This document shows positions 1-64,000 of a DNA stretch of 64,000 bases, piece after piece. The position numbers and the translations under genes are program-made. Below the pieces are notes generated by a model. The model saw only the letters and a list, made by a program, of their open reading frames with translations, made no database searches and had not been told where the DNA came from. Numbering within the stretch: position 1 is the stretch's first letter; each line of letters opens with the position of its first letter. The stretch comes from Panorpa germanica (Eukaryota; Arthropoda; Insecta; Mecoptera; Panorpidae). The DNA lies in the NCBI GenBank assembly GCA_963678705.1, contig OY783212.1:8370001-8434000 (forward strand), given 5' to 3'.

Positions 1-978
1 CTTCTGACGCGCGTCAAAACACCGACAACAGTCCGAATTTCTTCCAACGCGAACGTTGAACACACTTAGTTCCAGCATCGACAACACGTCGCATCGTTTG
101 GTACCGGCATTAGCTAATTTATGAGCCACAGGAAGCCATAAAGGGAGTCTATATCAAAAATATAATTAACAATACATCAACAAGTATTGAAGGGAATCCC
201 TCTAAAGGAGAAAATATGAAAGCAAAATCAAAGATTAATTATAAAACATCAAAGAAGTTTTTTCAATACAAATTAAATTACAATTTCTTTGTAGAATTAC
301 AATAGACGTCATGAAAGGCGAAAGCAGTGTAGCAAAATATTTGTAAACATCATTTTTGTATTTTTTTCTTATGTACACAAAAGCGTTACACTACTACACC
401 GTCAGCACTGCGTTGTAAATATATAATACTCGTCTTTTATAAATAACCTCAAAAAATTACAAATTGCTGATGAGATGTCTAGTCATGGTTGCTAATTATA
501 AATACTTCGTGAACTAAATTGGAACTTTAAATGTTTATTCAACCAGGTATATGCATTTTGTAATTACAGAAACGAAATGCGTTTGTTGGCAACGTTTCAA
601 TCCTACTGCATAATATACTCGTAATACAAGCAGTTAGTTAAGATATCGCCGTACGTTCTCGCATATTTTTAACAACAACAAAAATTTACGATAACTACAA
701 ATATTTTAATTAAACAAAAAGCATATGTCTTATAATGGGTTGTGTAGTGTGCTAAAGAGGTTCAAGGGTAGACAACTAGTTTCTTTAATGGTTGCACTAT
801 TTCCTAATATACAGAACTTTTAAGGTAGTTCCAGTATGAAACTATTTTTCTATAGATTATTTAAATTATTGTTTATAGTCTACCATAAGAATAACGTTTA
901 CTAATAAATCTAGAAGTTTCAATATTTTTGACCGTTTAGAATCCGAGATAATTAGTAATAAAGTAAGCAATTTTCAGG
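1..978. other. AT-rich stretch, nothing recognised
   Basis: No open frame with coding character, no tandem repeat and no terminal-repeat pair was found here. One TACTCGTA octamer lies at 616-623. The first 60 bases are slightly richer in CG dinucleotides than the rest. Confidence 0.5.
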
Positions 979-1145
979 CTCACCTCTCCAGACCCGAATT
1001 TGAGGAAGGGCAGGTGGGGCTACTGCCGTGGGGCCTCCACAAGAGAGGGGCCCCCACAATAGAGGAAAAAAGACGGACAACTTGACGGAAAAAAGTTATT
1101 GCCCCAGGGTCTCAACAGGACCTCTCATTTGGAGCATGTAAAACT
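979..1145. repeat. GC-rich island, possible decayed hAT-like element
   Basis: This patch stands out from its AT-rich surroundings, with runs such as GGTGGGG, GTGGGGCC and GGGGCCCCC. The same style of G/C run occurs just inside the ends of the hAT-like element at 22291-22901. No clear terminal inverted repeat or target duplication is visible, so assignment to hAT is inference. Confidence 0.25.
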
Positions 1146-3838
1146 TCCTGTCTGCCCAATTATTTTCTGTTATACAAAAAAATTCTCTCGATAGAATTTT
1201 CAAAAAATATAAGAGAATAAAGAAAAATGTTTTTCACGAAATGTATTATATAATATAAATATATATATTTTTTTAAATTCCAACACGTTTTTTTATGGTC
1301 AATGATAATTCGGCAATGCTGCGCGCAAAATTATCTCGAGTAGTGTACAATAAAAAACGGAAACTTTATAGTAAATGTTTGACTGCTGGAACTGTCATAT
1401 AAGTGTACAACACCGCTGTCAGTCTATCCAAGTACTTACTACTCCCAATATTACTTAACTTTAGTGTTACAATGAAACTGCTGCCTTTTTAAATACGGTA
1501 TTAGTGTTGCCATTATTTTCCAGTCTCGCAATAAAAATATAAATAATCTGGTGATCGAATATAGTGATGGAACAGACAGCGACTCAACCAGCTAGTCTCC
1601 GCTAAAGGTACACATTTATTTAAATTACCCACTTCAATTATGTTAAGGTTCTCTCAATTAAAAGTCAGTCGTTCTGTACTTGTGGAAGTTTCAAAGCCAA
1701 ATCTACAAGTATCCCATGTCCCATTCTCCGAGATTGTTAAAAGCAATCCTTGCCATCCGAGTAACTTGAAGTGTAATCTCTTAAACACGTGCAACCATTT
1801 CCCGTTTACAGAAAGATTCGATATTATTACAGCGTTAGCATCCGAGCAAGAATAGGCCTTTGTAGCTCTGAATCATGTCATCGCTAGACTGGCTTGAAGT
1901 TACAGGATTGTACAAAGAATATTCATAGGGTAAATATCTTAATAGGTACAAGTATCCATTTTTTAATTAAACAACATTAAAACTTTAATTGTGTCCTATG
2001 TTTTTAAATATTTAGCCGCACCTTTACTGACAGTATACTTTTATTATCAATTCAAAAAACGTGTATTGCAAGGAATTTAAATACATGTATATATTTATTT
2101 GAAGCATGGCAATGGGCACGTCGATCTAACTGCAGGGTTTACAAATGCAAGAGGAGTACGGCTATACTCTACAGGTTTTGTTTGAATAAAAAACGCAACG
2201 TAGAATACAGGTATTCGTATAGTAAAAGGCATTGTTCTGTTGTTATCCGATAAAAATTACTGGAAATTGTAAATGAATAATAAATTAATTACATCATGCA
2301 CCGATATGTTCATTGTCTGCTAAGCCAGTCTTTCAAGATTAGTTTAATCAGAAAATATAATTCATCCAGGGACGTCCCAGAATGATCGGGATTGTCCTGC
2401 TTAAGAGTGAATTGTCCCGCATCTCGCATAAACATATAAATGTGCCGTAAGTAAACAATTAATAGATTTTAGATAAAATATTACAGTGAAATTTTAAATT
2501 TACCCCAAATAGAGAATTCTGAAGAGCAGAGGACCTATAATTTACGACACGATAAAATAAGGTAACTGAAAACAATAACGGTTACTAGTTACAAATGATT
2601 CGCGGAAAGTTTTTATAATTTTTTTTTACAGAGTAATTACAAAATTAACAAGGTAACAAGTGTTTTTGTTATTCCTTTCTGTTTAAATTGTCCACTACAA
2701 AAGTTACCTTGTAAGAACCGTTTTACATTTGTTATTAACGTTTCAATGGACGAGTGATGGTGAAATACATAACCGTACATTTTTTTACAACAGCGTTAAA
2801 TTCCAGATAATTGTTGTTATAATGTTATGTAAAAAGCACTTCATTGTTTTTGTTTATTGTGGTTAACAATTAACAAATTTCAACAATTTATTACTTGATA
2901 TGAAACATAACTTTTAATCGGATACTTTTAAAGTTCCCATTCATAAATATCATTTTAATATACTATAATTAGATTATAATTATGATCTTTGAAACCTACT
3001 TTATAGGTACGTATTTTAAATAAACTGTTATTTTTAAATGTCAGGAAATACTGGCAAAAAAACAGGTTTTGTTATATGTGCACTTATTAAAATATTTTGA
3101 GGCAACAATATTATTAATTATACAGCCTAAAAGAAGTAATTTATGAAGTTGTATTTAATAAAAAAAAAAAAAATTGCGATTTTTTTAACATTGTCATAAA
3201 TTGCGTCATTTTTGAAATTGTAGATGATTTAAAGAAAAGTATCAACTATCGTACGTTTAGATATGATTCTTTAAGACAGCATCCATAATTGTAATTATGG
3301 ACTGACTTTATCATTTCCAGGTTATAATAATAGTAAGATCCCTACTTTGTAACTTTTTAAGGACACCCGTTAAGGTTATACAATTTTCAAAATAATATTT
3401 CTAAAAAAATTAGGCAACTTAAGTTTACCTAAAGGTATGAGCCGTCTTTAAATAAAGTGCAAAATAAGTCCCACACCTTGGAGCCTTAAAAGGTCGCCTA
3501 ATTTAATTGACGCGGTTTGTACCATTGAGGTCTTAAAATTGTTAGCCCCCGAAAATGAAACAGTATAAAAAATGAGAAGTTTAATATAAAGCCTAATGTA
3601 AATGAACCAATATATACAATCACATTATGTAATATATGTAAACGAAACACATAAAATGCATCCAGTCACTTCCGCAGAAAGAAATGTAACAGAAACAACA
3701 GTCACAACACGTTAAAAAATTCAACATTACGGCTCAACCTGTCAGCGAGTTACTTACAAGCATATCACGAACAGAATATGTAGTGGTGTGCAACATATAG
3801 CCTGCGGACTACTTTTCACAGTGTTTGAAATGTACTTA
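1146..3838. other. AT-rich stretch, nothing recognised
   Basis: Short frames occur (for example 1640-1855) but lack splice context, codon bias or any recognisable motif. No repeat shared with the rest of the window was found. Confidence 0.45.
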
Positions 3839-4080
3839 CACATCACTCAATAAGTTCGTAGGATGACATGTAGATTGACAAATCCATATGATTTTTAGAT
3901 ACTACCAACCTTCAAACGATGTGTGTCAAAATTTCATGACATTCCAACCTTCTGTTTATTGCTTACGGTGGCTTTAGTGAAACTACTTTTGTAATTTTCA
4001 AAGCAATAGAAAAATCTGAATTTCGTGTGTTGATAAAGCGTTGCTATTAATGGGAAAAAATACCATTCAAGCAAAGTACA
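3839..4080 (+). mobile_element. Decayed mariner 5' end
   Basis: The segment starts with a terminal block (CACTCAATAAGTTCGTAGG) also seen near 22252 and 51397, then a conserved leader, then the start of a mariner-type transposase from 4006. The translation begins (I)EKSEFRVLIKRC and, after a one-base deletion, continues LMGKNTIQAK, matching the known N-terminus of mariner transposases. The initiating ATG is ATA and the frame is broken, so the copy is dead. Similarity stops at about 4080 and the rest of the element is missing. Four other relics of this family lie at 22252, 48376, 49107 and 51397. Confidence 0.8.
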
Positions 4081-4143
4081 ACATACATTTAATACAAGAG
4101 AGTAATACATTTAATCTAACCTAATAGGCAACCCCTGATAGAG

Positions 4144-4250
4144 ACATGTGTGTATGTAGTATTTTACTTAAAGGAAACTTAGTATTATTTAATATACTAT
4201 CAAATAAACAATAAGAAAAGACTCCTTAAGATACCTAACTATTTTGCTGT
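4144..4250 (+). mobile_element. Fragment of CCCGC-ended MITE family
   Basis: The block TAGTATTTTACTTAAA...AGTATTATTTAAT followed by CTCCTTAAGA matches in order the internal sequence of the copies at 9859-10125 and 56614-56805. Neither terminal repeat is preserved. Confidence 0.45.
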
Positions 4251-4428
4251 CTTTATGATAGAGAAAAGAAGAAAATTTAGGCATTAGCCGCACAACGAGT
4301 TTCCAACGAAAACGATAAACGAGCCATGTCGAGCCGTGTTTCGTGGCTCCATAGAATTTTTAGCAATAGCATAATAGGGGATTTTATTGTGTCGTATTAT
4401 GAGGTATTTGTATTTTTATACTAAAAGT

Positions 4429-4626
4429 CCCAGTAAACAATTTGGTGAAGTCACTTCAATTATAGTTCGCATAAACTTTATCTTCACTTGTATTCCGACT
4501 GGTTCCGAGTGGTTCCGTCATCTGTAGCCGATAAAGTAGACATTTTCTATGAAAACTCTTTTATGACAAAAAAATCATGACGCATCTTCAATATGATGTC
4601 AAAGTGACTCCAAAATGTTTACTGGG
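4429..4626 (+). mobile_element. MITE with CCCAGTAAAC terminal inverted repeats, copy 1
   Basis: The element begins CCCAGTAAACAATTTGGTGA and ends CCAAAATGTTTACTGGG, which form a TIR pair. The roughly 200 bp body is shared with 14647-14898 (opposite orientation) and 59358-59571, including the conserved block around GCATCTTCAATATGATGT. It has no coding capacity. No clean target-site duplication is visible, so the superfamily is left open. Confidence 0.75.
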
Positions 4627-4863
4627 GTATTATACTAAGTAAAAGTATTTCAATACTACAATAGAATAGTGTTTGTGCACATCTTTGCTGCGTTCACAGT
4701 TGCATTCTCATTCGGTTCGGGCAGATTCGGGCTCGCGTTTGCAATCAGTTAACCCATGTGCGGACGGCCTTAATCGACTAATCGCCGGTTTCCTGCACAT
4801 TTAAGGTAGTCTGATCAAAATGTTGTTAATACCTGAATAAAAAGATACATAACGAGAATAGTA

Positions 4864-5159
4864 AATGTTATGTCGAAATAGAGAACTGTAAAATCCAGGT
4901 GGCCCTTACAACATGTACGCTGGTACAACACTTTTGTAAACCCGACACGTGGACGCGGTCTCTAGCCCAGGTCCACATTAGTCTGTTGACTTGTACTTGT
5001 GATGTGGCTGATGAGGTCCCCCCCCCCCCACACGTATCCATAGAAATGAGATGTTTTGTAAAGTATCAAATGAGGTATGAAGTAGATTCAATTGTAATTT
5101 GTGTTAATAAACAAAATGGGATATTATATTACATACAGTGTATAGTCGTAGCGTAGTCA
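4864..5159 (+). other. Somewhat GC-richer stretch with poly-C run
   Basis: An 85-codon frame opens at 4899 but is interrupted in character by a run of 12 C at 5018-5029. It has no motif, no signal peptide and no clear splice sites. I regard it as non-coding. The poly-C run is unusual for this sequence. Confidence 0.3.
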
Positions 5160-5207
5160 TTGAAGTATGAGTAAGTTCTCCTCTCCGTTGTTTAATTTCT
5201 CACAGTC

Positions 5208-5233
5208 AATGAATGAAATGAAATGAAATGAAT
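5208..5233 (+). repeat. ATGAA/AATGA short tandem repeat
   Basis: About five tandem copies of a five-base unit (AATGA) with slight variation. Confidence 0.8.
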
Positions 5234-8200
5234 ATGACGACGTTGTTTCGTTGAAATTATCAATCATTTTAAATAAATTAATATATCATATTTCTTTCTG
5301 ACACACAATGCGGGGAAACTTGTTTAAAAAACGATCGCGTTATTGCTATTTAATGCACCACCGGCCATGCAAGAAACAAGCCTGTGTTTTTTCTTTCTAG
5401 CTCTTTAAGTTTAGGATGCTAAATATAGTGCTGATATAAAAATAATAGTCATCATCTCAAGAATTTAGATTATTACCTAATTTTTTGTTATTGGATATGA
5501 ATATATTTGAACATTTCTTGAAAGTTATGCCTATTTCTTTTTGATAATTTGAAAAAAAAAAAATGTAAATTTAAAAAAATTGATGGAGATATTTCTATTT
5601 ATAGTTTAATATTTTGGATTTTCAGTTAATTTATGGCTGCCATGTTTTTGACGGCGTTAAAAAGGTGAGGACACAACAGTGACTGGAGTGCTTAATGACA
5701 GTTTAGATCAACCAGTTGATTAGTAAAACATCTCCGAATATTGACTTTTGAGATAACGACGAAAAGCTCAGTCCAGTGGTGTTTAACAAGACTGTCCTAA
5801 GAGATTGTCTTACTGAAGTTACTTATTTAAAATTAACTGCAACGGTTACTGTTAGCATTTATTCAAAATTATGTATTTCTTACAAAAGAAATCTAACATA
5901 TGAACTAACAAATTTGGTGCAAACATTTAAATAACTAAAACAATGAACTATAATCAACAAACTATAAAAAACCAGGTTAATCGGTAAAAACTGCAACTAA
6001 CAAAAAAATAAATATAGTTATTTAAAAAGTTAACGGTAAATACTATTAAATAAATTTCATTAAATCAATTAAATTAATATTATAATAACTGTATTTAAAT
6101 TTATCGAATAGTGTAAAAAAATATTAATGAACATAAAAACTCAATTATAAAACGATTTTAAACTACTAGTTGTCTCTTTCTCTCTAATTGGATCTATTGA
6201 CTTATGTACATGCTTAATTTTAGTACCACTACACTACAAGGACTTTAGAACATAATAAATAATTACAACAGTGTTAATATCCAAACCTGAATAAAGTAGA
6301 TGATAATTTATGGACAAAGAACAAGAATACATAAATATTTTGAAGAGAGCACGGAATTTCTTATATGTAGTTATATGCATGTATCAATATAGAAAATAAT
6401 GTAAAATTTTCTGACACCTCCTTATCTTGAACATAGACACATTTTCAAATGACTATTCTTTAATTTTGTTTCTATATATCATCAGCATCATCATTTACTA
6501 TTAAGCTCATTATGTTTGCTGGTAAAAATGTAAATTTAAAAAGGTTTTCTCATAAATTCTATTCTTTACACAATCATTCTTATTAAGTTGACCAAAGGCA
6601 TCAAAGTAGCCATGCTAAATTTTTTACTTAGAGTAGGATTAATAATTTTAAACACGCTTATACATTTTGGGCTGAGTTCTGGGATAACGACGAAACAATA
6701 CAGATAGAAGATGCTACTTTTTTATAACTGCATATTCAACTCAAATTTCAATTTTTCGAAAATGTTTCACTGTGCGATCGATATGTAATTTTACTATTCT
6801 GACTGTATTATATATTATTGTGTAGCGAATCTAGGTTTAAAATAAGTTTTATACAGAATTACAATTTGTGTATATATTAAAGAGAAAGAAGTCAAGAAAA
6901 CCAAACGTTTTAATACACAGTGGTCCCGTGCCTCCTTAAATTTGAATTACACTGACAAAGTAATTGTACACCTGCGGATTAAACATGATTAGACAATATT
7001 TTGTATTGAAGTTTTTATAGAATTAAAATAGAATTTAATTTGATTGTTAATAGAAAGCTAATCAACTATTTATTTTGTTTAAATCTAATAATGTCAGTTG
7101 GTACTCTGGAATTCAGTTAAGAATACTTTTTCTTATGTACTTGTTCAAATAAATGAAAATAAACGTTGTTTATTACAATGTGCGAAAACATTTTATATAC
7201 TTCTGATGTTTGTGAGTCGAAATTGTTAGAAAGTACAGATAAATAAAAGTAAAGCTTTGGACGTAATTATTAAAACGCAAAGTCATTAATTTAAATAAGG
7301 TAGGTCCACTAGAGACTAGACATATCTTGTTACCCCATAACCAGTTCTAAGGGTTTTAATATATTAATAAATATTTATATAATAATTAGGAGTTTAAAAA
7401 TATCGGACTTACACAATGTAAATTTAGTTATTTTAATTAGTTTTGTTTAATAATTATGTTAAAAAATCTATCAACGGTCTGATAGGTTATCCATCAACAT
7501 GTATTTAATTTTAAATATTAATTATTTTCATAAAAAACTTCTATCTATCATTATCACTCGCAGGCAGCATCGTAACATCGCATCGTGGGTCTGCCCTTGC
7601 ATTAATGAGATCCTTGTATTTTTATTAAATCGACATTTTGTAGACACTCTTTAAAACGTTTACTTTTTAAATTTTAAATAATTCAGTGTTAAATTCAATT
7701 ATCTTCACAAAGGAACATAACATCAAAGCTTCATTGTTATCTCCATTTTGGAGAGTGAATTGTGGCACTAAACTTAATGACATAAAAACCATTTCGGTAA
7801 AGTACTTATATGGGAGAAAGAGTATGTCGAACGTACTCGCTTTAATGAACAGGGAACTTAATTAAACAAAACGATATAAAATATAAATAATGAAGTAAAT
7901 TGCTGAACAAACACTGTGTTATCAGCTGTGCATGTTATTAAAAAAATATAGCGTCATAAATAAAAACTCGATTCCAAATTCTTTAGTACATATTTATATT
8001 GAAAATAATAATATATTTTTTATATGAATGGACTAGCGTTTCGGCCCGTCACTAGTTATCGAGACGGTACGCAATTTAGTCGAACTGGCATTGCTAAGAA
8101 TTTCAGTTTCCTCATTGTCAATCTTAGACAGTTGCCCCGAGAAATTTATGAGATTTAAAATAAAAACAGAAACAAAATTTACCGATGTGCGTTAGCAAAT

Positions 8201-8694
8201 TTTGCAATGAGAAAAACACAACATTTTTAGGAATATATGATGTAACATTATATTAAAAAAAAATTATCCTTAGATATTCATTTGCGTTTTCTGGCGTAAG
8301 TTGCATACTAAACTAATATCAGTTAATTTACTAGTCTATATATAACATGAAATAATAAAACGTAACATTAAGTAAAAAGAACTACATTAAATAATACATG
8401 AAAGATTAGTAAGTTTCGCTTATATAAAATTTGTGTAGTATTAAAATAAAATAAAAATACATGTAATATTAAAGTAATATCCATGTTTTGATCTAGCGGG
8501 AAGTACATATTCCAAATTGATTATACTGAATATTTGTTTCAATCTTTCTAACATACATTAGAAATTAAGGACATGAACAATAACGGTAACTGCTTGTCTA
8601 ATTCATACTTTTAGAAAATATCCTTGAAATAATATCAATAGCATAACTCTAGAAAAAAGTATAGATAGTTAGAAGACCTTCGAAAACTACACTA
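5234..8694. other. AT-rich stretch, nothing recognised
   Basis: No coding frame, repeat array or terminal-repeat pair was found. Composition is uniformly AT-rich with many A and T runs. Confidence 0.45.
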
Positions 8695-9072
8695 ATGGGC
8701 TTGTGTCCTCATTTTTTTGTGGTCGATTTCTCAATTGTTGATTGAAATTGATGTTAATAAATGTGTATTGGCGTGTCTATTTTATTAAATATCTAAATAT
8801 TGACGGAGATATAGCAATTAAAAGTTTGAATTGTAGTTTTAGCGCTAGAAATGGTCGGCCATATTTGTATGACGTGAAATGCATTTTAACGTCAGTTATT
8901 TGTTGAGTAGGTCAGTGCTGTGGTAATGTTTTGTAGCTGTTGGTAGTCAAATAATCAAGTCAAGTCAAAGAATAATAAGTTTTTATTTTATTTTACCCTG
9001 CCAAGGCAGACATAATATTGAAATTTGATTGTTCCTTGAAATAACTGTAAATAATATTTGATATTTTGATAA
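8695..9072 (+). mobile_element. ATGGGCTTGTGTCC MITE, copy 1, 3'-truncated
   Basis: The start ATGGGCTTGTGTCCTCATTT and the following roughly 375 bp match the copies at 34009-34640 and 61322-61958 closely, including GTCAGTTATTTGTTGAGTAG and the tandem CAAGTCAAGTC. Similarity stops at about 9072, just after TGATATTTTGATA, so the 3' half including the right terminal repeat is missing. No coding capacity is visible. Confidence 0.8.
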
Positions 9073-9858
9073 ATAAAGAAATTACAATAAAAATTACAAT
9101 ACAATACTTCGGGAAAAAAGAAGTTATGGCTTGAAAAGAATAACAAAACCTTATGAAAGAATGATATACGTGTATACATGCAACCAAGTGAAATTTTCTC
9201 TCGAATGGTTTCATACAGTCTACTTTTCGTCTGATTCGTGTAAGGCAATCTGCATCATATTAGGAGATAATCATGTGCATACAATATTTTTTGATAGTTA
9301 ATCGAATAAGAACCACTGTCTCCCACTCGCCGACCTCCTAACCTTTCCTGCTTCAACCTGACCCATATCTCTTTGTACTACAGCCTGTGCTTATGGAAGT
9401 GGAGGTGGAGATGAAGACTTGGATAAACGTAAACGGGTGATGTATGTTTACTGTTTTCTGTTCTACATTATCTTTCTTTCTCTTCATTGTTGAAGACTGT
9501 GCGTGCCTACCCATGAGAAGAAACGATTTTAATTCACACGAAGCATTAAACAACTGTGTGGTTTTATATAGAACTACGGATTGGGGTTAAAGCTCTGGAT
9601 TATTACTTTGTTGTTTGTTATATATAAATTGTTATTTAATACACCATGTTTTTACAATATATTTAGAGTTCTAGCCAGAGGTGTACTTTCCGTTTGCGAG
9701 GGTACTACAAGCACTGCTTCTAACAATTAATATTTAATATTTAGGAGAGACCCATTGTAAAAATATGTATACAATTCCAAATCATAACGGTACATTTATT
9801 TGGTCATAATATATCTTGTCAAATAGTAACAATCAATAGAGTCGTTTACGTGACATGA

Positions 9859-10125
9859 CCCGCAAAAAACAAAACATGAATGTTACCTTACACTTATATA
9901 GTATTTTAATTAAACGAAACCTAATACTATTTAATTTACAAAGGACTTCTTAAGATTTTAGTCATTAAAAAAATATACTGTTGTATTATAAATCTAGTAC
10001 TAAGCTAATTTTTCGAACGAAAATTTATTTTTCAAAAAGCAGTAGAATCGGTAAAATCGTTTACGTAATAGATAACTTTTGTAATATTAGATAAATCTTA
10101 AATATTCGTAACTGTGTTTAGCGGG
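9859..10125 (+). mobile_element. CCCGC-ended MITE, most complete copy
   Basis: It starts CCCGCAAAAAACAAAACATG and ends ACTGTGTTTAGCGGG, giving inverted ends of the type CCCGC(A/T)AAACA. Internal blocks (AAACCTAATACTATTTAAT, AGGACTTCTTAAGA, AAAAGCAGTA) recur at 4144, 14404, 41570, 49383 and 56614. The copy carries a short extra stretch before its right end. Target duplication is not clear and there is no coding capacity. Confidence 0.7.
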
Positions 10126-12902
10126 AATGAATCATTGCAACGACATTGCACACTGTTATTTCGAAAATATAGTTTATTTACTTTGTAGATCTCTCAGCAT
10201 CTTTTTTATTAGTTACTTGAAAGGGATGATGTACAAAAATGAGCCCATCGATGGCCGAAAGATACCGAAATATTCGTACAACATAAGATATAAGTACAGC
10301 TCTGGTTTTATTATCGACTATAATTATTATCTAAAAAAAATCAGCATAACTTAATATATATCACATGAAAATAACTAAAAAAAACTGTGACTTCTAATGA
10401 ATACAAGCATATAAGTATAGCCTATCACTTACATAACACAAACGTTCAAATGTAAATAATATTTTCATTTTTACTGAGTATCATTTAGTTGCATATTTCA
10501 CAAAGTAAGTAAATATGTAAATAAAACAATTAAAAATAAATACTAAATAAAAGAATTTAAAGAAATTTAAGATAACTTGTACAATACATTGTAAATATTA
10601 ATTCAGGCCATATAATGAACACCTGCATGTAATATGGTAGAAATGGTACAACCTTGTAAAATATAGAAGTAATAATTCATGCTTTGTTGTTAGTATTTCC
10701 TTCCTATTGTTTTTTCATAAATATATAACAGTGTATATTTACGAGTAATTAGGCAATAAAACATAAAACTGACCTATTGTGATTTGTCTTATCGTTTGAG
10801 GTAGTAAACCATTATATTTCTTATGCATTTATACAGATAAATATAAACGTATATATTAACAAATCAACATATAATATATATAAAAACAAAATATTGTGCC
10901 AAAATATAAACGTGAAATAATGTTGGAGATACTTTCAAATGTGAAAACTACATTACAATATTACATTATATACTACAAACAATGATAGAGTTAATAATCA
11001 ATTCATGTATATTTAAACTATCAATATACTTGTAAATACTATAAATATTTATAAGAGTTAAAAATAAATGATGACTTCCTTGTAGGGTTCAATAGGTTAT
11101 GTTTATCAAACAGACGAAAATTATTCTCGTTTGATATATCGAGAATTGCCGACTAGCAATTAATAATATATTATTATGTCTATCTAACTAAACTAAAGGT
11201 CAACTTTTCAGATATCAAGTTTTTAATAAGCATGGATGAAAACATCTAACTACTTTACATGTCAATCCTATATGTATTATAACGTGCAGTAGAGAACCTG
11301 TTATGCAAAAAACTATAACAAATGACATTTTAAATAAATTATATATACCAACATTCTCTTCAAAATACAAAACCATCTAAAGCTACGTGAATATTCATTA
11401 ATAAAAGTAATTTAATATAAATATAAACTTACGAAGAATGCATTTTATTTTTTGGCATGTTGAAGGAAGATTTTCAAAATAAACTGGTTTTATAACAGCA
11501 CAAAAATATATGTCACAGTAATCAAATATTAATAAACGTAAATAATATTTTATTAATTCAAAATATTAGCACTGTCACTTAATAAAATAATAATTACACT
11601 TTTCTAAACTATATATTTGAATCGAAATGTTTATGAATAACTCCGTGTCCAACAGCGGTTTGTGTGAGACTTGTGAACTGCAACAAGTTACTATCAGACT
11701 ACTGTGAAGTTATAAACAAAACTGTGTCAATTTGAAAAGAATATAGTGCGTTCACGCGTAGAGAGATTATGTTAATAGTTTTTAAAATTAGAAATATGTG
11801 TTTTAATTTATGCTAAACAATATAACCTTGCTAGAACTTTAACAAAAATAATATAAAGAGTTAGATAATACGTTACTTTTTTAATTGCATGCATAATTAT
11901 ACTTTTACATATCGTGTCATGAACATTTAAATATAAAAGTATATCACGAAAATAATATTATTCCATAATAATTATTTCATTCAAAAATTCATTTTTACAA
12001 ATAAATAAATAACTTATAATATTAATAAAAATATAATTCAACTATCCTAATAATAAACATACTATATTATATTAAATATACCAATACAAAGAATAAATTA
12101 ACGATTTTCATAATTCAGTATTGTACTGCCATCTATTGTTGAATAGCTATAGTATAAAGGTATGCAACTCTACTAACCAGAACTATTCTAATATTCCAGA
12201 ACTATGAATTAACAACTTAATAATATGAAATAATATATTATGGAATGTGAATGTCATATTAGTTAAACTACATATAATTATTTAATCACAATTACTATGA
12301 TAGGTAACATAGAAGTAGCACAAAATGTAGTCCTTGATGGAACTATATTTCATAGTTAGATTATGATGTGAATTATGTATTACAATTTAGAACATTAATT
12401 GAAACTTAGCGTATTTATTTAATTGACTCAATAGTACGACATTGTACTATTAAGGTAATCGTACACAGATCAGCATTGCTCGCATCAAGCGCATTAGATT
12501 TATCGTAGTAAACATGAAAGAGAACGAAAGCGAGGAGAAGACGTATATATATATATATATATGCTCTTCAATAACTCTTTTGAAAATGTCGACATTCGCC
12601 TTCTCTCCTGCTTTCCTCTTCTACATTGGATACGATATATTCAACGTACCTTTAACGCTATCAAATTGCAGCCAGAGTATGAATGAAAAACAATATTTAT
12701 CCTACAATGTGTTTTAATTAGCAATATTCGCATTATTAAAATTTTATTATTATTATTGTTATTATATATTTCTTAATTATGAAAATTGTGGTGTGTTATA
12801 TTTATTATGTATATGGAAATACCTAGTGGGCGCAAATTAGTATAATATATATGAAGAATGTGTTAAATGTTTTATCCAAGTGGAATATGTATCGCAATAT
12901 AA
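10126..12902. other. AT-rich stretch, only a TA microsatellite recognised
   Basis: No gene or shared repeat was found. A (TA)n run occupies about 12544-12562. A TACGAGTA octamer lies at 10740-10747. Confidence 0.45.
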
Positions 12903-13209
12903 GACTCGAATTAGCTTGTAATAATCTAGCAAGGTAAAACTGCAGTGCAAGACAATTTCTATATGAAAAATAGGAAATAAACCTTGGAATTAGCTTGTTG
13001 CAACTTGGCAAGTGTGAACTGTATTGCAAAGCTATTTCTATATATGAGAACTAGAAAATAAACCCTGGAATTTAGTTTTGGTAAGCTAGCAAGTGTAAAA
13101 CAGCACTGCAAGTTAATTCTATTTGATAAGTAGAAAGTGAACCTTAGAATTAGCTTGTGGTAAACTTCCAAGTATGAAACTGTATTGCAAAACAAATTTC
13201 TAACTGTGT
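12903..13209 (+). repeat. Four-unit tandem array, unit about 80 bp
   Basis: Units begin at about 12903, 12981, 13062 and 13141, with spacings of 78, 81 and 79 bases. Each carries the same ordered landmarks: ACCTTGGAATTAGCTTGT, then GGCAAGTGTGAA, then an ACTGTATTGCAA-type block, then AATTTCTATATGA and TAGAAAATAA. The units have diverged by point changes and small indels. A diverged two-unit array of the same family and spacing is at 28182-28325. Minus-strand frames across the array are by-products of the repeat. Confidence 0.85.
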
Positions 13210-14023
13210 AGAATTTAACTTATTTCAATTAATATAATATTTAAATAATTCATCAACCTGGTCAATAATTGGGTCCATAATTTTGTATTCAATGTAGACT
13301 ACACCACTTTTAATTAATACATCATTTTTAATTGATATACTTTTCATATAATTCTCATTTTAAGTTCAAGTCAGTCTATTTAAAATTTGTATAATCTCCA
13401 AATTATTCAAATCAAGTCATATCTAAAATTTTCCTTATTCGAGTGTCCTTTTTTCGCTGCCATTATTAATTATTTTTCCAAAAATGTATCTATTCTCGGT
13501 CCTTTCTAATGTGGCACTGCCACCGACTTGTCTTGTCCATACTTCTATTACCGCATTTTCATTACTGTATAAATAATGTTTTATTAAAGGTTAAGAGTTT
13601 TTTAGTATCATATCAAAATGACAAAATGATATTCAAGATACATTTTATGTAACAGTTATATATAGAAATGACATTGTTGATAAGACTAATTATAATTTCA
13701 CAACATATTTTTGTAATGATTATGATATAATACGATATTTGTATATACGAAACATACATCATTCTAATCTTTACGTACATATTTCTTATACTCTTACATA
13801 TAATAAATACCACCGAGTGTAAACATGTACTAAAAATGTCTTCAAGAATTAAGGACACGTCATAATTGTCTACATTTTAAGTTCTGAGTTTTTTATTAAG
13901 CAAGGTATCCCGCAGAAATTTAATAAATAAAACTCATATCTTTATATTTTGTTATTTACCTACAGTTTGTCACTGTCCCTTTTTAAATTTAGTACCGCTC
14001 AAATATGACCTATTTTTTTCATT

Positions 14024-14265
14024 TTAATTAACGTCGGTCTATTTCCGATGCTGAGTCCTATCACTGATAATCTACTGCATTGTTTGCAATGCTGTGACAG
14101 TCTCATATCTGTGGACAATACCATTGCCTCACAAGTTTTATAATTATAGCCACATAATCGAATTCTAACTACAATTAAACCCAGAAAATATTTCGCTTGT
14201 ACGCAGATCGAACCGTAAGTCATTGTCTGATAGGCACTATGTATTCGCATATAAGCAGAGTTCCA
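14024..14265 (-). mobile_element. tRNA-derived SINE, family A, copy 1
   Basis: Read on the minus strand, a box-B-like element GGTTCGATCTGC (14194-14206) is followed by a body ending GTGATAGGACTCAGCATCGG and an AT-rich tail. The same body and tail occur on the plus strand at 39418-39672 and 54459-54706. The box-B match and the repeated 3' domain are the usual layout of a pol III SINE. The box A region is degenerate. Confidence 0.65.
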
Positions 14266-14403
14266 GAGAAAATTGTCGGAGTAAATCACTTTTTTTTGGT
14301 CTCACGCCAAATTCAATTGTATCAAGTCATTGAGTTTACTCAGTGAAAACTAGAACATGAAATATAATCAATAACTATCATTAACTTACTGCTTACCATC
14401 CTT

Positions 14404-14593
14404 AAGTAAACAATGTTACCTAATACGCAACGTTTTGTGACCTAACTTACTGCTCTTTGAAAAATAAGTATCTTTGCGCATTAGCATATTTATAAACACA
14501 CCATTTTAAAGAGTCCATTTAGATTAAATATTACTAGGTTGCGTTTGAGTAAAACATTACATGAATGTAAAATAAACTTTTGTGTTTTGCGGG
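14404..14593 (-). mobile_element. CCCGC-ended MITE, reverse copy
   Basis: In reverse orientation this matches the family typified at 9859-10125. It ends TGTTTTGCGGG at 14593 and has GTGACCTAACTTACTGC near its left side. It shares its left flank (AAACAATGTTACCTAATA) with the copy at 41570-41792, so the element may extend a little further left than the terminal repeat. Confidence 0.6.
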
Positions 14594-14646
14594 TTAGTAT
14601 TTTGAAGTTACCAAGATATACCCTGTTTTTTTAAGTTATTTTACTA

Positions 14647-14898
14647 CCCAGTAAACATTTTGGAGTCAATTTTTCATCATATTGAAGATGCGTATGATTC
14701 TTTTGTCATGAAAGAGTTCATTTACAATCCAGTTTCTCACAGTCGTTCATATAAAATGTCTATTTTATCGGCTACAAATGGAAAATCACTTCCCCGCTCG
14801 GAATACAAATGAACATAAAGTTGATGCGAACTATAATTGAAATACAATAGTGATAGAAACGTTACAAAACAAGACACTTCACCAAATTGTTTACTAGG
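14647..14898 (-). mobile_element. CCCAGTAAAC MITE, copy 2
   Basis: It begins CCCAGTAAACATTTTGGAG and ends CCAAATTGTTTACTAGG. It contains the family block for the other strand (CATATTGAAGATGCG, TCATGAAAGAG). It is in inverse orientation to 4429-4626 and 59358-59571 and carries a small insertion relative to them. Confidence 0.75.
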
Positions 14899-14950
14899 TA
14901 CGATTTCAACAACTGGGTTTTGTAGATCTGCTTATCATTTGGTGAGTTAA

Positions 14951-15378
14951 AGCCCAAGGTCCGAGAAGAGTGTTATCACTTATCTCGAGACTGAGGGTAG
15001 ACCATACAGGGGTATTGGCACATCTGAAAAGAAATCACTTGGTAGAAGAAGATATGTGCAATTGTGGAGAAGGGGTAGCAGATCCAGAACATTTGATCTT
15101 CCAATGTACAGAAACGGAGGCCTGCAGAAATAATTTGTACAGCGTTTTGGTTAAAAATGGAATGGTGTTGCCAACGAGTATGCAGAAACTACTAAGATAT
15201 CCGAGGTGGCCAGTGTGCTTAGTGATAGACAGGATATGGCATAAAGCGGGTTTAAAAGTTTAGGTAGTAATAATAATAATGAAATGTAAATAGATAAAAT
15301 ATAAATAAAATGAAGTAAGAAGGGCAAAAAAAGACCGTGGTCCTAAGAAGCCCGTGAAGTATTAATAAAAAAAAAAAA
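14951..15378 (+). mobile_element. 5'-truncated non-LTR retrotransposon (LINE) with 14-bp TSD
   Basis: A perfect 14-bp target-site duplication, ATTTGGTGAGTTAA, flanks the insert at 14937-14950 and 15379-15392. The insert holds the last part of an ORF2-type frame, a short 3' UTR with a distinctive tail (GACCGTGGTCCTAAGAAGCC) and an A-rich end. These are the marks of target-primed reverse transcription with 5' truncation. The same 3' tail occurs as a tiny separate insertion at 39249-39289. The target was the body of a SINE that continues to the right of the insert. Confidence 0.92.
14952..15263 (+). pseudogene. C-terminal fragment of LINE ORF2 (reverse transcriptase polyprotein)
   Basis: About 103 codons run in frame from the truncation point to TAG at 15261-15263. 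Near the start is RLRVDHTGVLAHL, then a cysteine-histidine motif of the form C-x-C-x8-H-x4-C (residues from CNCGEG to the Cys after HLIFQ). This is the pattern found downstream of the reverse transcriptase domain in I/Jockey/R1-type arthropod LINEs. The polymerase and endonuclease domains are absent, lost to 5' truncation rather than to later deletion, because the target duplication directly abuts the fragment. The remaining frame has no stops, so the insertion is fairly recent. There is no promoter of its own and it is not expected to be functional. The exact clade is not determined. Confidence 0.85.
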
Positions 15379-15392
15379 ATTTGGTGAGTTAA

Positions 15393-15497
15393 TTTTTTGC
15401 CAGTCATGGAATACATTTAAACATCTCCGGGAATGGAACCTGGATCTAAGCTTAGCTGAGTGTTAGGTTTTATGATCTAACTACCCGGCCACCCGGT
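15393..15497 (-). mobile_element. tRNA-derived SINE head, family B
   Basis: On the minus strand GGTGGCCGGGTAGTTAGA resembles box A of a leucine/serine-type tRNA, and AGGTTCCATTCCCGG resembles box B at the expected distance. The downstream sequence (GATGTTTAAATGTATTCC) is not tRNA-like, as in a SINE body. The LINE at 14951 inserted into this body, so the SINE is the older element. Confidence 0.55.
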
Positions 15498-15708
15498 TTT
15501 GTTTTCTATTCTTAATTGTTCCTTTTCCAAAATTTTCTTATAACAAGTATTATCACTGTGTGTAACTTCCAGATAACTGAATTAGTTAAAATCAGTTTTT
15601 GATTAATGGATGTAGGTCCAGACATATCAGTCGCTGTACAAATCATCCTCTAGCTGTGCAGAGACCCCCAGTTACCGCTCTATTCCGTTATGTTTTTATT
15701 CGTTACAG

Positions 15709-15893
15709 GAAATTGTTTTTCACCGGGTTGTGGAGTGGTAAATTATTAGAGTTTCCGCCACGCCGGTTTCTGATGCCTGTACTGGTGTTGGTCTACCCAT
15801 TATTTCATGCATTTTTATTTTCAGTTTTGTTTGGAGCCGCAGATTTATGTTCTGGAAAACCGCGCACCTACATAACCCGGGAATTTGATAAAT
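15709..15893 (+). CDS. Possible single coding exon, unidentified
   Basis: A pyrimidine-rich tract ending TTATTCGTTACAG (to 15708) precedes an open stretch of 185 nt that ends before GTGAGTAA (from 15894), so both splice sites are plausible. The frame across it encodes about 61 residues: a basic/proline turn (FPPRRF) leading into a strongly hydrophobic segment (LMPVLVLVYPLFHAFLFSVL) that could span a membrane, then CSGKPRTYITREFDK. It is less AT-rich than the surroundings. I do not recognise the protein, and no neighbouring exon was found on this strand. It could be an open frame by chance or part of a decayed element. Confidence 0.22.
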
Positions 15894-16259
15894 GTGAGTA
15901 ATTACACTTTTGGATTTATTACAAAAAATAAAATAAAAGTTTTTGTGTTGGCTTTTCTATCACATCTTGTTAACGAGGTATAGCTGGAGGCTGGTGGGTT
16001 AAAAAGCTGGATTAGTTAGGGATTTATACGAACAAATGATAAAAATAACGAAGAGGATTTATTTATTGCGATTATTATTAATGAGATAATTAGTTGAAAC
16101 TAAAACAGTAAATGGTATTAGTGATTTAAAGTGTTGACGCTAGGGTACTATATTTTCAGATAAATCCTGAATCAACGTTGCTTTTTTTTAACTTTTTTAA
16201 AATATAGTTTCGTTTAATTAATATAAATTTTTTGTTATTTAATTCATTACAGATTTTGT

Positions 16260-16385
16260 ACGTCAGTGATGTTAATATTACCGATGTAACCGCTAGTATA
16301 CCTTAGACCGCCAACACCGGACGGCCAACATCGGGACCGCCAACATCCAGACCGCCAACATCCAGACCGCAAACTTCACTGACGT
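16260..16385. repeat. GC-rich minisatellite bracketed by inverted repeats
   Basis: About five units of a 14-15 base motif, GACCGCCAACATCCA with variants, run from 16306 to 16376. They are enclosed by an inverted pair, ACGTCAGTGATGTT at 16260-16273 and AACTTCACTGACGT at 16372-16385, matching at 13 of 14 positions. Composition is sharply different from the AT-rich flanks. Confidence 0.85.
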
Positions 16386-16386
16386 G

Positions 16387-16864
16387 ATTTTGTTTCTTTT
16401 TGTGAGAGGTTTTTTTTAGGTCCATTCACATTCATATTATCCATTCACATTTCTATTTAACTTTCTATGTGAGCCTTTATTTTTCAAATATTATGTTTAC
16501 ATAAAAGGAATTTTTAGTTCTAGTTTTCAGTATACCTGGTACCTCAGAAAGTTGACTACAGTTTCAAAAAGTGATTGATACAAAGTCTAAATATTCTTGA
16601 AGAGTACTACCAGAACTATTTTTTTCGAACTGGTCGCTACGATATCTGAAAAAAGCCTCATCCAATTTTAATAAAAATTATACCATATCTTATTTATAAA
16701 ATTATTTATAAGCGTAGGATTTCTACGATTGAATGAATTTCTAGTTAATCTTTTAACTTAAAATTTTAACAAAAAAAAATTTTTCAAAGAATTTTTATTT
16801 CCACACAATTAAAACAAGAGAATATTGTTTTTTTATAATTTTTGACGATTCCTAAAGATAACAA
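16387..16864. other. AT-rich stretch, nothing recognised
   Basis: No frame, repeat or terminal pair was found between the minisatellite and the next repeat. Confidence 0.4.
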
Positions 16865-16942
16865 CCCAGCAAACGTGTTTTACGGAACAGCTTATATCTC
16901 CACCATTTTTAATGTAAATATATTCACGAAACTATATATAAT
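16865..16942 (+). repeat. CCCAGCAAACGTG dispersed repeat, copy 1
   Basis: CCCAGCAAACGTGTTTTACG, then AACAGCTTATAT and TTAATGTAAATATA, match 51316-51390 at most positions in the same orientation. The abrupt left edge starting CCC suggests the end of a DNA element. No partner end was found. Confidence 0.55.
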
Positions 16943-17786
16943 ATTTAATGTAGTATAGTATATATCCGTGAAGGTTGCGTCAAAAAAATATAATTTTTCC
17001 ACTAAATTTTTCCACTTAATTCATAAGTAAATCTGTTTAACTTCTCTATGTAAACAAGATTTAATAACCTCATTTTCATTAACTATAATTTTAATTATCG
17101 TTACAATTGTTCTGAGATTCCATTACGCGTTTCTACGAGTAACAGCCACAGCCACTTGACATGTGCTTATTGCGAAATGATGTTAATAAGTCAAACTTCC
17201 TCTGAAACGCCGAATAAATTCCCCCAGTGATTTAGACTTGTTTATAAGGATATTGCGCGTTTACGGTACCTATTTTAATACATTGCAGCATTTATCAAAC
17301 CTTATATGGATATATTTAGCTGTCAGTAGGATGTAAGCAATTTGTTTGTAGCCACAGCCTGTTGTGCTACTACATAACTCAGTGGTTGCCAACATAATGT
17401 CAGAGGACAACTTTAAACAATTTACCCCTTCAGCTGCAGTTTGTTATTGACTACATTGTTAAGACGGACTGAAAATTATTAACATGAGGCTTCATTCTCT
17501 TTATTAAAAACAATAGCTTCATCAACAAAAAAAATTCACAAATTTGTATTTCCGAAATCACATACACTCCATTGCAGTAATATAGGCATGTTCAAATCTT
17601 TGTTCTGTTGCTATGACACCGATAATCCTTGGAAATCCGAACGCCCCAAATATAGTGTGCACAATCTTCTAATATATGATAATCTGGGTATGTGATAATC
17701 TGGGTTCTGTCCAACAAAACTGATCAAGATAATTAAAAAGTTATTCGGTAAAAAACGATTTTTCATATTACACACCACAGCAAAAA
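16943..17786. other. Stretch without recognised genes
   Basis: No coding exon or shared repeat was recognised. A TACGAGTA octamer lies at 17134-17141. Confidence 0.4.
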
Positions 17787-18073
17787 TCTATAAAAATAAA
17801 AATTAAATGCTGTCGTTGGTAAGCGCTTTACTAGAGACCGGCTGAACCGATTTGGGTACTTTCTTTATAGAAAGAAAAATTTGCCAGAAAAAGCTAAAAT
17901 GCTTTTTCTATGCGGTTTTTGCTACTATGTGCGCATATGTCGTATGACAGCTGATTGTAAAATTTTAAGGCAAGCTAATAGTGATGAAAAATTGATTCAG
18001 TTGTTTATTTTCAGTTGAATTGTGAAAAAATCTATTGAAATTTACACTGTACAAGTTCTGACGGGTCAGCTAG
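17787..18073 (+). mobile_element. Complete small non-autonomous Helitron
   Basis: The element starts TCTATAAAAATA directly after an A. It ends in a short hairpin CTGACGGGTCAG (18058-18069) followed at once by CTAG and a host T. This fits the Helitron pattern of 5' TC, a 3' hairpin plus CTRR, and insertion between A and T without duplication. GACCGGCTGAACCGATTTGG near the 5' end is a block often seen in arthropod Helitrons. At 287 bp it has no Rep/helicase and would depend on enzymes supplied elsewhere. Confidence 0.72.
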
Positions 18074-19356
18074 TTAATTATAAAATTGATTATTCTTTAT
18101 TACTTTCCTTTAGATATATATTTAAAAACGCTTTAAACCTACTCGGTAAGGATACGCAAAAAGGGTAAATTCTCCCATTTGCTTATTTACAACCCCAAAT
18201 CATTTCCTTGGTCAAAAATTTCACTAGTGTAAAATCAATACAGGGCGGTCCATTCTATTAGCGATTCGAGATGTTTGATTACGACTTTTGGTACCTTGTC
18301 AGAGGGTTAAACACCCCTGTTTCAACATAAAACGTACATCGGCTGCAGTAGCGGAACAGCTGTACCAATCTCAGCCACGGCCAACAGATACTGGCTGTCG
18401 TATAGTTTACTACTAACAAAGTTTTATGCCCGTAATTATTTGCGCTTCAAACCAGAAGATGTAATTTATCCTGCAATGTGCCTAACTTTGAATTACTTGT
18501 ATACTCTTTATAGAATAATGGTAAAAGTTTTATAAAGCGGAAATAAATGAAATTCCAGGAAAATGTGCTTAGAGTAAATGAGTTTAATAAAACTCATCCA
18601 CCGGAAAATCTGACAAGCATAAAATTATTTGAAAATATCGTGTTATTTATTTAAAAGGTTTTCATAATTAAAATAACCTAATTTGTTTTCTTCCGCTAGA
18701 AATGTTTTTCTGAATTGTTTCTTTATCTAACGGGTCTTTCTACAAGAAATTTAAAGAATTTCTTTTTAAACGCAATATTTTCGTGAAAAGTAGTGATATT
18801 TTTATTTTAATTCGAAGTACAAACTTTGAGGTTAGTAATGGAACACACTATCTGTCAAATATCAGCGCCATGACAGTTAAAAAATGGTGCGAAATTTAAA
18901 ATGACCGATATACATGTCTAAAAATATTGGCCATTATTTTAAGCAATTGATATAGTATACAATTATATATTGGACACAGGTATTAAAACTGCAGTATTAC
19001 GTAAATAAATTTAAGAAATTCCATTGTAATTTAATGGCTTATAAATCAAATTGCTAAAACATTTCTTAACTAGAAAATACTTTCGTTGTTTTATAATAAA
19101 TATTAATTGTATAATACTTTTACCGAAACGAACTGTGTAATGCAAAGTAATATTAAATTTGACGTTACGTTAGAGAACAATGCTAATTATCAATGCCACA
19201 TTACTCTATGGTCCTAATTGTTAATTACTTAGCAACTTACGTCATCGTAAATTTCAAAACTAAATAGCTAAAGATAAGTTATAGAAATACTGTTAATATA
19301 TTATTTGTTATTGAGTGAAAAATAAACAAATTGATTTAATTTATTATATTACAATG
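18074..19356. other. Stretch without recognised genes
   Basis: No gene was found. A GC-richer patch at about 18240-18420 (from CAGGGCGGTCC) may be an old transposon end, but no partner is visible. Confidence 0.4.
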
Positions 19357-19548
19357 CAGTGGCGGACTAACCTCCTCCCGTATGTAAGAATGAGATAGAG
19401 ATAGAGAATGGATTAATTTCATTTTATTATACTACCTTTTTCGAATATAAACTAATTATTTTCAAAAGCTAATACTTATTCTTCAATACAATTTGAACAT
19501 TCAAACGAGTTACAATTATTCACATACGCCCCTGTATGGTAGCCGCTG
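19357..19548. mobile_element. hAT-like MITE (CAGTGGCGGACTAACC)
   Basis: The left end CAGTGGCGGACTAACC...CGTATGTAAGAA pairs with a right end whose reverse complement reads CAGCGGCTACCATAC...CGTATGTGAA. The CAGTGGCG start is typical of arthropod hAT-like MITEs. No matching 8-bp target duplication was found, so it is old or the boundaries are a few bases off. Confidence 0.5.
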
Positions 19549-20212
19549 GCTACGAGAATTGGTAGTGCACTTTACCAGCTTATACAGAATTATGACCTAA
19601 AGTTGCAATAAAACGACATTTTCTTATTAATAATTTAATTTTTTATATATTATATCGATCCGTCTCGTGCGTCGCATGGTCAACGCCAGATTCTTCATGT
19701 AGTTTGCACTGAGTATCTTCTGTCTCACAATGTGTTACAAGACGTGACAACGGAATGTACATTTGGTAATTTGACGGCTAAACCCCAATCTTAGGTAAAA
19801 AATATTACGATAAACATAAATTACGAAGATTACGAATAACATATTCGTTTAGATTTTGTGTTTAGAGATAATTAAATAATTATTATTTATTATCATTTAA
19901 CAGTGTAAGGATTACAATCCATTCAGATTATTTTATTTAGTAGAAGTAAGCCGATTTCGATTGATTTATCACAAGCATATGGCTTCTGCATCACTGCCTC
20001 AACAATTCGTAAATAGAACCTTGAGTACGCAATTTCCAAGTAAATTGAAGGAGTAAAGGATAACTAGCCCTTTCTGAATGCAATATATATTAAGTCTCAT
20101 TCCCACTCACTATTTTGATATTTAATTTAAGGTTTTATTTAATATTTTAATGTAGATTTCAGAATAAGCATTCCTTGCCACATTCGTGTTTTAATTTAAG
20201 TTTAGTTAATTT

Positions 20213-20344
20213 GGACAAAGAAGGCAAGAGGTGATAGATGAAGATACAGGCAATAAGGAAGGAGGAACAGGAAACGGTATGAATAAAGGTGGAGTAGGAG
20301 ACATGAAGAGAGAGAGGATCAAGAAAAGAAGAAACAGAAAGTAA
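20213..20344 (+). pseudogene. Basic C-terminal tail of a LINE ORF2
   Basis: A 44-codon frame ends at TAA (20342-20344), reading GQRRQEVIDEDTG near its start, a Gly/Asn-rich middle and a very basic end (MKRERIKKRRNRK). It is followed by about 115 bases of AT-rich 3' UTR with a short hairpin, AAGCCGAAAGGC, then an A-rich end. Arthropod Jockey-like LINEs commonly end with a charged tail, an AAGCCGAAAGGC-type hairpin and an A-rich 3' end. A stop codon directly upstream and loss of everything before it show a 5'-truncated or decayed copy. It could also be a chance frame in purine-rich DNA. Confidence 0.5.
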
Positions 20345-20462
20345 TATTCGAAGTAGTAATAGTCTAGAATAGTTTAAGTTTTAACTTTGAATTTATACAA
20401 AATGCATTAAGAAATATAATGTAGATTGTAAAGCCGAAAGGCACACAATTAATATAATAAAA
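20345..20462 (+). mobile_element. LINE 3' UTR and tail
   Basis: This is the sequence after the basic frame. It holds GCCGAAAGGC, which folds as a small hairpin, about 30 bases before an AATAAA-like A-rich end. No target duplication could be fixed because the 5' boundary is unclear. Confidence 0.5.
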
Positions 20463-22251
20463 AATACAATTGCTGTTTTTAAAAACAATTAGTAATAGAA
20501 ATTGTTTTTACTACTTTTAACAAACTGATATTGAACTTCTTTTAAAAGTAAATCTTACTGAATTTTGACAGACTCATATTTTGGAGGTTATAATTTATAA
20601 GTTTTTTTAAATTAAGTTTTTTTAATTTAGAAACAAAGAAAACGTAAATTAAATTCAAGTTAAAAATAGTGCAGAAAATGACGACACATATTTCCATATG
20701 TTATACAATTTAAATTAAATACAAAATTAATTAGGGAATGATACTTGAGACATTTAACACTCCTATCATTGCTTTCTTAACGGACCTAAGATTTCAATTT
20801 ACTTAATCCTCATGAAGCTAAACTGATCCACTGATAATTACGAATATATTGTTGGCGAATAATAATATAATTATAACAGACTGTTTGCGGCATTTTTCAT
20901 TCATTATATCATAGCTAACAAACGTTCAAAGTTTAACTGCCAGAAATTTAAAATCGTAGAGCCAACATTTATTTGTGCTCCGTTGCTCTGCCATATAAAT
21001 CATATAAGAACTTTTATTAATTTTTAAAATCTTTTTATTAAAAAATAATACACAATGAACCATGGAAATTATTTTCTGGTTTCCTATCAATATTTTATTC
21101 AAAACTGCATAGTATATTAAAACCCAGTTTCCATATATCTAGCCCATATTCCATATTCCATTGTCTCTGTAAATCCGTCTGGAATTGGAATATCTGGTAA
21201 TTTATAATGAGGTACAACAGTACTAAATGCAGGATCGATTCAGCAAAACGAGAACGATAACGAGAACGGGAATGGGAACGAGAATGAATAAGTAATAACC
21301 GTTTAGTTTGACAGACGTACGTACACGTCAGTCATATGCAACACTAATAACCTCGTTATGATAAAAAGCTGGTGATAAAATCAATATGCTCTTTGCTCTA
21401 TGTTAGCTGATGTCACTTTAGTTATATGTTACTAGGGTTGCCAACCTTGAAGACGTACATTTATATTCTTTTGCATTTTGAGAAAGCTTTTTCTTCTCTT
21501 TCAGTTCTAGCATAATTGATTTTTCTTTTTATTAGTGTATTTTATTCCATTTTTGTTTTTCTCACGTTTCACACGGACCTAATTCATAAAGTTTGCAACA
21601 CTATATATTAGAGCAAAACAAAACAGAATTATACACGTATTTAACCAGGAAGTAAAAGTTAGTCAGTTAGACTGCTATTAAATAGATCTGTTGCAGTATC
21701 TCCATGTAGTAATACAGTAATAACATAGATGGTACTTTGTTTTACTACGTGATAAATATGTAATCAATTTACTTCAGGGTTTCAAAATGCACTTAAAATA
21801 ATAGTATTTTGTAAATATTATAAACAATAGTTATTACCTAGTTTGATAAATAATATACATCTAGTATATATGTTCTAATGCTTTCCTTCATAATTTGTAA
21901 ATGGAAATAATAAATATTCTAGTGGTCGAGATGGTTGGGTCGTTGACTATAATTAACTTTTTAAGAGCGTTTTCTAGATAAGCTATCGCCTGACGTTAAA
22001 TAAGTTGCTAAATAGATCCGATACCTTATGCCTAATAATTAGCCCAGTTAAATATAGTACTTAATAAAAATATTACAGAAGTGGAAAAAGAATCATAAAA
22101 TTCTCGCTGACCAGCGCAACTGGAAGACCATTAACCATAATTCGAATGATCTGTAACGTCTTTCGAAGCAACAGTTCCCATTTGACTACTGTAATTAGGT
22201 ATTTATGAAAAAGACACATCAAATATATTTAGTATTATAATGTCACATGAC
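20463..22251. other. Stretch without recognised genes
   Basis: No coding exon was seen. A purine-rich run of GAACG/GAATG words at about 21248-21290 resembles shorter runs near 45606 and, on the other strand, 63390. Their meaning is unclear. Confidence 0.4.
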
Positions 22252-23171
22252 ATATCACTCAATAAGTTCATAAGATGACATACAGATAGCCACTGGCGTA
22301 GCTAGGTATGGGCGAGTCGGTGCAGTGCACCGGGGCCCCCAAGCTCAGGGGGCCCTCGGACTTTTATAACTTATATTTATATTTTAACGGTTTCACAGTG
22401 AAGTATAACTAAGAGTATTAGTAAATAGTTATTCCCGACAATGCTTACAAAACTTTTATAACAAAAACCTAAACAATAACAAAAATTCTAAATAGGAATG
22501 TTTTTTTTTTTATTGAGAGTGTATTTCATACTCACTTCTGTATAAATTTATCGCTGAACATGAGGGAGGGGGGAAGCATGGACCAGGCAAGGGTCTAAGT
22601 CTATTACGTAATTCTCTCAGGCAGAGGTACGCATTCTAGAGTTGCTTATGTTGAGATTAAGCTGAAACAAAAGTAGCTGCAGGATTGTACTTAGAGTCTT
22701 AGAGCGCAATACACATACATGTAGTAAGTAGTTTTGCTGTGTCATGCAGTGCACGATAAAGAGCTGATGATAAACTAATAGCTTTGTACCTTTAAAGTAT
22801 TTATATATATTTATATCTGACTTGAAAAACCTAAACAGTTTAGTTAGGGGCCCAGATTTTTTTTTTGTACCGGGGCCCTTGGTTACCTAGCTACGCCACT
22901 GCAGATAGCGCCACTATTGACAAATCCTTTCTATTTTGAGATAGTACCAACCTTCAAACAACATGTGTCAAAATTTTATGACATTCCAATAAATAGTTTG
23001 CGAGTTGCAGTTGTTTTAGTGACGCTACTGTTGTAATTTTAAAAACATTAGAAAAATCTAAATTTCGTGAGTTTTTGCATTTGAATGGTAAAAAATTTGC
23101 TTTTAAATAGGAAAAAATACCGTTCAAGGAAAGCAATGGCTTTAGAAGTGTTGTTCGGACTATGGACAAGT
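22252..23171 (+). mobile_element. Mariner 5' relic interrupted by a hAT-like MITE
   Basis: The left piece (22252-22290) starts with the family end ATCACTCAATAAGTTC. The right piece (22910-23171) continues the leader and the first part of the transposase. From 23047 the translation gives EKSKFRE and later, after a frame change, VQGKQWL and KCCSD, all matching mariner N-termini. The ATG is TTA and there are frame breaks. Joining the two pieces at the 8-bp duplication restores the order seen at 3839 and 48376, so the MITE arrived after the mariner. Confidence 0.85.
22291..22901. mobile_element. hAT-like MITE with perfect 8-bp TSD
   Basis: The ends CACTGGCGTAGCTAGGTA and (reverse complement of the right end) CAGTGGCGTAGCTAGGTA form a terminal inverted repeat. 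They are flanked by identical CAGATAGC at 22283-22290 and 22902-22909. An 8-bp duplication with CAGTGGCGTAGC-type ends is diagnostic of the hAT superfamily. Just inside each end are G/C runs (GGGGCCCCC and GGGGCCC). The 611-bp body is AT-rich with no transposase. Confidence 0.9.
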
Positions 23172-23654
23172 ATAATATTTGTATTTTAAGCGGAAATATC
23201 TACCCTTATTTGCTAATAGACAATTTAAGACGCTTATTATTATTAAATCACATTAAAATGCATTAACGTAATATAGTTATTAGAACTATAATCCTACACC
23301 ACTAACACTTATTACTGTAACTAATTTAAACTATCTCCAACACATTAACTACATGGCGTAAATGGCGAAATATATAGCACTAAACACTAACAACTGTTGT
23401 CAGTACCAGACACTTTATTAATTATAATTAAAAGCGCACGACAGCTGTAACATGTAAATAATTTATAAACATGGCCACTTGTAATGATGATGAAAATAAT
23501 TAATTTTATTAATTAAAAATAAATAATTACAGCAGCTATAGCTAATGTTCGATGTAACTATAGGTTTGTTCAAAATGTATTCATCAAATGAGAATAATTA
23601 GAATAACATATTCAATAATTTATAATATTGTGTTGGATATAGGATAGTTCCTAT

Positions 23655-24047
23655 CAGAAGCGTACCGAGTGAGTGGTGGTCCGCCCCAAACCCCCATATT
23701 TCTGTTCAATTATTACTAGATTTCGCTTGTTAGCTGAATAGAAAATAATTTCAGATATGATCTAAAGGAAATGTGACTAAATACAATTAAATTCACGTGG
23801 TAGGTATAAGAAAAATAATCAGATGGAGTGAACGGAAGATATGATTCGATACAATTAAATTTGCGTGTGAGCTAAAAAAAATGGGAGGCACTTGTGAGTA
23901 AACAAAATTAATTCTAAATAGCAGCTAAAAAAAAGTAATGTCAGACAAGCTAGTTCATCTATGACTAGATACAATTAATTTTGAGTTGGAGGTGAAAAAA
24001 GGCATCCATATTGAGTATCGGTCTGGAGCACCATTAGTTTCGGTACC
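23655..24047. repeat. Element with about 68-bp internal tandem repeats
   Basis: Four internal units share TACAATTAAATTTGCGTGTG and GAGCTAAAAAAA. Anchors at 23784, 23852, 23903 and 23972 give spacings of 68, about 51 and 69. The outer ends (GCGTACCGAGTGAGTGGTGG and, reverse complemented, GGTACCGAAACTAATGGTGC) look like a diverged terminal inverted repeat, so this may be a non-autonomous DNA element. Two more units occur inverted at 32780-32860. Confidence 0.6.
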
Positions 24048-25621
24048 AATATACATATATGTACCTTGTTATAACTATCAATGTAAATATAAAATTATCG
24101 ATTTTTAAAGTTTATTCTCAACTAAATGCTCAAATTATTTATCTCATCAATGGAATCATGGAAAGAATCATATTTGTGTAATAAAAGCTTCTAAATATCT
24201 AGAAGTAAATTAACGCAATATTACAAAAACAGTATTCGTAATTACAATAATTATATCAGCAGAACTAAATTTGAGTGGATATCAAAAAACAATTCCAGTA
24301 AATAAAATGTTAAGTATTTGACCATTTTTCTTCAACATCTTTTAAAAATGTAATAAACTTTTTAATAAAAATTCTTGTCAGGTATGTTGTTAACTTTCTC
24401 ACATTTTCTCTGTAAATTATATTTATAAAAATATTTTTACGGCACATTTCACTTCCAGGGGAATTGAGCTAAGAGAAGAAATAGGGGTTGTGCACGGTTG
24501 TGAAAACCTTCACTGCTATCTCCGTTTCCTAAGGGAGCTTTATTACAGCCGTAACCTGTGAAACATGAGATGAAATCACGTTGTCAAAATATCTGAACAA
24601 CTGTATTTTAAAAACTGTTTTTGTTTTATTACAAAGTACAAAGCCATTTTTCGTTCGTTGCATACTAGCTCAAATAATTCGTTAGAATGTCATTTTTATT
24701 GATACAGAAATGTTATAAAAAGAAAACCTACGAAATAATCAAATCTTTATTAACAGTATTTAAATTTCGGGACAGATAAAGATAAAGACAGATAAAGTTG
24801 TCACCCTTATTGTGGCCCATTTGCTCTAATAATTTGAAGACTTCCAGTTCAAAGAGATGGCATTCTGATTTAAATTAAATAAAATCTTTTTGTGTTGTTA
24901 TAAAATAACGTTTCACTTCAAAGCTTTTATTTAATAATACGAGTACGTTCCAGTCTGAAAGCATAAGCACCCTTCTCAATCAGTATTGTCAGCTGCACGA
25001 CTGCCAGTGGATTCTAAAGGGGGTTCCGGACAAGAGAACTCCCCAGTGCTAGTCACGGTTGTACCTGCTGACCGAAGAGACGCACCTGCTAACGCAAATT
25101 AGTTTTGGAACATGTGCAATATAGGGATCGAGTATGACATAATAATAATTATAACATCTTACTTTAATACTAAATTGATAACTGAACATATTGCCTTGTA
25201 ATTAAATCAACACATGAGTTATTGGAGGCCTAGAAATGTACTCATTGTTTTTGTTCACTGTTTGCAAAATGCTGGAGACGTGTGTCACGATTTACATTCC
25301 TTGAGTTGCATTCCTTCTTGAAATAATGTCGATTCGTCTCATATACTAATGCTATAATCGACGATTTAACAATATTATATTATAAAAATTAAAGAGCTCA
25401 AAATTTCTCCAAAATATTTCAAATATAGTACTAAAATAAAAAACGCTATTGTTTATTTTTTAAACGTGTGATATTTCTCCTACGTGCCGTTAGAGCATCA
25501 TTACTACTAAGTAATCAAATATTACTATAAAGAGTAATAATGTTAGATATAATAAGTAATTTATGTTAGAATTTCAGAAACAGCTCCAAATGTATTAATT
25601 ACATCAGGAGGGAGGGTCTTC
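24048..25621. other. Stretch without recognised genes
   Basis: No coding exon was found. GC-richer patches at about 24450-24560 and 24960-25110 may be old transposon debris but show no end pairs. Confidence 0.4.
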
Positions 25622-26055
25622 AAAGTTTGTCAAAACTTGACAAGAGGGGGGATAGTAGTCATAAACTTTGTCACATTTAATCTCAAACTCTCTACTATAA
25701 TAAATAAAAACAAGAGCAAAAAACAATTTTTTTTTAAATGCTTGTCATCACTGTAGGAGTTGAAGGGGGGAGGAAGATGGGGTGTTGGCTCAGCAATTTG
25801 AAATTTATGCGACGTAATTTATAGATGATTCCTTTCCCACAAGAAATTCAATGATCGAAATGAACTTATACAATAATTTTGTTAAAAGGTTTCAAAAAAG
25901 AAATAAAAACAAAGTGTGTGACGACAAGAAGTGCAATGGTGACGAGGGGCTTAAAAAATCATAAAATTTGTGCAAAGTAATTTATGAATGATCTCATTCC
26001 AGGAGAATTACATTGATCGAAATAAACTTAATCAATAATTTTGTTAAAAGGTTTC
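25622..26055 (+). repeat. Tandem repeat, unit about 140-165 bp
   Basis: Two clear units share GTAATTTAT(A/G)(A/G)ATGAT, ATTGATCGAAAT and AATAATTTTGTTAAAAGGTT, with starts 163 bases apart (25801 and 25964). A more diverged unit lies to the left (about 25640-25800) with TTTGTCACATTTAATCTC and the GGGGGGA-type patch. Related sequence is at 43625-43830. The ATGACGTAATTTATGGATGAC-type core is common in arthropod repeats, but I cannot name the family. Confidence 0.65.
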
Positions 26056-26838
26056 TTTCACAACAAATAATTGACAGTGTAATATAAACCTGCGGTAATT
26101 GATTCAACTGCGAAGATAATAATTACAAGTGTAACGATTCTGTCTTGGTAACCCTTTTACAATAGCAACACCCTTAGCACCAGCTCGTTGCCATGGAAAT
26201 ACCGTTCCGGGTTTCGTTATTCCGCTAAACAAGTTTTAAGTACTAGAACTTGTAAAGGAACAACATTTCAAGTAATGGGTGAAAGCTTTTCTTATTCTTA
26301 TTTACTAATTAAATAATCTTGAGATATCAAGTAGGGTTATTATTTCAAGTGTTTCCATTCAATTAAATAGAAAACAAACTTATGAGATTAATGTACTGCA
26401 TATATTTGTGCGCGTAATACTAACAAGATATAGGAAAGGAATACATCTAAAAGTGAAACTCTCATAAGGCTCTCTAGTTAGGCTTTAAAGAACTTCAAAG
26501 AAAGGGTATATGAATATTATATGAGTCTGTATTTTCGGTAAACTGATTTGAAGACTTCATTATGACAATTATGGCAAATGCGAAATTTATACTGAGAACT
26601 ATGATTCATTAGTTTTAAGAACGCTTTGATCCTTTTACAGATAGGATCTCTCTTTGATCAGTTAGGTTTATTAGCGCTGAAATTGGATGATGCTGAAGCG
26701 TTATGCCTATAATCAACCAAGTGAAATATTTATAACTGCTTTATATTCGTAGTTATAATAACTTGTCCGTGAGTAAGAGAAGAGTAGGCGGTGGGGTACG
26801 CTGTATAATCTAGTGCATCTCTGCAGATTTTAATGGTT

Positions 26839-27350
26839 CGAGGGTAGTTTGATATTTCAGTGATTTTTTGAATTTCCCGCGCAGCTCCCGTCAACTGCTA
26901 TCTAATAGACTACTTTTGAGCAAGGAGCATCATTTAATTTGTGTTTAACAGACATTGAAAGCAGCTATCCGTGCGATGGATGCCACGATTGCGATGAAGT
27001 GTGTGAAGTGAAGACTACGAACTGCTACCCATACAGCATATTCTCTAGATTTATCCTCCTGCGGCTATTTACTGTTTCCAAACCTAAAGAAATGACTGGG
27101 TGGTAAGAGATTTGAGTCTAACAAAAAGATCATCACTGAAACCAATGAAACAAACGCCTACTTTAAGCGATTTGAGAAAACCTATTATTTGGAAGAAATA
27201 AAATAGTTGAAGAAAACGCTAGACTAAATTTACCGAGCTTAAAGGAGACTATGTTGATAAATAAAGCGCTTTTTTGTAGAAAAAATATCTTTTATAGAGA
27301 AATAAAGAGCTTTTTTAAAAAAAATCACTGAATTATCAAACTACCCTCGT
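26839..27350 (+). mobile_element. Internally deleted mariner with both TIRs
   Basis: The left end CGAGGGTAGTTTGATATTTC and the right end (as reverse complement CGAGGGTAGTTTGATAATTC) match over about 32 bases with one difference. A TA follows the right end; the left flank is TT, so the TA duplication is imperfect. The element is 512 bp against about 1.3 kb for a full mariner. It keeps the last third of the transposase gene, so it is a deletion derivative. It differs in its ends from the family at 3839. Confidence 0.9.
27000..27264 (+). pseudogene. Mariner transposase C-terminal remnant
   Basis: The translation gives AYSLDLSSCGYLLFPNLKK, then after a TGA LGGKRFESNK, EAYF-type spacing (NAYFKRFEKTYY), LKGDYVDK and a stop at 27262-27264. 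This is the conserved end of mariner transposases (YSPDLAPxDYxLFPNLK...GDYVEK). The last catalytic Asp of the D-D-D triad, in APxDY, is Gly here, and in-frame stops plus a frameshift are present. The gene is dead. Confidence 0.88.
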
Positions 27351-28181
27351 ATTACTAAGTTTGAACCAAACGTCATTATATTTCACTATTATGGTGGCGT
27401 TTCTATGCCTGAAAAAACTTCCCAGAGTATTAAAGACATAATGAGTCAATTTTCAAATATTTTTTTTAAATCACGTAATTTTGTAATTTCTATAAGTTAA
27501 AATACAAGTTTACTAACTCATACAATCTTTTGCCAATAACTTACTCCCTTATTGAAATAAACATAGTGAAATAAATCAGGCTGATAAACAAAATGAATAA
27601 TGCAACATCTGCTAACTTCATTATGCAAAAATGATTTAATTTTAATACTTAAGCACATCTTTTCTTAAAATATATATTTACCACGAAACTCTCAGACGAT
27701 ATTTTCTTGTTCGGAATAGAATTCTCCTTAAAAACTTTTCTTATAAATAAGGTTAAAAACAAAACTCAAGTTGCTTAAAGTAATGTGTTAGATTCAGATG
27801 AAAAGTGTAGGAAAAATGTAGAAGCTTTTTTATAAAAAATTAATAAAGTTCAAAAGTTATTTAAACATCAAAATATCTTAAAAAGTTATTTTATTTTATT
27901 ATATTGAATAGAAAAGGCAAATACGAGTACATACTCGTACATACAATGATGAAACTTCTTTTAAGAAAATAATGTTTCTTTTACATTTTAGAGTACCTTT
28001 ATACAGAAAATCAATTACTTATTACTTCTGTCAATTTGAATTACTTTGCAAACAATTATTACACTATGATTGCTTTATATTTATCATTGTTGTTATTTGT
28101 TGCAGTTAATAGCGCAAAATAAACATGGATATATTTATTAAGGTTTATATAGCATTACTAACAATTCCCAGGTAGAAAACG
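27351..28181. other. AT-rich stretch with a TACGAGTA palindrome
   Basis: No gene was found. At 27922-27939 lies TACGAGTACATACTCGTA, an 8-base inverted pair separated by CA, made from the octamer that recurs through the window. Confidence 0.5.
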
Positions 28182-28325
28182 AACCTTGGAATCACCTAGT
28201 AGTGAAGCAGCAAGTTTTAAACTTGCATTACATGACAATTTCTCTAAGAGCAGTAGGAAATGATCCATGAAATTTCCTTATGACAAGCTAGTAAGAGCAA
28301 ACCTTGCACTGAAAGTCAATTTTCA
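28182..28325 (+). repeat. Two diverged units of the 80-bp tandem family
   Basis: The first unit (from 28182) starts AACCTTGGAATCACCTAGT and includes AACTTGCATTACATGACAATT. The second starts 81 bases later. The order of landmarks and the unit length match the array at 12903-13209, 15 kb away. Confidence 0.6.
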
Positions 28326-29312
28326 ACCTGGGCCATCTAAAAAAAGTTTCATGCTTATATGTCAACTTTTATTTTAGTCACATCTTCAACATTCTAAATA
28401 TTTATTTTGAAAAAATGATTCGTATTTTCTTAAATGATAAAAAACAAAAGAATTCATTTTTCTAAGCATTTAATTAAACTTTTCAATTCGCTATTTCCTT
28501 TTGCAGCAGTTTCTTACGGGTTACTATGGAACAATGAACCCTTAAAGGGGCGTGGGTTAAAATATTCTGAAGTGATCTGAGAATTGAGAATACGATTAAT
28601 TAAAATATGAACAAGCGCGCGCTCCAGATTCTGATATCTCCCTTCATTTCTAATTATATTAGAAAATCTTTTTCTTTAGCCTACTTCAAGAAATGTACTC
28701 GTATTCTTGGAAATTGATATTTAAATTTCAAGATCTACTGTATTAATTAATTTGAATATATATTTCACTAATAGATTTATATATTTTTTTAAATATTTCA
28801 GTTAAGATTTTGCTTGGCGTAATGAATAATAAATAATAACTGTGAATCCAAAATAAAATCGCAATATTTTTAAAACTAAATCAAAAGAATATAAATTACG
28901 AATTGTTTTTTTAAAAAACCACAATTTATAACGTAATACACTGCTAGTTTACAAGTTATTTTTACCAATAGTTTCCAATAATAAAACCATAACTTTAAAA
29001 AATTCGTTATCAAGAAATTCTACAAATCAATTGTATGTAATGAAATTGTTGATTCGTGCTTCTGAGATTACATGGATGAATAGTTTTTATAACAAAATTC
29101 TTAAACAATAAATATTATACTTAAAAAACCAACTACAGAAAACCATTTAATTGTTTTCGTTAAAACTAGTTCAGTGAAAATAAATTGTAACATTCACTCT
29201 TATTTATATAATAAACTAATGAAGATTATGAGATGTAGTAAAGATTTATTTAACGGATATTAGAAAATAAATAATGAAAATATTAATAGCAGAGAAATAG
29301 GAAACCAAAAAA
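28326..29312. other. AT-rich stretch, nothing recognised
   Basis: No coding exon or terminal-repeat pair was found. A TACTCGTA octamer is at 28696-28703. Confidence 0.4.
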
Positions 29313-29536
29313 CAGTGGCGTAACTATAGGGTGACAGAGCGGGTAAAACCACAAGGCGAATATAGTATCTACACTCATTAAATTAAAATTTACTAGATAG
29401 ATAATTAACCAAAAATGCATATGTACTTAAGTTACTTAGTGATTTAAAAAAATTAAAGTATAACATCAAATTTTTTTTACATTAAGGAAGGGCCTCATTC
29501 GATGAATTGGCCTCAGATGGTACAGTTACGACAGTC
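29313..29536. mobile_element. hAT-like MITE (CAGTGGCGTAACTATAGG)
   Basis: The left end CAGTGGCGTAACTATAG pairs with the right end, which as reverse complement reads GACTGTCGTAACTGTACC. The left end is typical of hAT-like MITEs. No 8-bp duplication is evident, so the right boundary is uncertain. Confidence 0.5.
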
Positions 29537-30859
29537 AGTTCTACATTTACTCGTATTTATAAACTATAAATTATGTATTGCAAATATTTGTAAATGTATA
29601 TATTGTTTTAAGTGCTAATAACTATCGAAAGTATTTATAAATTAATAAACTATTTTCCGAAAAAAAAAAGATTTATTTGTTAAATATTATAAATTGAATA
29701 GATTGATGAGATGAACAAAGATTGATCAAAATGGGTTTAAGTAGCATACTGTAAAAGATACTATGAATTTATTGAGAACAAAATACGGAGATTACATTAT
29801 TCTAAACAAATGTATAGTCAAATGACAAGCAATATCAGGCGTTTTGACGCCAATAGATTCTTTTTTGTAGAAAAATAAAATAAAATTTAATTATGTTCAA
29901 ATATGATTGCAATAGAGTTCTTTTTCCAAAGAACAAACATTAATTAAATATCTTAAATAGTGTTTGTCTTCTTTCAATTTAAAATATTGACACTCCTTTT
30001 GAAAAACTTTAGACATGTTTAATTAAATCTGTCGCTTCACGCGCCTCAGGTACATGGCCCCTGTTCCGCTGGACCCCGCTTGTTCCGAATATTAAACTTC
30101 TAATTCTAAAAACTAAATATAAAACTAAATATTGAAATAATTTTTCAATAAACTTTTGCACTTGTCCAGTTCCAAACGCGCGCCTTTTGGATGCGATGTG
30201 CGATGATCATGAAAGTGCGTGCACCAAGCAATAAATTTAAATACGTTTTTGATATTTATACACTTTATTGCAAGTTCAGATGCGTTAAATCATAAAAAAG
30301 AGCTACCATGAAACTGAATAATGGCAAAAATAAATAAACAAAATGGGTTATTAAACATGTTAAGCATATGTAGAACATAAAAAATAGTATATAAATAATA
30401 TTCACATGAATAAAAATCAAGGACAAACATATTATGTACCGAGCTCGACTTTATAATGTAGCATAAGCATAACACAGCAGTGAAACATCATACGAGTTGT
30501 TGCAAATAGTACAAATATGCAATATTGGAACTAAATGTATGACTAGTTTAAGAACTAGTACTATAGCAGAAACTCCCTTATCCGAATAAAATTAAAAAAA
30601 AAAACTGTTACACTTGTAATACAAATTTAAATATTACAATAGGCGCTGTGCGATAATCTAGAATTTTTTATTGTGTTTACCTTTAGATAACTCTTTGCGC
30701 CAAATGGCAATTTATATCTTTTGTAGAATTGAAAATGTGTAGTAATATTACTATCCCAGTTAAATAAGAATTTAACCTCGGAATAAGCAAAAAACTTATG
30801 TAAATCTTTGTTTTGACATTTTATAAGTTTTCCCAAATATTTCGCCCACAAAAACCGCT
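29537..30859. other. Stretch without recognised genes
   Basis: A block at about 29583-29630 (GTAAATGTATATATTG, AAGTGCTAATAACT) recurs at 52585-52625. GC-richer patches at 30030-30090 and 30170-30225 are unassigned. The minus-strand frames here show no coding features. Confidence 0.4.
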
Positions 30860-30912
30860 TTCTTTGTAGATATCTTGTTTCCTATGCTCTAAATGACCTT
30901 TAGAGTTATTAG

Positions 30913-30945
30913 CAAAGTTGTAGACGTAAATTCTCTACAACTTTG
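30913..30945. repeat. Perfect 12-bp inverted repeat in a likely interspersed element
   Basis: CAAAGTTGTAGA, a nine-base spacer and TCTACAACTTTG form a perfect stem. AAAGTTGTAGA-type stems are frequent in arthropod interspersed repeats. The surrounding 30860-31200 has a different texture from its flanks and may be one copy of such a repeat, but no second copy is in the window. Confidence 0.6.
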
Positions 30946-31200
30946 ATTTTATGCATTCTTTCGTATGGTCAACCCTTCCCGAGATATTACGTGGAGAGTG
31001 AGAGGCTTGGGATTTATTAGTAGAGAAACAGTGCAAGTTAATGCTTGCGCCTAACATTTTCTGACTAGATAACTTTTAGATGTGGAGCAACTTAAATTTT
31101 TATTTTTTCCCTGTTTTATAGAAAATTCAAAATGGCGGTCATCACGATCGTATAAAAGGGATATCTAAGGAACCGCTTAAGATATTTTAATTATTTTCAC

Positions 31201-32779
31201 ACCAAGTGAAAGCTGATTAAATTACGCAAAATGTTTAAAGAACAACATTTCAAAAAAACTTATTGTATATAAATTAAAAACGTGTTATAAAAGAAAAAGT
31301 AAATTGTTCGTAATTTTCCCCGAGACATTGGGAAAAATCAGAGCAAAATACAAAACAAATATAATGATAAAAAATCATTTAAAGGGATAAGAGTGTAATC
31401 ATATTAGTTCATAGCTTAAAATAAAATCTGTCTTCTATTCCGAGTCAGGAATTATATATAAATTGTGCAATGGGCTCAAGTTTTGGACATGGCGTGATTT
31501 GCAATAATCAATTTCTGAGACTTTGTAAAATCTGTGACATTGATTTAAGGAACCCGCAACAGAAGAGACCCAATACCAAACATTTATAAACTTATTATTA
31601 TAGTAAAAATATCTAAAATAGAATTGTGACACCTCCCAATTCAAATTGGATGCGTTTATGCCTTAAAATAATATAGGGTTCTACTGGATACGTTAGATGA
31701 ATGAAACGATAAAATGACTCAGCACCTGATCCTAAAATCCACCACAAACTATTCCTTCTGTACTACAAGCTTCAACAAACCAGTTAGAATTAAATATTCT
31801 TCTAATTTGATTTCACCATGCCTTCTTTCAACTCACAAACTATTAAATCATAAAATACGCAACTCAATACCTACTTAATCAGTATTCTGACCTACTTTTC
31901 AACCTACCTCTATATGCCCAACCTAACACACTGTTGACATATACAAATAAATTTGTATAACTCCACTGTTCATAAATACCTTGATACCCTTTCAACAAGC
32001 AAACAGGTGTATTGCCTACTTGCTGCTGCCTCCCTCCTTGAACGCTGCACGCGATCGCCGCGTAACTCGAGGTGGTAATTGTCATAACAGAAACCTGGTA
32101 GCGATCAACACGAAATATTGGAAATCCGTTGAATCAAAAGTAAAACTGAATTATTGAATAAAACAACTAATAAATACATAAAGTAATTATTTGTTTTCTA
32201 AGTAACCAGTTACAAAACTGAACGCACGAAATGTCAAGTTAATGTAAAAAAAACTAAACAAAAATGTGGTGACCTATAAGACTCATATTCTTGTTAATTA
32301 TAAAAAGAATAGCTTATTAATCCTGTAACAATATATAAAAGGCATTCCTTAGTAACAGTTGTTACATTTTTACGTATAAACTTAGAAGTATTTATATTTG
32401 TAACCAAAACATACATTTAATTAAGTAAATAAGTATGTTTAGCTGAACGAAAAGTAAGTATTTGAGAAAATAACTGATTTAAAATTCAAATATGATAGTA
32501 TAATAAAACAATAATTAACGTAACGACCGAAATGCAATTTTTCCACATAAATCAGTTAGAATATCATATAATTTCTAGTACAATCCCACAAGTTGACCAA
32601 AGTATGTCCATGTCTACAGAGGCGCATTTAGATATTGTAGGTAACTAGACTACAGTTACTGTGATGCACCATTATTATCAGTCACCGCATTAGATCACGG
32701 AAAGGCTACATGGAAAAAGGGGCGACATATAAATAATATTTTTGTAATTGCTGACCTCTTCCTTTCTCTTTTAAATAAC
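31201..32779. other. Stretch without recognised genes
   Basis: Short minus-strand frames at 31435-31644 and 31879-32085 have no splice context or motif. No repeat family was recognised. Confidence 0.4.
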
Positions 32780-32860
32780 TATTTCTTAGCTACTACGTGA
32801 AATCAATTGAACGACCTTCCTTCTTAGCTCGCACACGAAATTAATTGAATTTTTCCTAAC
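32780..32860 (-). repeat. Two inverted units of the 68-bp repeat family
   Basis: TTAGCTCGCACACGAAATTAA and the related TTAGCTACTACGTGAAATCA are reverse complements of the GCGTGTGAGCTAA core of the repeats at 23655-24047. Confidence 0.5.
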
Positions 32861-33812
32861 GGTTACCTTTCTCGAAGACCGAAATCCTGAGAGTGCCGAT
32901 TTTACAAGCCTTCATAAATAGTTTTATCCACAAGGAACTGAATATGAGAAAGAGCTAAAGAAATATTTACAGTGAACAATAAAAAAACTCATAAAAACAT
33001 ATTTTACCCATTTAAAACAAAAATATGTATTATATTTCATTTTTTTTCTAGTACAGACTTACTCGTATACCTAAGGTTTAACACTAAGATTTAAAATACG
33101 ATATCATCATTAAAATCAGTTTAAATATTTTCTCAAATAACAAACTCACGTTATTCTATTTGCTTTCTATAAGACGAAGTATATAAGAAGAAAACCTTTC
33201 CTTTTGTGTGCTGAATTTAGAGACTTTAAAAGACTTACAGCATTTTCCAGGCTTTCTATCAGTATATTTATACGAAAAGTACATTTATATCTAAAACCAA
33301 TATCGCAAAAGTACATAAATGTTCCTTTACAACGAAGGAATAGAAAAGGGATTTAAGACTTTTTGTGTGAATATTGATTTCACGTAATAGTACATCTAGT
33401 TCATATTTTATATACATCTTCTTATGTTTACAAGAAAAAGTAAATCCTTGTCACATTTTCAAAATAGAAGAAAATGTCTTTCACGGAAAAAGAACACTTT
33501 TTAACAAATAGAGGATATCAAGGAGAAAATATATCTTTTAAGTGCTAGTATGTTTGTAATGCCATCTTTTTATGTTGAAAGTTTTACTATGATAAATCGT
33601 TGTAAATTATGAACCTAACTAGTAACTATACTTCACCTATGAGCTACAACTTATACATTAATTCTAATTTAGAAAACCAGAACTACTTAATAAAGTAGCT
33701 AGAACTTTTGCCACCCGATGCGATCTGTGAAATTGCCATCCTTTTACTTAAGCCCGAAACTTAGTAAGTTACGTTACGCACCAAATCAATGTAAAGATAT
33801 AACACTGAGACC

Positions 33813-34693
33813 CAGTGGCGGATTTAGGTCGGTGGGGCTCCAGACGCAAAACAAATTGCTCTCCCCCACCACAAAAATGGCAAAGAAAGTAGAAATACAT
33901 GTTTATCAAACTTTACCTTAGCTCCCACGCCACAAAATACACGCCTAGCCACAATTGCCTTTGGCGAAATCTATTGAATCTAGTTACAATTGTCATTAGG
34001 CAAAATCAATGGGCTTGTGTCCTCATTTTTTAGGGGTCGATTTTTCAATTTTTGATTGAAATTGATGTTAATAAATGTGTAATGGCGTGTTTATTTTATT
34101 AAATATCTAAATGACAGATATATAGCAATTAAAAATTTGAATTGTAGTTTTAGCGCTAGAAAGGGTCGGCCATATTTGTATGACGTAAACTGCATTTTAA
34201 CGTCAGTTATTTGTTGAGTAGGTCAGTGCTGTGGTAATGTTCTGTAGCTTTTGGTAGTCGAAATAATCAAGTCAAGTCAAAGAATAATAAGTTTTTATTT
34301 TATTTAACCCTAAGTCAGACATAATATTGGAATTCTATTGTTCCTTGAAATAGCTGCAAATAATATTTGATATTTTGATATATAAATACATATAGCAGAG
34401 ATTTATGAGCTGTAAGGTTGGTAACCTTACACAAGGATTGTGATGTCACATGCATTTGGAATGTGTACAACGTTGAATCCTTTTAATAATTAAAGAGACA
34501 AAATTACTTTTTTAATTGTTAATATCTCTTAACATATAAGGAGTAATTAAAAAATAATTGAACATTTGAGGTTCTAGTAATCAACTCTATCAATATATAG
34601 TACAGTTTTATAGAAATTAGGACATAGAACACAAGCCCATTGTATCTAGCTACAATTGTTTTCCGATATGGAGCCCCTCAAAAGCCGCTGCTG
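33813..34693. mobile_element. hAT-like MITE with internal repeats, split by a second MITE
   Basis: The left end CAGTGGCGGATTTAGG...GGGGCTCC pairs with the right end, which reads in reverse complement CAGCAGCGGCTTTTGA...GGGGCTCC. The flanks CTGAGACC (33805-33812) and CTAAGACC (34694-34701) are an 8-bp duplication with one mismatch, as expected for an aged hAT insertion. Inside are 35-bp tandem units beginning TAGCCACAATTG (33946), TAGTTACAATTG (33981) and TAGCTACAATTG (after the insert). Without the 632-bp insert at 34009-34640 the element is about 250 bp. Confidence 0.8.
34009..34640 (+). mobile_element. ATGGGCTTGTGTCC MITE, copy 2, near complete
   Basis: It starts ATGGGCTTGTGTCCTC and ends ACACAAGCCCAT. 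It lies inside the second 35-bp unit of the hAT-like element. Comparison with the uninterrupted first unit suggests the empty site read AAAATCAATTGTATC, which implies a 2-bp AT duplication and element ends of GGGCTTGTGT/ACACAAGCCC. The body matches 61322-61958 for its whole length, including TATAGCAGAGATTTATGAGC and GGTTGGTAACCTTACAC. It is non-coding and the superfamily is not determined. Confidence 0.85.
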
Positions 34694-34702
34694 CTAAGAC
34701 CC

Positions 34703-35005
34703 ATGTTTTATAACTTTTATCACCAATTTTGTAATTTTGAAACGTCTAAAGTATTGACTCAATTGCAGTTAAAAAATTATCGTGGAATGTAAGGTGCACT
34801 AGCTTGCCACATTCTACTTCTCAGGTTCATTGCTTAAGTAGCCATAAATTTTAGGACAAAAACATTAGGACATCATTAAAAAGATACAAAATAAGGGCCT
34901 AACAAACTTAATCAGTTACTCCTAGACGATAGGTCCATACTATTTCGCTATTAAATTATTTGTCAGAGTTTAAAAATATAAGATAAAGCTCAACACAGCA
35001 GCGTA
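34703..35005. other. Stretch between repeat cluster and gene exon
   Basis: No repeat or exon was recognised. On the minus strand it lies downstream of the open region at 35006-35269 and could be intron. Confidence 0.35.
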
Positions 35006-35269
35006 CTAACTACTTGTTCCATTTAATAACACGGCTTGAGTGGTAAGTGTGTACTTATAAAAAGTTCGATTACCCCTTCCTCTTAACAACCACTCAAGCA
35101 TTGTGTATGCATTATCCCGGCAATCAACGTGATAATCTGCACCACCTGACGTTCCAGCAAACAGCATAGGAATAGGTAGAGGGTTAATAACATTAAAGCA
35201 GACAAACAAGGGAGACAAACCGTAGCCATTATGACCTAAATCAGAACAGGAACCACAACTAGAGAGTAC
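35006..35269 (-). other. Open frame continuing in phase after the exon's stop
   Basis: After the TAA that ends the frame of the exon at 35274-35467, the same frame stays open for 87 more codons to a stop at the low-coordinate end. It includes LFAGTSGGADYHVDCRDNA and LEWLLRGRGNRTFYKYTL. I do not recognise it. It may be read-through intron sequence, a retained-intron isoform, an adjoining exon or chance. The 38-nt gap from GTAAGT to a TTTAG acceptor would be very short for an intron and would put a TAA in frame. Confidence 0.25.
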
Positions 35270-35273
35270 TTAC

Positions 35274-35467
35274 TTTATGTCATCTCCTATAGGTGGTAGC
35301 ACTCCAGCAACTGGGGGTGGTGGTGGGAGTTCTTCCATCGGTAGCTCAACATCTCCATTCTCCTCGGGTTCCCCATCCTCCATGGGAGGAGTAGGTGGTG
35401 ATTTGTCAAACTCTGCCATTGGGGCGGTCGCCATTTCAGGCATTGGTGATACTGAATTGCTATCCAT
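35274..35467 (-). CDS. First coding exon of an unidentified gene
   Basis: An ATG at 35467 sits in a good context (GAAATGG) and opens 64 codons plus two bases, ending at a consensus donor, AA|GTAAGTACT, on the minus strand. The product starts MDSNSVSPMPEMATAPMAE, then has PPTPPMEDGEPEENGD, an acidic stretch, and ELPPPPPVAG near the exon end. It is proline-rich, acidic and apparently disordered. There is no signal peptide, membrane segment or folded-domain motif. Composition and codon use are clearly less AT-rich than the neighbourhood, which supports real coding. The rest of the gene should lie at lower coordinates or outside the window; I could not identify a second exon with confidence. If the donor is not used, the frame ends at TAA (35270-35272) as a 65-residue protein. 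I do not recognise the family. The plus-strand Gly/Ser-rich frame over the same bases is its mirror. Confidence 0.6.
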
Positions 35468-35510
35468 TTCAGAATTCAGTGAAATTCGATTCGATTTTAA
35501 AACTCTTTAG

Positions 35511-37498
35511 TTTTTAGTGATTTACTTTTATTATTTTTTGTTTAAAAGCACTCACGTTAGGTTAGTTCACTTATATTTTTGATGTATGTTTTATGTGAAC
35601 AATGAAAATTGAAAAACCCTGTTTTGTTATAATGTTAAATCATTCAGATAAATAGTCTTTTGTTCACTTTAAATTATCACCGTATTTCGTATTGCGCCTG
35701 TTTATTTTATGTTCGTTGTTTTAAAGAATACAATCACAGATATTTTAATACACGTATTATTTTAATTTAAATATTATATTTTAAATACAATCTTCATGAA
35801 TTTCGTGAGAGACTCTTAGAAGACGTACATCTGAAACAAATATAAGATTATCAAGAAGCATCCTATTTTTGCTAAATTATAATTCACCATTATAATTCTA
35901 AAGTAAATTTCTTGAGCAATAATCAAAAAAAAACACAGTGTGATTTGACATCCAAATTAACTCATTAAAGGTAAGCGTCCACAGGTCTGTGTGGTTTATA
36001 TTAGCTTTAACGCATTCACTAATATTTAAATATGATTTTAGCCTTTTAGGCAAATATGAGGCGCCTTCCTTTTAGTAATGTAATTATTTCAACAACATTT
36101 GTGCACTATAAGAAAACAAAGGTTAAAAAATGCTTATAAAATAAATACTATACTAGAGCTACACTGCAAAATCGCAAATTTATATCAAGCTGCCGATATA
36201 ATTCGATGTACCTACTCCAGAATTACAGATTTATTTCCTCGCTATTCTTTTCCTAGTACAGCCTTACCTCTAAGAGACAGGTCTATAAAGTGTAGTAGAG
36301 TAGTAGACCAGTATTTCTTAAAAACTTCTTAGGCTCTAAACTGAACTTTAATGAAATTTCTGTTCATTTGAAATAAATTATGTCTCACGATTTAGGAGGA
36401 AAACAACATTTTAAAAATTAATAATTTAATTAACATGAATATAATTTTAATTAACTTAACAAACTATTCCCAAGGAAATTAACTAAATATATATAATACA
36501 ATGTACGAGACTGTAGAAAAGACAAAAGCGCATTGCAAAACCATGCTGTGCCAGCAACGAAGCACAACTTCTGAAGAATATTTAATGGAATGATTAAAAA
36601 ACTGTAATTAATTTGAAGAATTGTTTTGTGAAATGCCATTTAATGATATTTTAATTATATAATTCAAGAACCCTCCGTTATGTTTAATGACGTGTACAAG
36701 CGGGCAAGTAAACAAACTGACAAAATACGACGAATTAAAACATGAAATTAAATCAATATTTTTTATCTCATTTGAAAACTAACTTACAAGAAGCCTGGAG
36801 AAGAAAATTATTTCCTAAAGTGGTCTGAATAAAGGTGCTTTATTGCGACTAAATCCTTAAAAAGGACCTCTTGAAATCATATAATTCTTAAAAGAGTATA
36901 TTACCCGTTAAAATTAGTCTCAACATCGTATACCCTAGGTAACATTGTTTATGTAACAGGGAACTTTTGGTATGTTAGATAAACCATAAATACACGTAAA
37001 TTAACTTTGCCTACTATCTAATTTTTTTTTTGTTTTGTACAGTTATTTCATTAGATAACTTTTTGTTTTTATATTTAACTCTATTTTTCGTATGTATCAC
37101 ATATTTTTACTAATAATATTTTCAACTTACATACTATTTGGAATCGGTGAATTTATTTGTAATATCATCGTAAACAAGATATATTTCTGCTCTGAACCTT
37201 CTAACCTCAAATTTATTGCAAATATATACAAATTATATTCACTGCGTAGTAACTTAAACGACAGATACAGATGACGGATCAATTGATTCATGCTGGTTTC
37301 TTTTCAGTAGGTTTCTATATTTATCCAATAAAAAAATTCCCAAAAATAACCTATAACTTAAATCTAACTCCCGTAACACTTAACCTCACTTTCACCAACT
37401 ACTCTTTAATTGTTCTACACACATAGTACGACTTCAATTTAATTAATAATTGTGTTCGTACACAAGTTGCTTTCAATTACTGCGATATTTGATCTTGC
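35511..37498. other. Upstream flank of the exon and AT-rich stretch
   Basis: The first few hundred bases (35468-35800) are the presumed 5' UTR and promoter side of the minus-strand gene. I see no clear TATA box or initiator that can be placed with confidence. No other gene or repeat was recognised. Confidence 0.35.
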
Positions 37499-37530
37499 TT
37501 TACGTAGTTTGACTAATCAAACTACGTAAA
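37499..37530. repeat. Perfect 14-bp hairpin
   Basis: TTTACGTAGTTTGA, the loop CTAA and TCAAACTACGTAAA form a perfect 14-base stem with a 4-base loop. It stands alone in AT-rich DNA with no related element around it. Confidence 0.9.
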
Positions 37531-38366
37531 TGAAAACAAACACTATACCCACTATGTTCGAATTCAGAGAACTGTTTTACCGACCTTGTTATCAATAATG
37601 CATTTAATACTAAAATGTACGTGTAATATTAGTCTGGTACCATAGGTACCAAGGTTGTATGGTACATTTATGTATTAGCATTATTATTCGTTTGTTAATT
37701 GGAAAGTTGATTATTAAAACGGCTACTGTATACATATTTCATTTTAAAAAGGGGAATTTTCAAACTCATATTTCCTGCGTCTTGGGAAAATTCTAGCATA
37801 ATGTATAAAATGTTTTTAAATCTATTATTCTAATATTCTAGAGCAGCTGCCGCTCTATTGATGGTCTGCTATAATGTGTTCACGGACTAATTGCATTTGC
37901 AGTTAAACAAGACAACTAAACCCAAAAATTTAAGACGCTTATTCAAATTCCTACAAACAAAAACTCTTCTACAGTAAATATTGTGAAAGTAATTATCCCG
38001 AGTCGAAATTTTGACCCTATTGATGACCAAAAAGAACCCGTTTCTGGCTTCATTTACATAGCATTTTTGCTCCTTCTTTGGACCTACATATGGCAGTTAT
38101 CGGACAAATTACGATGTTTAGACTCAAATGAGGATGATGTTCAAAACCTCATATAAACCTATTATTTTTATAAAAGGATGTTGTTTATGTAATTTGAGTT
38201 GATAATAGTTTAATATGAATATGTATTTATAAAATAAAAGGAAGAAATAAAAGCCCAAAAATAATTTTTGTCCGAATCGAAAAATTTCTATTCGCACGGC
38301 TCTATTTTCTAAATATATCTTATCGTATAAGAATGTATAATATAAGAATGAGATAGTCCTTATTGG
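37531..38366. other. Stretch without recognised genes
   Basis: No coding exon or repeat pair was found. The short TCTGGTACCATAGGTACCA region near 37632 contains a small inverted repeat around GGTACC. Confidence 0.35.
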
Positions 38367-38487
38367 AGAATTAGAATGTAGAGTAGTTTCAAGTTTAAGT
38401 TGATAAAGAGATGTAATTAGATGATTTAATATTGAAAGAATGTAAAACCCAGCGGTATATACCTACATTAAATTAATAAATACAATA
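38367..38487 (+). mobile_element. Possible LINE 3' end
   Basis: GTAAAACCCAGCGGTATATACCTACATT, with a short GGTATATACC hairpin, is followed closely by AATTAATAAATACAATACAA. A CCCAGCGG hairpin followed by AATAAA near the tail is typical of Jockey-type LINE 3' ends, as at 20345-20462. No open frame or target duplication is visible. Confidence 0.35.
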
Positions 38488-39248
38488 CAATATATACAAC
38501 ATTTATTCAAAAAACAAATAGCAGTAACTGATTAAAACAACAAACAATATAAATAATCACGTCTACAAATAACTCAGCATAGCGTTAACTGAGCTATGAT
38601 TATACTAATGAGCAGTTACTGCAGCTATAAAGCAATTAAAAACAGTTTAACGGCATTAATTACAATGATAATGTAATAACTAAAGTTTTACGGGTTATAG
38701 CATACATTATCAAAATATGTAATACACATTAATTGACTCGTACGTTAAGCTCGAGCCGAAGACACCCTGTAACCATAAAAGCTTTACGTTTGAAAGCTCG
38801 AAAGCTCCATTATATACTTGGGGTAGGTTTTATAACTCCATTTTCAGTAATTAGCTACGAAGCGATGTTATATCCGTTGTAGATTGTAAAGTTAATTTAT
38901 GCAAGAGATAATATGAGTTCATTTTTCATTTTAATTTAGATATTTTAAAATTCCTTTCATTTTAATTTTGTTTTGGAATTATAAAATTTTAATATAATTT
39001 ATTCAAAGTAATTTATGAAAAACTTTTATACGAAATGCAAATTACGTAACTGTGCATTTATTTATAAGGAAGAAATAAGAAGGAGGTATAAAAGTATGAC
39101 TACATAGATGTCTAGTCATCTCTGAAACTACGAGCATATGAAAACCTGCTTGAGCTTGATCCGCCGATTATGTTTTATTTATTTATTCAAATTCACTGGG
39201 TGTGCAATAAGTCACTTTTGTAAAAGATGAACATTTAAAAGATAATAA

Positions 39249-39289
39249 GACCGTGGTCCTAAGAAGCCCGTGAAGTATTAATAAAAAAG
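39249..39289 (+). mobile_element. 41-bp LINE tail insertion with 12-bp TSD
   Basis: GACCGTGGTCCTAAGAAGCC and the following GTGAAGTATTAATAAAAAAG match the last bases of the LINE at 14951-15378. The insert is flanked by AAAAGATAATAA at 39237-39248 and 39290-39301. It is an extreme 5' truncation, with only the tail copied. Confidence 0.88.
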
Positions 39290-39417
39290 AAAAGATAATA
39301 AAGTGTCTAATTTGTAACTGAATTATGCAGTACAATATTACTAAAGATTTTAAATAGTAAATTTTAATTTTTTAATGGTTAAATGGTTAAATAGTACTAG
39401 TTTTTTGTGACCATTAA

Positions 39418-39672
39418 AACCTAATACGAACTACTCTGACGATGATTGACGATGACTACTCTGTCTTCGCGTTCGATCCTCAGGCCAGAATTATATTTTC
39501 TGGGTTTGGTTGTTTTTAAGTTAAATTAAATACATAATCATAAACTTATTAGACGTCGGTGTTGCCCACAAATATAAGGCCACGACATCACAAACACTGC
39601 CAACACAGTAAGAGGTCGTCGGTGATAGGACTCAGCATCGGATATAGACCAAAGTTAAATAAATTAAATAAT
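39418..39672 (+). mobile_element. tRNA-derived SINE, family A, copy 2
   Basis: A box-B-like CGTTCGATCC is followed by a body with ACATAATCATAAACTTATTA and a 3' domain GGTCGTCGGTGATAGGACTC...AGCATCGG, then an A/T-rich tail (TTAAATAAATTAAATAA). Body and 3' domain match 54459-54706, and on the other strand 14024-14265. Confidence 0.72.
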
Positions 39673-41235
39673 GTATAAATAAATATATGTAGTTATTAAA
39701 CCAGTGCTAATAATTTAACAAAATTGATGCACTAAAATAACATTAACCTTATTAGTAGAATGTTACAAATTTTGTATAATTATAAAGGATATCAATATCT
39801 AATTATCTTGAAAATATGAAGTTAATTAACCGTTTCGGACCCAAGATAAATTTAATGAAAGTTTGAATCATTTGCAATGGAAGCAATGAGAGTGAATGAG
39901 AAGCAAATACTTTTAACGTCTAGTTACACCTGTTTTTCTTTTGATAAAAAAAACAAATTAAATTATTTTCTAATAACAAAAATGCAATTTTTTCTTAAGT
40001 TTTTAAAAACAAAATGTAACATAAAGCGGACTGTAAAGTATATACAAGTATATAAGCAAATTACAATGAAATAACACCTGAAAATATTTGTACTTTTTTA
40101 ATATTATTTTCATCATTTAAAAAAGATATTTCTTTTTCTCATTTAATTATATACATAACATTTTTTATAAATGCAAATTTCGTTTTTCCCTAACGAACGA
40201 AATAATATTTTTCGCTGTATAAATTATGCAGATCGATCATACCATACCCTGTCCTTTAGAAATAGGGTTGATGCCCCATGGACTGGTGCCCCACGGCCAT
40301 GATACACAAACCGCTATACGAGCACAACGCAAATATTCTACTCAACACTTTCCATTTTCTAGTAATTAAGTTGAAAATAACACAGGACTATAAATACAGT
40401 TCCTCGACCCTTTATTTATAAATACAAAAACAGAAACACATCAATTTATACGAGTCCATTACATTTCAAATTGATCGTATGTACGACTATTTACTCGTGC
40501 TCTATATGTTGGTTTTTGACGACCGTTAAAAACAGCTTTATGTGGCCCTGAATCCTTTACCAACAGACGTTGCCTTTTCAACATCAAATACTACGAACAA
40601 ACGCGGTTCCATTATGTTCCGGTGTGTTGACCTTTGCGTGTATGTTTTTTAATTGTAATTTATTTCTTCACATTAAGAATACGTATCATTATTTTCAAAA
40701 TTAAATAAATATAAGTTAGGAGCTACTAACTTCCGACCGGTGTTATATTATGAGGAAGTTACTTGAAGGATTGTGAAACATAACCTACAAATTGACTAGT
40801 AATCATATATTTAGCAGAAAGATGGCCTTCTAAGATTAGAATAAGATGCGTTAAAGTCTCATTAAACATACTAACCTACTACAGTGAATTTTAAATTGGT
40901 AATATTTTTTAAATAGTTTTGAAATCCTCCGGGTTCGAACGTCATCCTTCAATTTGATTACTTACTCGTTAATTATCAGATTTCATTTTTCCTGTATGCG
41001 AAATATTTCATAGTGCCCAGCGTTATTTTTCAACGCCCCAAGTACTATATATAAAGGAACTAAAAAGGAATATTGACTGTTTGTTTTTTTATAATTTCAT
41101 ATGGTGTTTTTTTTTCGTGATTTAATCTTAGGTAATAAATAACCTGAAGTATACATAACGAAATACGAAATAATCATAATTCGGAGATCACATTTAGTGC
41201 AAAAATAGGATATAATTTTTATAACAGAACAAGAT

Positions 41236-41307
41236 GTTTAAAAGGCGATAAAGGCGATAAAAGGTTACGTACCTAGGAAGCTGAGAAATGATAAATAAAA
41301 ATAAAAA
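41236..41307 (+). mobile_element. 72-bp LINE tail insertion with 13-bp TSD
   Basis: AACAGAACAAGAT is present at 41223-41235 and 41308-41320. Between them lie a duplicated GGCGATAAA, GGTTACGTACCTAGGAAGC and an A-rich end. The GGCGATAAAAGGCTACGTGCC-type tail also occurs at 62991-63026 and shares CCTA(A/G)GAAGC with the tail at 15331 and 39249, so these are related LINE subfamilies. Confidence 0.85.
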
Positions 41308-41569
41308 AACAGAACAAGATTAAATTTATAATGTTATATACATTTATAATACAACACAAAATTAATTGCACTGTGCTGTAAGTTCAACTATATCTCAGTG
41401 AAATTTTCATTTCAACCCGACACAAGTTCGGCAATTAATAATTTGAGGCATCTTAAGAAGATAACGAAGTTAACCACGTCGAATTCAATGGTATTCATTC
41501 ACGTTTTACCAGTATATTTATAGTTACGTGTCTTTAAGGTATATCTAGAGTAATAAAGGTTACTTGTTA

Positions 41570-41792
41570 CATAAACAATTTTACCTAATATTCAATGTTT
41601 TGTGACCTGTTTACTGCTTTTTTATATACTTCTTAAGAACACCTTTTCAAGAATTATAGAAGTCTTTTTTAAAGGTTTAAAAGCTTTTATAATAGCAATA
41701 AAGTAATAAAATAGGATCCTTTAAGATTAAATATTACTAGATTGTGTTTAAGTTATATTTTACATGAACATCCATGCTCTATGTTCTGCGGG
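41570..41792 (-). mobile_element. CCCGC-ended MITE, reverse copy
   Basis: It matches 14404-14593 in the same orientation: TTACCTAATATTCAATGTTTTG, GTGACCTGTTTACTGC, ATTAAATATTACTAGATTG, and ends TGTTCTGCGGG. Confidence 0.65.
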
Positions 41793-43624
41793 TACTGAAT
41801 TTGGGGCTCTCTAAACCTGCGGGGAAAGAAACAGACTCTCTTCCTTGCTCCCTCACCAAAACGCTGATTTATAATGACTTCCAAAAAATAACTGCGTCTA
41901 ATTGACAGCGTTTGAAATGATTACCTAAGACAGCAACCCAATAGTGTATGCTACCTAATTTCATCCAAGATATACACTGTGATACTATTTAAACTGATCA
42001 CTATGAGAAATAAAGTGTCCCCATACTAGACATACACTAAAGCATAATACTCGTAATTGTTTTTATTTATGTATTATTCTTTGCCAAGTAGAATCAAAAA
42101 AAGTTATTTATTTTTAAAAGAAGTTACATTAGACATATGGTATCTAAAAATAGAGTTTGTGGAAGTTGGAATAATACGCGTAATAGCAATACCGTATGTA
42201 TACATAAAACGCAACGATGAAATGCAACGACGAACGAAAAACAAAAACAAAAATCGAGAACATTATTTTATGTTTATTCCGCTCAAAATGTAAACTACAT
42301 AAATAATAAAATACATACTGGCGTACAGCAATATGATGCCAGTAATATGACCAAAGTAATGCATTGGTAACTAGAGCCAAGTGATGCAGTAACAAATTAC
42401 AGTAGAGGTAATTAATTAATTAGGAATTAGAAAGTATGGTTTTCTTATTAGAAACTTAAATTTAATATAGATGTAAAACTAGATTGATCAAAATCATGAG
42501 CCACGACGAATTTAAAACTAAGAATATGTTTTGGCATAAATATACCGCGATTAAATCCGATAGCTTGAAAGTAAGATAATTATATAATATAACGTAACAA
42601 TATTATATACACTGTTCAGAACTGTAACCTCTCTGTTGTGTTGCAATATGTAAACATAATGTTACATAAATGCTACATAATTATTACTTTCGTATTATAC
42701 TACAACTTTATCTTATACTACAATTTTCTGAAATTTGAAACAGCAAGCTACACAATTACATGAACTTAAAATAAAATTATTTAATTGGCATGTCATTTAA
42801 ATTTGTGTCTAAATTATTTATTAAGTCAATTAAAATGAGTATAATGACATTAAAACGATGAACGAGTTTGTTGTGTACAAAAAAATGAAAACAAAGCTTT
42901 TTAAATTTTCTCACAATTATTTAAAAAATGTTTAGTCACTTCTTTATATGTAATAATATTAATAAACGGTTTAATGAATCATCCACGATTCTTGAAAATG
43001 ATGAATTTCAGATTTTTGATAAATCGTATCCCAAGGATAACTATTAGAATATGGTAAAAATGTGTTTATTTGTTTTTTTTATTGACTAGTCTCATTTACG
43101 ACGATCTTTTAATATTGTTATCTCCTTTTATGATGTAGAATCCTCATAAATATATAATTATATTTGAAATAGGAACTATAGCTTTAGCAATAAGTAGAGA
43201 ATAGACTGTAATCGAAATAAACTTGTAGAAAACTCAAATCCTAAAAGACTAATCCGTAGACTGAAGCGGAAATACTCTAAAGACCTACTCACCAGATTCC
43301 AAGTCGGAGTTAAACAGCCGTAGATGTCACAAAAAAATCCTTTATGATGAATAGCCTCCTACATTATATTCTACATTAGCCTAATAAATTTACTTATTGT
43401 TAATTTTGACGGATTGCAAATAAAATAGGATTCAATAAACGAAAAGACATTTGAAATATAATTAATTAAGCAAAACACCCCATCCTAAATCATATATTGT
43501 ACCGGAAAGCACGGTAGTATAGTGTCAGTGTTTCCATTTTCAGCAGCTACGTTATTAGATACGTTCTATTAGAACACCCTTAAAACTATTTTTAATGTAT
43601 CCATTAATTATATCACACACAAAG
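41793..43624. other. AT-rich stretch, nothing recognised
   Basis: Overlapping short frames on both strands at 42057-42395 show no coding signs. A TACTCGTA octamer is at 42048-42055. Confidence 0.4.
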
Positions 43625-43830
43625 CGAGGTAGGTTCACGAAAATGTGTCAAAACCTGACTAGGAAGTCGGCCAAATATCCAGGAAAAATCATAATCAGCG
43701 TAACGTCACATCAAGTCAAAATTTGATTTTAAAAAAACAAAAAAAAAAATTTAATTAACAAGAAATATTTCCTTCAAATGGATGACGTCACAAATTGTAT
43801 GACATAATTTATGGATGACCCCCCAGTCAA
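43625..43830 (+). repeat. Copy related to the 25622-26055 repeat
   Basis: ATGTGTCAAAACCTGAC, GATGACGTCACAAATTGTAT and GACATAATTTATGGATGACC correspond to landmarks of the tandem repeat at 25622-26055. Confidence 0.5.
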
Positions 43831-44632
43831 CTATAAGATTCACTAGTGCAAAGGTAATTTAATAAATACTCTGCAACGTATAATTTTGCTTTCGTTTCGA
43901 AATTGAACACCCTATTCTGCACGTATCAGACGGAAACATATTACAAGATTTCAGAAACTGTCACATATGATTTTACACACACACAAATACATACAATACG
44001 AGAATATTATAGACATATAACTTTTGATGTAATATAAAAATTCTAGCAACATTTTGCATTGACAACTTCCGATTATATTGAATTTTCTAGACCTGTGAAA
44101 ATATGAAGTGAAACATATGAAATAGAAAGAATGAAAATAGGTTTGGTGGACCTTTGAAACCATTCATATATATGAAACAGAAAAGCACTGATGGAGAAAA
44201 ATGGTTAATTACTAAAACCGAATAAGTGAACATTTTATAATGTTCAAGCAACAAATTCAGCAAAGTTGTTATAATTTAAAAAATGAAATAATTTTTTATT
44301 TCCTTCGCTGAACTTGTAAACTGATACAAATACAAATACAATCGCATATATATGTATGCATGCATTCATATACATACTCGTATATAATATTTATAATATA
44401 TATATGAAATACATTATTTATTGTTTACAACAATAATTTTATGACAGTATAATCAAACAATATATTATTAAAATACTGAAATAATACTCTGTAGAATTAT
44501 GGTAACATATTAATAGTAAATAGGAACTTATTAACAATGTAAATTCATTTAAAAATATCGTTGCTGGTGGATATGACACATCTGCATTTGCATATTATAA
44601 AGTATTAATTGGACAAACGTATATTGAACACG

Positions 44633-44650
44633 GAGAGAGAGAGAGAGAGA
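44633..44650. repeat. (GA)n microsatellite
   Basis: Nine GA dinucleotides in a row. Confidence 0.9.
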
Positions 44651-44809
44651 TAGAAAGAGTTTTAAAGTAATACCTTATTGTTATAAATAATATTCTATAA
44701 AAAAATATAACCAGAGTTATATTTCATACATAATCTCATAATATCATACATAATGGATTGAGTTAGTAAAGTTAAGAAAAAAAAATGGTTCATTTTAAAT
44801 ACCCTTGTA

Positions 44810-44882
44810 CAGCCCTGGATTAACCCTTAACTGGTCTGAATCCCCGGCCCTCAACTTAGTTAATTATGGCTAACAACGGCGT
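44810..44882. mobile_element. Solo hAT-like terminus
   Basis: CAGCCCTGGATTAACCC followed by a GC-richer stretch resembles the CAGGGCCGGATTAA end common among arthropod hAT-like elements. CAGTGCCGGATTAA at 63558 is a similar end. No partner terminus was found for either. Confidence 0.3.
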
Positions 44883-45024
44883 GGAAGCAAAAGAACATTC
44901 GAAAAAAAACAGGAAATAAAATTTCATAATTCTTAATGCAATTACAAATATTTTTCAAAAAATCGATAGTAAAATTCGGCTCTGTCTCTATATGTAACAA
45001 GATCGCCTCTAAAGTCATAAGATC

Positions 45025-45168
45025 TTTTATGTGGGGTGAAACAAATCTTATTGAAAAATAAACCTTAACCTGTCAGGAGATTTGTAAGACTATGTATACA
45101 TTAATGAATATTATGACAGATATACATTATATCCATTTGTTACAATATTCGTTTCACCCCACATAAAA
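45025..45168. mobile_element. 144-bp palindromic MITE with 22-bp TIRs
   Basis: TTTTATGTGGGGTGAAAC at the left and GTTTCACCCCACATAAAA at the right form a 22-bp inverted repeat with one mismatch (45025-45046 and 45147-45168) around about 100 bp of AT-rich sequence. A further CGTTTCACCCCG lies just outside at 45183-45194. No target duplication is evident. Confidence 0.75.
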
Positions 45169-45682
45169 ATGCACATCGTTTCGTTTCACCCCGCTGAAAA
45201 TTACAAATGAAAAGAGCCTTAATTAAGCTATATCATTCCCATTCAAAGAGATCAACTAGCTGATATGTTTAATTTGGTACTAATTTCCTTTCTTTTGAAT
45301 GAAGTTCAAACGACTGTACAATGCAAATTTAATTAAAACATTAAAAAATAAGAGTATATACGCACCTTGTCAACTAATAAACACAAACCGACTAGACCGA
45401 TTAATTACCAGTCTACAAAATCACAATAACTGAGCCACAGATCACGCACAAATCTTTTAGAAGTACACTTAATATCAAAACTCACTTAACGCCACATGCA
45501 CTAAATATTTTGTATTATTTAAATATAATATATTGTAGTAATTTTAAGCGGGAATCGTTGTTTTGTTTATATCCGTTGTCGTTTTTGTTATTAAACAATG
45601 TGGGAACGGGAACGAACCGGCCGTCGTTTTAACCAGTTATATTTTTATATGACTATAGTCTTGCACTCACTCTCTGCTTGCC

Positions 45683-45745
45683 TTGTATAATAAGTTAGTA
45701 GTCTGTGAAACACAGTTCCTGCAATTCCAGTACGATTCCCGATCT
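45683..45745 (+). mobile_element. tRNA-like SINE head
   Basis: TTGTATAATAAGTTAGTAG resembles box A of an Asp/Gly/Glu-type tRNA, and GTACGATTCCCG resembles box B (GGTTCGATTCC), spaced as in a tRNA. The flanks are not tRNA-like and no cloverleaf acceptor pairs, so it is a SINE head or tRNA pseudogene. Confidence 0.42.
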
Positions 45746-47672
45746 TCTGAAGCGCTGAATAAACCAGCACCGGGCTACGACCAGAGTACACCAAATACTA
45801 TATCAGTATGATATAGCCATAGCGCATGTACATACTCTACGTACAATAGTAATAGTCTGGGGGATATTTCATTACATATTACAATTTTAATATTAAATAG
45901 GAAAATTTTTAATAACGCCTGCAACTAATAAGTTGCAACTCTAATAACATGTTTTATTAAAATTTATTTTAATTTTCAAAGTGTAATGTGATAATAAACG
46001 ATGTACAAATATAATTCAGTTTATTAGTAAACTAAATTTTAAAAATGTTTCCAAAATAAAAGTCAATAAATCTAAACTACAGGACACAATAACAAAGTAT
46101 CTTAATTTGGCAGTCTCGTAAGTAAGTAATGCTAGGGGCTTAAGAACGTGTTACAACTATTGTAACAATCAAAGAAGATTTCAATTTTACCTAAAATCAT
46201 GATAATTTAAGATTATATAACTTATCGTAAACTAAAAACGGAAATAGTTGTTTCTATTAATCACATAAATATCATTTTATGATTCTAATAGTAATCAGAA
46301 TAGGTTAAAGAACTTTATATATTGGATAACATAAACCTTAAATACACGTAACTCTGATTTACAGGCAATGTGAAATAATTTATTGTGAAATCTTACATGT
46401 TTTCCATACTGAGTAGATTTTAACATTTCAGACCCGTAAACTGTAAAAGTAGTCGGTCAATTGACAAGAAATTTAGACACAATGTTGCATTCGAATACGC
46501 CAGTTTTTTCTTTCGTTTCTTTCAAGTTGATCATCGTCTGTCTATGTATGTGTATCTCTTATTTACTTTCCCATTCATTTCATATCAGACTGAGCCACAG
46601 CGAAGATTTAGTTTGCCGGATTTAGCTTGTTATATATATATAAATTACTTCTCTTTCAAGTTAACTTCCTTTTTTTATAAAAAATAATACTGCGTTATCT
46701 ACAAAGAGTCGATCATACGAGTCCAATACTGTATTTGACCTACGTTTATAAAAATTAACGATTTTATAACGACTAGTATCACAAACAGTCCGTCGGAAAT
46801 AATAATAACAGAACGATTTAAAGCAAAATATAATCTCACATAGTTTTCTTAAATTACATAGTACAGAATTTCAAATGCCCTTGTACTATATGGGATTCTA
46901 GATTTACTTGACGCTGTACAATCCTATGTCCGCATGGTGCGCAAGTCAGCCAACACAGAAAAATAGAATCATGGTTTTTGTGAATACTAATATTTTTAGG
47001 GGCGTATTTACTACAAAATTACAAAGAATGAAATGTATCGGATAGTTAAAAAAGCTGACACATTTAAGGGGAAAGTAATTTATCAAAATACATTCAACAG
47101 TACAACTTCGTTTACTTGAAAGCACATTCGATTTAATAAATTATTCAATACCAGACATTGCGTACTCGTAGATATTAATTATTAATGTATTCTGTATAAT
47201 TGAAATAGTTTATAAGTCAATAAACTTTAGTTAGGAAGGATTTATTTTTACCGAATTTTCTATTTAAAAAAACCTCTTCAATTTCTATTTTATTTCAAAA
47301 TAAATATTTATAATGAATTTCAATTGTATTACCCTAAAATATATTTGTTAACCAGGTCAATTTTTTTAATTCTCATGTGATGCTGTGTGATGCGCTTACC
47401 AACGAACAGCATTTAATTTTATTTATATAGATTTTATGTTTTAAATTTAAATTTTATGTTTAGTCGTAGAACAAAGTAAGCGTTTCTTGCATATTGCCAC
47501 GTGCTATACTTTTCTTGAAACTAGTAAATAAAATTAAAACTAAAACAGTAGATTGAATAAATAATAAATCAAACAGTGAGGTGCATGAAATTATAGATGT
47601 AAAAAATTTCATTAAAAATTTATTCGATATAAAAAATGTTTCGATCGATATCAAAGAAAATTATTCAGTAGT
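45746..47672. other. Stretch without recognised genes
   Basis: No coding exon or repeat pair was recognised. A TACTCGTA octamer lies at 47163-47170. Confidence 0.4.
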
Positions 47673-47884
47673 CCTAAGTATGGGTGCACCCGAAAATTTG
47701 ACAAGAGACATTTGAGAAAACATTTTAAATTTATCACAGATTAATCTTGTTTATTCTGTCTAGTGTAAACCGCTATATGGGTGGACCAAACATACAATTA
47801 AATGCACTATAGACAAAAGAAATGCATTTAACAAGAACACACGCCGTTCCCTGTTATTTGCATTGGCGGACGCCCATGCTTAGG
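47673..47884. mobile_element. MITE with CCTAAG(T/C)ATGGG inverted ends
   Basis: The left end CCTAAGTATGGGTGCACCCG and the right end, in reverse complement CCTAAGCATGGGCGTCCGCC, form a diverged terminal inverted repeat around 170 bp of AT-rich sequence. No coding frame is seen and the duplication is unclear. Confidence 0.6.
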
Positions 47885-48375
47885 AGCTTATTATTTCCTT
47901 ACGTGCATTTGCCATGACATTTTCAACAGTGTGAAATGAAACCACACTATTGAATAATGGTTATATTTTTTAATTGTTGAAAGTTTAATTTCACACAAAA
48001 CAAGTGCATGCAAATCACATATGTTAATGAAATAATTAATATTTAATTTATGACACCAATTAAATATTACTTTCAAATTTTTTTATTACATGCATTTATT
48101 TAACAATGTATAGCGAACACTATACTACTGATTAGAACTGATGTAATACCAATAAATAAATGCAATTTACTACAATTTTAAACGTAACTAAATTTAATAC
48201 AAAAATTGATATAAGAAATGTATTATCAAATAATATTTTAGTACAGTTGTAAAATAATATAATAGCCCATAAAATAGGTAAATCTTTTAAAGTATAGAAA
48301 ATTAATTGTCCCAGACACCTTCACGGGAAATTAATTGCTCCAATCAGAGTATTTCATTTCTTCGTGTATTTTTAG

Positions 48376-48565
48376 ATTAGTAGGATGACATATAGATGGC
48401 GACACTATTGACAAAACCATAGGATTTTTAGATAATACCAACCTTCAAACTGTATATGTTAAAATTTCATGAAATTTTGACCATTACTTTACGAGTTACA
48501 GTGATTTTAGTGACACTACTTTTATAATTTTCAAAACACTGAAAAAATATGAATTGTGTTTTGAT
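48376..48565 (+). mobile_element. Mariner 5' relic
   Basis: GTAGGATGACATATAGATGGC, ACCAACCTTCAAAC, TTAAAATTTCATGA and the GTGATTTTAGTGACACTAC block match the leader at 3839-4005. Only a trace of the transposase start (GAAAAAATATGAATTG) remains. Confidence 0.75.
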
Positions 48566-49106
48566 GGAACAAGAAAAGTACGTCATTAAATTTTATAAAA
48601 TATAATAAATATTTCATTGCCAGTTTAGCAATGCACTGAAAATAAACAAATGCATTGAAAAAGTTGCAGGAATGACAAATGTAACGCGACCAGTTTTTAC
48701 ATATTACATTTTAGAGTTTCCAGTTCCTTGGGTTGCGGATTGCAGACGACGGGCCACAGTGGCTGGCGGACCGGTCTTTTCATCAACAATCAATCAATTT
48801 TCACTGGCACTTGCACTATATATGGTATGTACCAGTAATTGAACAGCTATTGTTACAACATTTCTGAGGTAAATTTCAACAATACAGATTTTATAAAATC
48901 TTTTTTAAATCCAATTTATTTTTTAAAATAACTCTAAATTTTTTATTTAATTTGACAGAATAACAGGTATTTAGCTATACTAGAATAATAAACCTAATAG
49001 TAATAAAGTTTTATTTTAAGCGCACCAATGATTTTCAGATAATTCGCTGTACAAATTGGTCTACTACGGAAATTTTCAAAAGTGTCGAAAGTTTTTGAAA
49101 CAAGGG

Positions 49107-49290
49107 GTTCGTAGTATGACATATAGATTGCACCACTATTAATAAATCTATTAAATTTTTAGATAGTACCAACCTTCAAACGATATGTATCCAAATTTTT
49201 TAATATTTCGACCATTAGTTTAAGACTTACAGTGGTTTTACTAATGCTACTTTTGTAATTTTCAAAACAAAGATATAATTGGTGTTGATA
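49107..49290 (+). mobile_element. Mariner 5' relic
   Basis: GGTTCGTAGTATGACATATAG, AGTACCAACCTTCAAACGAT and GTGGTTTTACTAATGCTAC match the same leader. The copy ends before the transposase. Confidence 0.72.
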
Positions 49291-49382
49291 TTAAAAGATG
49301 TAATTGATAAAACAACGCTTTCTAATGGGAAAATTAGCACCAAAACATGGATAATACGTCTTAAAACAATTAATATTGAATA

Positions 49383-49514
49383 TTAAACCTAATATTTGCC
49401 AATCCCTGAAAAGGTATTCGCAACACGTTTTATGAGTAAACCTACTAATGGGCATAGATACAGATTTATTTTCCAAAAACCAGTAAAATAAGTCACGTTA
49501 CTGTGTTTAGCGGG
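49383..49514 (+). mobile_element. CCCGC-ended MITE, right half
   Basis: It ends CGTTACTGTGTTTAGCGGG, the same right end as 10125. It carries AAACCTAATATT, CCCTGAAAAGGT and ACCAGTAAAATAAG matching 56614-56805. The left end is missing. Confidence 0.6.
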
Positions 49515-49588
49515 TAATATAGGAATATTTGTTTACCGTCTGCATATTTCCGTACCGAGGACTAACTTGTGTTTCGAACACCTCTAGC

Positions 49589-50051
49589 TAATGCTGGGTT
49601 TACACCAAAGAGACAGTGTGTTTTCAAAAAAACAAAACAAAAACATGATTTGTTCTATTTTAAAAAAGTTCTGTTTTTCGAAAACAGACTGTTCAGATTG
49701 AACAGACTGGTTTTGTGTGTCCTAAAAATTTGGTATCTCACAAATTATTGTGTTGGCGATACATTTCTATTAAAGTGCTGGTCTTATCTTTTGTCCACTG
49801 CATTCTACACTTATTTATAACTGCTCTTGGAACTAGTTACTAGCTAAATGATAAACAACAACTGACAAGCGCAAGTGTTCACAAAAAACAAAACTGCGTG
49901 TTCAAACTAAGTTTGTTTATTAAAACAGATTTTAAAAACAAAAATGTTTTAAGAACTGTTCAGTTTTTACAAAACATTGGTGTTTTTGTTCAGAGAAACA
50001 GTTTTTGTTCGTGTTTTGTTGTTTTGTCTCTCCGGTGTGAAACTGGCATTA
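49589..50051. mobile_element. DNA element with TAATGC...ACACC...AGAGACA TIRs
   Basis: The left end TAATGCTGGGTTTACACC...AGAGACA and the right end (reverse complement TAATGCCAGTTTCACACC...AGAGACA) agree at 21 of 27 positions. The 463-bp interior has many short AAAACA/TGTTTT inverted motifs and no transposase. The superfamily and target duplication are not resolved. Confidence 0.65.
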
Positions 50052-50558
50052 TAGAATATGGTTAAATAAACGACGTAGGTATACTAAATATAATCTACAA
50101 GTATTTACTCTAACTGTACAACAATAAGACAATAATACAATCCGTGATGCAGACCGAAGACTTTGTTGAGTTGTACCGAGAGTAAATGCACCGTTATGCT
50201 GGCAAATTACTATTGACTGAAGGACTGAATGGAACTACGTATCAATCTAAAACTATTTTCAAATGACTGATAGAGGAATGTTTATTTTTTATATAAGAGA
50301 AATAATTCTTGATTCTGAAAACAAATAAAAAGAAGTGATTATTAACTAGTAACAATTTTTTAATAAACAAAATTATTATGCAATGTATATCACGTGAGAA
50401 AATGAGAATAGTTATGTTTTACGGACTGAATAAAACTTAGACTTATGGCATAATAGCCGACAATCTTTGGGTTCAATTTCTAGGTCAACGCTGAAATCTC
50501 TAGGCTAAAATAAAAAAAGAGTGTTCCCAAATGCATCATATCTTTTTTCTACTATTAT

Positions 50559-50620
50559 ACAGGGTGTCCCAAAATTAAACGATAAGCGGGCATCAGAGGG
50601 TGGTCCTGCTCATGACTACA
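50559..50620 (+). mobile_element. ACAGGGTGTCCC transposon-type terminus
   Basis: ACAGGGTGTCCCAAAATTAA is a sequence start recurring in many arthropod transposable elements. Only this one end was found. The next few hundred bases contain runs of A and T and may belong to the element. Confidence 0.35.
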
Positions 50621-51315
50621 CAAGAGAAAAGGAAAAAAAAATTATCTCATTTTGTTTTGAAATTACAAAAAAATAAAAATCTTTCGAAAATTGAAAGACC
50701 TTAAGATGTTTTTAACTACCATGACCTCAATTTTTCAAATATTTCTGATTTGTTTTTTGTATCGGCAACCTAAATAGCACTGCTATCCACCACAACCTTA
50801 AAAAATCCCAGAATGCTAGTAGTTTTTACACAAAAATCAATCCAAATTATTTTTTTCCAATTAAAATTTAAATTTAAAAACTAAAATTTTTAAAGATTTT
50901 TACATTCAGTTCACTTTAACTCATCGTGGTGTAAAAAAAAAGTATGGACACTACTATGGCAAGTTTTTTTAAAAATTGGCGCAACTCTTCAAGATTCCAA
51001 AATGGTATAACACTCCAGGAAAACTAGCTATAAAAAAAAATTATGCATACTATTTCTAAAGAAGAACATTATTTTATAAATTGTTGTTGCTGATAGTTAT
51101 CACTTTTACAATACCCAAAAGAGGTATTTTATTGTTGAACGAATTAAAACAAATGGTGCAAACGCAAATGGTAGATTGAATGCCATGTTCATTTTTTACA
51201 CATTCATTTACACACAAAAAAAATCCCTTATGCTATACTATTATAGCCATTTGTTTACAAGAAAATATTATCTTTTTTTATTTTCGACTCTTTTATTGCG
51301 ACATTCGACGAACCC

Positions 51316-51390
51316 CCCGATAAACGTGTTCCACGAAACAGCTTATATGTCCATCGTATTTTTCATGTAAATATAATCAGAAATATATAT
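51316..51390 (+). repeat. CCCAGCAAACGTG dispersed repeat, copy 2
   Basis: It matches 16865-16942 (AACAGCTTATATGTCC, TTCATGTAAATATA). It sits directly left of a mariner relic. Confidence 0.55.
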
Positions 51391-51396
51391 AAATAA

Positions 51397-51591
51397 CACA
51401 TCACTCAATCATTCCGTAGGATGACATATAGATGGCGCCGGATGACATATAGATGTGTCAAAATTTCATGACATTCCGACCATTACTTTACAAGTTACAG
51501 TGGTTTTAGTGACGCCCCTTTTATAATTTTCAAAACAATGGAAAAATCTGAATTTCGTGTATTGATTGCTTTTTAATGGAAAAAAATACCG
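51397..51591 (+). mobile_element. Mariner 5' relic with short duplication
   Basis: CACATCACTCAATC and the leader match 3839-4005, and the transposase start reads MEKSEFRVL from the preserved ATG. GGATGACATATAGATG is present twice (about 51419 and 51440) and the part of the leader holding ACCAACCTTCAAAC is deleted. Similarity stops at about 51591. Confidence 0.78.
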
Positions 51592-53075
51592 AGTCCGAAT
51601 TACACTTCTTAAATCATTGCTTTACTTGAACGGTATTATAAACCATAATTGAGACTATAAGTTGTTGAGATGATGAACTCAACAAACTTAATACCCCTTG
51701 TTAATACTAATCAGCATGAGCGTCCGCAGAAAATTTGACAGTGGTCGCTAATTCTTCATATTCTAATCTATTCAGTCTAATTTTGCCACAGATTCCATTT
51801 CGATTCCAGGTAGGTTTATATAATCTCATATAAAACAAACACCATGTATATTCATATAAATTGTATCAAGGTGTTTTATATGAGGTGATACTAAATCGAC
51901 CCGCTCTTATTGAAAAACCCTATAGTATAAAATTTGATATTCAGAGTGTCGCATTTGTTTCCACATGAGCACGCCCATGTTCTTCGATGAATCGGGATCT
52001 GTAACAACAGATGTTTGTTTTCACACATATGGAAGTGGAAGTACTCCCTTCTTTTGGTTCTACCCTTACATTATGCACCCACTCAATGATAAATGGCAGG
52101 TTATTAATTTATATGGCGCTGTCATCAGTTGCCTGTCGCTTCCGTTCTATCAGGGACTCGTTTCATGGGATCTGTAACCGGGACCCGGGAATGTCAGTTT
52201 GATGATTTAGTTACTCTTTATCCTAGGTAAATAACATCGTAATTTATCGTGTTATTTTTATTTCAATGGCAACATATAATTCCTTAATACGTTCATCTGC
52301 TGATTGTCTTAGCATAAATGCATATTATACACAAAATGTAAATTTTTCGTGAAGAAATATATGGTATGACTATGTCTGTTGCGTTTTCCTTTCAGGATAG
52401 AGTTTTATAAGGGGAATGTTACATTTTTTAGGTATGTTCTCTGTTTTTTTTCTTTAGCTCTCAATACTATAAAAAATATATATATACCGAATCCCCAATA
52501 ACAAATGCAAAACTTATTGACTTTATCAATAAAACTAATTCTTTTTATTTTAAGTACCCATACTCGTATCTAAAGTTGTAAATGTTTATAAATGTATATA
52601 TTCTTTTAAGTGCTAATAACTTTTTAACGTTGATGCTCCCCCCGCTTGATTCAACATTTAAAATCCATATCCGACTACACTCTTCTTACGTACAATCCTG
52701 TTTTTAATACAAAAAAGTTATGATAAATTTACAATAAATGCACATTTAGTATGATTTACGTAACAGTTCTATAACAGAAACTTTTAGAAATAAAAATTAC
52801 ATTATTAACTCAAAATTTAATTGTTACAAATTCCACATAACCTCAAAATATATTTTTTTAATTATTATAAATAATAGTTTTACCTAAATAAAACGTTGAC
52901 AAGAATTTTAGCATTCATTTATGTAAAATATATATAACTTGTTTTAGCGAGTAAACCTTTTGTGAATGAATGTAATGACTTTCTTGTTATTACTTGCTAA
53001 AAACATTCATCTCTAACCAAATTTGCAAATGTGCTTGTTCGTAAATGCCACAGCAGGTTAAATTCTATGCGTGCA
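51592..53075. other. Stretch without recognised genes
   Basis: Two overlapping plus-strand frames at 51965-52202 are less AT-rich but show no motif and no convincing exon borders. AAGTGCTAATAACT at 52611 recurs from 29583. Confidence 0.35.
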
Positions 53076-53333
53076 TTCGTTTTCGGCGCTTACTCGCTTC
53101 CAGGGATTACGCTTATAAGCGCGGCTTATTGACGTCACCTTGGCTTATGAACGCTTAGGTTACTTATGAAGATGCTGTTCGTTTTCGGCATTATTAGCAT
53201 CAATATGGAAATAATTTAGACAATTTTTAAGCAGTAGAATGTTTGTTTGAAATAGTTAATAACGATATAAGTGAAAGTGATGACGCAGATTTTGAAGAAC
53301 TCTATTGAAAGCTCATACCGTGTTCGTTTTGGG
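53076..53333 (+). repeat. Region with three TTCGTTTT(C/G)GG repeats and a 26-codon acidic frame
   Basis: TTCGTTTTCGG occurs at 53076 and 53178, and TTCGTTTTGGG at 53323, in a segment richer in GC and in CG dinucleotides than its flanks. Between them 53231-53308 encodes AVECLFEIVNNDISESDDAD then FEELY and a stop, which looks like the start of a protein. A decayed PIF/Harbinger-like element is one possibility; I cannot confirm it. Confidence 0.3.
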
Positions 53334-54458
53334 AGTTAACAGGATTTGACGCTCAAGCGTTTGCTGCACTACCTCGACAGGTAAAGCGTCTGTGAGAGTG
53401 GTGTCGAAGGTTTGAGCCAATTTGAGCTCAACCATAAGTGTGCTCAACTTAAACACTAAAACACCGTTTGAGAACGCTATATAAAGTAATATTTGCCATA
53501 ATTTGGTGGCAAGAAAGAACTACGTACAATATTCGAAATCATCTTTATTCCAGATCGCGAAATTTAAAAGAAACCAAATGAAAAATATCATTAAAAATAT
53601 GATCAATATTTTTTAATAAATTGTATTTATACATTAAAAACAAATAAAAAAGTTCGATAAAAACTTAAGAAGATATACTCATACTTTCCGATATATATAT
53701 ATATATATAGAGAGAGAAAATAATTCAATATTTTTTCTATCAACTTACTAAGTAGTAAATCATACTTTTCAAGTTTTTTCTTTGCAGATCTGAAATAAGT
53801 TACTTATCTTTCGGATTTTCACTTTGTTAATAAAAAAAGTACGGAAACAAAAGGAGAGAAAACTACTTATCGTCTTATTGACAGTTTCTGTGAATTTTGT
53901 GAGTTGAGCGTATAACTTTATTACATAAAAACAATATCGATAATAGTAATAAAAGAAAGGTTGGTAAAGGATCGTTCCGACCTTAATAATACTTTTATTT
54001 TATATATCACTATGTTGGAAGATGCTCTTATGGCAGAACTTTCAAAACGAAACAACTTTTTGATATATTATTTACTGCAAACAAATTTTACGCTTGCCTT
54101 AGGTTCGCCACTTCTGGTTTAATGTATTTTAAGTACAACAGAATTAAAATTAATTAAATTTTCGTAATATGTAATGTGGATAAATGTTCATATTAATTAG
54201 TTATCTGGATGAGCATTGAAACATAGTTTGTGTTTAATATATAGTTTGTTTTATAACACATGTAATACTCAAACAATATACGTTATCACTTGTTACTACA
54301 GACCGACTGTATCGCACTATATCTCTTGGATATAGGCAGTTTATTTTCTACGTCTGCGCATAAATCAAAATACTGAAATGTACACAGCTTGTAGTCAAAC
54401 TGATAGAACTGAAGTGAAAATATTTAGGGGGCTAACATTTAAACTACAATAAACGACA
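53334..54458. other. Stretch with an (AT)n(AG)n microsatellite
   Basis: The microsatellite is at about 53691-53717. No gene or interspersed repeat was recognised otherwise. Confidence 0.45.
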
Positions 54459-54706
54459 CAGTGTGCGACAGAATTGATGCATCACGCTAGACTGTTGTAT
54501 TTTCAGGTTCGATCCCCGCACCGTTATATTTCATTGTTATCGATTTAAATTGATTAAGTATATACATAATCATAAACTTATTAAGCAGCTGTGTGGACCA
54601 CATATTTGAGGCTACTACACCACAAAACGGCTACAAAGTAGAAGGTCGTCGGTGATAGGACTCAGCATCCGAAATATACCAACATTAAATAAATTAAATT
54701 TTTAAA
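54459..54706 (+). mobile_element. tRNA-derived SINE, family A, copy 3
   Basis: A tRNA-like head with box B GGTTCGATCCCC (about 54508) is followed by ACATAATCATAAACTTATTA and the family 3' domain GGTCGTCGGTGATAGGACTC. It ends in AT-rich repeats (TTAAATAAATTAAAT). This is the best-preserved box B of the three copies. Confidence 0.75.
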
Positions 54707-54837
54707 AACCTAAATTAATTGTTTACGTAACTAAAAAACAAAATTTTATTTCTGTTCAAATAATGTATAATTTTGCTGTATACAAGTAATTTAACAATCT
54801 TTTGAAAACATTTTTACGCCAAAGATTTCAGCAAAAA

Positions 54838-54892
54838 GGTCGAATTCGAACCCACTATTGCCCTACAGTATCCAAGACGCTTAACTTTTTGT
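54838..54892 (-). mobile_element. tRNA-like SINE head, minus strand
   Basis: On the minus strand AGTTAAGCGTCTTGGATAC resembles the D-arm and box A region of a Leu/Ser-type tRNA, and GGGTTCGAATTCGACC is a good box B. No full cloverleaf forms with the flanks. Confidence 0.42.
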
Positions 54893-56613
54893 TAATATCT
54901 CCATAAAATATTCGATATAACATCAATGAGAATGTAGCTTAATATAGATATTAAAGAATTTGTATTGAAAATAAATTAAGATATATTACAGACATAATAA
55001 TCAAATATCCTTTCAAAATAAGGTGCTTTTTGCTATGTTATAATACGGTATATATTCGCTTACAAATAAGTGAGCACAAATTCTACATCGACCGTACTAT
55101 ATTATAGCATAAAAAGTACTAAAACTCTAAACTACATCAAATCCTTATCAGAAATAAAAATAAATGTAATGAAATAACGTTGTCGATTTGAAATAAATGA
55201 CACTGAAAATATCAAAAAATAAACTGCTTTCTGCAAAGATTGATATTTTGTTATAATTGAAAATATATTGAATTAGTAATAGTAATATGTGATGTGAGAT
55301 TGTGGAAAAATATTTGGCGTTGAGTTATTCAATATTACTGTTGAACATTAATTCTGACAGGTGCATCAACAAAAATTAAAAATAATTATCTAACCTGAAT
55401 GTACATCTTCTTATTGCTAAGCCTTCTGTTTTTCCTAATACTACACTTTCTACAGAATGGAGAAAATAACAATAAAAATACTTTCAGAGAAACGCTACTA
55501 AGTGTTCTTAATTATTTGTCACATAGAAACAAACACAATCACACTTTCTTGACACTATAGTCATTTATCGAGTCCAGCATTATTGAGGTTATGTCTAACA
55601 TTTTTTCAACTTATGTTTTGTGTTAATAAAAACAATTTTAGAGACAAAGTAAGAGATTCTTATTAAGCTTTAGCCACTTATTTACAATCACAGATACTTT
55701 GGTGTATTTGAAAAGCACTTTTACTATTTAAATTACATTTCTTTTAATGTAGTGTTTTTCACTGTTGACATTTCAATATTCGCACTCAATATAAATACCG
55801 CAATGGTTTATGGGAGATACTGCAGTACTAATTTCTGTCAATCAAAAAAATGTGTTTACGTATACGCACAAAAAAGCAAAATTTGAACATATATTTTAAG
55901 AGTTGTCAGGAGGGTAAAGCCAGAGTCGCATAACGCTATAAGAGGAGAGATTATTATTAACCTTATAACCGCATTTCGCCTCCAACGGAGACTACGCTGA
56001 GGCCTTTGGTGACAGCCCTGATTGGCCTAGTCCAGTTAAATTAAAAATATTGAAATGTAAATATTCGATTTAAAAATATGACCATTTTCATTTTGCGATG
56101 AGTTTATACGAGTATGAGACAAATGATTTATTTCCTGTATTGTTTAAATGACTCTTCGCAGCTCTTCCAAATGGCGAATATATTCTAAATCAAACAAGAC
56201 GTTGACAATTCGACAAACATACTCAAACAAACTCAGTCATAATAACGACAGTGTAGGAGTACGAGTATTACGTTCCACTAATTTACATAATTAAGAGTAA
56301 TTTAATTATAAACGTGTTGCTCATTTGAATGTACAATGTGAAGTTGAAAGCAAATATGATGGCAACATCGAGAGTGTGGTGAGGAGAAGGGTGAGGCTCA
56401 GGGAAGAACTTCATTTAATTCCTCGTTTCAAGTTTTCATCTCCTTTATATTTCATAGCGGTGGGAAACTTTTTCATTTACCTTCTTCAGTTTTATACGGT
56501 GTATTACTTTTAAATAATTTTGTTTCTAATTGAATTTATTATGTCAAACTTTTGCAATTACTTAAAACCTCGGGCAATTTTGTTTTTGTCTTAAAAACAA
56601 CACCATTCTGGTA
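54893..56613. other. Stretch without recognised genes
   Basis: A GC-richer patch at 55908-56030, containing CAGCCCTGATTGGCC, may be a transposon remnant. TACGAGTA octamers are at 56107 and 56260. No exon was recognised. Confidence 0.35.
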
Positions 56614-56805
56614 AATACAAAACATGTATATTACCTCACATTAATGTAATATTTTACTTAAACAAAACCTAGTATTATTTAATCTTAAAGGTGTTCTTAA
56701 CATTTTATAATCCTTGAAAAGATGTTCTTATGAAGTTTTAGGATTAAATTAATGAGCAAAAAGGTAGACTTATTTTTCTAAAAGCCGTAAAATAGGTAAC
56801 GAAAA
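56614..56805 (+). mobile_element. CCCGC-family MITE without its terminal motif
   Basis: ATGTAATATTTTACTTAAAC, AAACCTAGTATTATTTAATC, ATCCTTGAAAAGATG and AAAGCCGTAAAATAGGTAACG match the family. The CCCGC ends have been lost by mutation. Confidence 0.6.
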
Positions 56806-58015
56806 TTATGAAGTCCACACTGCGTGACAAAACGCGACAAAAGAGTAACCTAATTTAAGAATGAACAAGAATTGAATACGATGAGGCTAATCAATTTAAT
56901 GATTAATTTTAGTTTTTACCTTTCCTCTATTATATAAATTTGCATGTCATCTTTAACAACCATTTTCTTTATTGGCAAAGCTATTGTTATAAACTATAAA
57001 AACATCTCCATCTAATTTCAGTAATTGAAAACACTTTTTTTAATAAAAACCTTTTTATTTTATATTATGACATTTTATAAAATAAATAAAATGTAAAAAG
57101 AGAAAAAATAGCATAATAATATGAATGAATTTCCGCTCATGTTGCTCTAAACCAATGAAAAATGAAAAGGAAAATAGAATAAAAGAAAAATAAATAAAAG
57201 AAGGAATTTTTCTGGTGCTAGGTTTGCCATAAAACTGAATGTAGCAGACTTCTAACAAAGGGGAGTACTGGAGTTTACCCGTAGAATGCGATGTAGAACT
57301 GGAACTGCTAGTGGAACATAACCCCATGAAGGTTAGTTGACAAGAATGGGATAGATGCCAAGCCGAAGGGTGACCATCGCCTGGAAAACATCGATGGTTG
57401 CCATCAAATAAAGGAAAACACATACAGTTGTTTGTCCGAGAATTTATTTACCGTATATATACAATATATATGAATGTATATTTTTATATATTATATAAAT
57501 ACTATGTAAGGGTAAAAGAACACATACGACATAAAAGATTTCCATTAGTTAGTTTACATGAAGAAAATAAGTGTATGTGTTGTTGCATTTATAAAACAAT
57601 CAGGCGCATTTTTTTTTTTTAGGATTCATATTTAAAAGAAAGTGAAAATTGCAGTTTAGCAAATATGAGTTATCGACATAATATCGAAATTTAAACGCCT
57701 AAGATATTTTTTGCCCATCCCTACCAAACAGTTGGGATAAAACGTCCAGTATCCAGGATATTTGAAATACCAGGCAACCAGGGGAGCCAAGGAGTCAGGG
57801 ATGCCCGGAAATCCAGAAATTCAGTAGAGGGAGGTATAATGTAGAATGTAGAACCCTGCAGGGTAATGTATTATATGAAATAATATAATATATACCACGA
57901 GTGGAATATGAACACAGAGTGCGCGGGCACGGGTGAGATGAATAGTCGAATAGCAACATGGAACAACTAAACTAAAATTGTGTTACATAAATATGATACG
58001 AGTACTAGTGCTGTC
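56806..58015. other. Stretch without a confirmed gene
   Basis: A 122-codon minus-strand frame (57055-57423) is serine-rich then hydrophobic and has no exon borders or motif. On the plus strand the same region could give a short exon before AAG|GTTAGT, but support is too weak. CCAG-containing words are dense at 57745-57830. Confidence 0.3.
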
Positions 58016-58076
58016 TGTAGGAGGAGGGGGAAGGGCAGTGGGTCGGTCGGAGGTAGACAGACAGAGAGCAGAGAGG
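58016..58076. repeat. Purine-rich, G-rich tract
   Basis: An almost pure A/G stretch with GGAGGAGGGGGAAGGG and CAGACAGAGAGCAGAG in AT-rich surroundings. It is a simple-sequence tract. Confidence 0.6.
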
Positions 58077-58243
58077 TCATTGAAGGAGCGTTGTAAGGAT
58101 CACGTGTCATCTGGTTATGTACAATGAGTTTCTACTTTGTACTCCATTTTCTCTCAAGGGATCTACCATTGATAAGGAAAATGTTTACGCTGCTTGTTTT
58201 TATTGACTTAATAAAAAAAATAGATTAAGGAACTATATATATA

Positions 58244-58735
58244 CTAGAGTTTCCCCCGTCGCAAGCGACGACTATCTTTTGTGTATGGATTGAATTTCAT
58301 TTCAAATTTTAATTCCATTTTTAAATTGAAATATTAAGCTCGCTCCATATTTATTTTACATATAGCAAATAATTTTTCATATAAACTGACTAAAAAAATA
58401 TATTTTTTTCAATTTGTTTATTATTTGAACAACTTCTTAAAAATTTGGGATTTTTTTTTCGATTTGTAAATTAGATACTAAAGTTAGCCCATATATAAAA
58501 TTCTAAAGCTATATAATATAATATAAAATTCTAGCCCTATTTTTACCCTCAGCAAAAACCACCCCCGTGCCCCAAATAAAATTTTTGAATTTTTTTTTTA
58601 ATAAGATATTTCTTTATATGTAATCCAAAATTTGAGTTTTCTACCGTGCCCCCTAATTTTCTCAACCAATTTTTCAATTTCTAATTTTCAAAAAATGTTA
58701 GCATGTAAACATATAAACAAATAAATATACACCTG
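58244..58735 (-). mobile_element. Helitron 3' end, reverse orientation
   Basis: On the minus strand a perfect 6-bp-stem hairpin, CGTCGCTTGCGACG (58257-58270), is followed nine bases later by CTAG and then a host T, exactly the Helitron 3' terminus. The roughly 470 bp that precede it on that strand contain blocks (AACTTTAGTATCTAATTTAC, AAGAAGTTGTTCAAATAATA) unlike the flanks and are probably element body. The 5' TC end could not be fixed, so the outer boundary is approximate. Confidence 0.62.
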
Positions 58736-59357
58736 GAACATTATAATATGTGATATGATAATATGATATATGTACCTAGAAAATCTTTTTAAATAAGGGC
58801 AACATTTTACTTTTGATTAACATTTAAATATTTATTTTGATCTCGTTTATACAAATTGATAACAATATTTAAGGAGTATAAAATTATACATGCTCCGGAT
58901 TAAGCATTCACCAGGCCCTAGACAACTCGTGCTGAACAGTAGACTCGTACACTCAGATTCTCTTCTTTTTTATTCAAGACAAAATTCACTTGTGTCCAGT
59001 CTCAATGTACTCGTACTTTTTCCTTCAGGACCCAGCTAGTCGAGACCCCTTTTTCGACTCTTTAGTAAATAGAACACCTCGATTATCAACTTTACACTGC
59101 AAAGAATGTAATCTTTCACAAATATACACTGGATAAAAATAAATATATTACAAATTTACACTGAATAAGATGAAATATGAAGTTTTGCTTTCCGCTGTCA
59201 AATCTTAGCTCTTTTCCGTACACAATACCTACGCATCTCTTATTTTAAAACGGTTTAAATGTAGCCTAATTGTCTTTTTAATGATACTAATGGTGAATAA
59301 GATCTTCTAATGATTTTGCTATTGCAAAAAATTGTTATTTTATGATCATAATAAACA

Positions 59358-59571
59358 CCCAGTAAACAATTTGGTGAAGTGTCACTTCAATTATAGTTCG
59401 CATCAACTTTATCTTCATTTGTATTCCGACAGGAGGAATGGTTTCGCCATTTGTAGCCGATAAAATAGACATTTCATATGAATAACTGTGAGAAACTGAA
59501 CTGAAAATGAACTCTTTCATGACAAAAAAATCATACGCATCTTCAATATGATGTCCAAAATGTTTACTGGG
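59358..59571 (+). mobile_element. CCCAGTAAAC MITE, copy 3
   Basis: It starts CCCAGTAAACAATTTGGTGA and ends CCAAAATGTTTACTGGG. The body matches 4429-4626 closely (ATTATAGTTCGCAT, TTGTAGCCGATAAA, GCATCTTCAATATGATGTC). Confidence 0.8.
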
Positions 59572-61321
59572 ATGAAATACATATAACTATGTTTACCAGG
59601 AATGGTATTTATATAAAACAAGTTAAAACCCTCTAGAGACAATTTCCTCAAGATAACTTTTTAAAAAGAAAAATAAAAAAATAAACACCGTAATCCTTGG
59701 AACATTTCCTTTACGTATTAAAAGATTACACAAAGTACGGAATGAAAACAAAAGAAGTAACAAAGGGAGATTCTATTTATTTTTCTCTAACAATAAGTGG
59801 TCTATCGATTTCATTCTATCTGTGCTCCAGAGAGAGGAGACCCAGTAAACGGTTGGAATTACAGTTTCATAGTAAGTTGATTGTGTTGTTTAGTGCGTGG
59901 TTATTACGTATTTATTATTATTGGTCCATTTATCTTAGGATTTATTAAACCGCCGCTCTCTGTTTGTTTCTATTATTCACTGATTCGCTAACCGGTTGAA
60001 GTGGAATCGCTTGTAGACGTGGGATAGGAATCATTCTAGATTTATTGGCTAATTTAACAAAGTAATGGTTAGGCAATACATCTTTCGATCTTGAACACTT
60101 TTAGGACATTTCCAAGAAAAACACTTTTCTTACGATCATCTTCAAAATTTACGTTTTAAAACATCTTGCAGTACAAATTTCATATGTTAAAATTTGCATT
60201 TTTACATACGAATCCTTCACCGCTACACGCTATATTGAAACGAATGTTTTGAGATATAGCAATGGTAAATTTCTTACGATTATTTTGAAAAACTTACTAT
60301 CTTAATTAAGAATATGACAAATATTATCATTAAAAAGTTACGGCAAACGGTATTCGTTTTTTTATAAAATAAGTTTAGATTAAGCTAACTTTTCATAGTT
60401 TTCAACAGGAAATTTAAAATATTTATTGCATTGAAATGTTTTTGCTATTAAAATATGTAAATGATACTAGAGAAAATAAAATATAATACGAAAATCCTAA
60501 CCTTTTTTAAGAAAAACCAAAATAATCAAATCCAGATTTGGTTTTTCGACCAGAAATATGTTTTCCTTTATAATAAAATATATTTGCAGATCAACTGAAA
60601 ACGATTTCATATCTAAAAGAGTTAACAAATGGTACATGAACATTTCTATTTAAGCTGTTCTCCACAAGTAGAAGACAACCTCAACAAATAGAAGAAGTTG
60701 AAGTATATTGTAATATGCATATTGATTTACGGCTTCCGGAAAGTTATTGTTTTAAACAAATAGGGGTATAAACTTTCTGTTCATATTTCAGCAAAGCAAA
60801 TACCACGATATCGTTATCATTTTTAGTCTATTTGTTTTTGCATAAATATATTAAACAGAGATCAGTTGCAGACATTTTGTTTACTCAGACAGAAATACAA
60901 TTTCCAATAATAGTGGAGAAAAACTGCAGTGAAGTAGCAAAACATAAATGCAAGATGAGCAAGATGCATTTATCAAAGTTTCTTCGGGTACGAGTATACC
61001 TATAGCTAAAAGAGGAACTATTATATGCACAACATTATCGATTTTAAGATTTTTGCCTCTTTTTCTCAATTAACAAAGTTAAGTAGGTGAAGGTTAGTTA
61101 ACTCTATTAAAATAATGTGAAGCCAATATTATAGAGAAGTAGATATTGAACATATGAATTTGATTTATATTTATATTTATCTGCGGAGTTACGCTAGAAA
61201 AATGTAGCCTCACTCTGATACATAATGATATAAATAGGCATAAAGCAGTGGCCTGTTGAAATTAATTGCATCTAGTAGTCACAATTCTACGTGGAATTCC
61301 TTTTTTTAGTTCCTACACACA
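59572..61321. other. AT-rich stretch, nothing recognised
   Basis: No coding exon was found. A TACGAGTA octamer is at 60989-60996. ATCTAGTAGTCACAATTC at 61270 resembles the 35-bp unit of the hAT-like element at 33813. Confidence 0.4.
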
Positions 61322-61958
61322 ATGGGCTTGTGTCCTCATTTTTTAGTGGTCGATTTTTCAATTGTTGATTGAAATTGATGTTAATAAATGTGTATTGGCG
61401 TGTCTATTTTATTAAATATCTAAATATTGACGAAGATATAGCAATTAAAAGTTTGAATTGTAGTTTTAGCGCTAGAAATGGTCGCCCATATTTGTATGAC
61501 ATGAAATGCATTTTAACGTCAGTTATTTGTTGAGTAGGTCAGTGCTGTGGTAATGTTTTGTAGCTGTTGGTAGTCAAATAATCAAGTCAAGTCAAAGAAT
61601 AATAAGTTTTTACTTTATTTAACCCTGTTAAGGCAGACATAATATTGAAATTTTATTGTTCCTTGAAATAACTGTAAATAATATTTGATATTTTGATATA
61701 TAAATACATATAGCAGAGATTTATGAGCTGTAAGGTTGGTAACCTTACACAAGGATTGTGATGTCACATGCACTTGGAGTTTGTACAACGTTGAATCCCT
61801 TTAATAATTAAAGAGACAAAATGACTTTTTTAATTGTTAATATCTCTTAACATATAAGGAGTTATTAAAAAATAATTGAACATTTGAGGTTCTAGTAACC
61901 CACTTTATCAATATATAGTACACTTTTATAGAAATTAAGACATAGGACACAAGCCCAT
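61322..61958 (+). mobile_element. ATGGGCTTGTGTCC MITE, copy 3, complete
   Basis: It starts ATGGGCTTGTGTCCTC and ends GGACACAAGCCCAT, a TIR that is perfect over 14 bases. It is the best copy of the family and matches 34009-34640 throughout. The right flank, TGTATCTAACCATAATTG, resembles the 35-bp unit that hosts copy 2. Confidence 0.88.
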
Positions 61959-62990
61959 TGATTGTATCTAACCATAATTGACCCAAGTTTTTGCAATCCT
62001 ATTTTGTAGCGGACCTTCCCCTCGGCACGCAACTATGCATAGGATATATATTTAAGTTTTGTTTCCATATATTTCCCATAAATATAGATTTATTTGAATT
62101 TTCCTTTTAGCGGAGTATATGGAGTATGCACCTACAAATCAAATCGCCGAATCTCAGTGCTCAAGCATTATTCTACTTACGCGGTTTTTCAACTTATGCA
62201 GAAATTGCTTGAAGGAATTACCGCGTACTGTAATCGATAGCACTAATCCAACACTAGCCGAAAAAATTGTCAAAAGCTCGTGTTAAACATTTAATTGAAA
62301 TCGCAAAACAGAAATCAGCTAATAACTTTTTTTTAACTTTATCTACAAACAGAACAAAGTAATTTCAAATTTTACAGCATGGGATGCACAGAATCTTTTC
62401 CAAGGAGGTAGGAAATAAATTTGTATAGTTTCGAAATAAAAACATTTTAAAAATCTTATTCCAATGTATTCAGTATACGTTTACTTTCCAAAAAGAAATG
62501 GGGAGGGAGGGTAGCAAATGCTCCGTCTGCAAATACAGCAACTTTTAATCAAAATGAATGACAAACATGTTAATGAATACTAAAAGCAGTATAATTAATT
62601 CGACATTTAGTTTAATTCAACGTAAATACAGGTATGTAAAACACAGGTAGTTAGTTATACCCTACAGCTAAGTTTCGTTCGTTGCTGAAATATAAATTGA
62701 TAATTCACTACTGTCTAGCACTCTAGTACACTGTAGCATACTCAGAATATATTTGAACAGCTACCTGTGCTTCTACATACACATTTTCCATACATATATA
62801 TATTCAAGTAAACTTTACCACGGTTTTACAAACTCGATCTCATATTCTATGCAGTGATACAGAACTCGCAAACGCTTCCTATTAACACCGCCTTTTTGAT
62901 TGAGAAACCGAAATTTATAACAGCAGTAGCCATGAATAGATCATTCTTGTTGTCTGGATATAAAGTATAAGAAGAAGCAGAACAATATTA
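61959..62990. other. Stretch without recognised genes
   Basis: No exon or repeat pair was recognised. Confidence 0.4.
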
Positions 62991-63026
62991 GGGGCGATAA
63001 AAGGCTACGTGCCTAGGAAGCCCGAT
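62991..63026 (+). mobile_element. LINE tail fragment
   Basis: GGCGATAAAAGGCTACGTGCC and CTAGGAAGCCCG match the tail at 41236-41307. There is no A-rich end or clear target duplication here, so it may be a partial or deleted copy. Confidence 0.5.
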
Positions 63027-64000
63027 ATACAGTGCTGTTTTATATGAAGTCAGTTATGGTTCACACCCCAATTATCCGGATTGTCGGGTTTATCATGTCC
63101 AAATTATTGTTCATCTCTCTTAACATCATCCGTTTAAACGGTTCTTCTTATTACACATTCCACATCCTTTAGTTCTGTGCCTATCCTTCTTCTTCTGCTT
63201 TTATTACATCACAGAAACGCCGAGAGATAAAATAGAGAGTGGATCAACGACCGGATGGTTATTTAGTTGTTCTTTGTTCTTTGTTATGGTTAAAATAGTT
63301 CCAGCTCCAGTTCTAGTTCCAGTACAACGCGCTACCGTAAAGATCAATAGAACGTTGTGGCGTTGGATGACAGATTAGAGAAGATTGTTCTCCCGTTCTC
63401 GTTCGCTAACTGATTTACTGACGAAAAGATTCTGGGGGCAGGGGGAGTAAGTAGAATTGGGTGAGTGGGTGTTTGTGAGTATCTTGGGATGATTAGATGG
63501 TTACGCGTTCGTAAGGTATTTATGTCACTGTGTTAGGGGTTGCAAATTCCATCGATACAGTGCCGGATTAAACTGTGTAGTAATTTATAAACTGACAAGT
63601 TTTGCAGAGCCATTAAATCTGCGACTTTTCGAAAAATACTTCCATCTAAACATTGATAGGATTTTATGTAAATGAATATCGTTTAATGAATCATTTAAAG
63701 TATATTTCTTACTCAACACTTAAAACCTTATATTTCTTTTCTTTTCTTTATATACGCTTTTTCAGCCTTTTTGCCTAAGTATGTCAATTACTAAAACCTT
63801 ATAGCAATATACAAATATATCACCTTACATAACAATTTTTATACGTCAAGAAACATAAGCTTAAAGCTCAGATAACTTGTGTTATACAACCCCATATTAT
63901 CATAAAACAATTTAACTAAATAGCAAACTTTTTTCTTTTAAATAAACCTTTAACACATATAACTGTGCAAAAGTTAGGTTTAAGTAAATGATTTAACCGT
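63027..64000. other. Terminal stretch without recognised genes
   Basis: GC content is slightly higher up to about 63560, with a G-rich run near 63430. CAGTGCCGGATTAA at 63558 looks like a lone hAT-like end. No exon was recognised. Confidence 0.35.

Follow-up and report, generated by a model that had tools for sequence, protein, structure and literature searches.

Excision of mariner-type transposons as the very probable origin of an over-represented octamer in Panorpa germanica

Why should a single octamer recur 18 times in 64 kb of an insect genome? The word, TACGAGTA/TACTCGTA, was singled out in a preliminary description of the window (the whole 64,000-nucleotide stretch of Panorpa germanica DNA analyzed here), and all 18 of the exact copies claimed there were recovered at their coordinates, on both strands (Table 1). 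When the octamer copies are masked during training, Markov models of orders 1 through 6 expect 1.3 to 1.7 copies (Poisson p of 4e-13 to 4e-15), and dinucleotide shuffles (n = 100) gave a mean of 1.67 and a maximum of 5. Unmasked training raises the expectation to 9.2 at order 5 and 15.1 at order 6; since the octamer's own copies weigh heavily in the counts of the hexamers and heptamers it contains (they supply 18 of the 35 ACGAGT occurrences in the window), the masked expectations are the fair ones. With its own copies excluded, the octamer is the most significant 8-mer in the window. Among 60 simulated order-3 windows, the top octamer reached a z of up to 11.1, near the 12.0 obtained here, yet with 6 copies against 18. 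As the preliminary description held, none of the copies falls inside repeats identified by self-comparison of the window, and the palindrome at 27922-27939 is present. Its estimate of about 68% A+T was slightly off (G+C was measured at 30%, not 32%), and its argument from the depletion of CG-containing words fails, because the CpG observed/expected ratio in the window is 0.99.

The excess extends across the genome, as shown by the genome-wide count that had been named as a check. We found 25,408 + 26,136 = 51,544 copies in 464 Mb, far above the 10,868 expected under an order-3 model derived from a 264-kb sample (observed/expected ratio, 4.7), while the reversed word, used as a control, has 10,147 copies. 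The octamer ranks among the most over-represented short words of this genome. Its density in the window, 18 per 64 kb against a genome mean of 7.1 (2.5 times; P about 4e-4), is that of a window chosen since the octamer was noticed there. Palindromic pairs with a 2-base spacer number 7 genome-wide, against 1.4 expected if copies were independent.

Local arrangement was also considered. In a post hoc test on the window's 18 copies alone, orientation tracked local GC skew: p was about 0.003 to 0.005 for half-widths between 2 and 6 kb, and 0.08 to 0.15 for those of 0.5 to 1 kb. Flanking G+C was asymmetric around the same copies (sign-flip p of 0.008 to 0.07, depending on flank length), but we rejected this as a general feature, the asymmetry being far smaller at 93 other sites (about 0.02; t of 1.8 to 2.0). 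An apparent long run of plus-strand copies on C1 was not real, minus-strand copies being present there too. Searches of the window for tRNAs and Rfam families returned nothing, and ten window open reading frames had no Pfam match save one to DUF7789 below the cut-off. Read-through six-frame Pfam scans of 1-14999 and 27001-56999, which short exons may escape, were empty, as were four of the six frames of 56998-64000, and two scans of window repeats against viral contigs found no match.

We consider it very probable that mariner-type transposons (Tc1/mariner superfamily) with ends beginning 5'-CGAGG left TACGAGTA/TACTCGTA behind as their excision footprint. The word would then be composed of a TA, the first four bases of the element (CGAG), and a second TA. 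An element with CGAGG tips would enter at a TA, which becomes doubled; on cutting out, tip bases would remain, and sealing of the break would yield TA-CGAG-TA, or TA-CTCG-TA from the other strand. Several CGAGG families may have been pooled into this one scar word, and under such a model the word would require no function. The 3' overhangs of the two tips may pair by their outer C:G around a tandem G.A mismatch that is repaired to CGAG or CTCG, in which case a uniform scar would follow.

Candidate donors reside in the genome. Ends of the form TACGAGGNNNGTTYNNWAA (exact pattern) occur 1,894 times genome-wide, against 14 for a reversed-pattern control. Among the places listed, all on C1, they belong to several families, and many form facing pairs, with spacings between a few hundred and about 1,500 bases. 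The genome carries several mariner-type families with ends TA-CGAGG. One element, L020, spans 588 bp and combines inverted repeats (tips 21/22 alike), a TA duplication with both tips lying between TAs, CGAGG tips, and a partial transposase frame encoding the Mos1 helix-turn-helix domain (PF17906, E = 4.6e-9); it exemplifies the internally deleted elements that occur here. The inverted-repeat element in the window (Table 1) has a right terminus repeated exactly at other places, and a Pfam search of its interior found no match. The inner bases of the octamer are those of resident tips, in the 1,894 ends as in these two elements. The mariner transposase domain PF01359 scored above the cut-off in all 150 candidates scored (150 of 615), some with open frames of 347 to 373 residues, and in 0 of 14 control genomes. 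Among the elements read, none was a full-length CGAGG element with PF01359. L091, a mariner with a 372-residue open frame, has tips CACATGGG rather than CGAGG, and the scars predicted from these tips are not enriched. We also sought donor tips starting CTCG (TACTCG...CGAGTA) and found no convincing inverted repeat; donors start CGAG.

Paralogous copies of octamer-bearing sequence show what the sites look like without the word. At L040, all nine paralogous matches (72 to 79% identical) lack the octamer, and eight of them have an exact 6-base gap at a single TA, so that TA-CGAG-TA stands against a single TA in these presumably unvisited copies. The sole paralogue of L037 (90% identical) and four weaker matches of L070 (62 to 72%) also lack it; a wider list of 20 paralogue rows applied the label "empty" leniently, and the rows used here are those of L037, L040, and L070. 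There are exceptions. Of the three octamers clustered at L027, two align ungapped to other words in repeat copies and therefore arose otherwise than by excision, and short A+T-rich matches at L047 and L084 are also ungapped. For the 18 window copies, no convincing empty-site paralogue was found.

Octamers and resident elements share a target preference, ATR-TA-YAT. Extraction of 120 octamer sites with 60-base flanks left 106 after clustering (93 outside the window, mostly from the first 1.9 Mb of C1, and 13 inside), a step in which true sites were lost because several clusters were chance A+T matches. At the 93 outside, 141 of 186 flanks carried R at -1 or Y at +1 (p = 7e-12), 96 carried T-2/A+2, and 90 carried A-3/T+3. 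Resident elements, for which 40 of about 100 listed places were read, none from the repetitive stretch at 10.13-10.39 Mb, had R at -1 in 36/40 flanks and T at -2 and A at -3 in 24/40 each; with look-alike flanks removed, these became 29/33, 21/33, and 21/33.

Table 1. Octamer copies, resident element, and empty-site paralogues in the window
Feature	Position	Strand	Remarks
Octamer, putative excision scar	616..623	-	Y at +1 only
Octamer, possibly background	10740..10747	+	target preference met by neither flank
Octamer, possibly background	17134..17141	+	target preference met by neither flank
Octamer, putative excision scar	24938..24945	+	R..Y flanks
Octamer, putative excision scar; palindrome half 1	27922..27929	+	R..Y flanks
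Octamer, putative excision scar; palindrome half 2	27932..27939	-	R..Y flanks
Octamer, putative excision scar	28696..28703	-	R..Y flanks
Octamer, putative excision scar	29548..29555	-	R at -1 only
Octamer, putative excision scar	33060..33067	-	R at -1 only
Octamer, putative excision scar	42048..42055	-	Y at +1 only
Octamer, putative excision scar	44375..44382	-	R..Y flanks
Octamer, putative excision scar	47163..47170	-	Y at +1 only
Octamer, putative excision scar	52561..52568	-	R..Y flanks; one weak paralogous match without octamer in L010
Octamer, putative excision scar	56107..56114	+	R..Y flanks
Octamer, putative excision scar	56260..56267	+	R..Y flanks
Octamer, putative excision scar	57997..58004	+	R..Y flanks
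Octamer, putative excision scar	59008..59015	-	R..Y flanks
Octamer, putative excision scar	60989..60996	+	R..Y flanks
Resident 515-bp inverted-repeat element, donor type	26837..27351	.	termini CGAGGGTAGTTTGATAWTTCAG, 21/22 alike; right TA, left TT
Empty-site paralogue of L037 (without octamer)	22709..22886	.	
Empty-site paralogue of L040 (without octamer)	34007..34150	-	further ones in window at 8694-8839 and 61320-61466

These observations also bear on whether the octamer might be kept by selection as a binding site for an abundant sequence-specific protein, such as a regulator or chromatin organizer. An excess across the genome, the palindromic extension ATRTAC-GA-GTAYAT, the close clustering of three octamers in L027, and the count of single-mismatch words (212 against 175, led by TACAAGTA at 29 against 18.9) would all suit such a site. 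We nonetheless regard it as very unlikely, given that six bases are inserted at TA in repeat copies, that the inner four are those of resident transposon tips, and that the flanks fit the target preference of these elements; moreover, no companion word in the window had a family-wise p below 0.1 (best, 0.13), and other TACNNGTA centers are all at most 1.7-fold enriched. Of the options in the preliminary description, the genome-wide extent and a mutational product both fit; nothing found here supports a role in binding or structure. Its statement that the copies do not belong to one transposon holds literally, but the empty sites, matching tips, and shared target preference suggest that they are transposon by-products.

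The length of the scar helps to weigh a second alternative, marginally less probable still, in which another process with the same endpoints, either near-total internal deletion or aborted insertion, left the six bases. What the data reveal is CGAG plus TA inserted at a TA, and not the act of excision, which we propose as its very probable cause; internally deleted elements such as the 588-bp L020 do exist. Internal deletion should leave varied lengths, yet among the possible scars of a CGAGG tip, TACGAGTA stands at 33 against 6.2 expected (5.3-fold), the next word with appreciable counts, the 2-base TACGTA, is just 1.3-fold, and words retaining 3, 5, or 2+2 tip bases show no significant enrichment (3-base TACGATA, 35 against 38.6 expected). 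Chance or base composition, which could supply about 1.5 of the 18 copies in the window and about 21% of those genome-wide, is refuted by the genome count; the p values at all six masked orders also speak against it.

If the octamer is indeed an excision footprint, an unexplained over-represented word becomes a gauge of transposon departures, which copy counts cannot register, and motif searches in such genomes may mistake transposon scars for regulatory motifs. Excess octamers outnumber exact-pattern ends by about 20 to 1 genome-wide and by about 5-fold in the 264-kb sample (about 27 against 5), and at either figure many donors must have been lost or decayed. We see roughly even chances for a broader reading, in which scars of CGAGG mariners, far outnumbering detectable donor ends, would amount to a fossil record in which tens of thousands of departures can be counted; their 4-base length would be set by overhang pairing around the G.A mismatch and not by the cut alone; and past activity, even that of lost families, could be read from the scar words in any genome. 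If the footprint interpretation holds, the idea that CGAG tips follow a 4-base repair rule also becomes testable. The literature searched yielded no count of such scars and no match to either octamer as a whole word together with "motif"; either word does occur inside longer sequences in published papers.

Genome-wide over-representation of an octamer has a precedent in HIP1 of cyanobacteria, which is far above expectation and a perfect palindrome. HIP1 is not known to correspond to a transposon tip, whereas the word described here matches one. Tc1 leaves excision footprints of the same kind as those of Sleeping Beauty and Mos1. Over-represented octamers of flies and mosquitoes have been tabulated in the supplements of PMC6881769. 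As described in PMC7827188, Sleeping Beauty and Mos1 footprints likewise consist of a TA, a few tip bases, and a TA, and correspond to the 3' overhangs that staggered cutting leaves, which are 3 bases long (PMC7827188, PMC4505599). The octamer works like such a Tc1/mariner footprint in a 4-base variant: four residual bases are seen here against three there, and they show up as a genomic excess of about 40,000 copies, not in an excision assay. Human Hsmar2, with tips TACGAGGGG, also has CGAGG adjoining TA, but the footprints it left in assays were non-canonical and variable where the scar here is uniform; these assays used a rebuilt transposase judged by its authors not fully functional (PMC3770610). 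Also similar are insect mariner families such as Rpmar0, Rpmar1, and Rpmar22 of Rhodnius prolixus and Apismar1.1 of aphids, which share CGAGG tips, a TA target duplication, a mariner transposase, and deleted short forms (PMC4678618, PMC5490172). Neither "footprint" nor "excision" is used in the main text of the paper on Rhodnius, and "footprint" does not appear in that of the aphid paper; in P. germanica, by contrast, the scars came to light before the elements.

The excess of the octamer TACGAGTA (TA-CGAG-TA, counted with its reverse complement) is real, strong, and genome-wide. A recount of the window recovered all 18 copies of the preliminary description, each exact and in its place, where one or two are expected by chance. 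Dinucleotide-preserving shuffles of the window gave a mean of 1.67 and a maximum of 5 copies, and copy-masked Markov models of orders 1 to 6 gave 1.3 to 1.7. Unmasked models returned high expectations at orders 5 (9.2) and 6 (15.1) because octamer copies inflate the counts of the shorter words within them; with each word's own copies excluded, no octamer in the window is more significant than TACGAGTA. None of the 18 lies within repeats found by self-comparison of the window, in agreement with the earlier description, while the CpG depletion assumed there is absent (CpG, 0.99).

Across the 464-Mb assembly, in which the window occupies C9:8,370,001-8,434,000, we counted 51,544 octamers (25,408 and 26,136 by strand), versus 10,147 for the reversed word and 10,868 expected under an order-3 model, a conservative figure since octamer copies were left unmasked. 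The model derives from a 264-kb sample made up of the window (18 copies) and 20 stretches of 10 kb (15 copies), a single one from each of C1 to C20, taken at 3.0 Mb. In this sample, the octamer ranks fourth among all octamers, behind both TA-repeat phases and poly-C. The genome-wide excess amounts to ~40,000 (about 40,700), and about a fifth of all copies are expected by chance. TAGCGCTA is likewise enriched in the sample (11 palindromic places versus 1.7). Octamer orientation tracks large-scale GC skew across window 27922-56114, a post hoc observation that may be due to chance.

The best explanation of the octamers is that they are scars of mariner excision; the binding or structural role previously offered is unsupported. 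At the 93 sites outside the window, a purine precedes the octamer in 68 and a pyrimidine follows in 73, and further out T/A and then A/T are favored (P values against TAs in general of 7e-12 for R/Y, 1e-4 for T/A, and 0.002 for A/T). Both R and Y flank 11 of the 18 window copies, one only flanks 5, and neither flanks 2. The full pattern, ATR-TA-CGAG-TA-YAT, is a palindromic TA target plus four bases and one TA. Changes at the center are scarcely tolerated, the top other TACNNGTA word in the 264-kb sample being TACAAGTA (29 versus 18.9 expected). The palindrome at 27922-27939 may be read as two scars, one per TA of TACATA.

Donor inverted-repeat elements surfaced via words starting TACGAG other than the octamer (see table). 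The 588-bp element carries a Mos1-type helix-turn-helix (PF17906; E, 4.6e-9), and a Pfam search of the 515-bp window element returned no match. The donor-tip pattern TACGAGGNNNGTTYNNWAA has 1,894 matches genome-wide versus 14 for its reverse, and the matches listed, all on C1, comprise several families and many facing pairs. Tips of the types TACGAGGCATG and TACGAGGCGTG are densely clustered on both strands of C1:10131686-10390336 in the assembly (G000). Among 40 CGAGG tips read on C1, a purine preceded the TA in 36, with T at -2 in 24 and A at -3 in 24 (29, 21, and 21 of 33 after removal of look-alike flanks); these tips and the octamers share one target preference. Many of the published mariner tips of Rhodnius and aphids start with CGAGG (PMC4678618, PMC5490172).

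Inverted-repeat and mariner elements by location
Feature	Length	Location	Tips
Inverted-repeat family	about 650 bp	window 8687-9077, 34007-34658, 61313-61980	
Donor element	588 bp	L020 963-1550	CGAGGCGTGTTTTTTAAGTRAG, 21/22 alike, flanked by two TAs
Donor-type element	515 bp	window 26837-27351	CGAGGGTAGTTTGATAWTTCAG
Mariner	372-residue open frame	L091 (C16:13788300-13790500)	CACATGGG / CACATGGGCTGAAAAGT, other than CGAGG

A scan for mariner transposase (PF01359) scored 150 matches out of 615 candidates; open frames of 347 to 373 residues are present in some of them, L091 included. Thirty of the 150 lie on C21 (at least 39.87 Mb), with ~13 expected for 39.87 Mb; C21 follows C1 to C20 in the numbering despite being longer, an order that might suit a sex chromosome. 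The CACATGGGCTGAAAAGT tips of the L091 mariner resemble those described for Rpmar5 of Rhodnius, and scars predicted from the L091 tips show no enrichment. On visual inspection, an open frame at window 14946-15260 (no Pfam match) resembles an insect non-LTR retrotransposon tail, and locus L017 holds tandem inverted repeats in steps of about 146 bp (1189-3145).

A search for paralogues within the DNA sampled took in 123 octamer sites, 27 of which had any paralogous match. At locus L040, the octamer is absent from all nine matches (72 to 79% identical), eight of which lack exactly six bases at a TA. L040 belongs to the inverted-repeat family seen also at window 8694, 34007, and 61320 (tips TACACACAATGGGCTTGTGTCCT in the copy at 61314-61966); the window copies serve as its empty sites. 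L037 has an octamer-free paralogue at window 22709-22886 (90% identity), with a gap of 8 bases inside a TA run; its second match is a simple repeat. Four weaker matches of L070 (62 to 72%) lack the octamer, the gap to one of them being four bases. However, two of the three octamers of L027 align ungapped to other words (TAATAGTA and TATGAGTA among them), the third falling in a 16-base stretch absent from L021, and L047 and L084 have short matches that are also ungapped. L028 and L029 are recent duplicates with the octamer in both, and the remaining matches are weak or in simple repeats.

Two points are unusual: how many scars there are for the donors present, and that the scar is four bases long. 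The genome-wide excess is some 20 times the exact-pattern ends, a ratio whose true value is lower since the exact pattern misses decayed tips. Within the 264-kb sample, about 27 excess octamers stand against 5 exact-pattern ends, a ratio of about 5, and a looser look for donor ends there gave nine rows. Single-mismatch words exceed expectation by 37 and exact octamers by 27 in this sample, which under simple decay roughly bounds scar age at ~5 to 20% divergence, with wide error.

As for scar length, a CGAGG-tipped mariner would lie between two TAs and on departure leave tip bases on the flanks. CGA or CGAG overhangs from both sides would meet with C:G pairs outside and two G.A mismatches inside, and mismatch repair favoring one strand would yield CGAG or CTCG, an inferred reading that fits the four-base scar. 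The four-base word TACGAGTA occurs 33 times versus 6.2 expected and the two-base word TACGTA is slightly raised (80 versus 61.5; P = 0.014), while the three-base TACGATA (35 versus 38.6) is not enriched and the five-base TACGAGGTA occurs once versus 1.2 expected. Since neither the 2+2 mixed word TACGCGTA (3 versus 1.8) nor the mixed product TACTAGTA (2 versus 6.3) is significantly enriched, both mismatches would be repaired together. Variable footprints reported in assays of Hsmar2, which has TACGAGGGG tips (PMC3770610), speak against a universal four-base rule. The scar length also differs from published accounts, in which Sleeping Beauty and mariner are nicked three bases inside the tip, with the 3' overhang as the footprint (PMC7827188), and the Mos1 overhang is 3 bases (PMC4505599).
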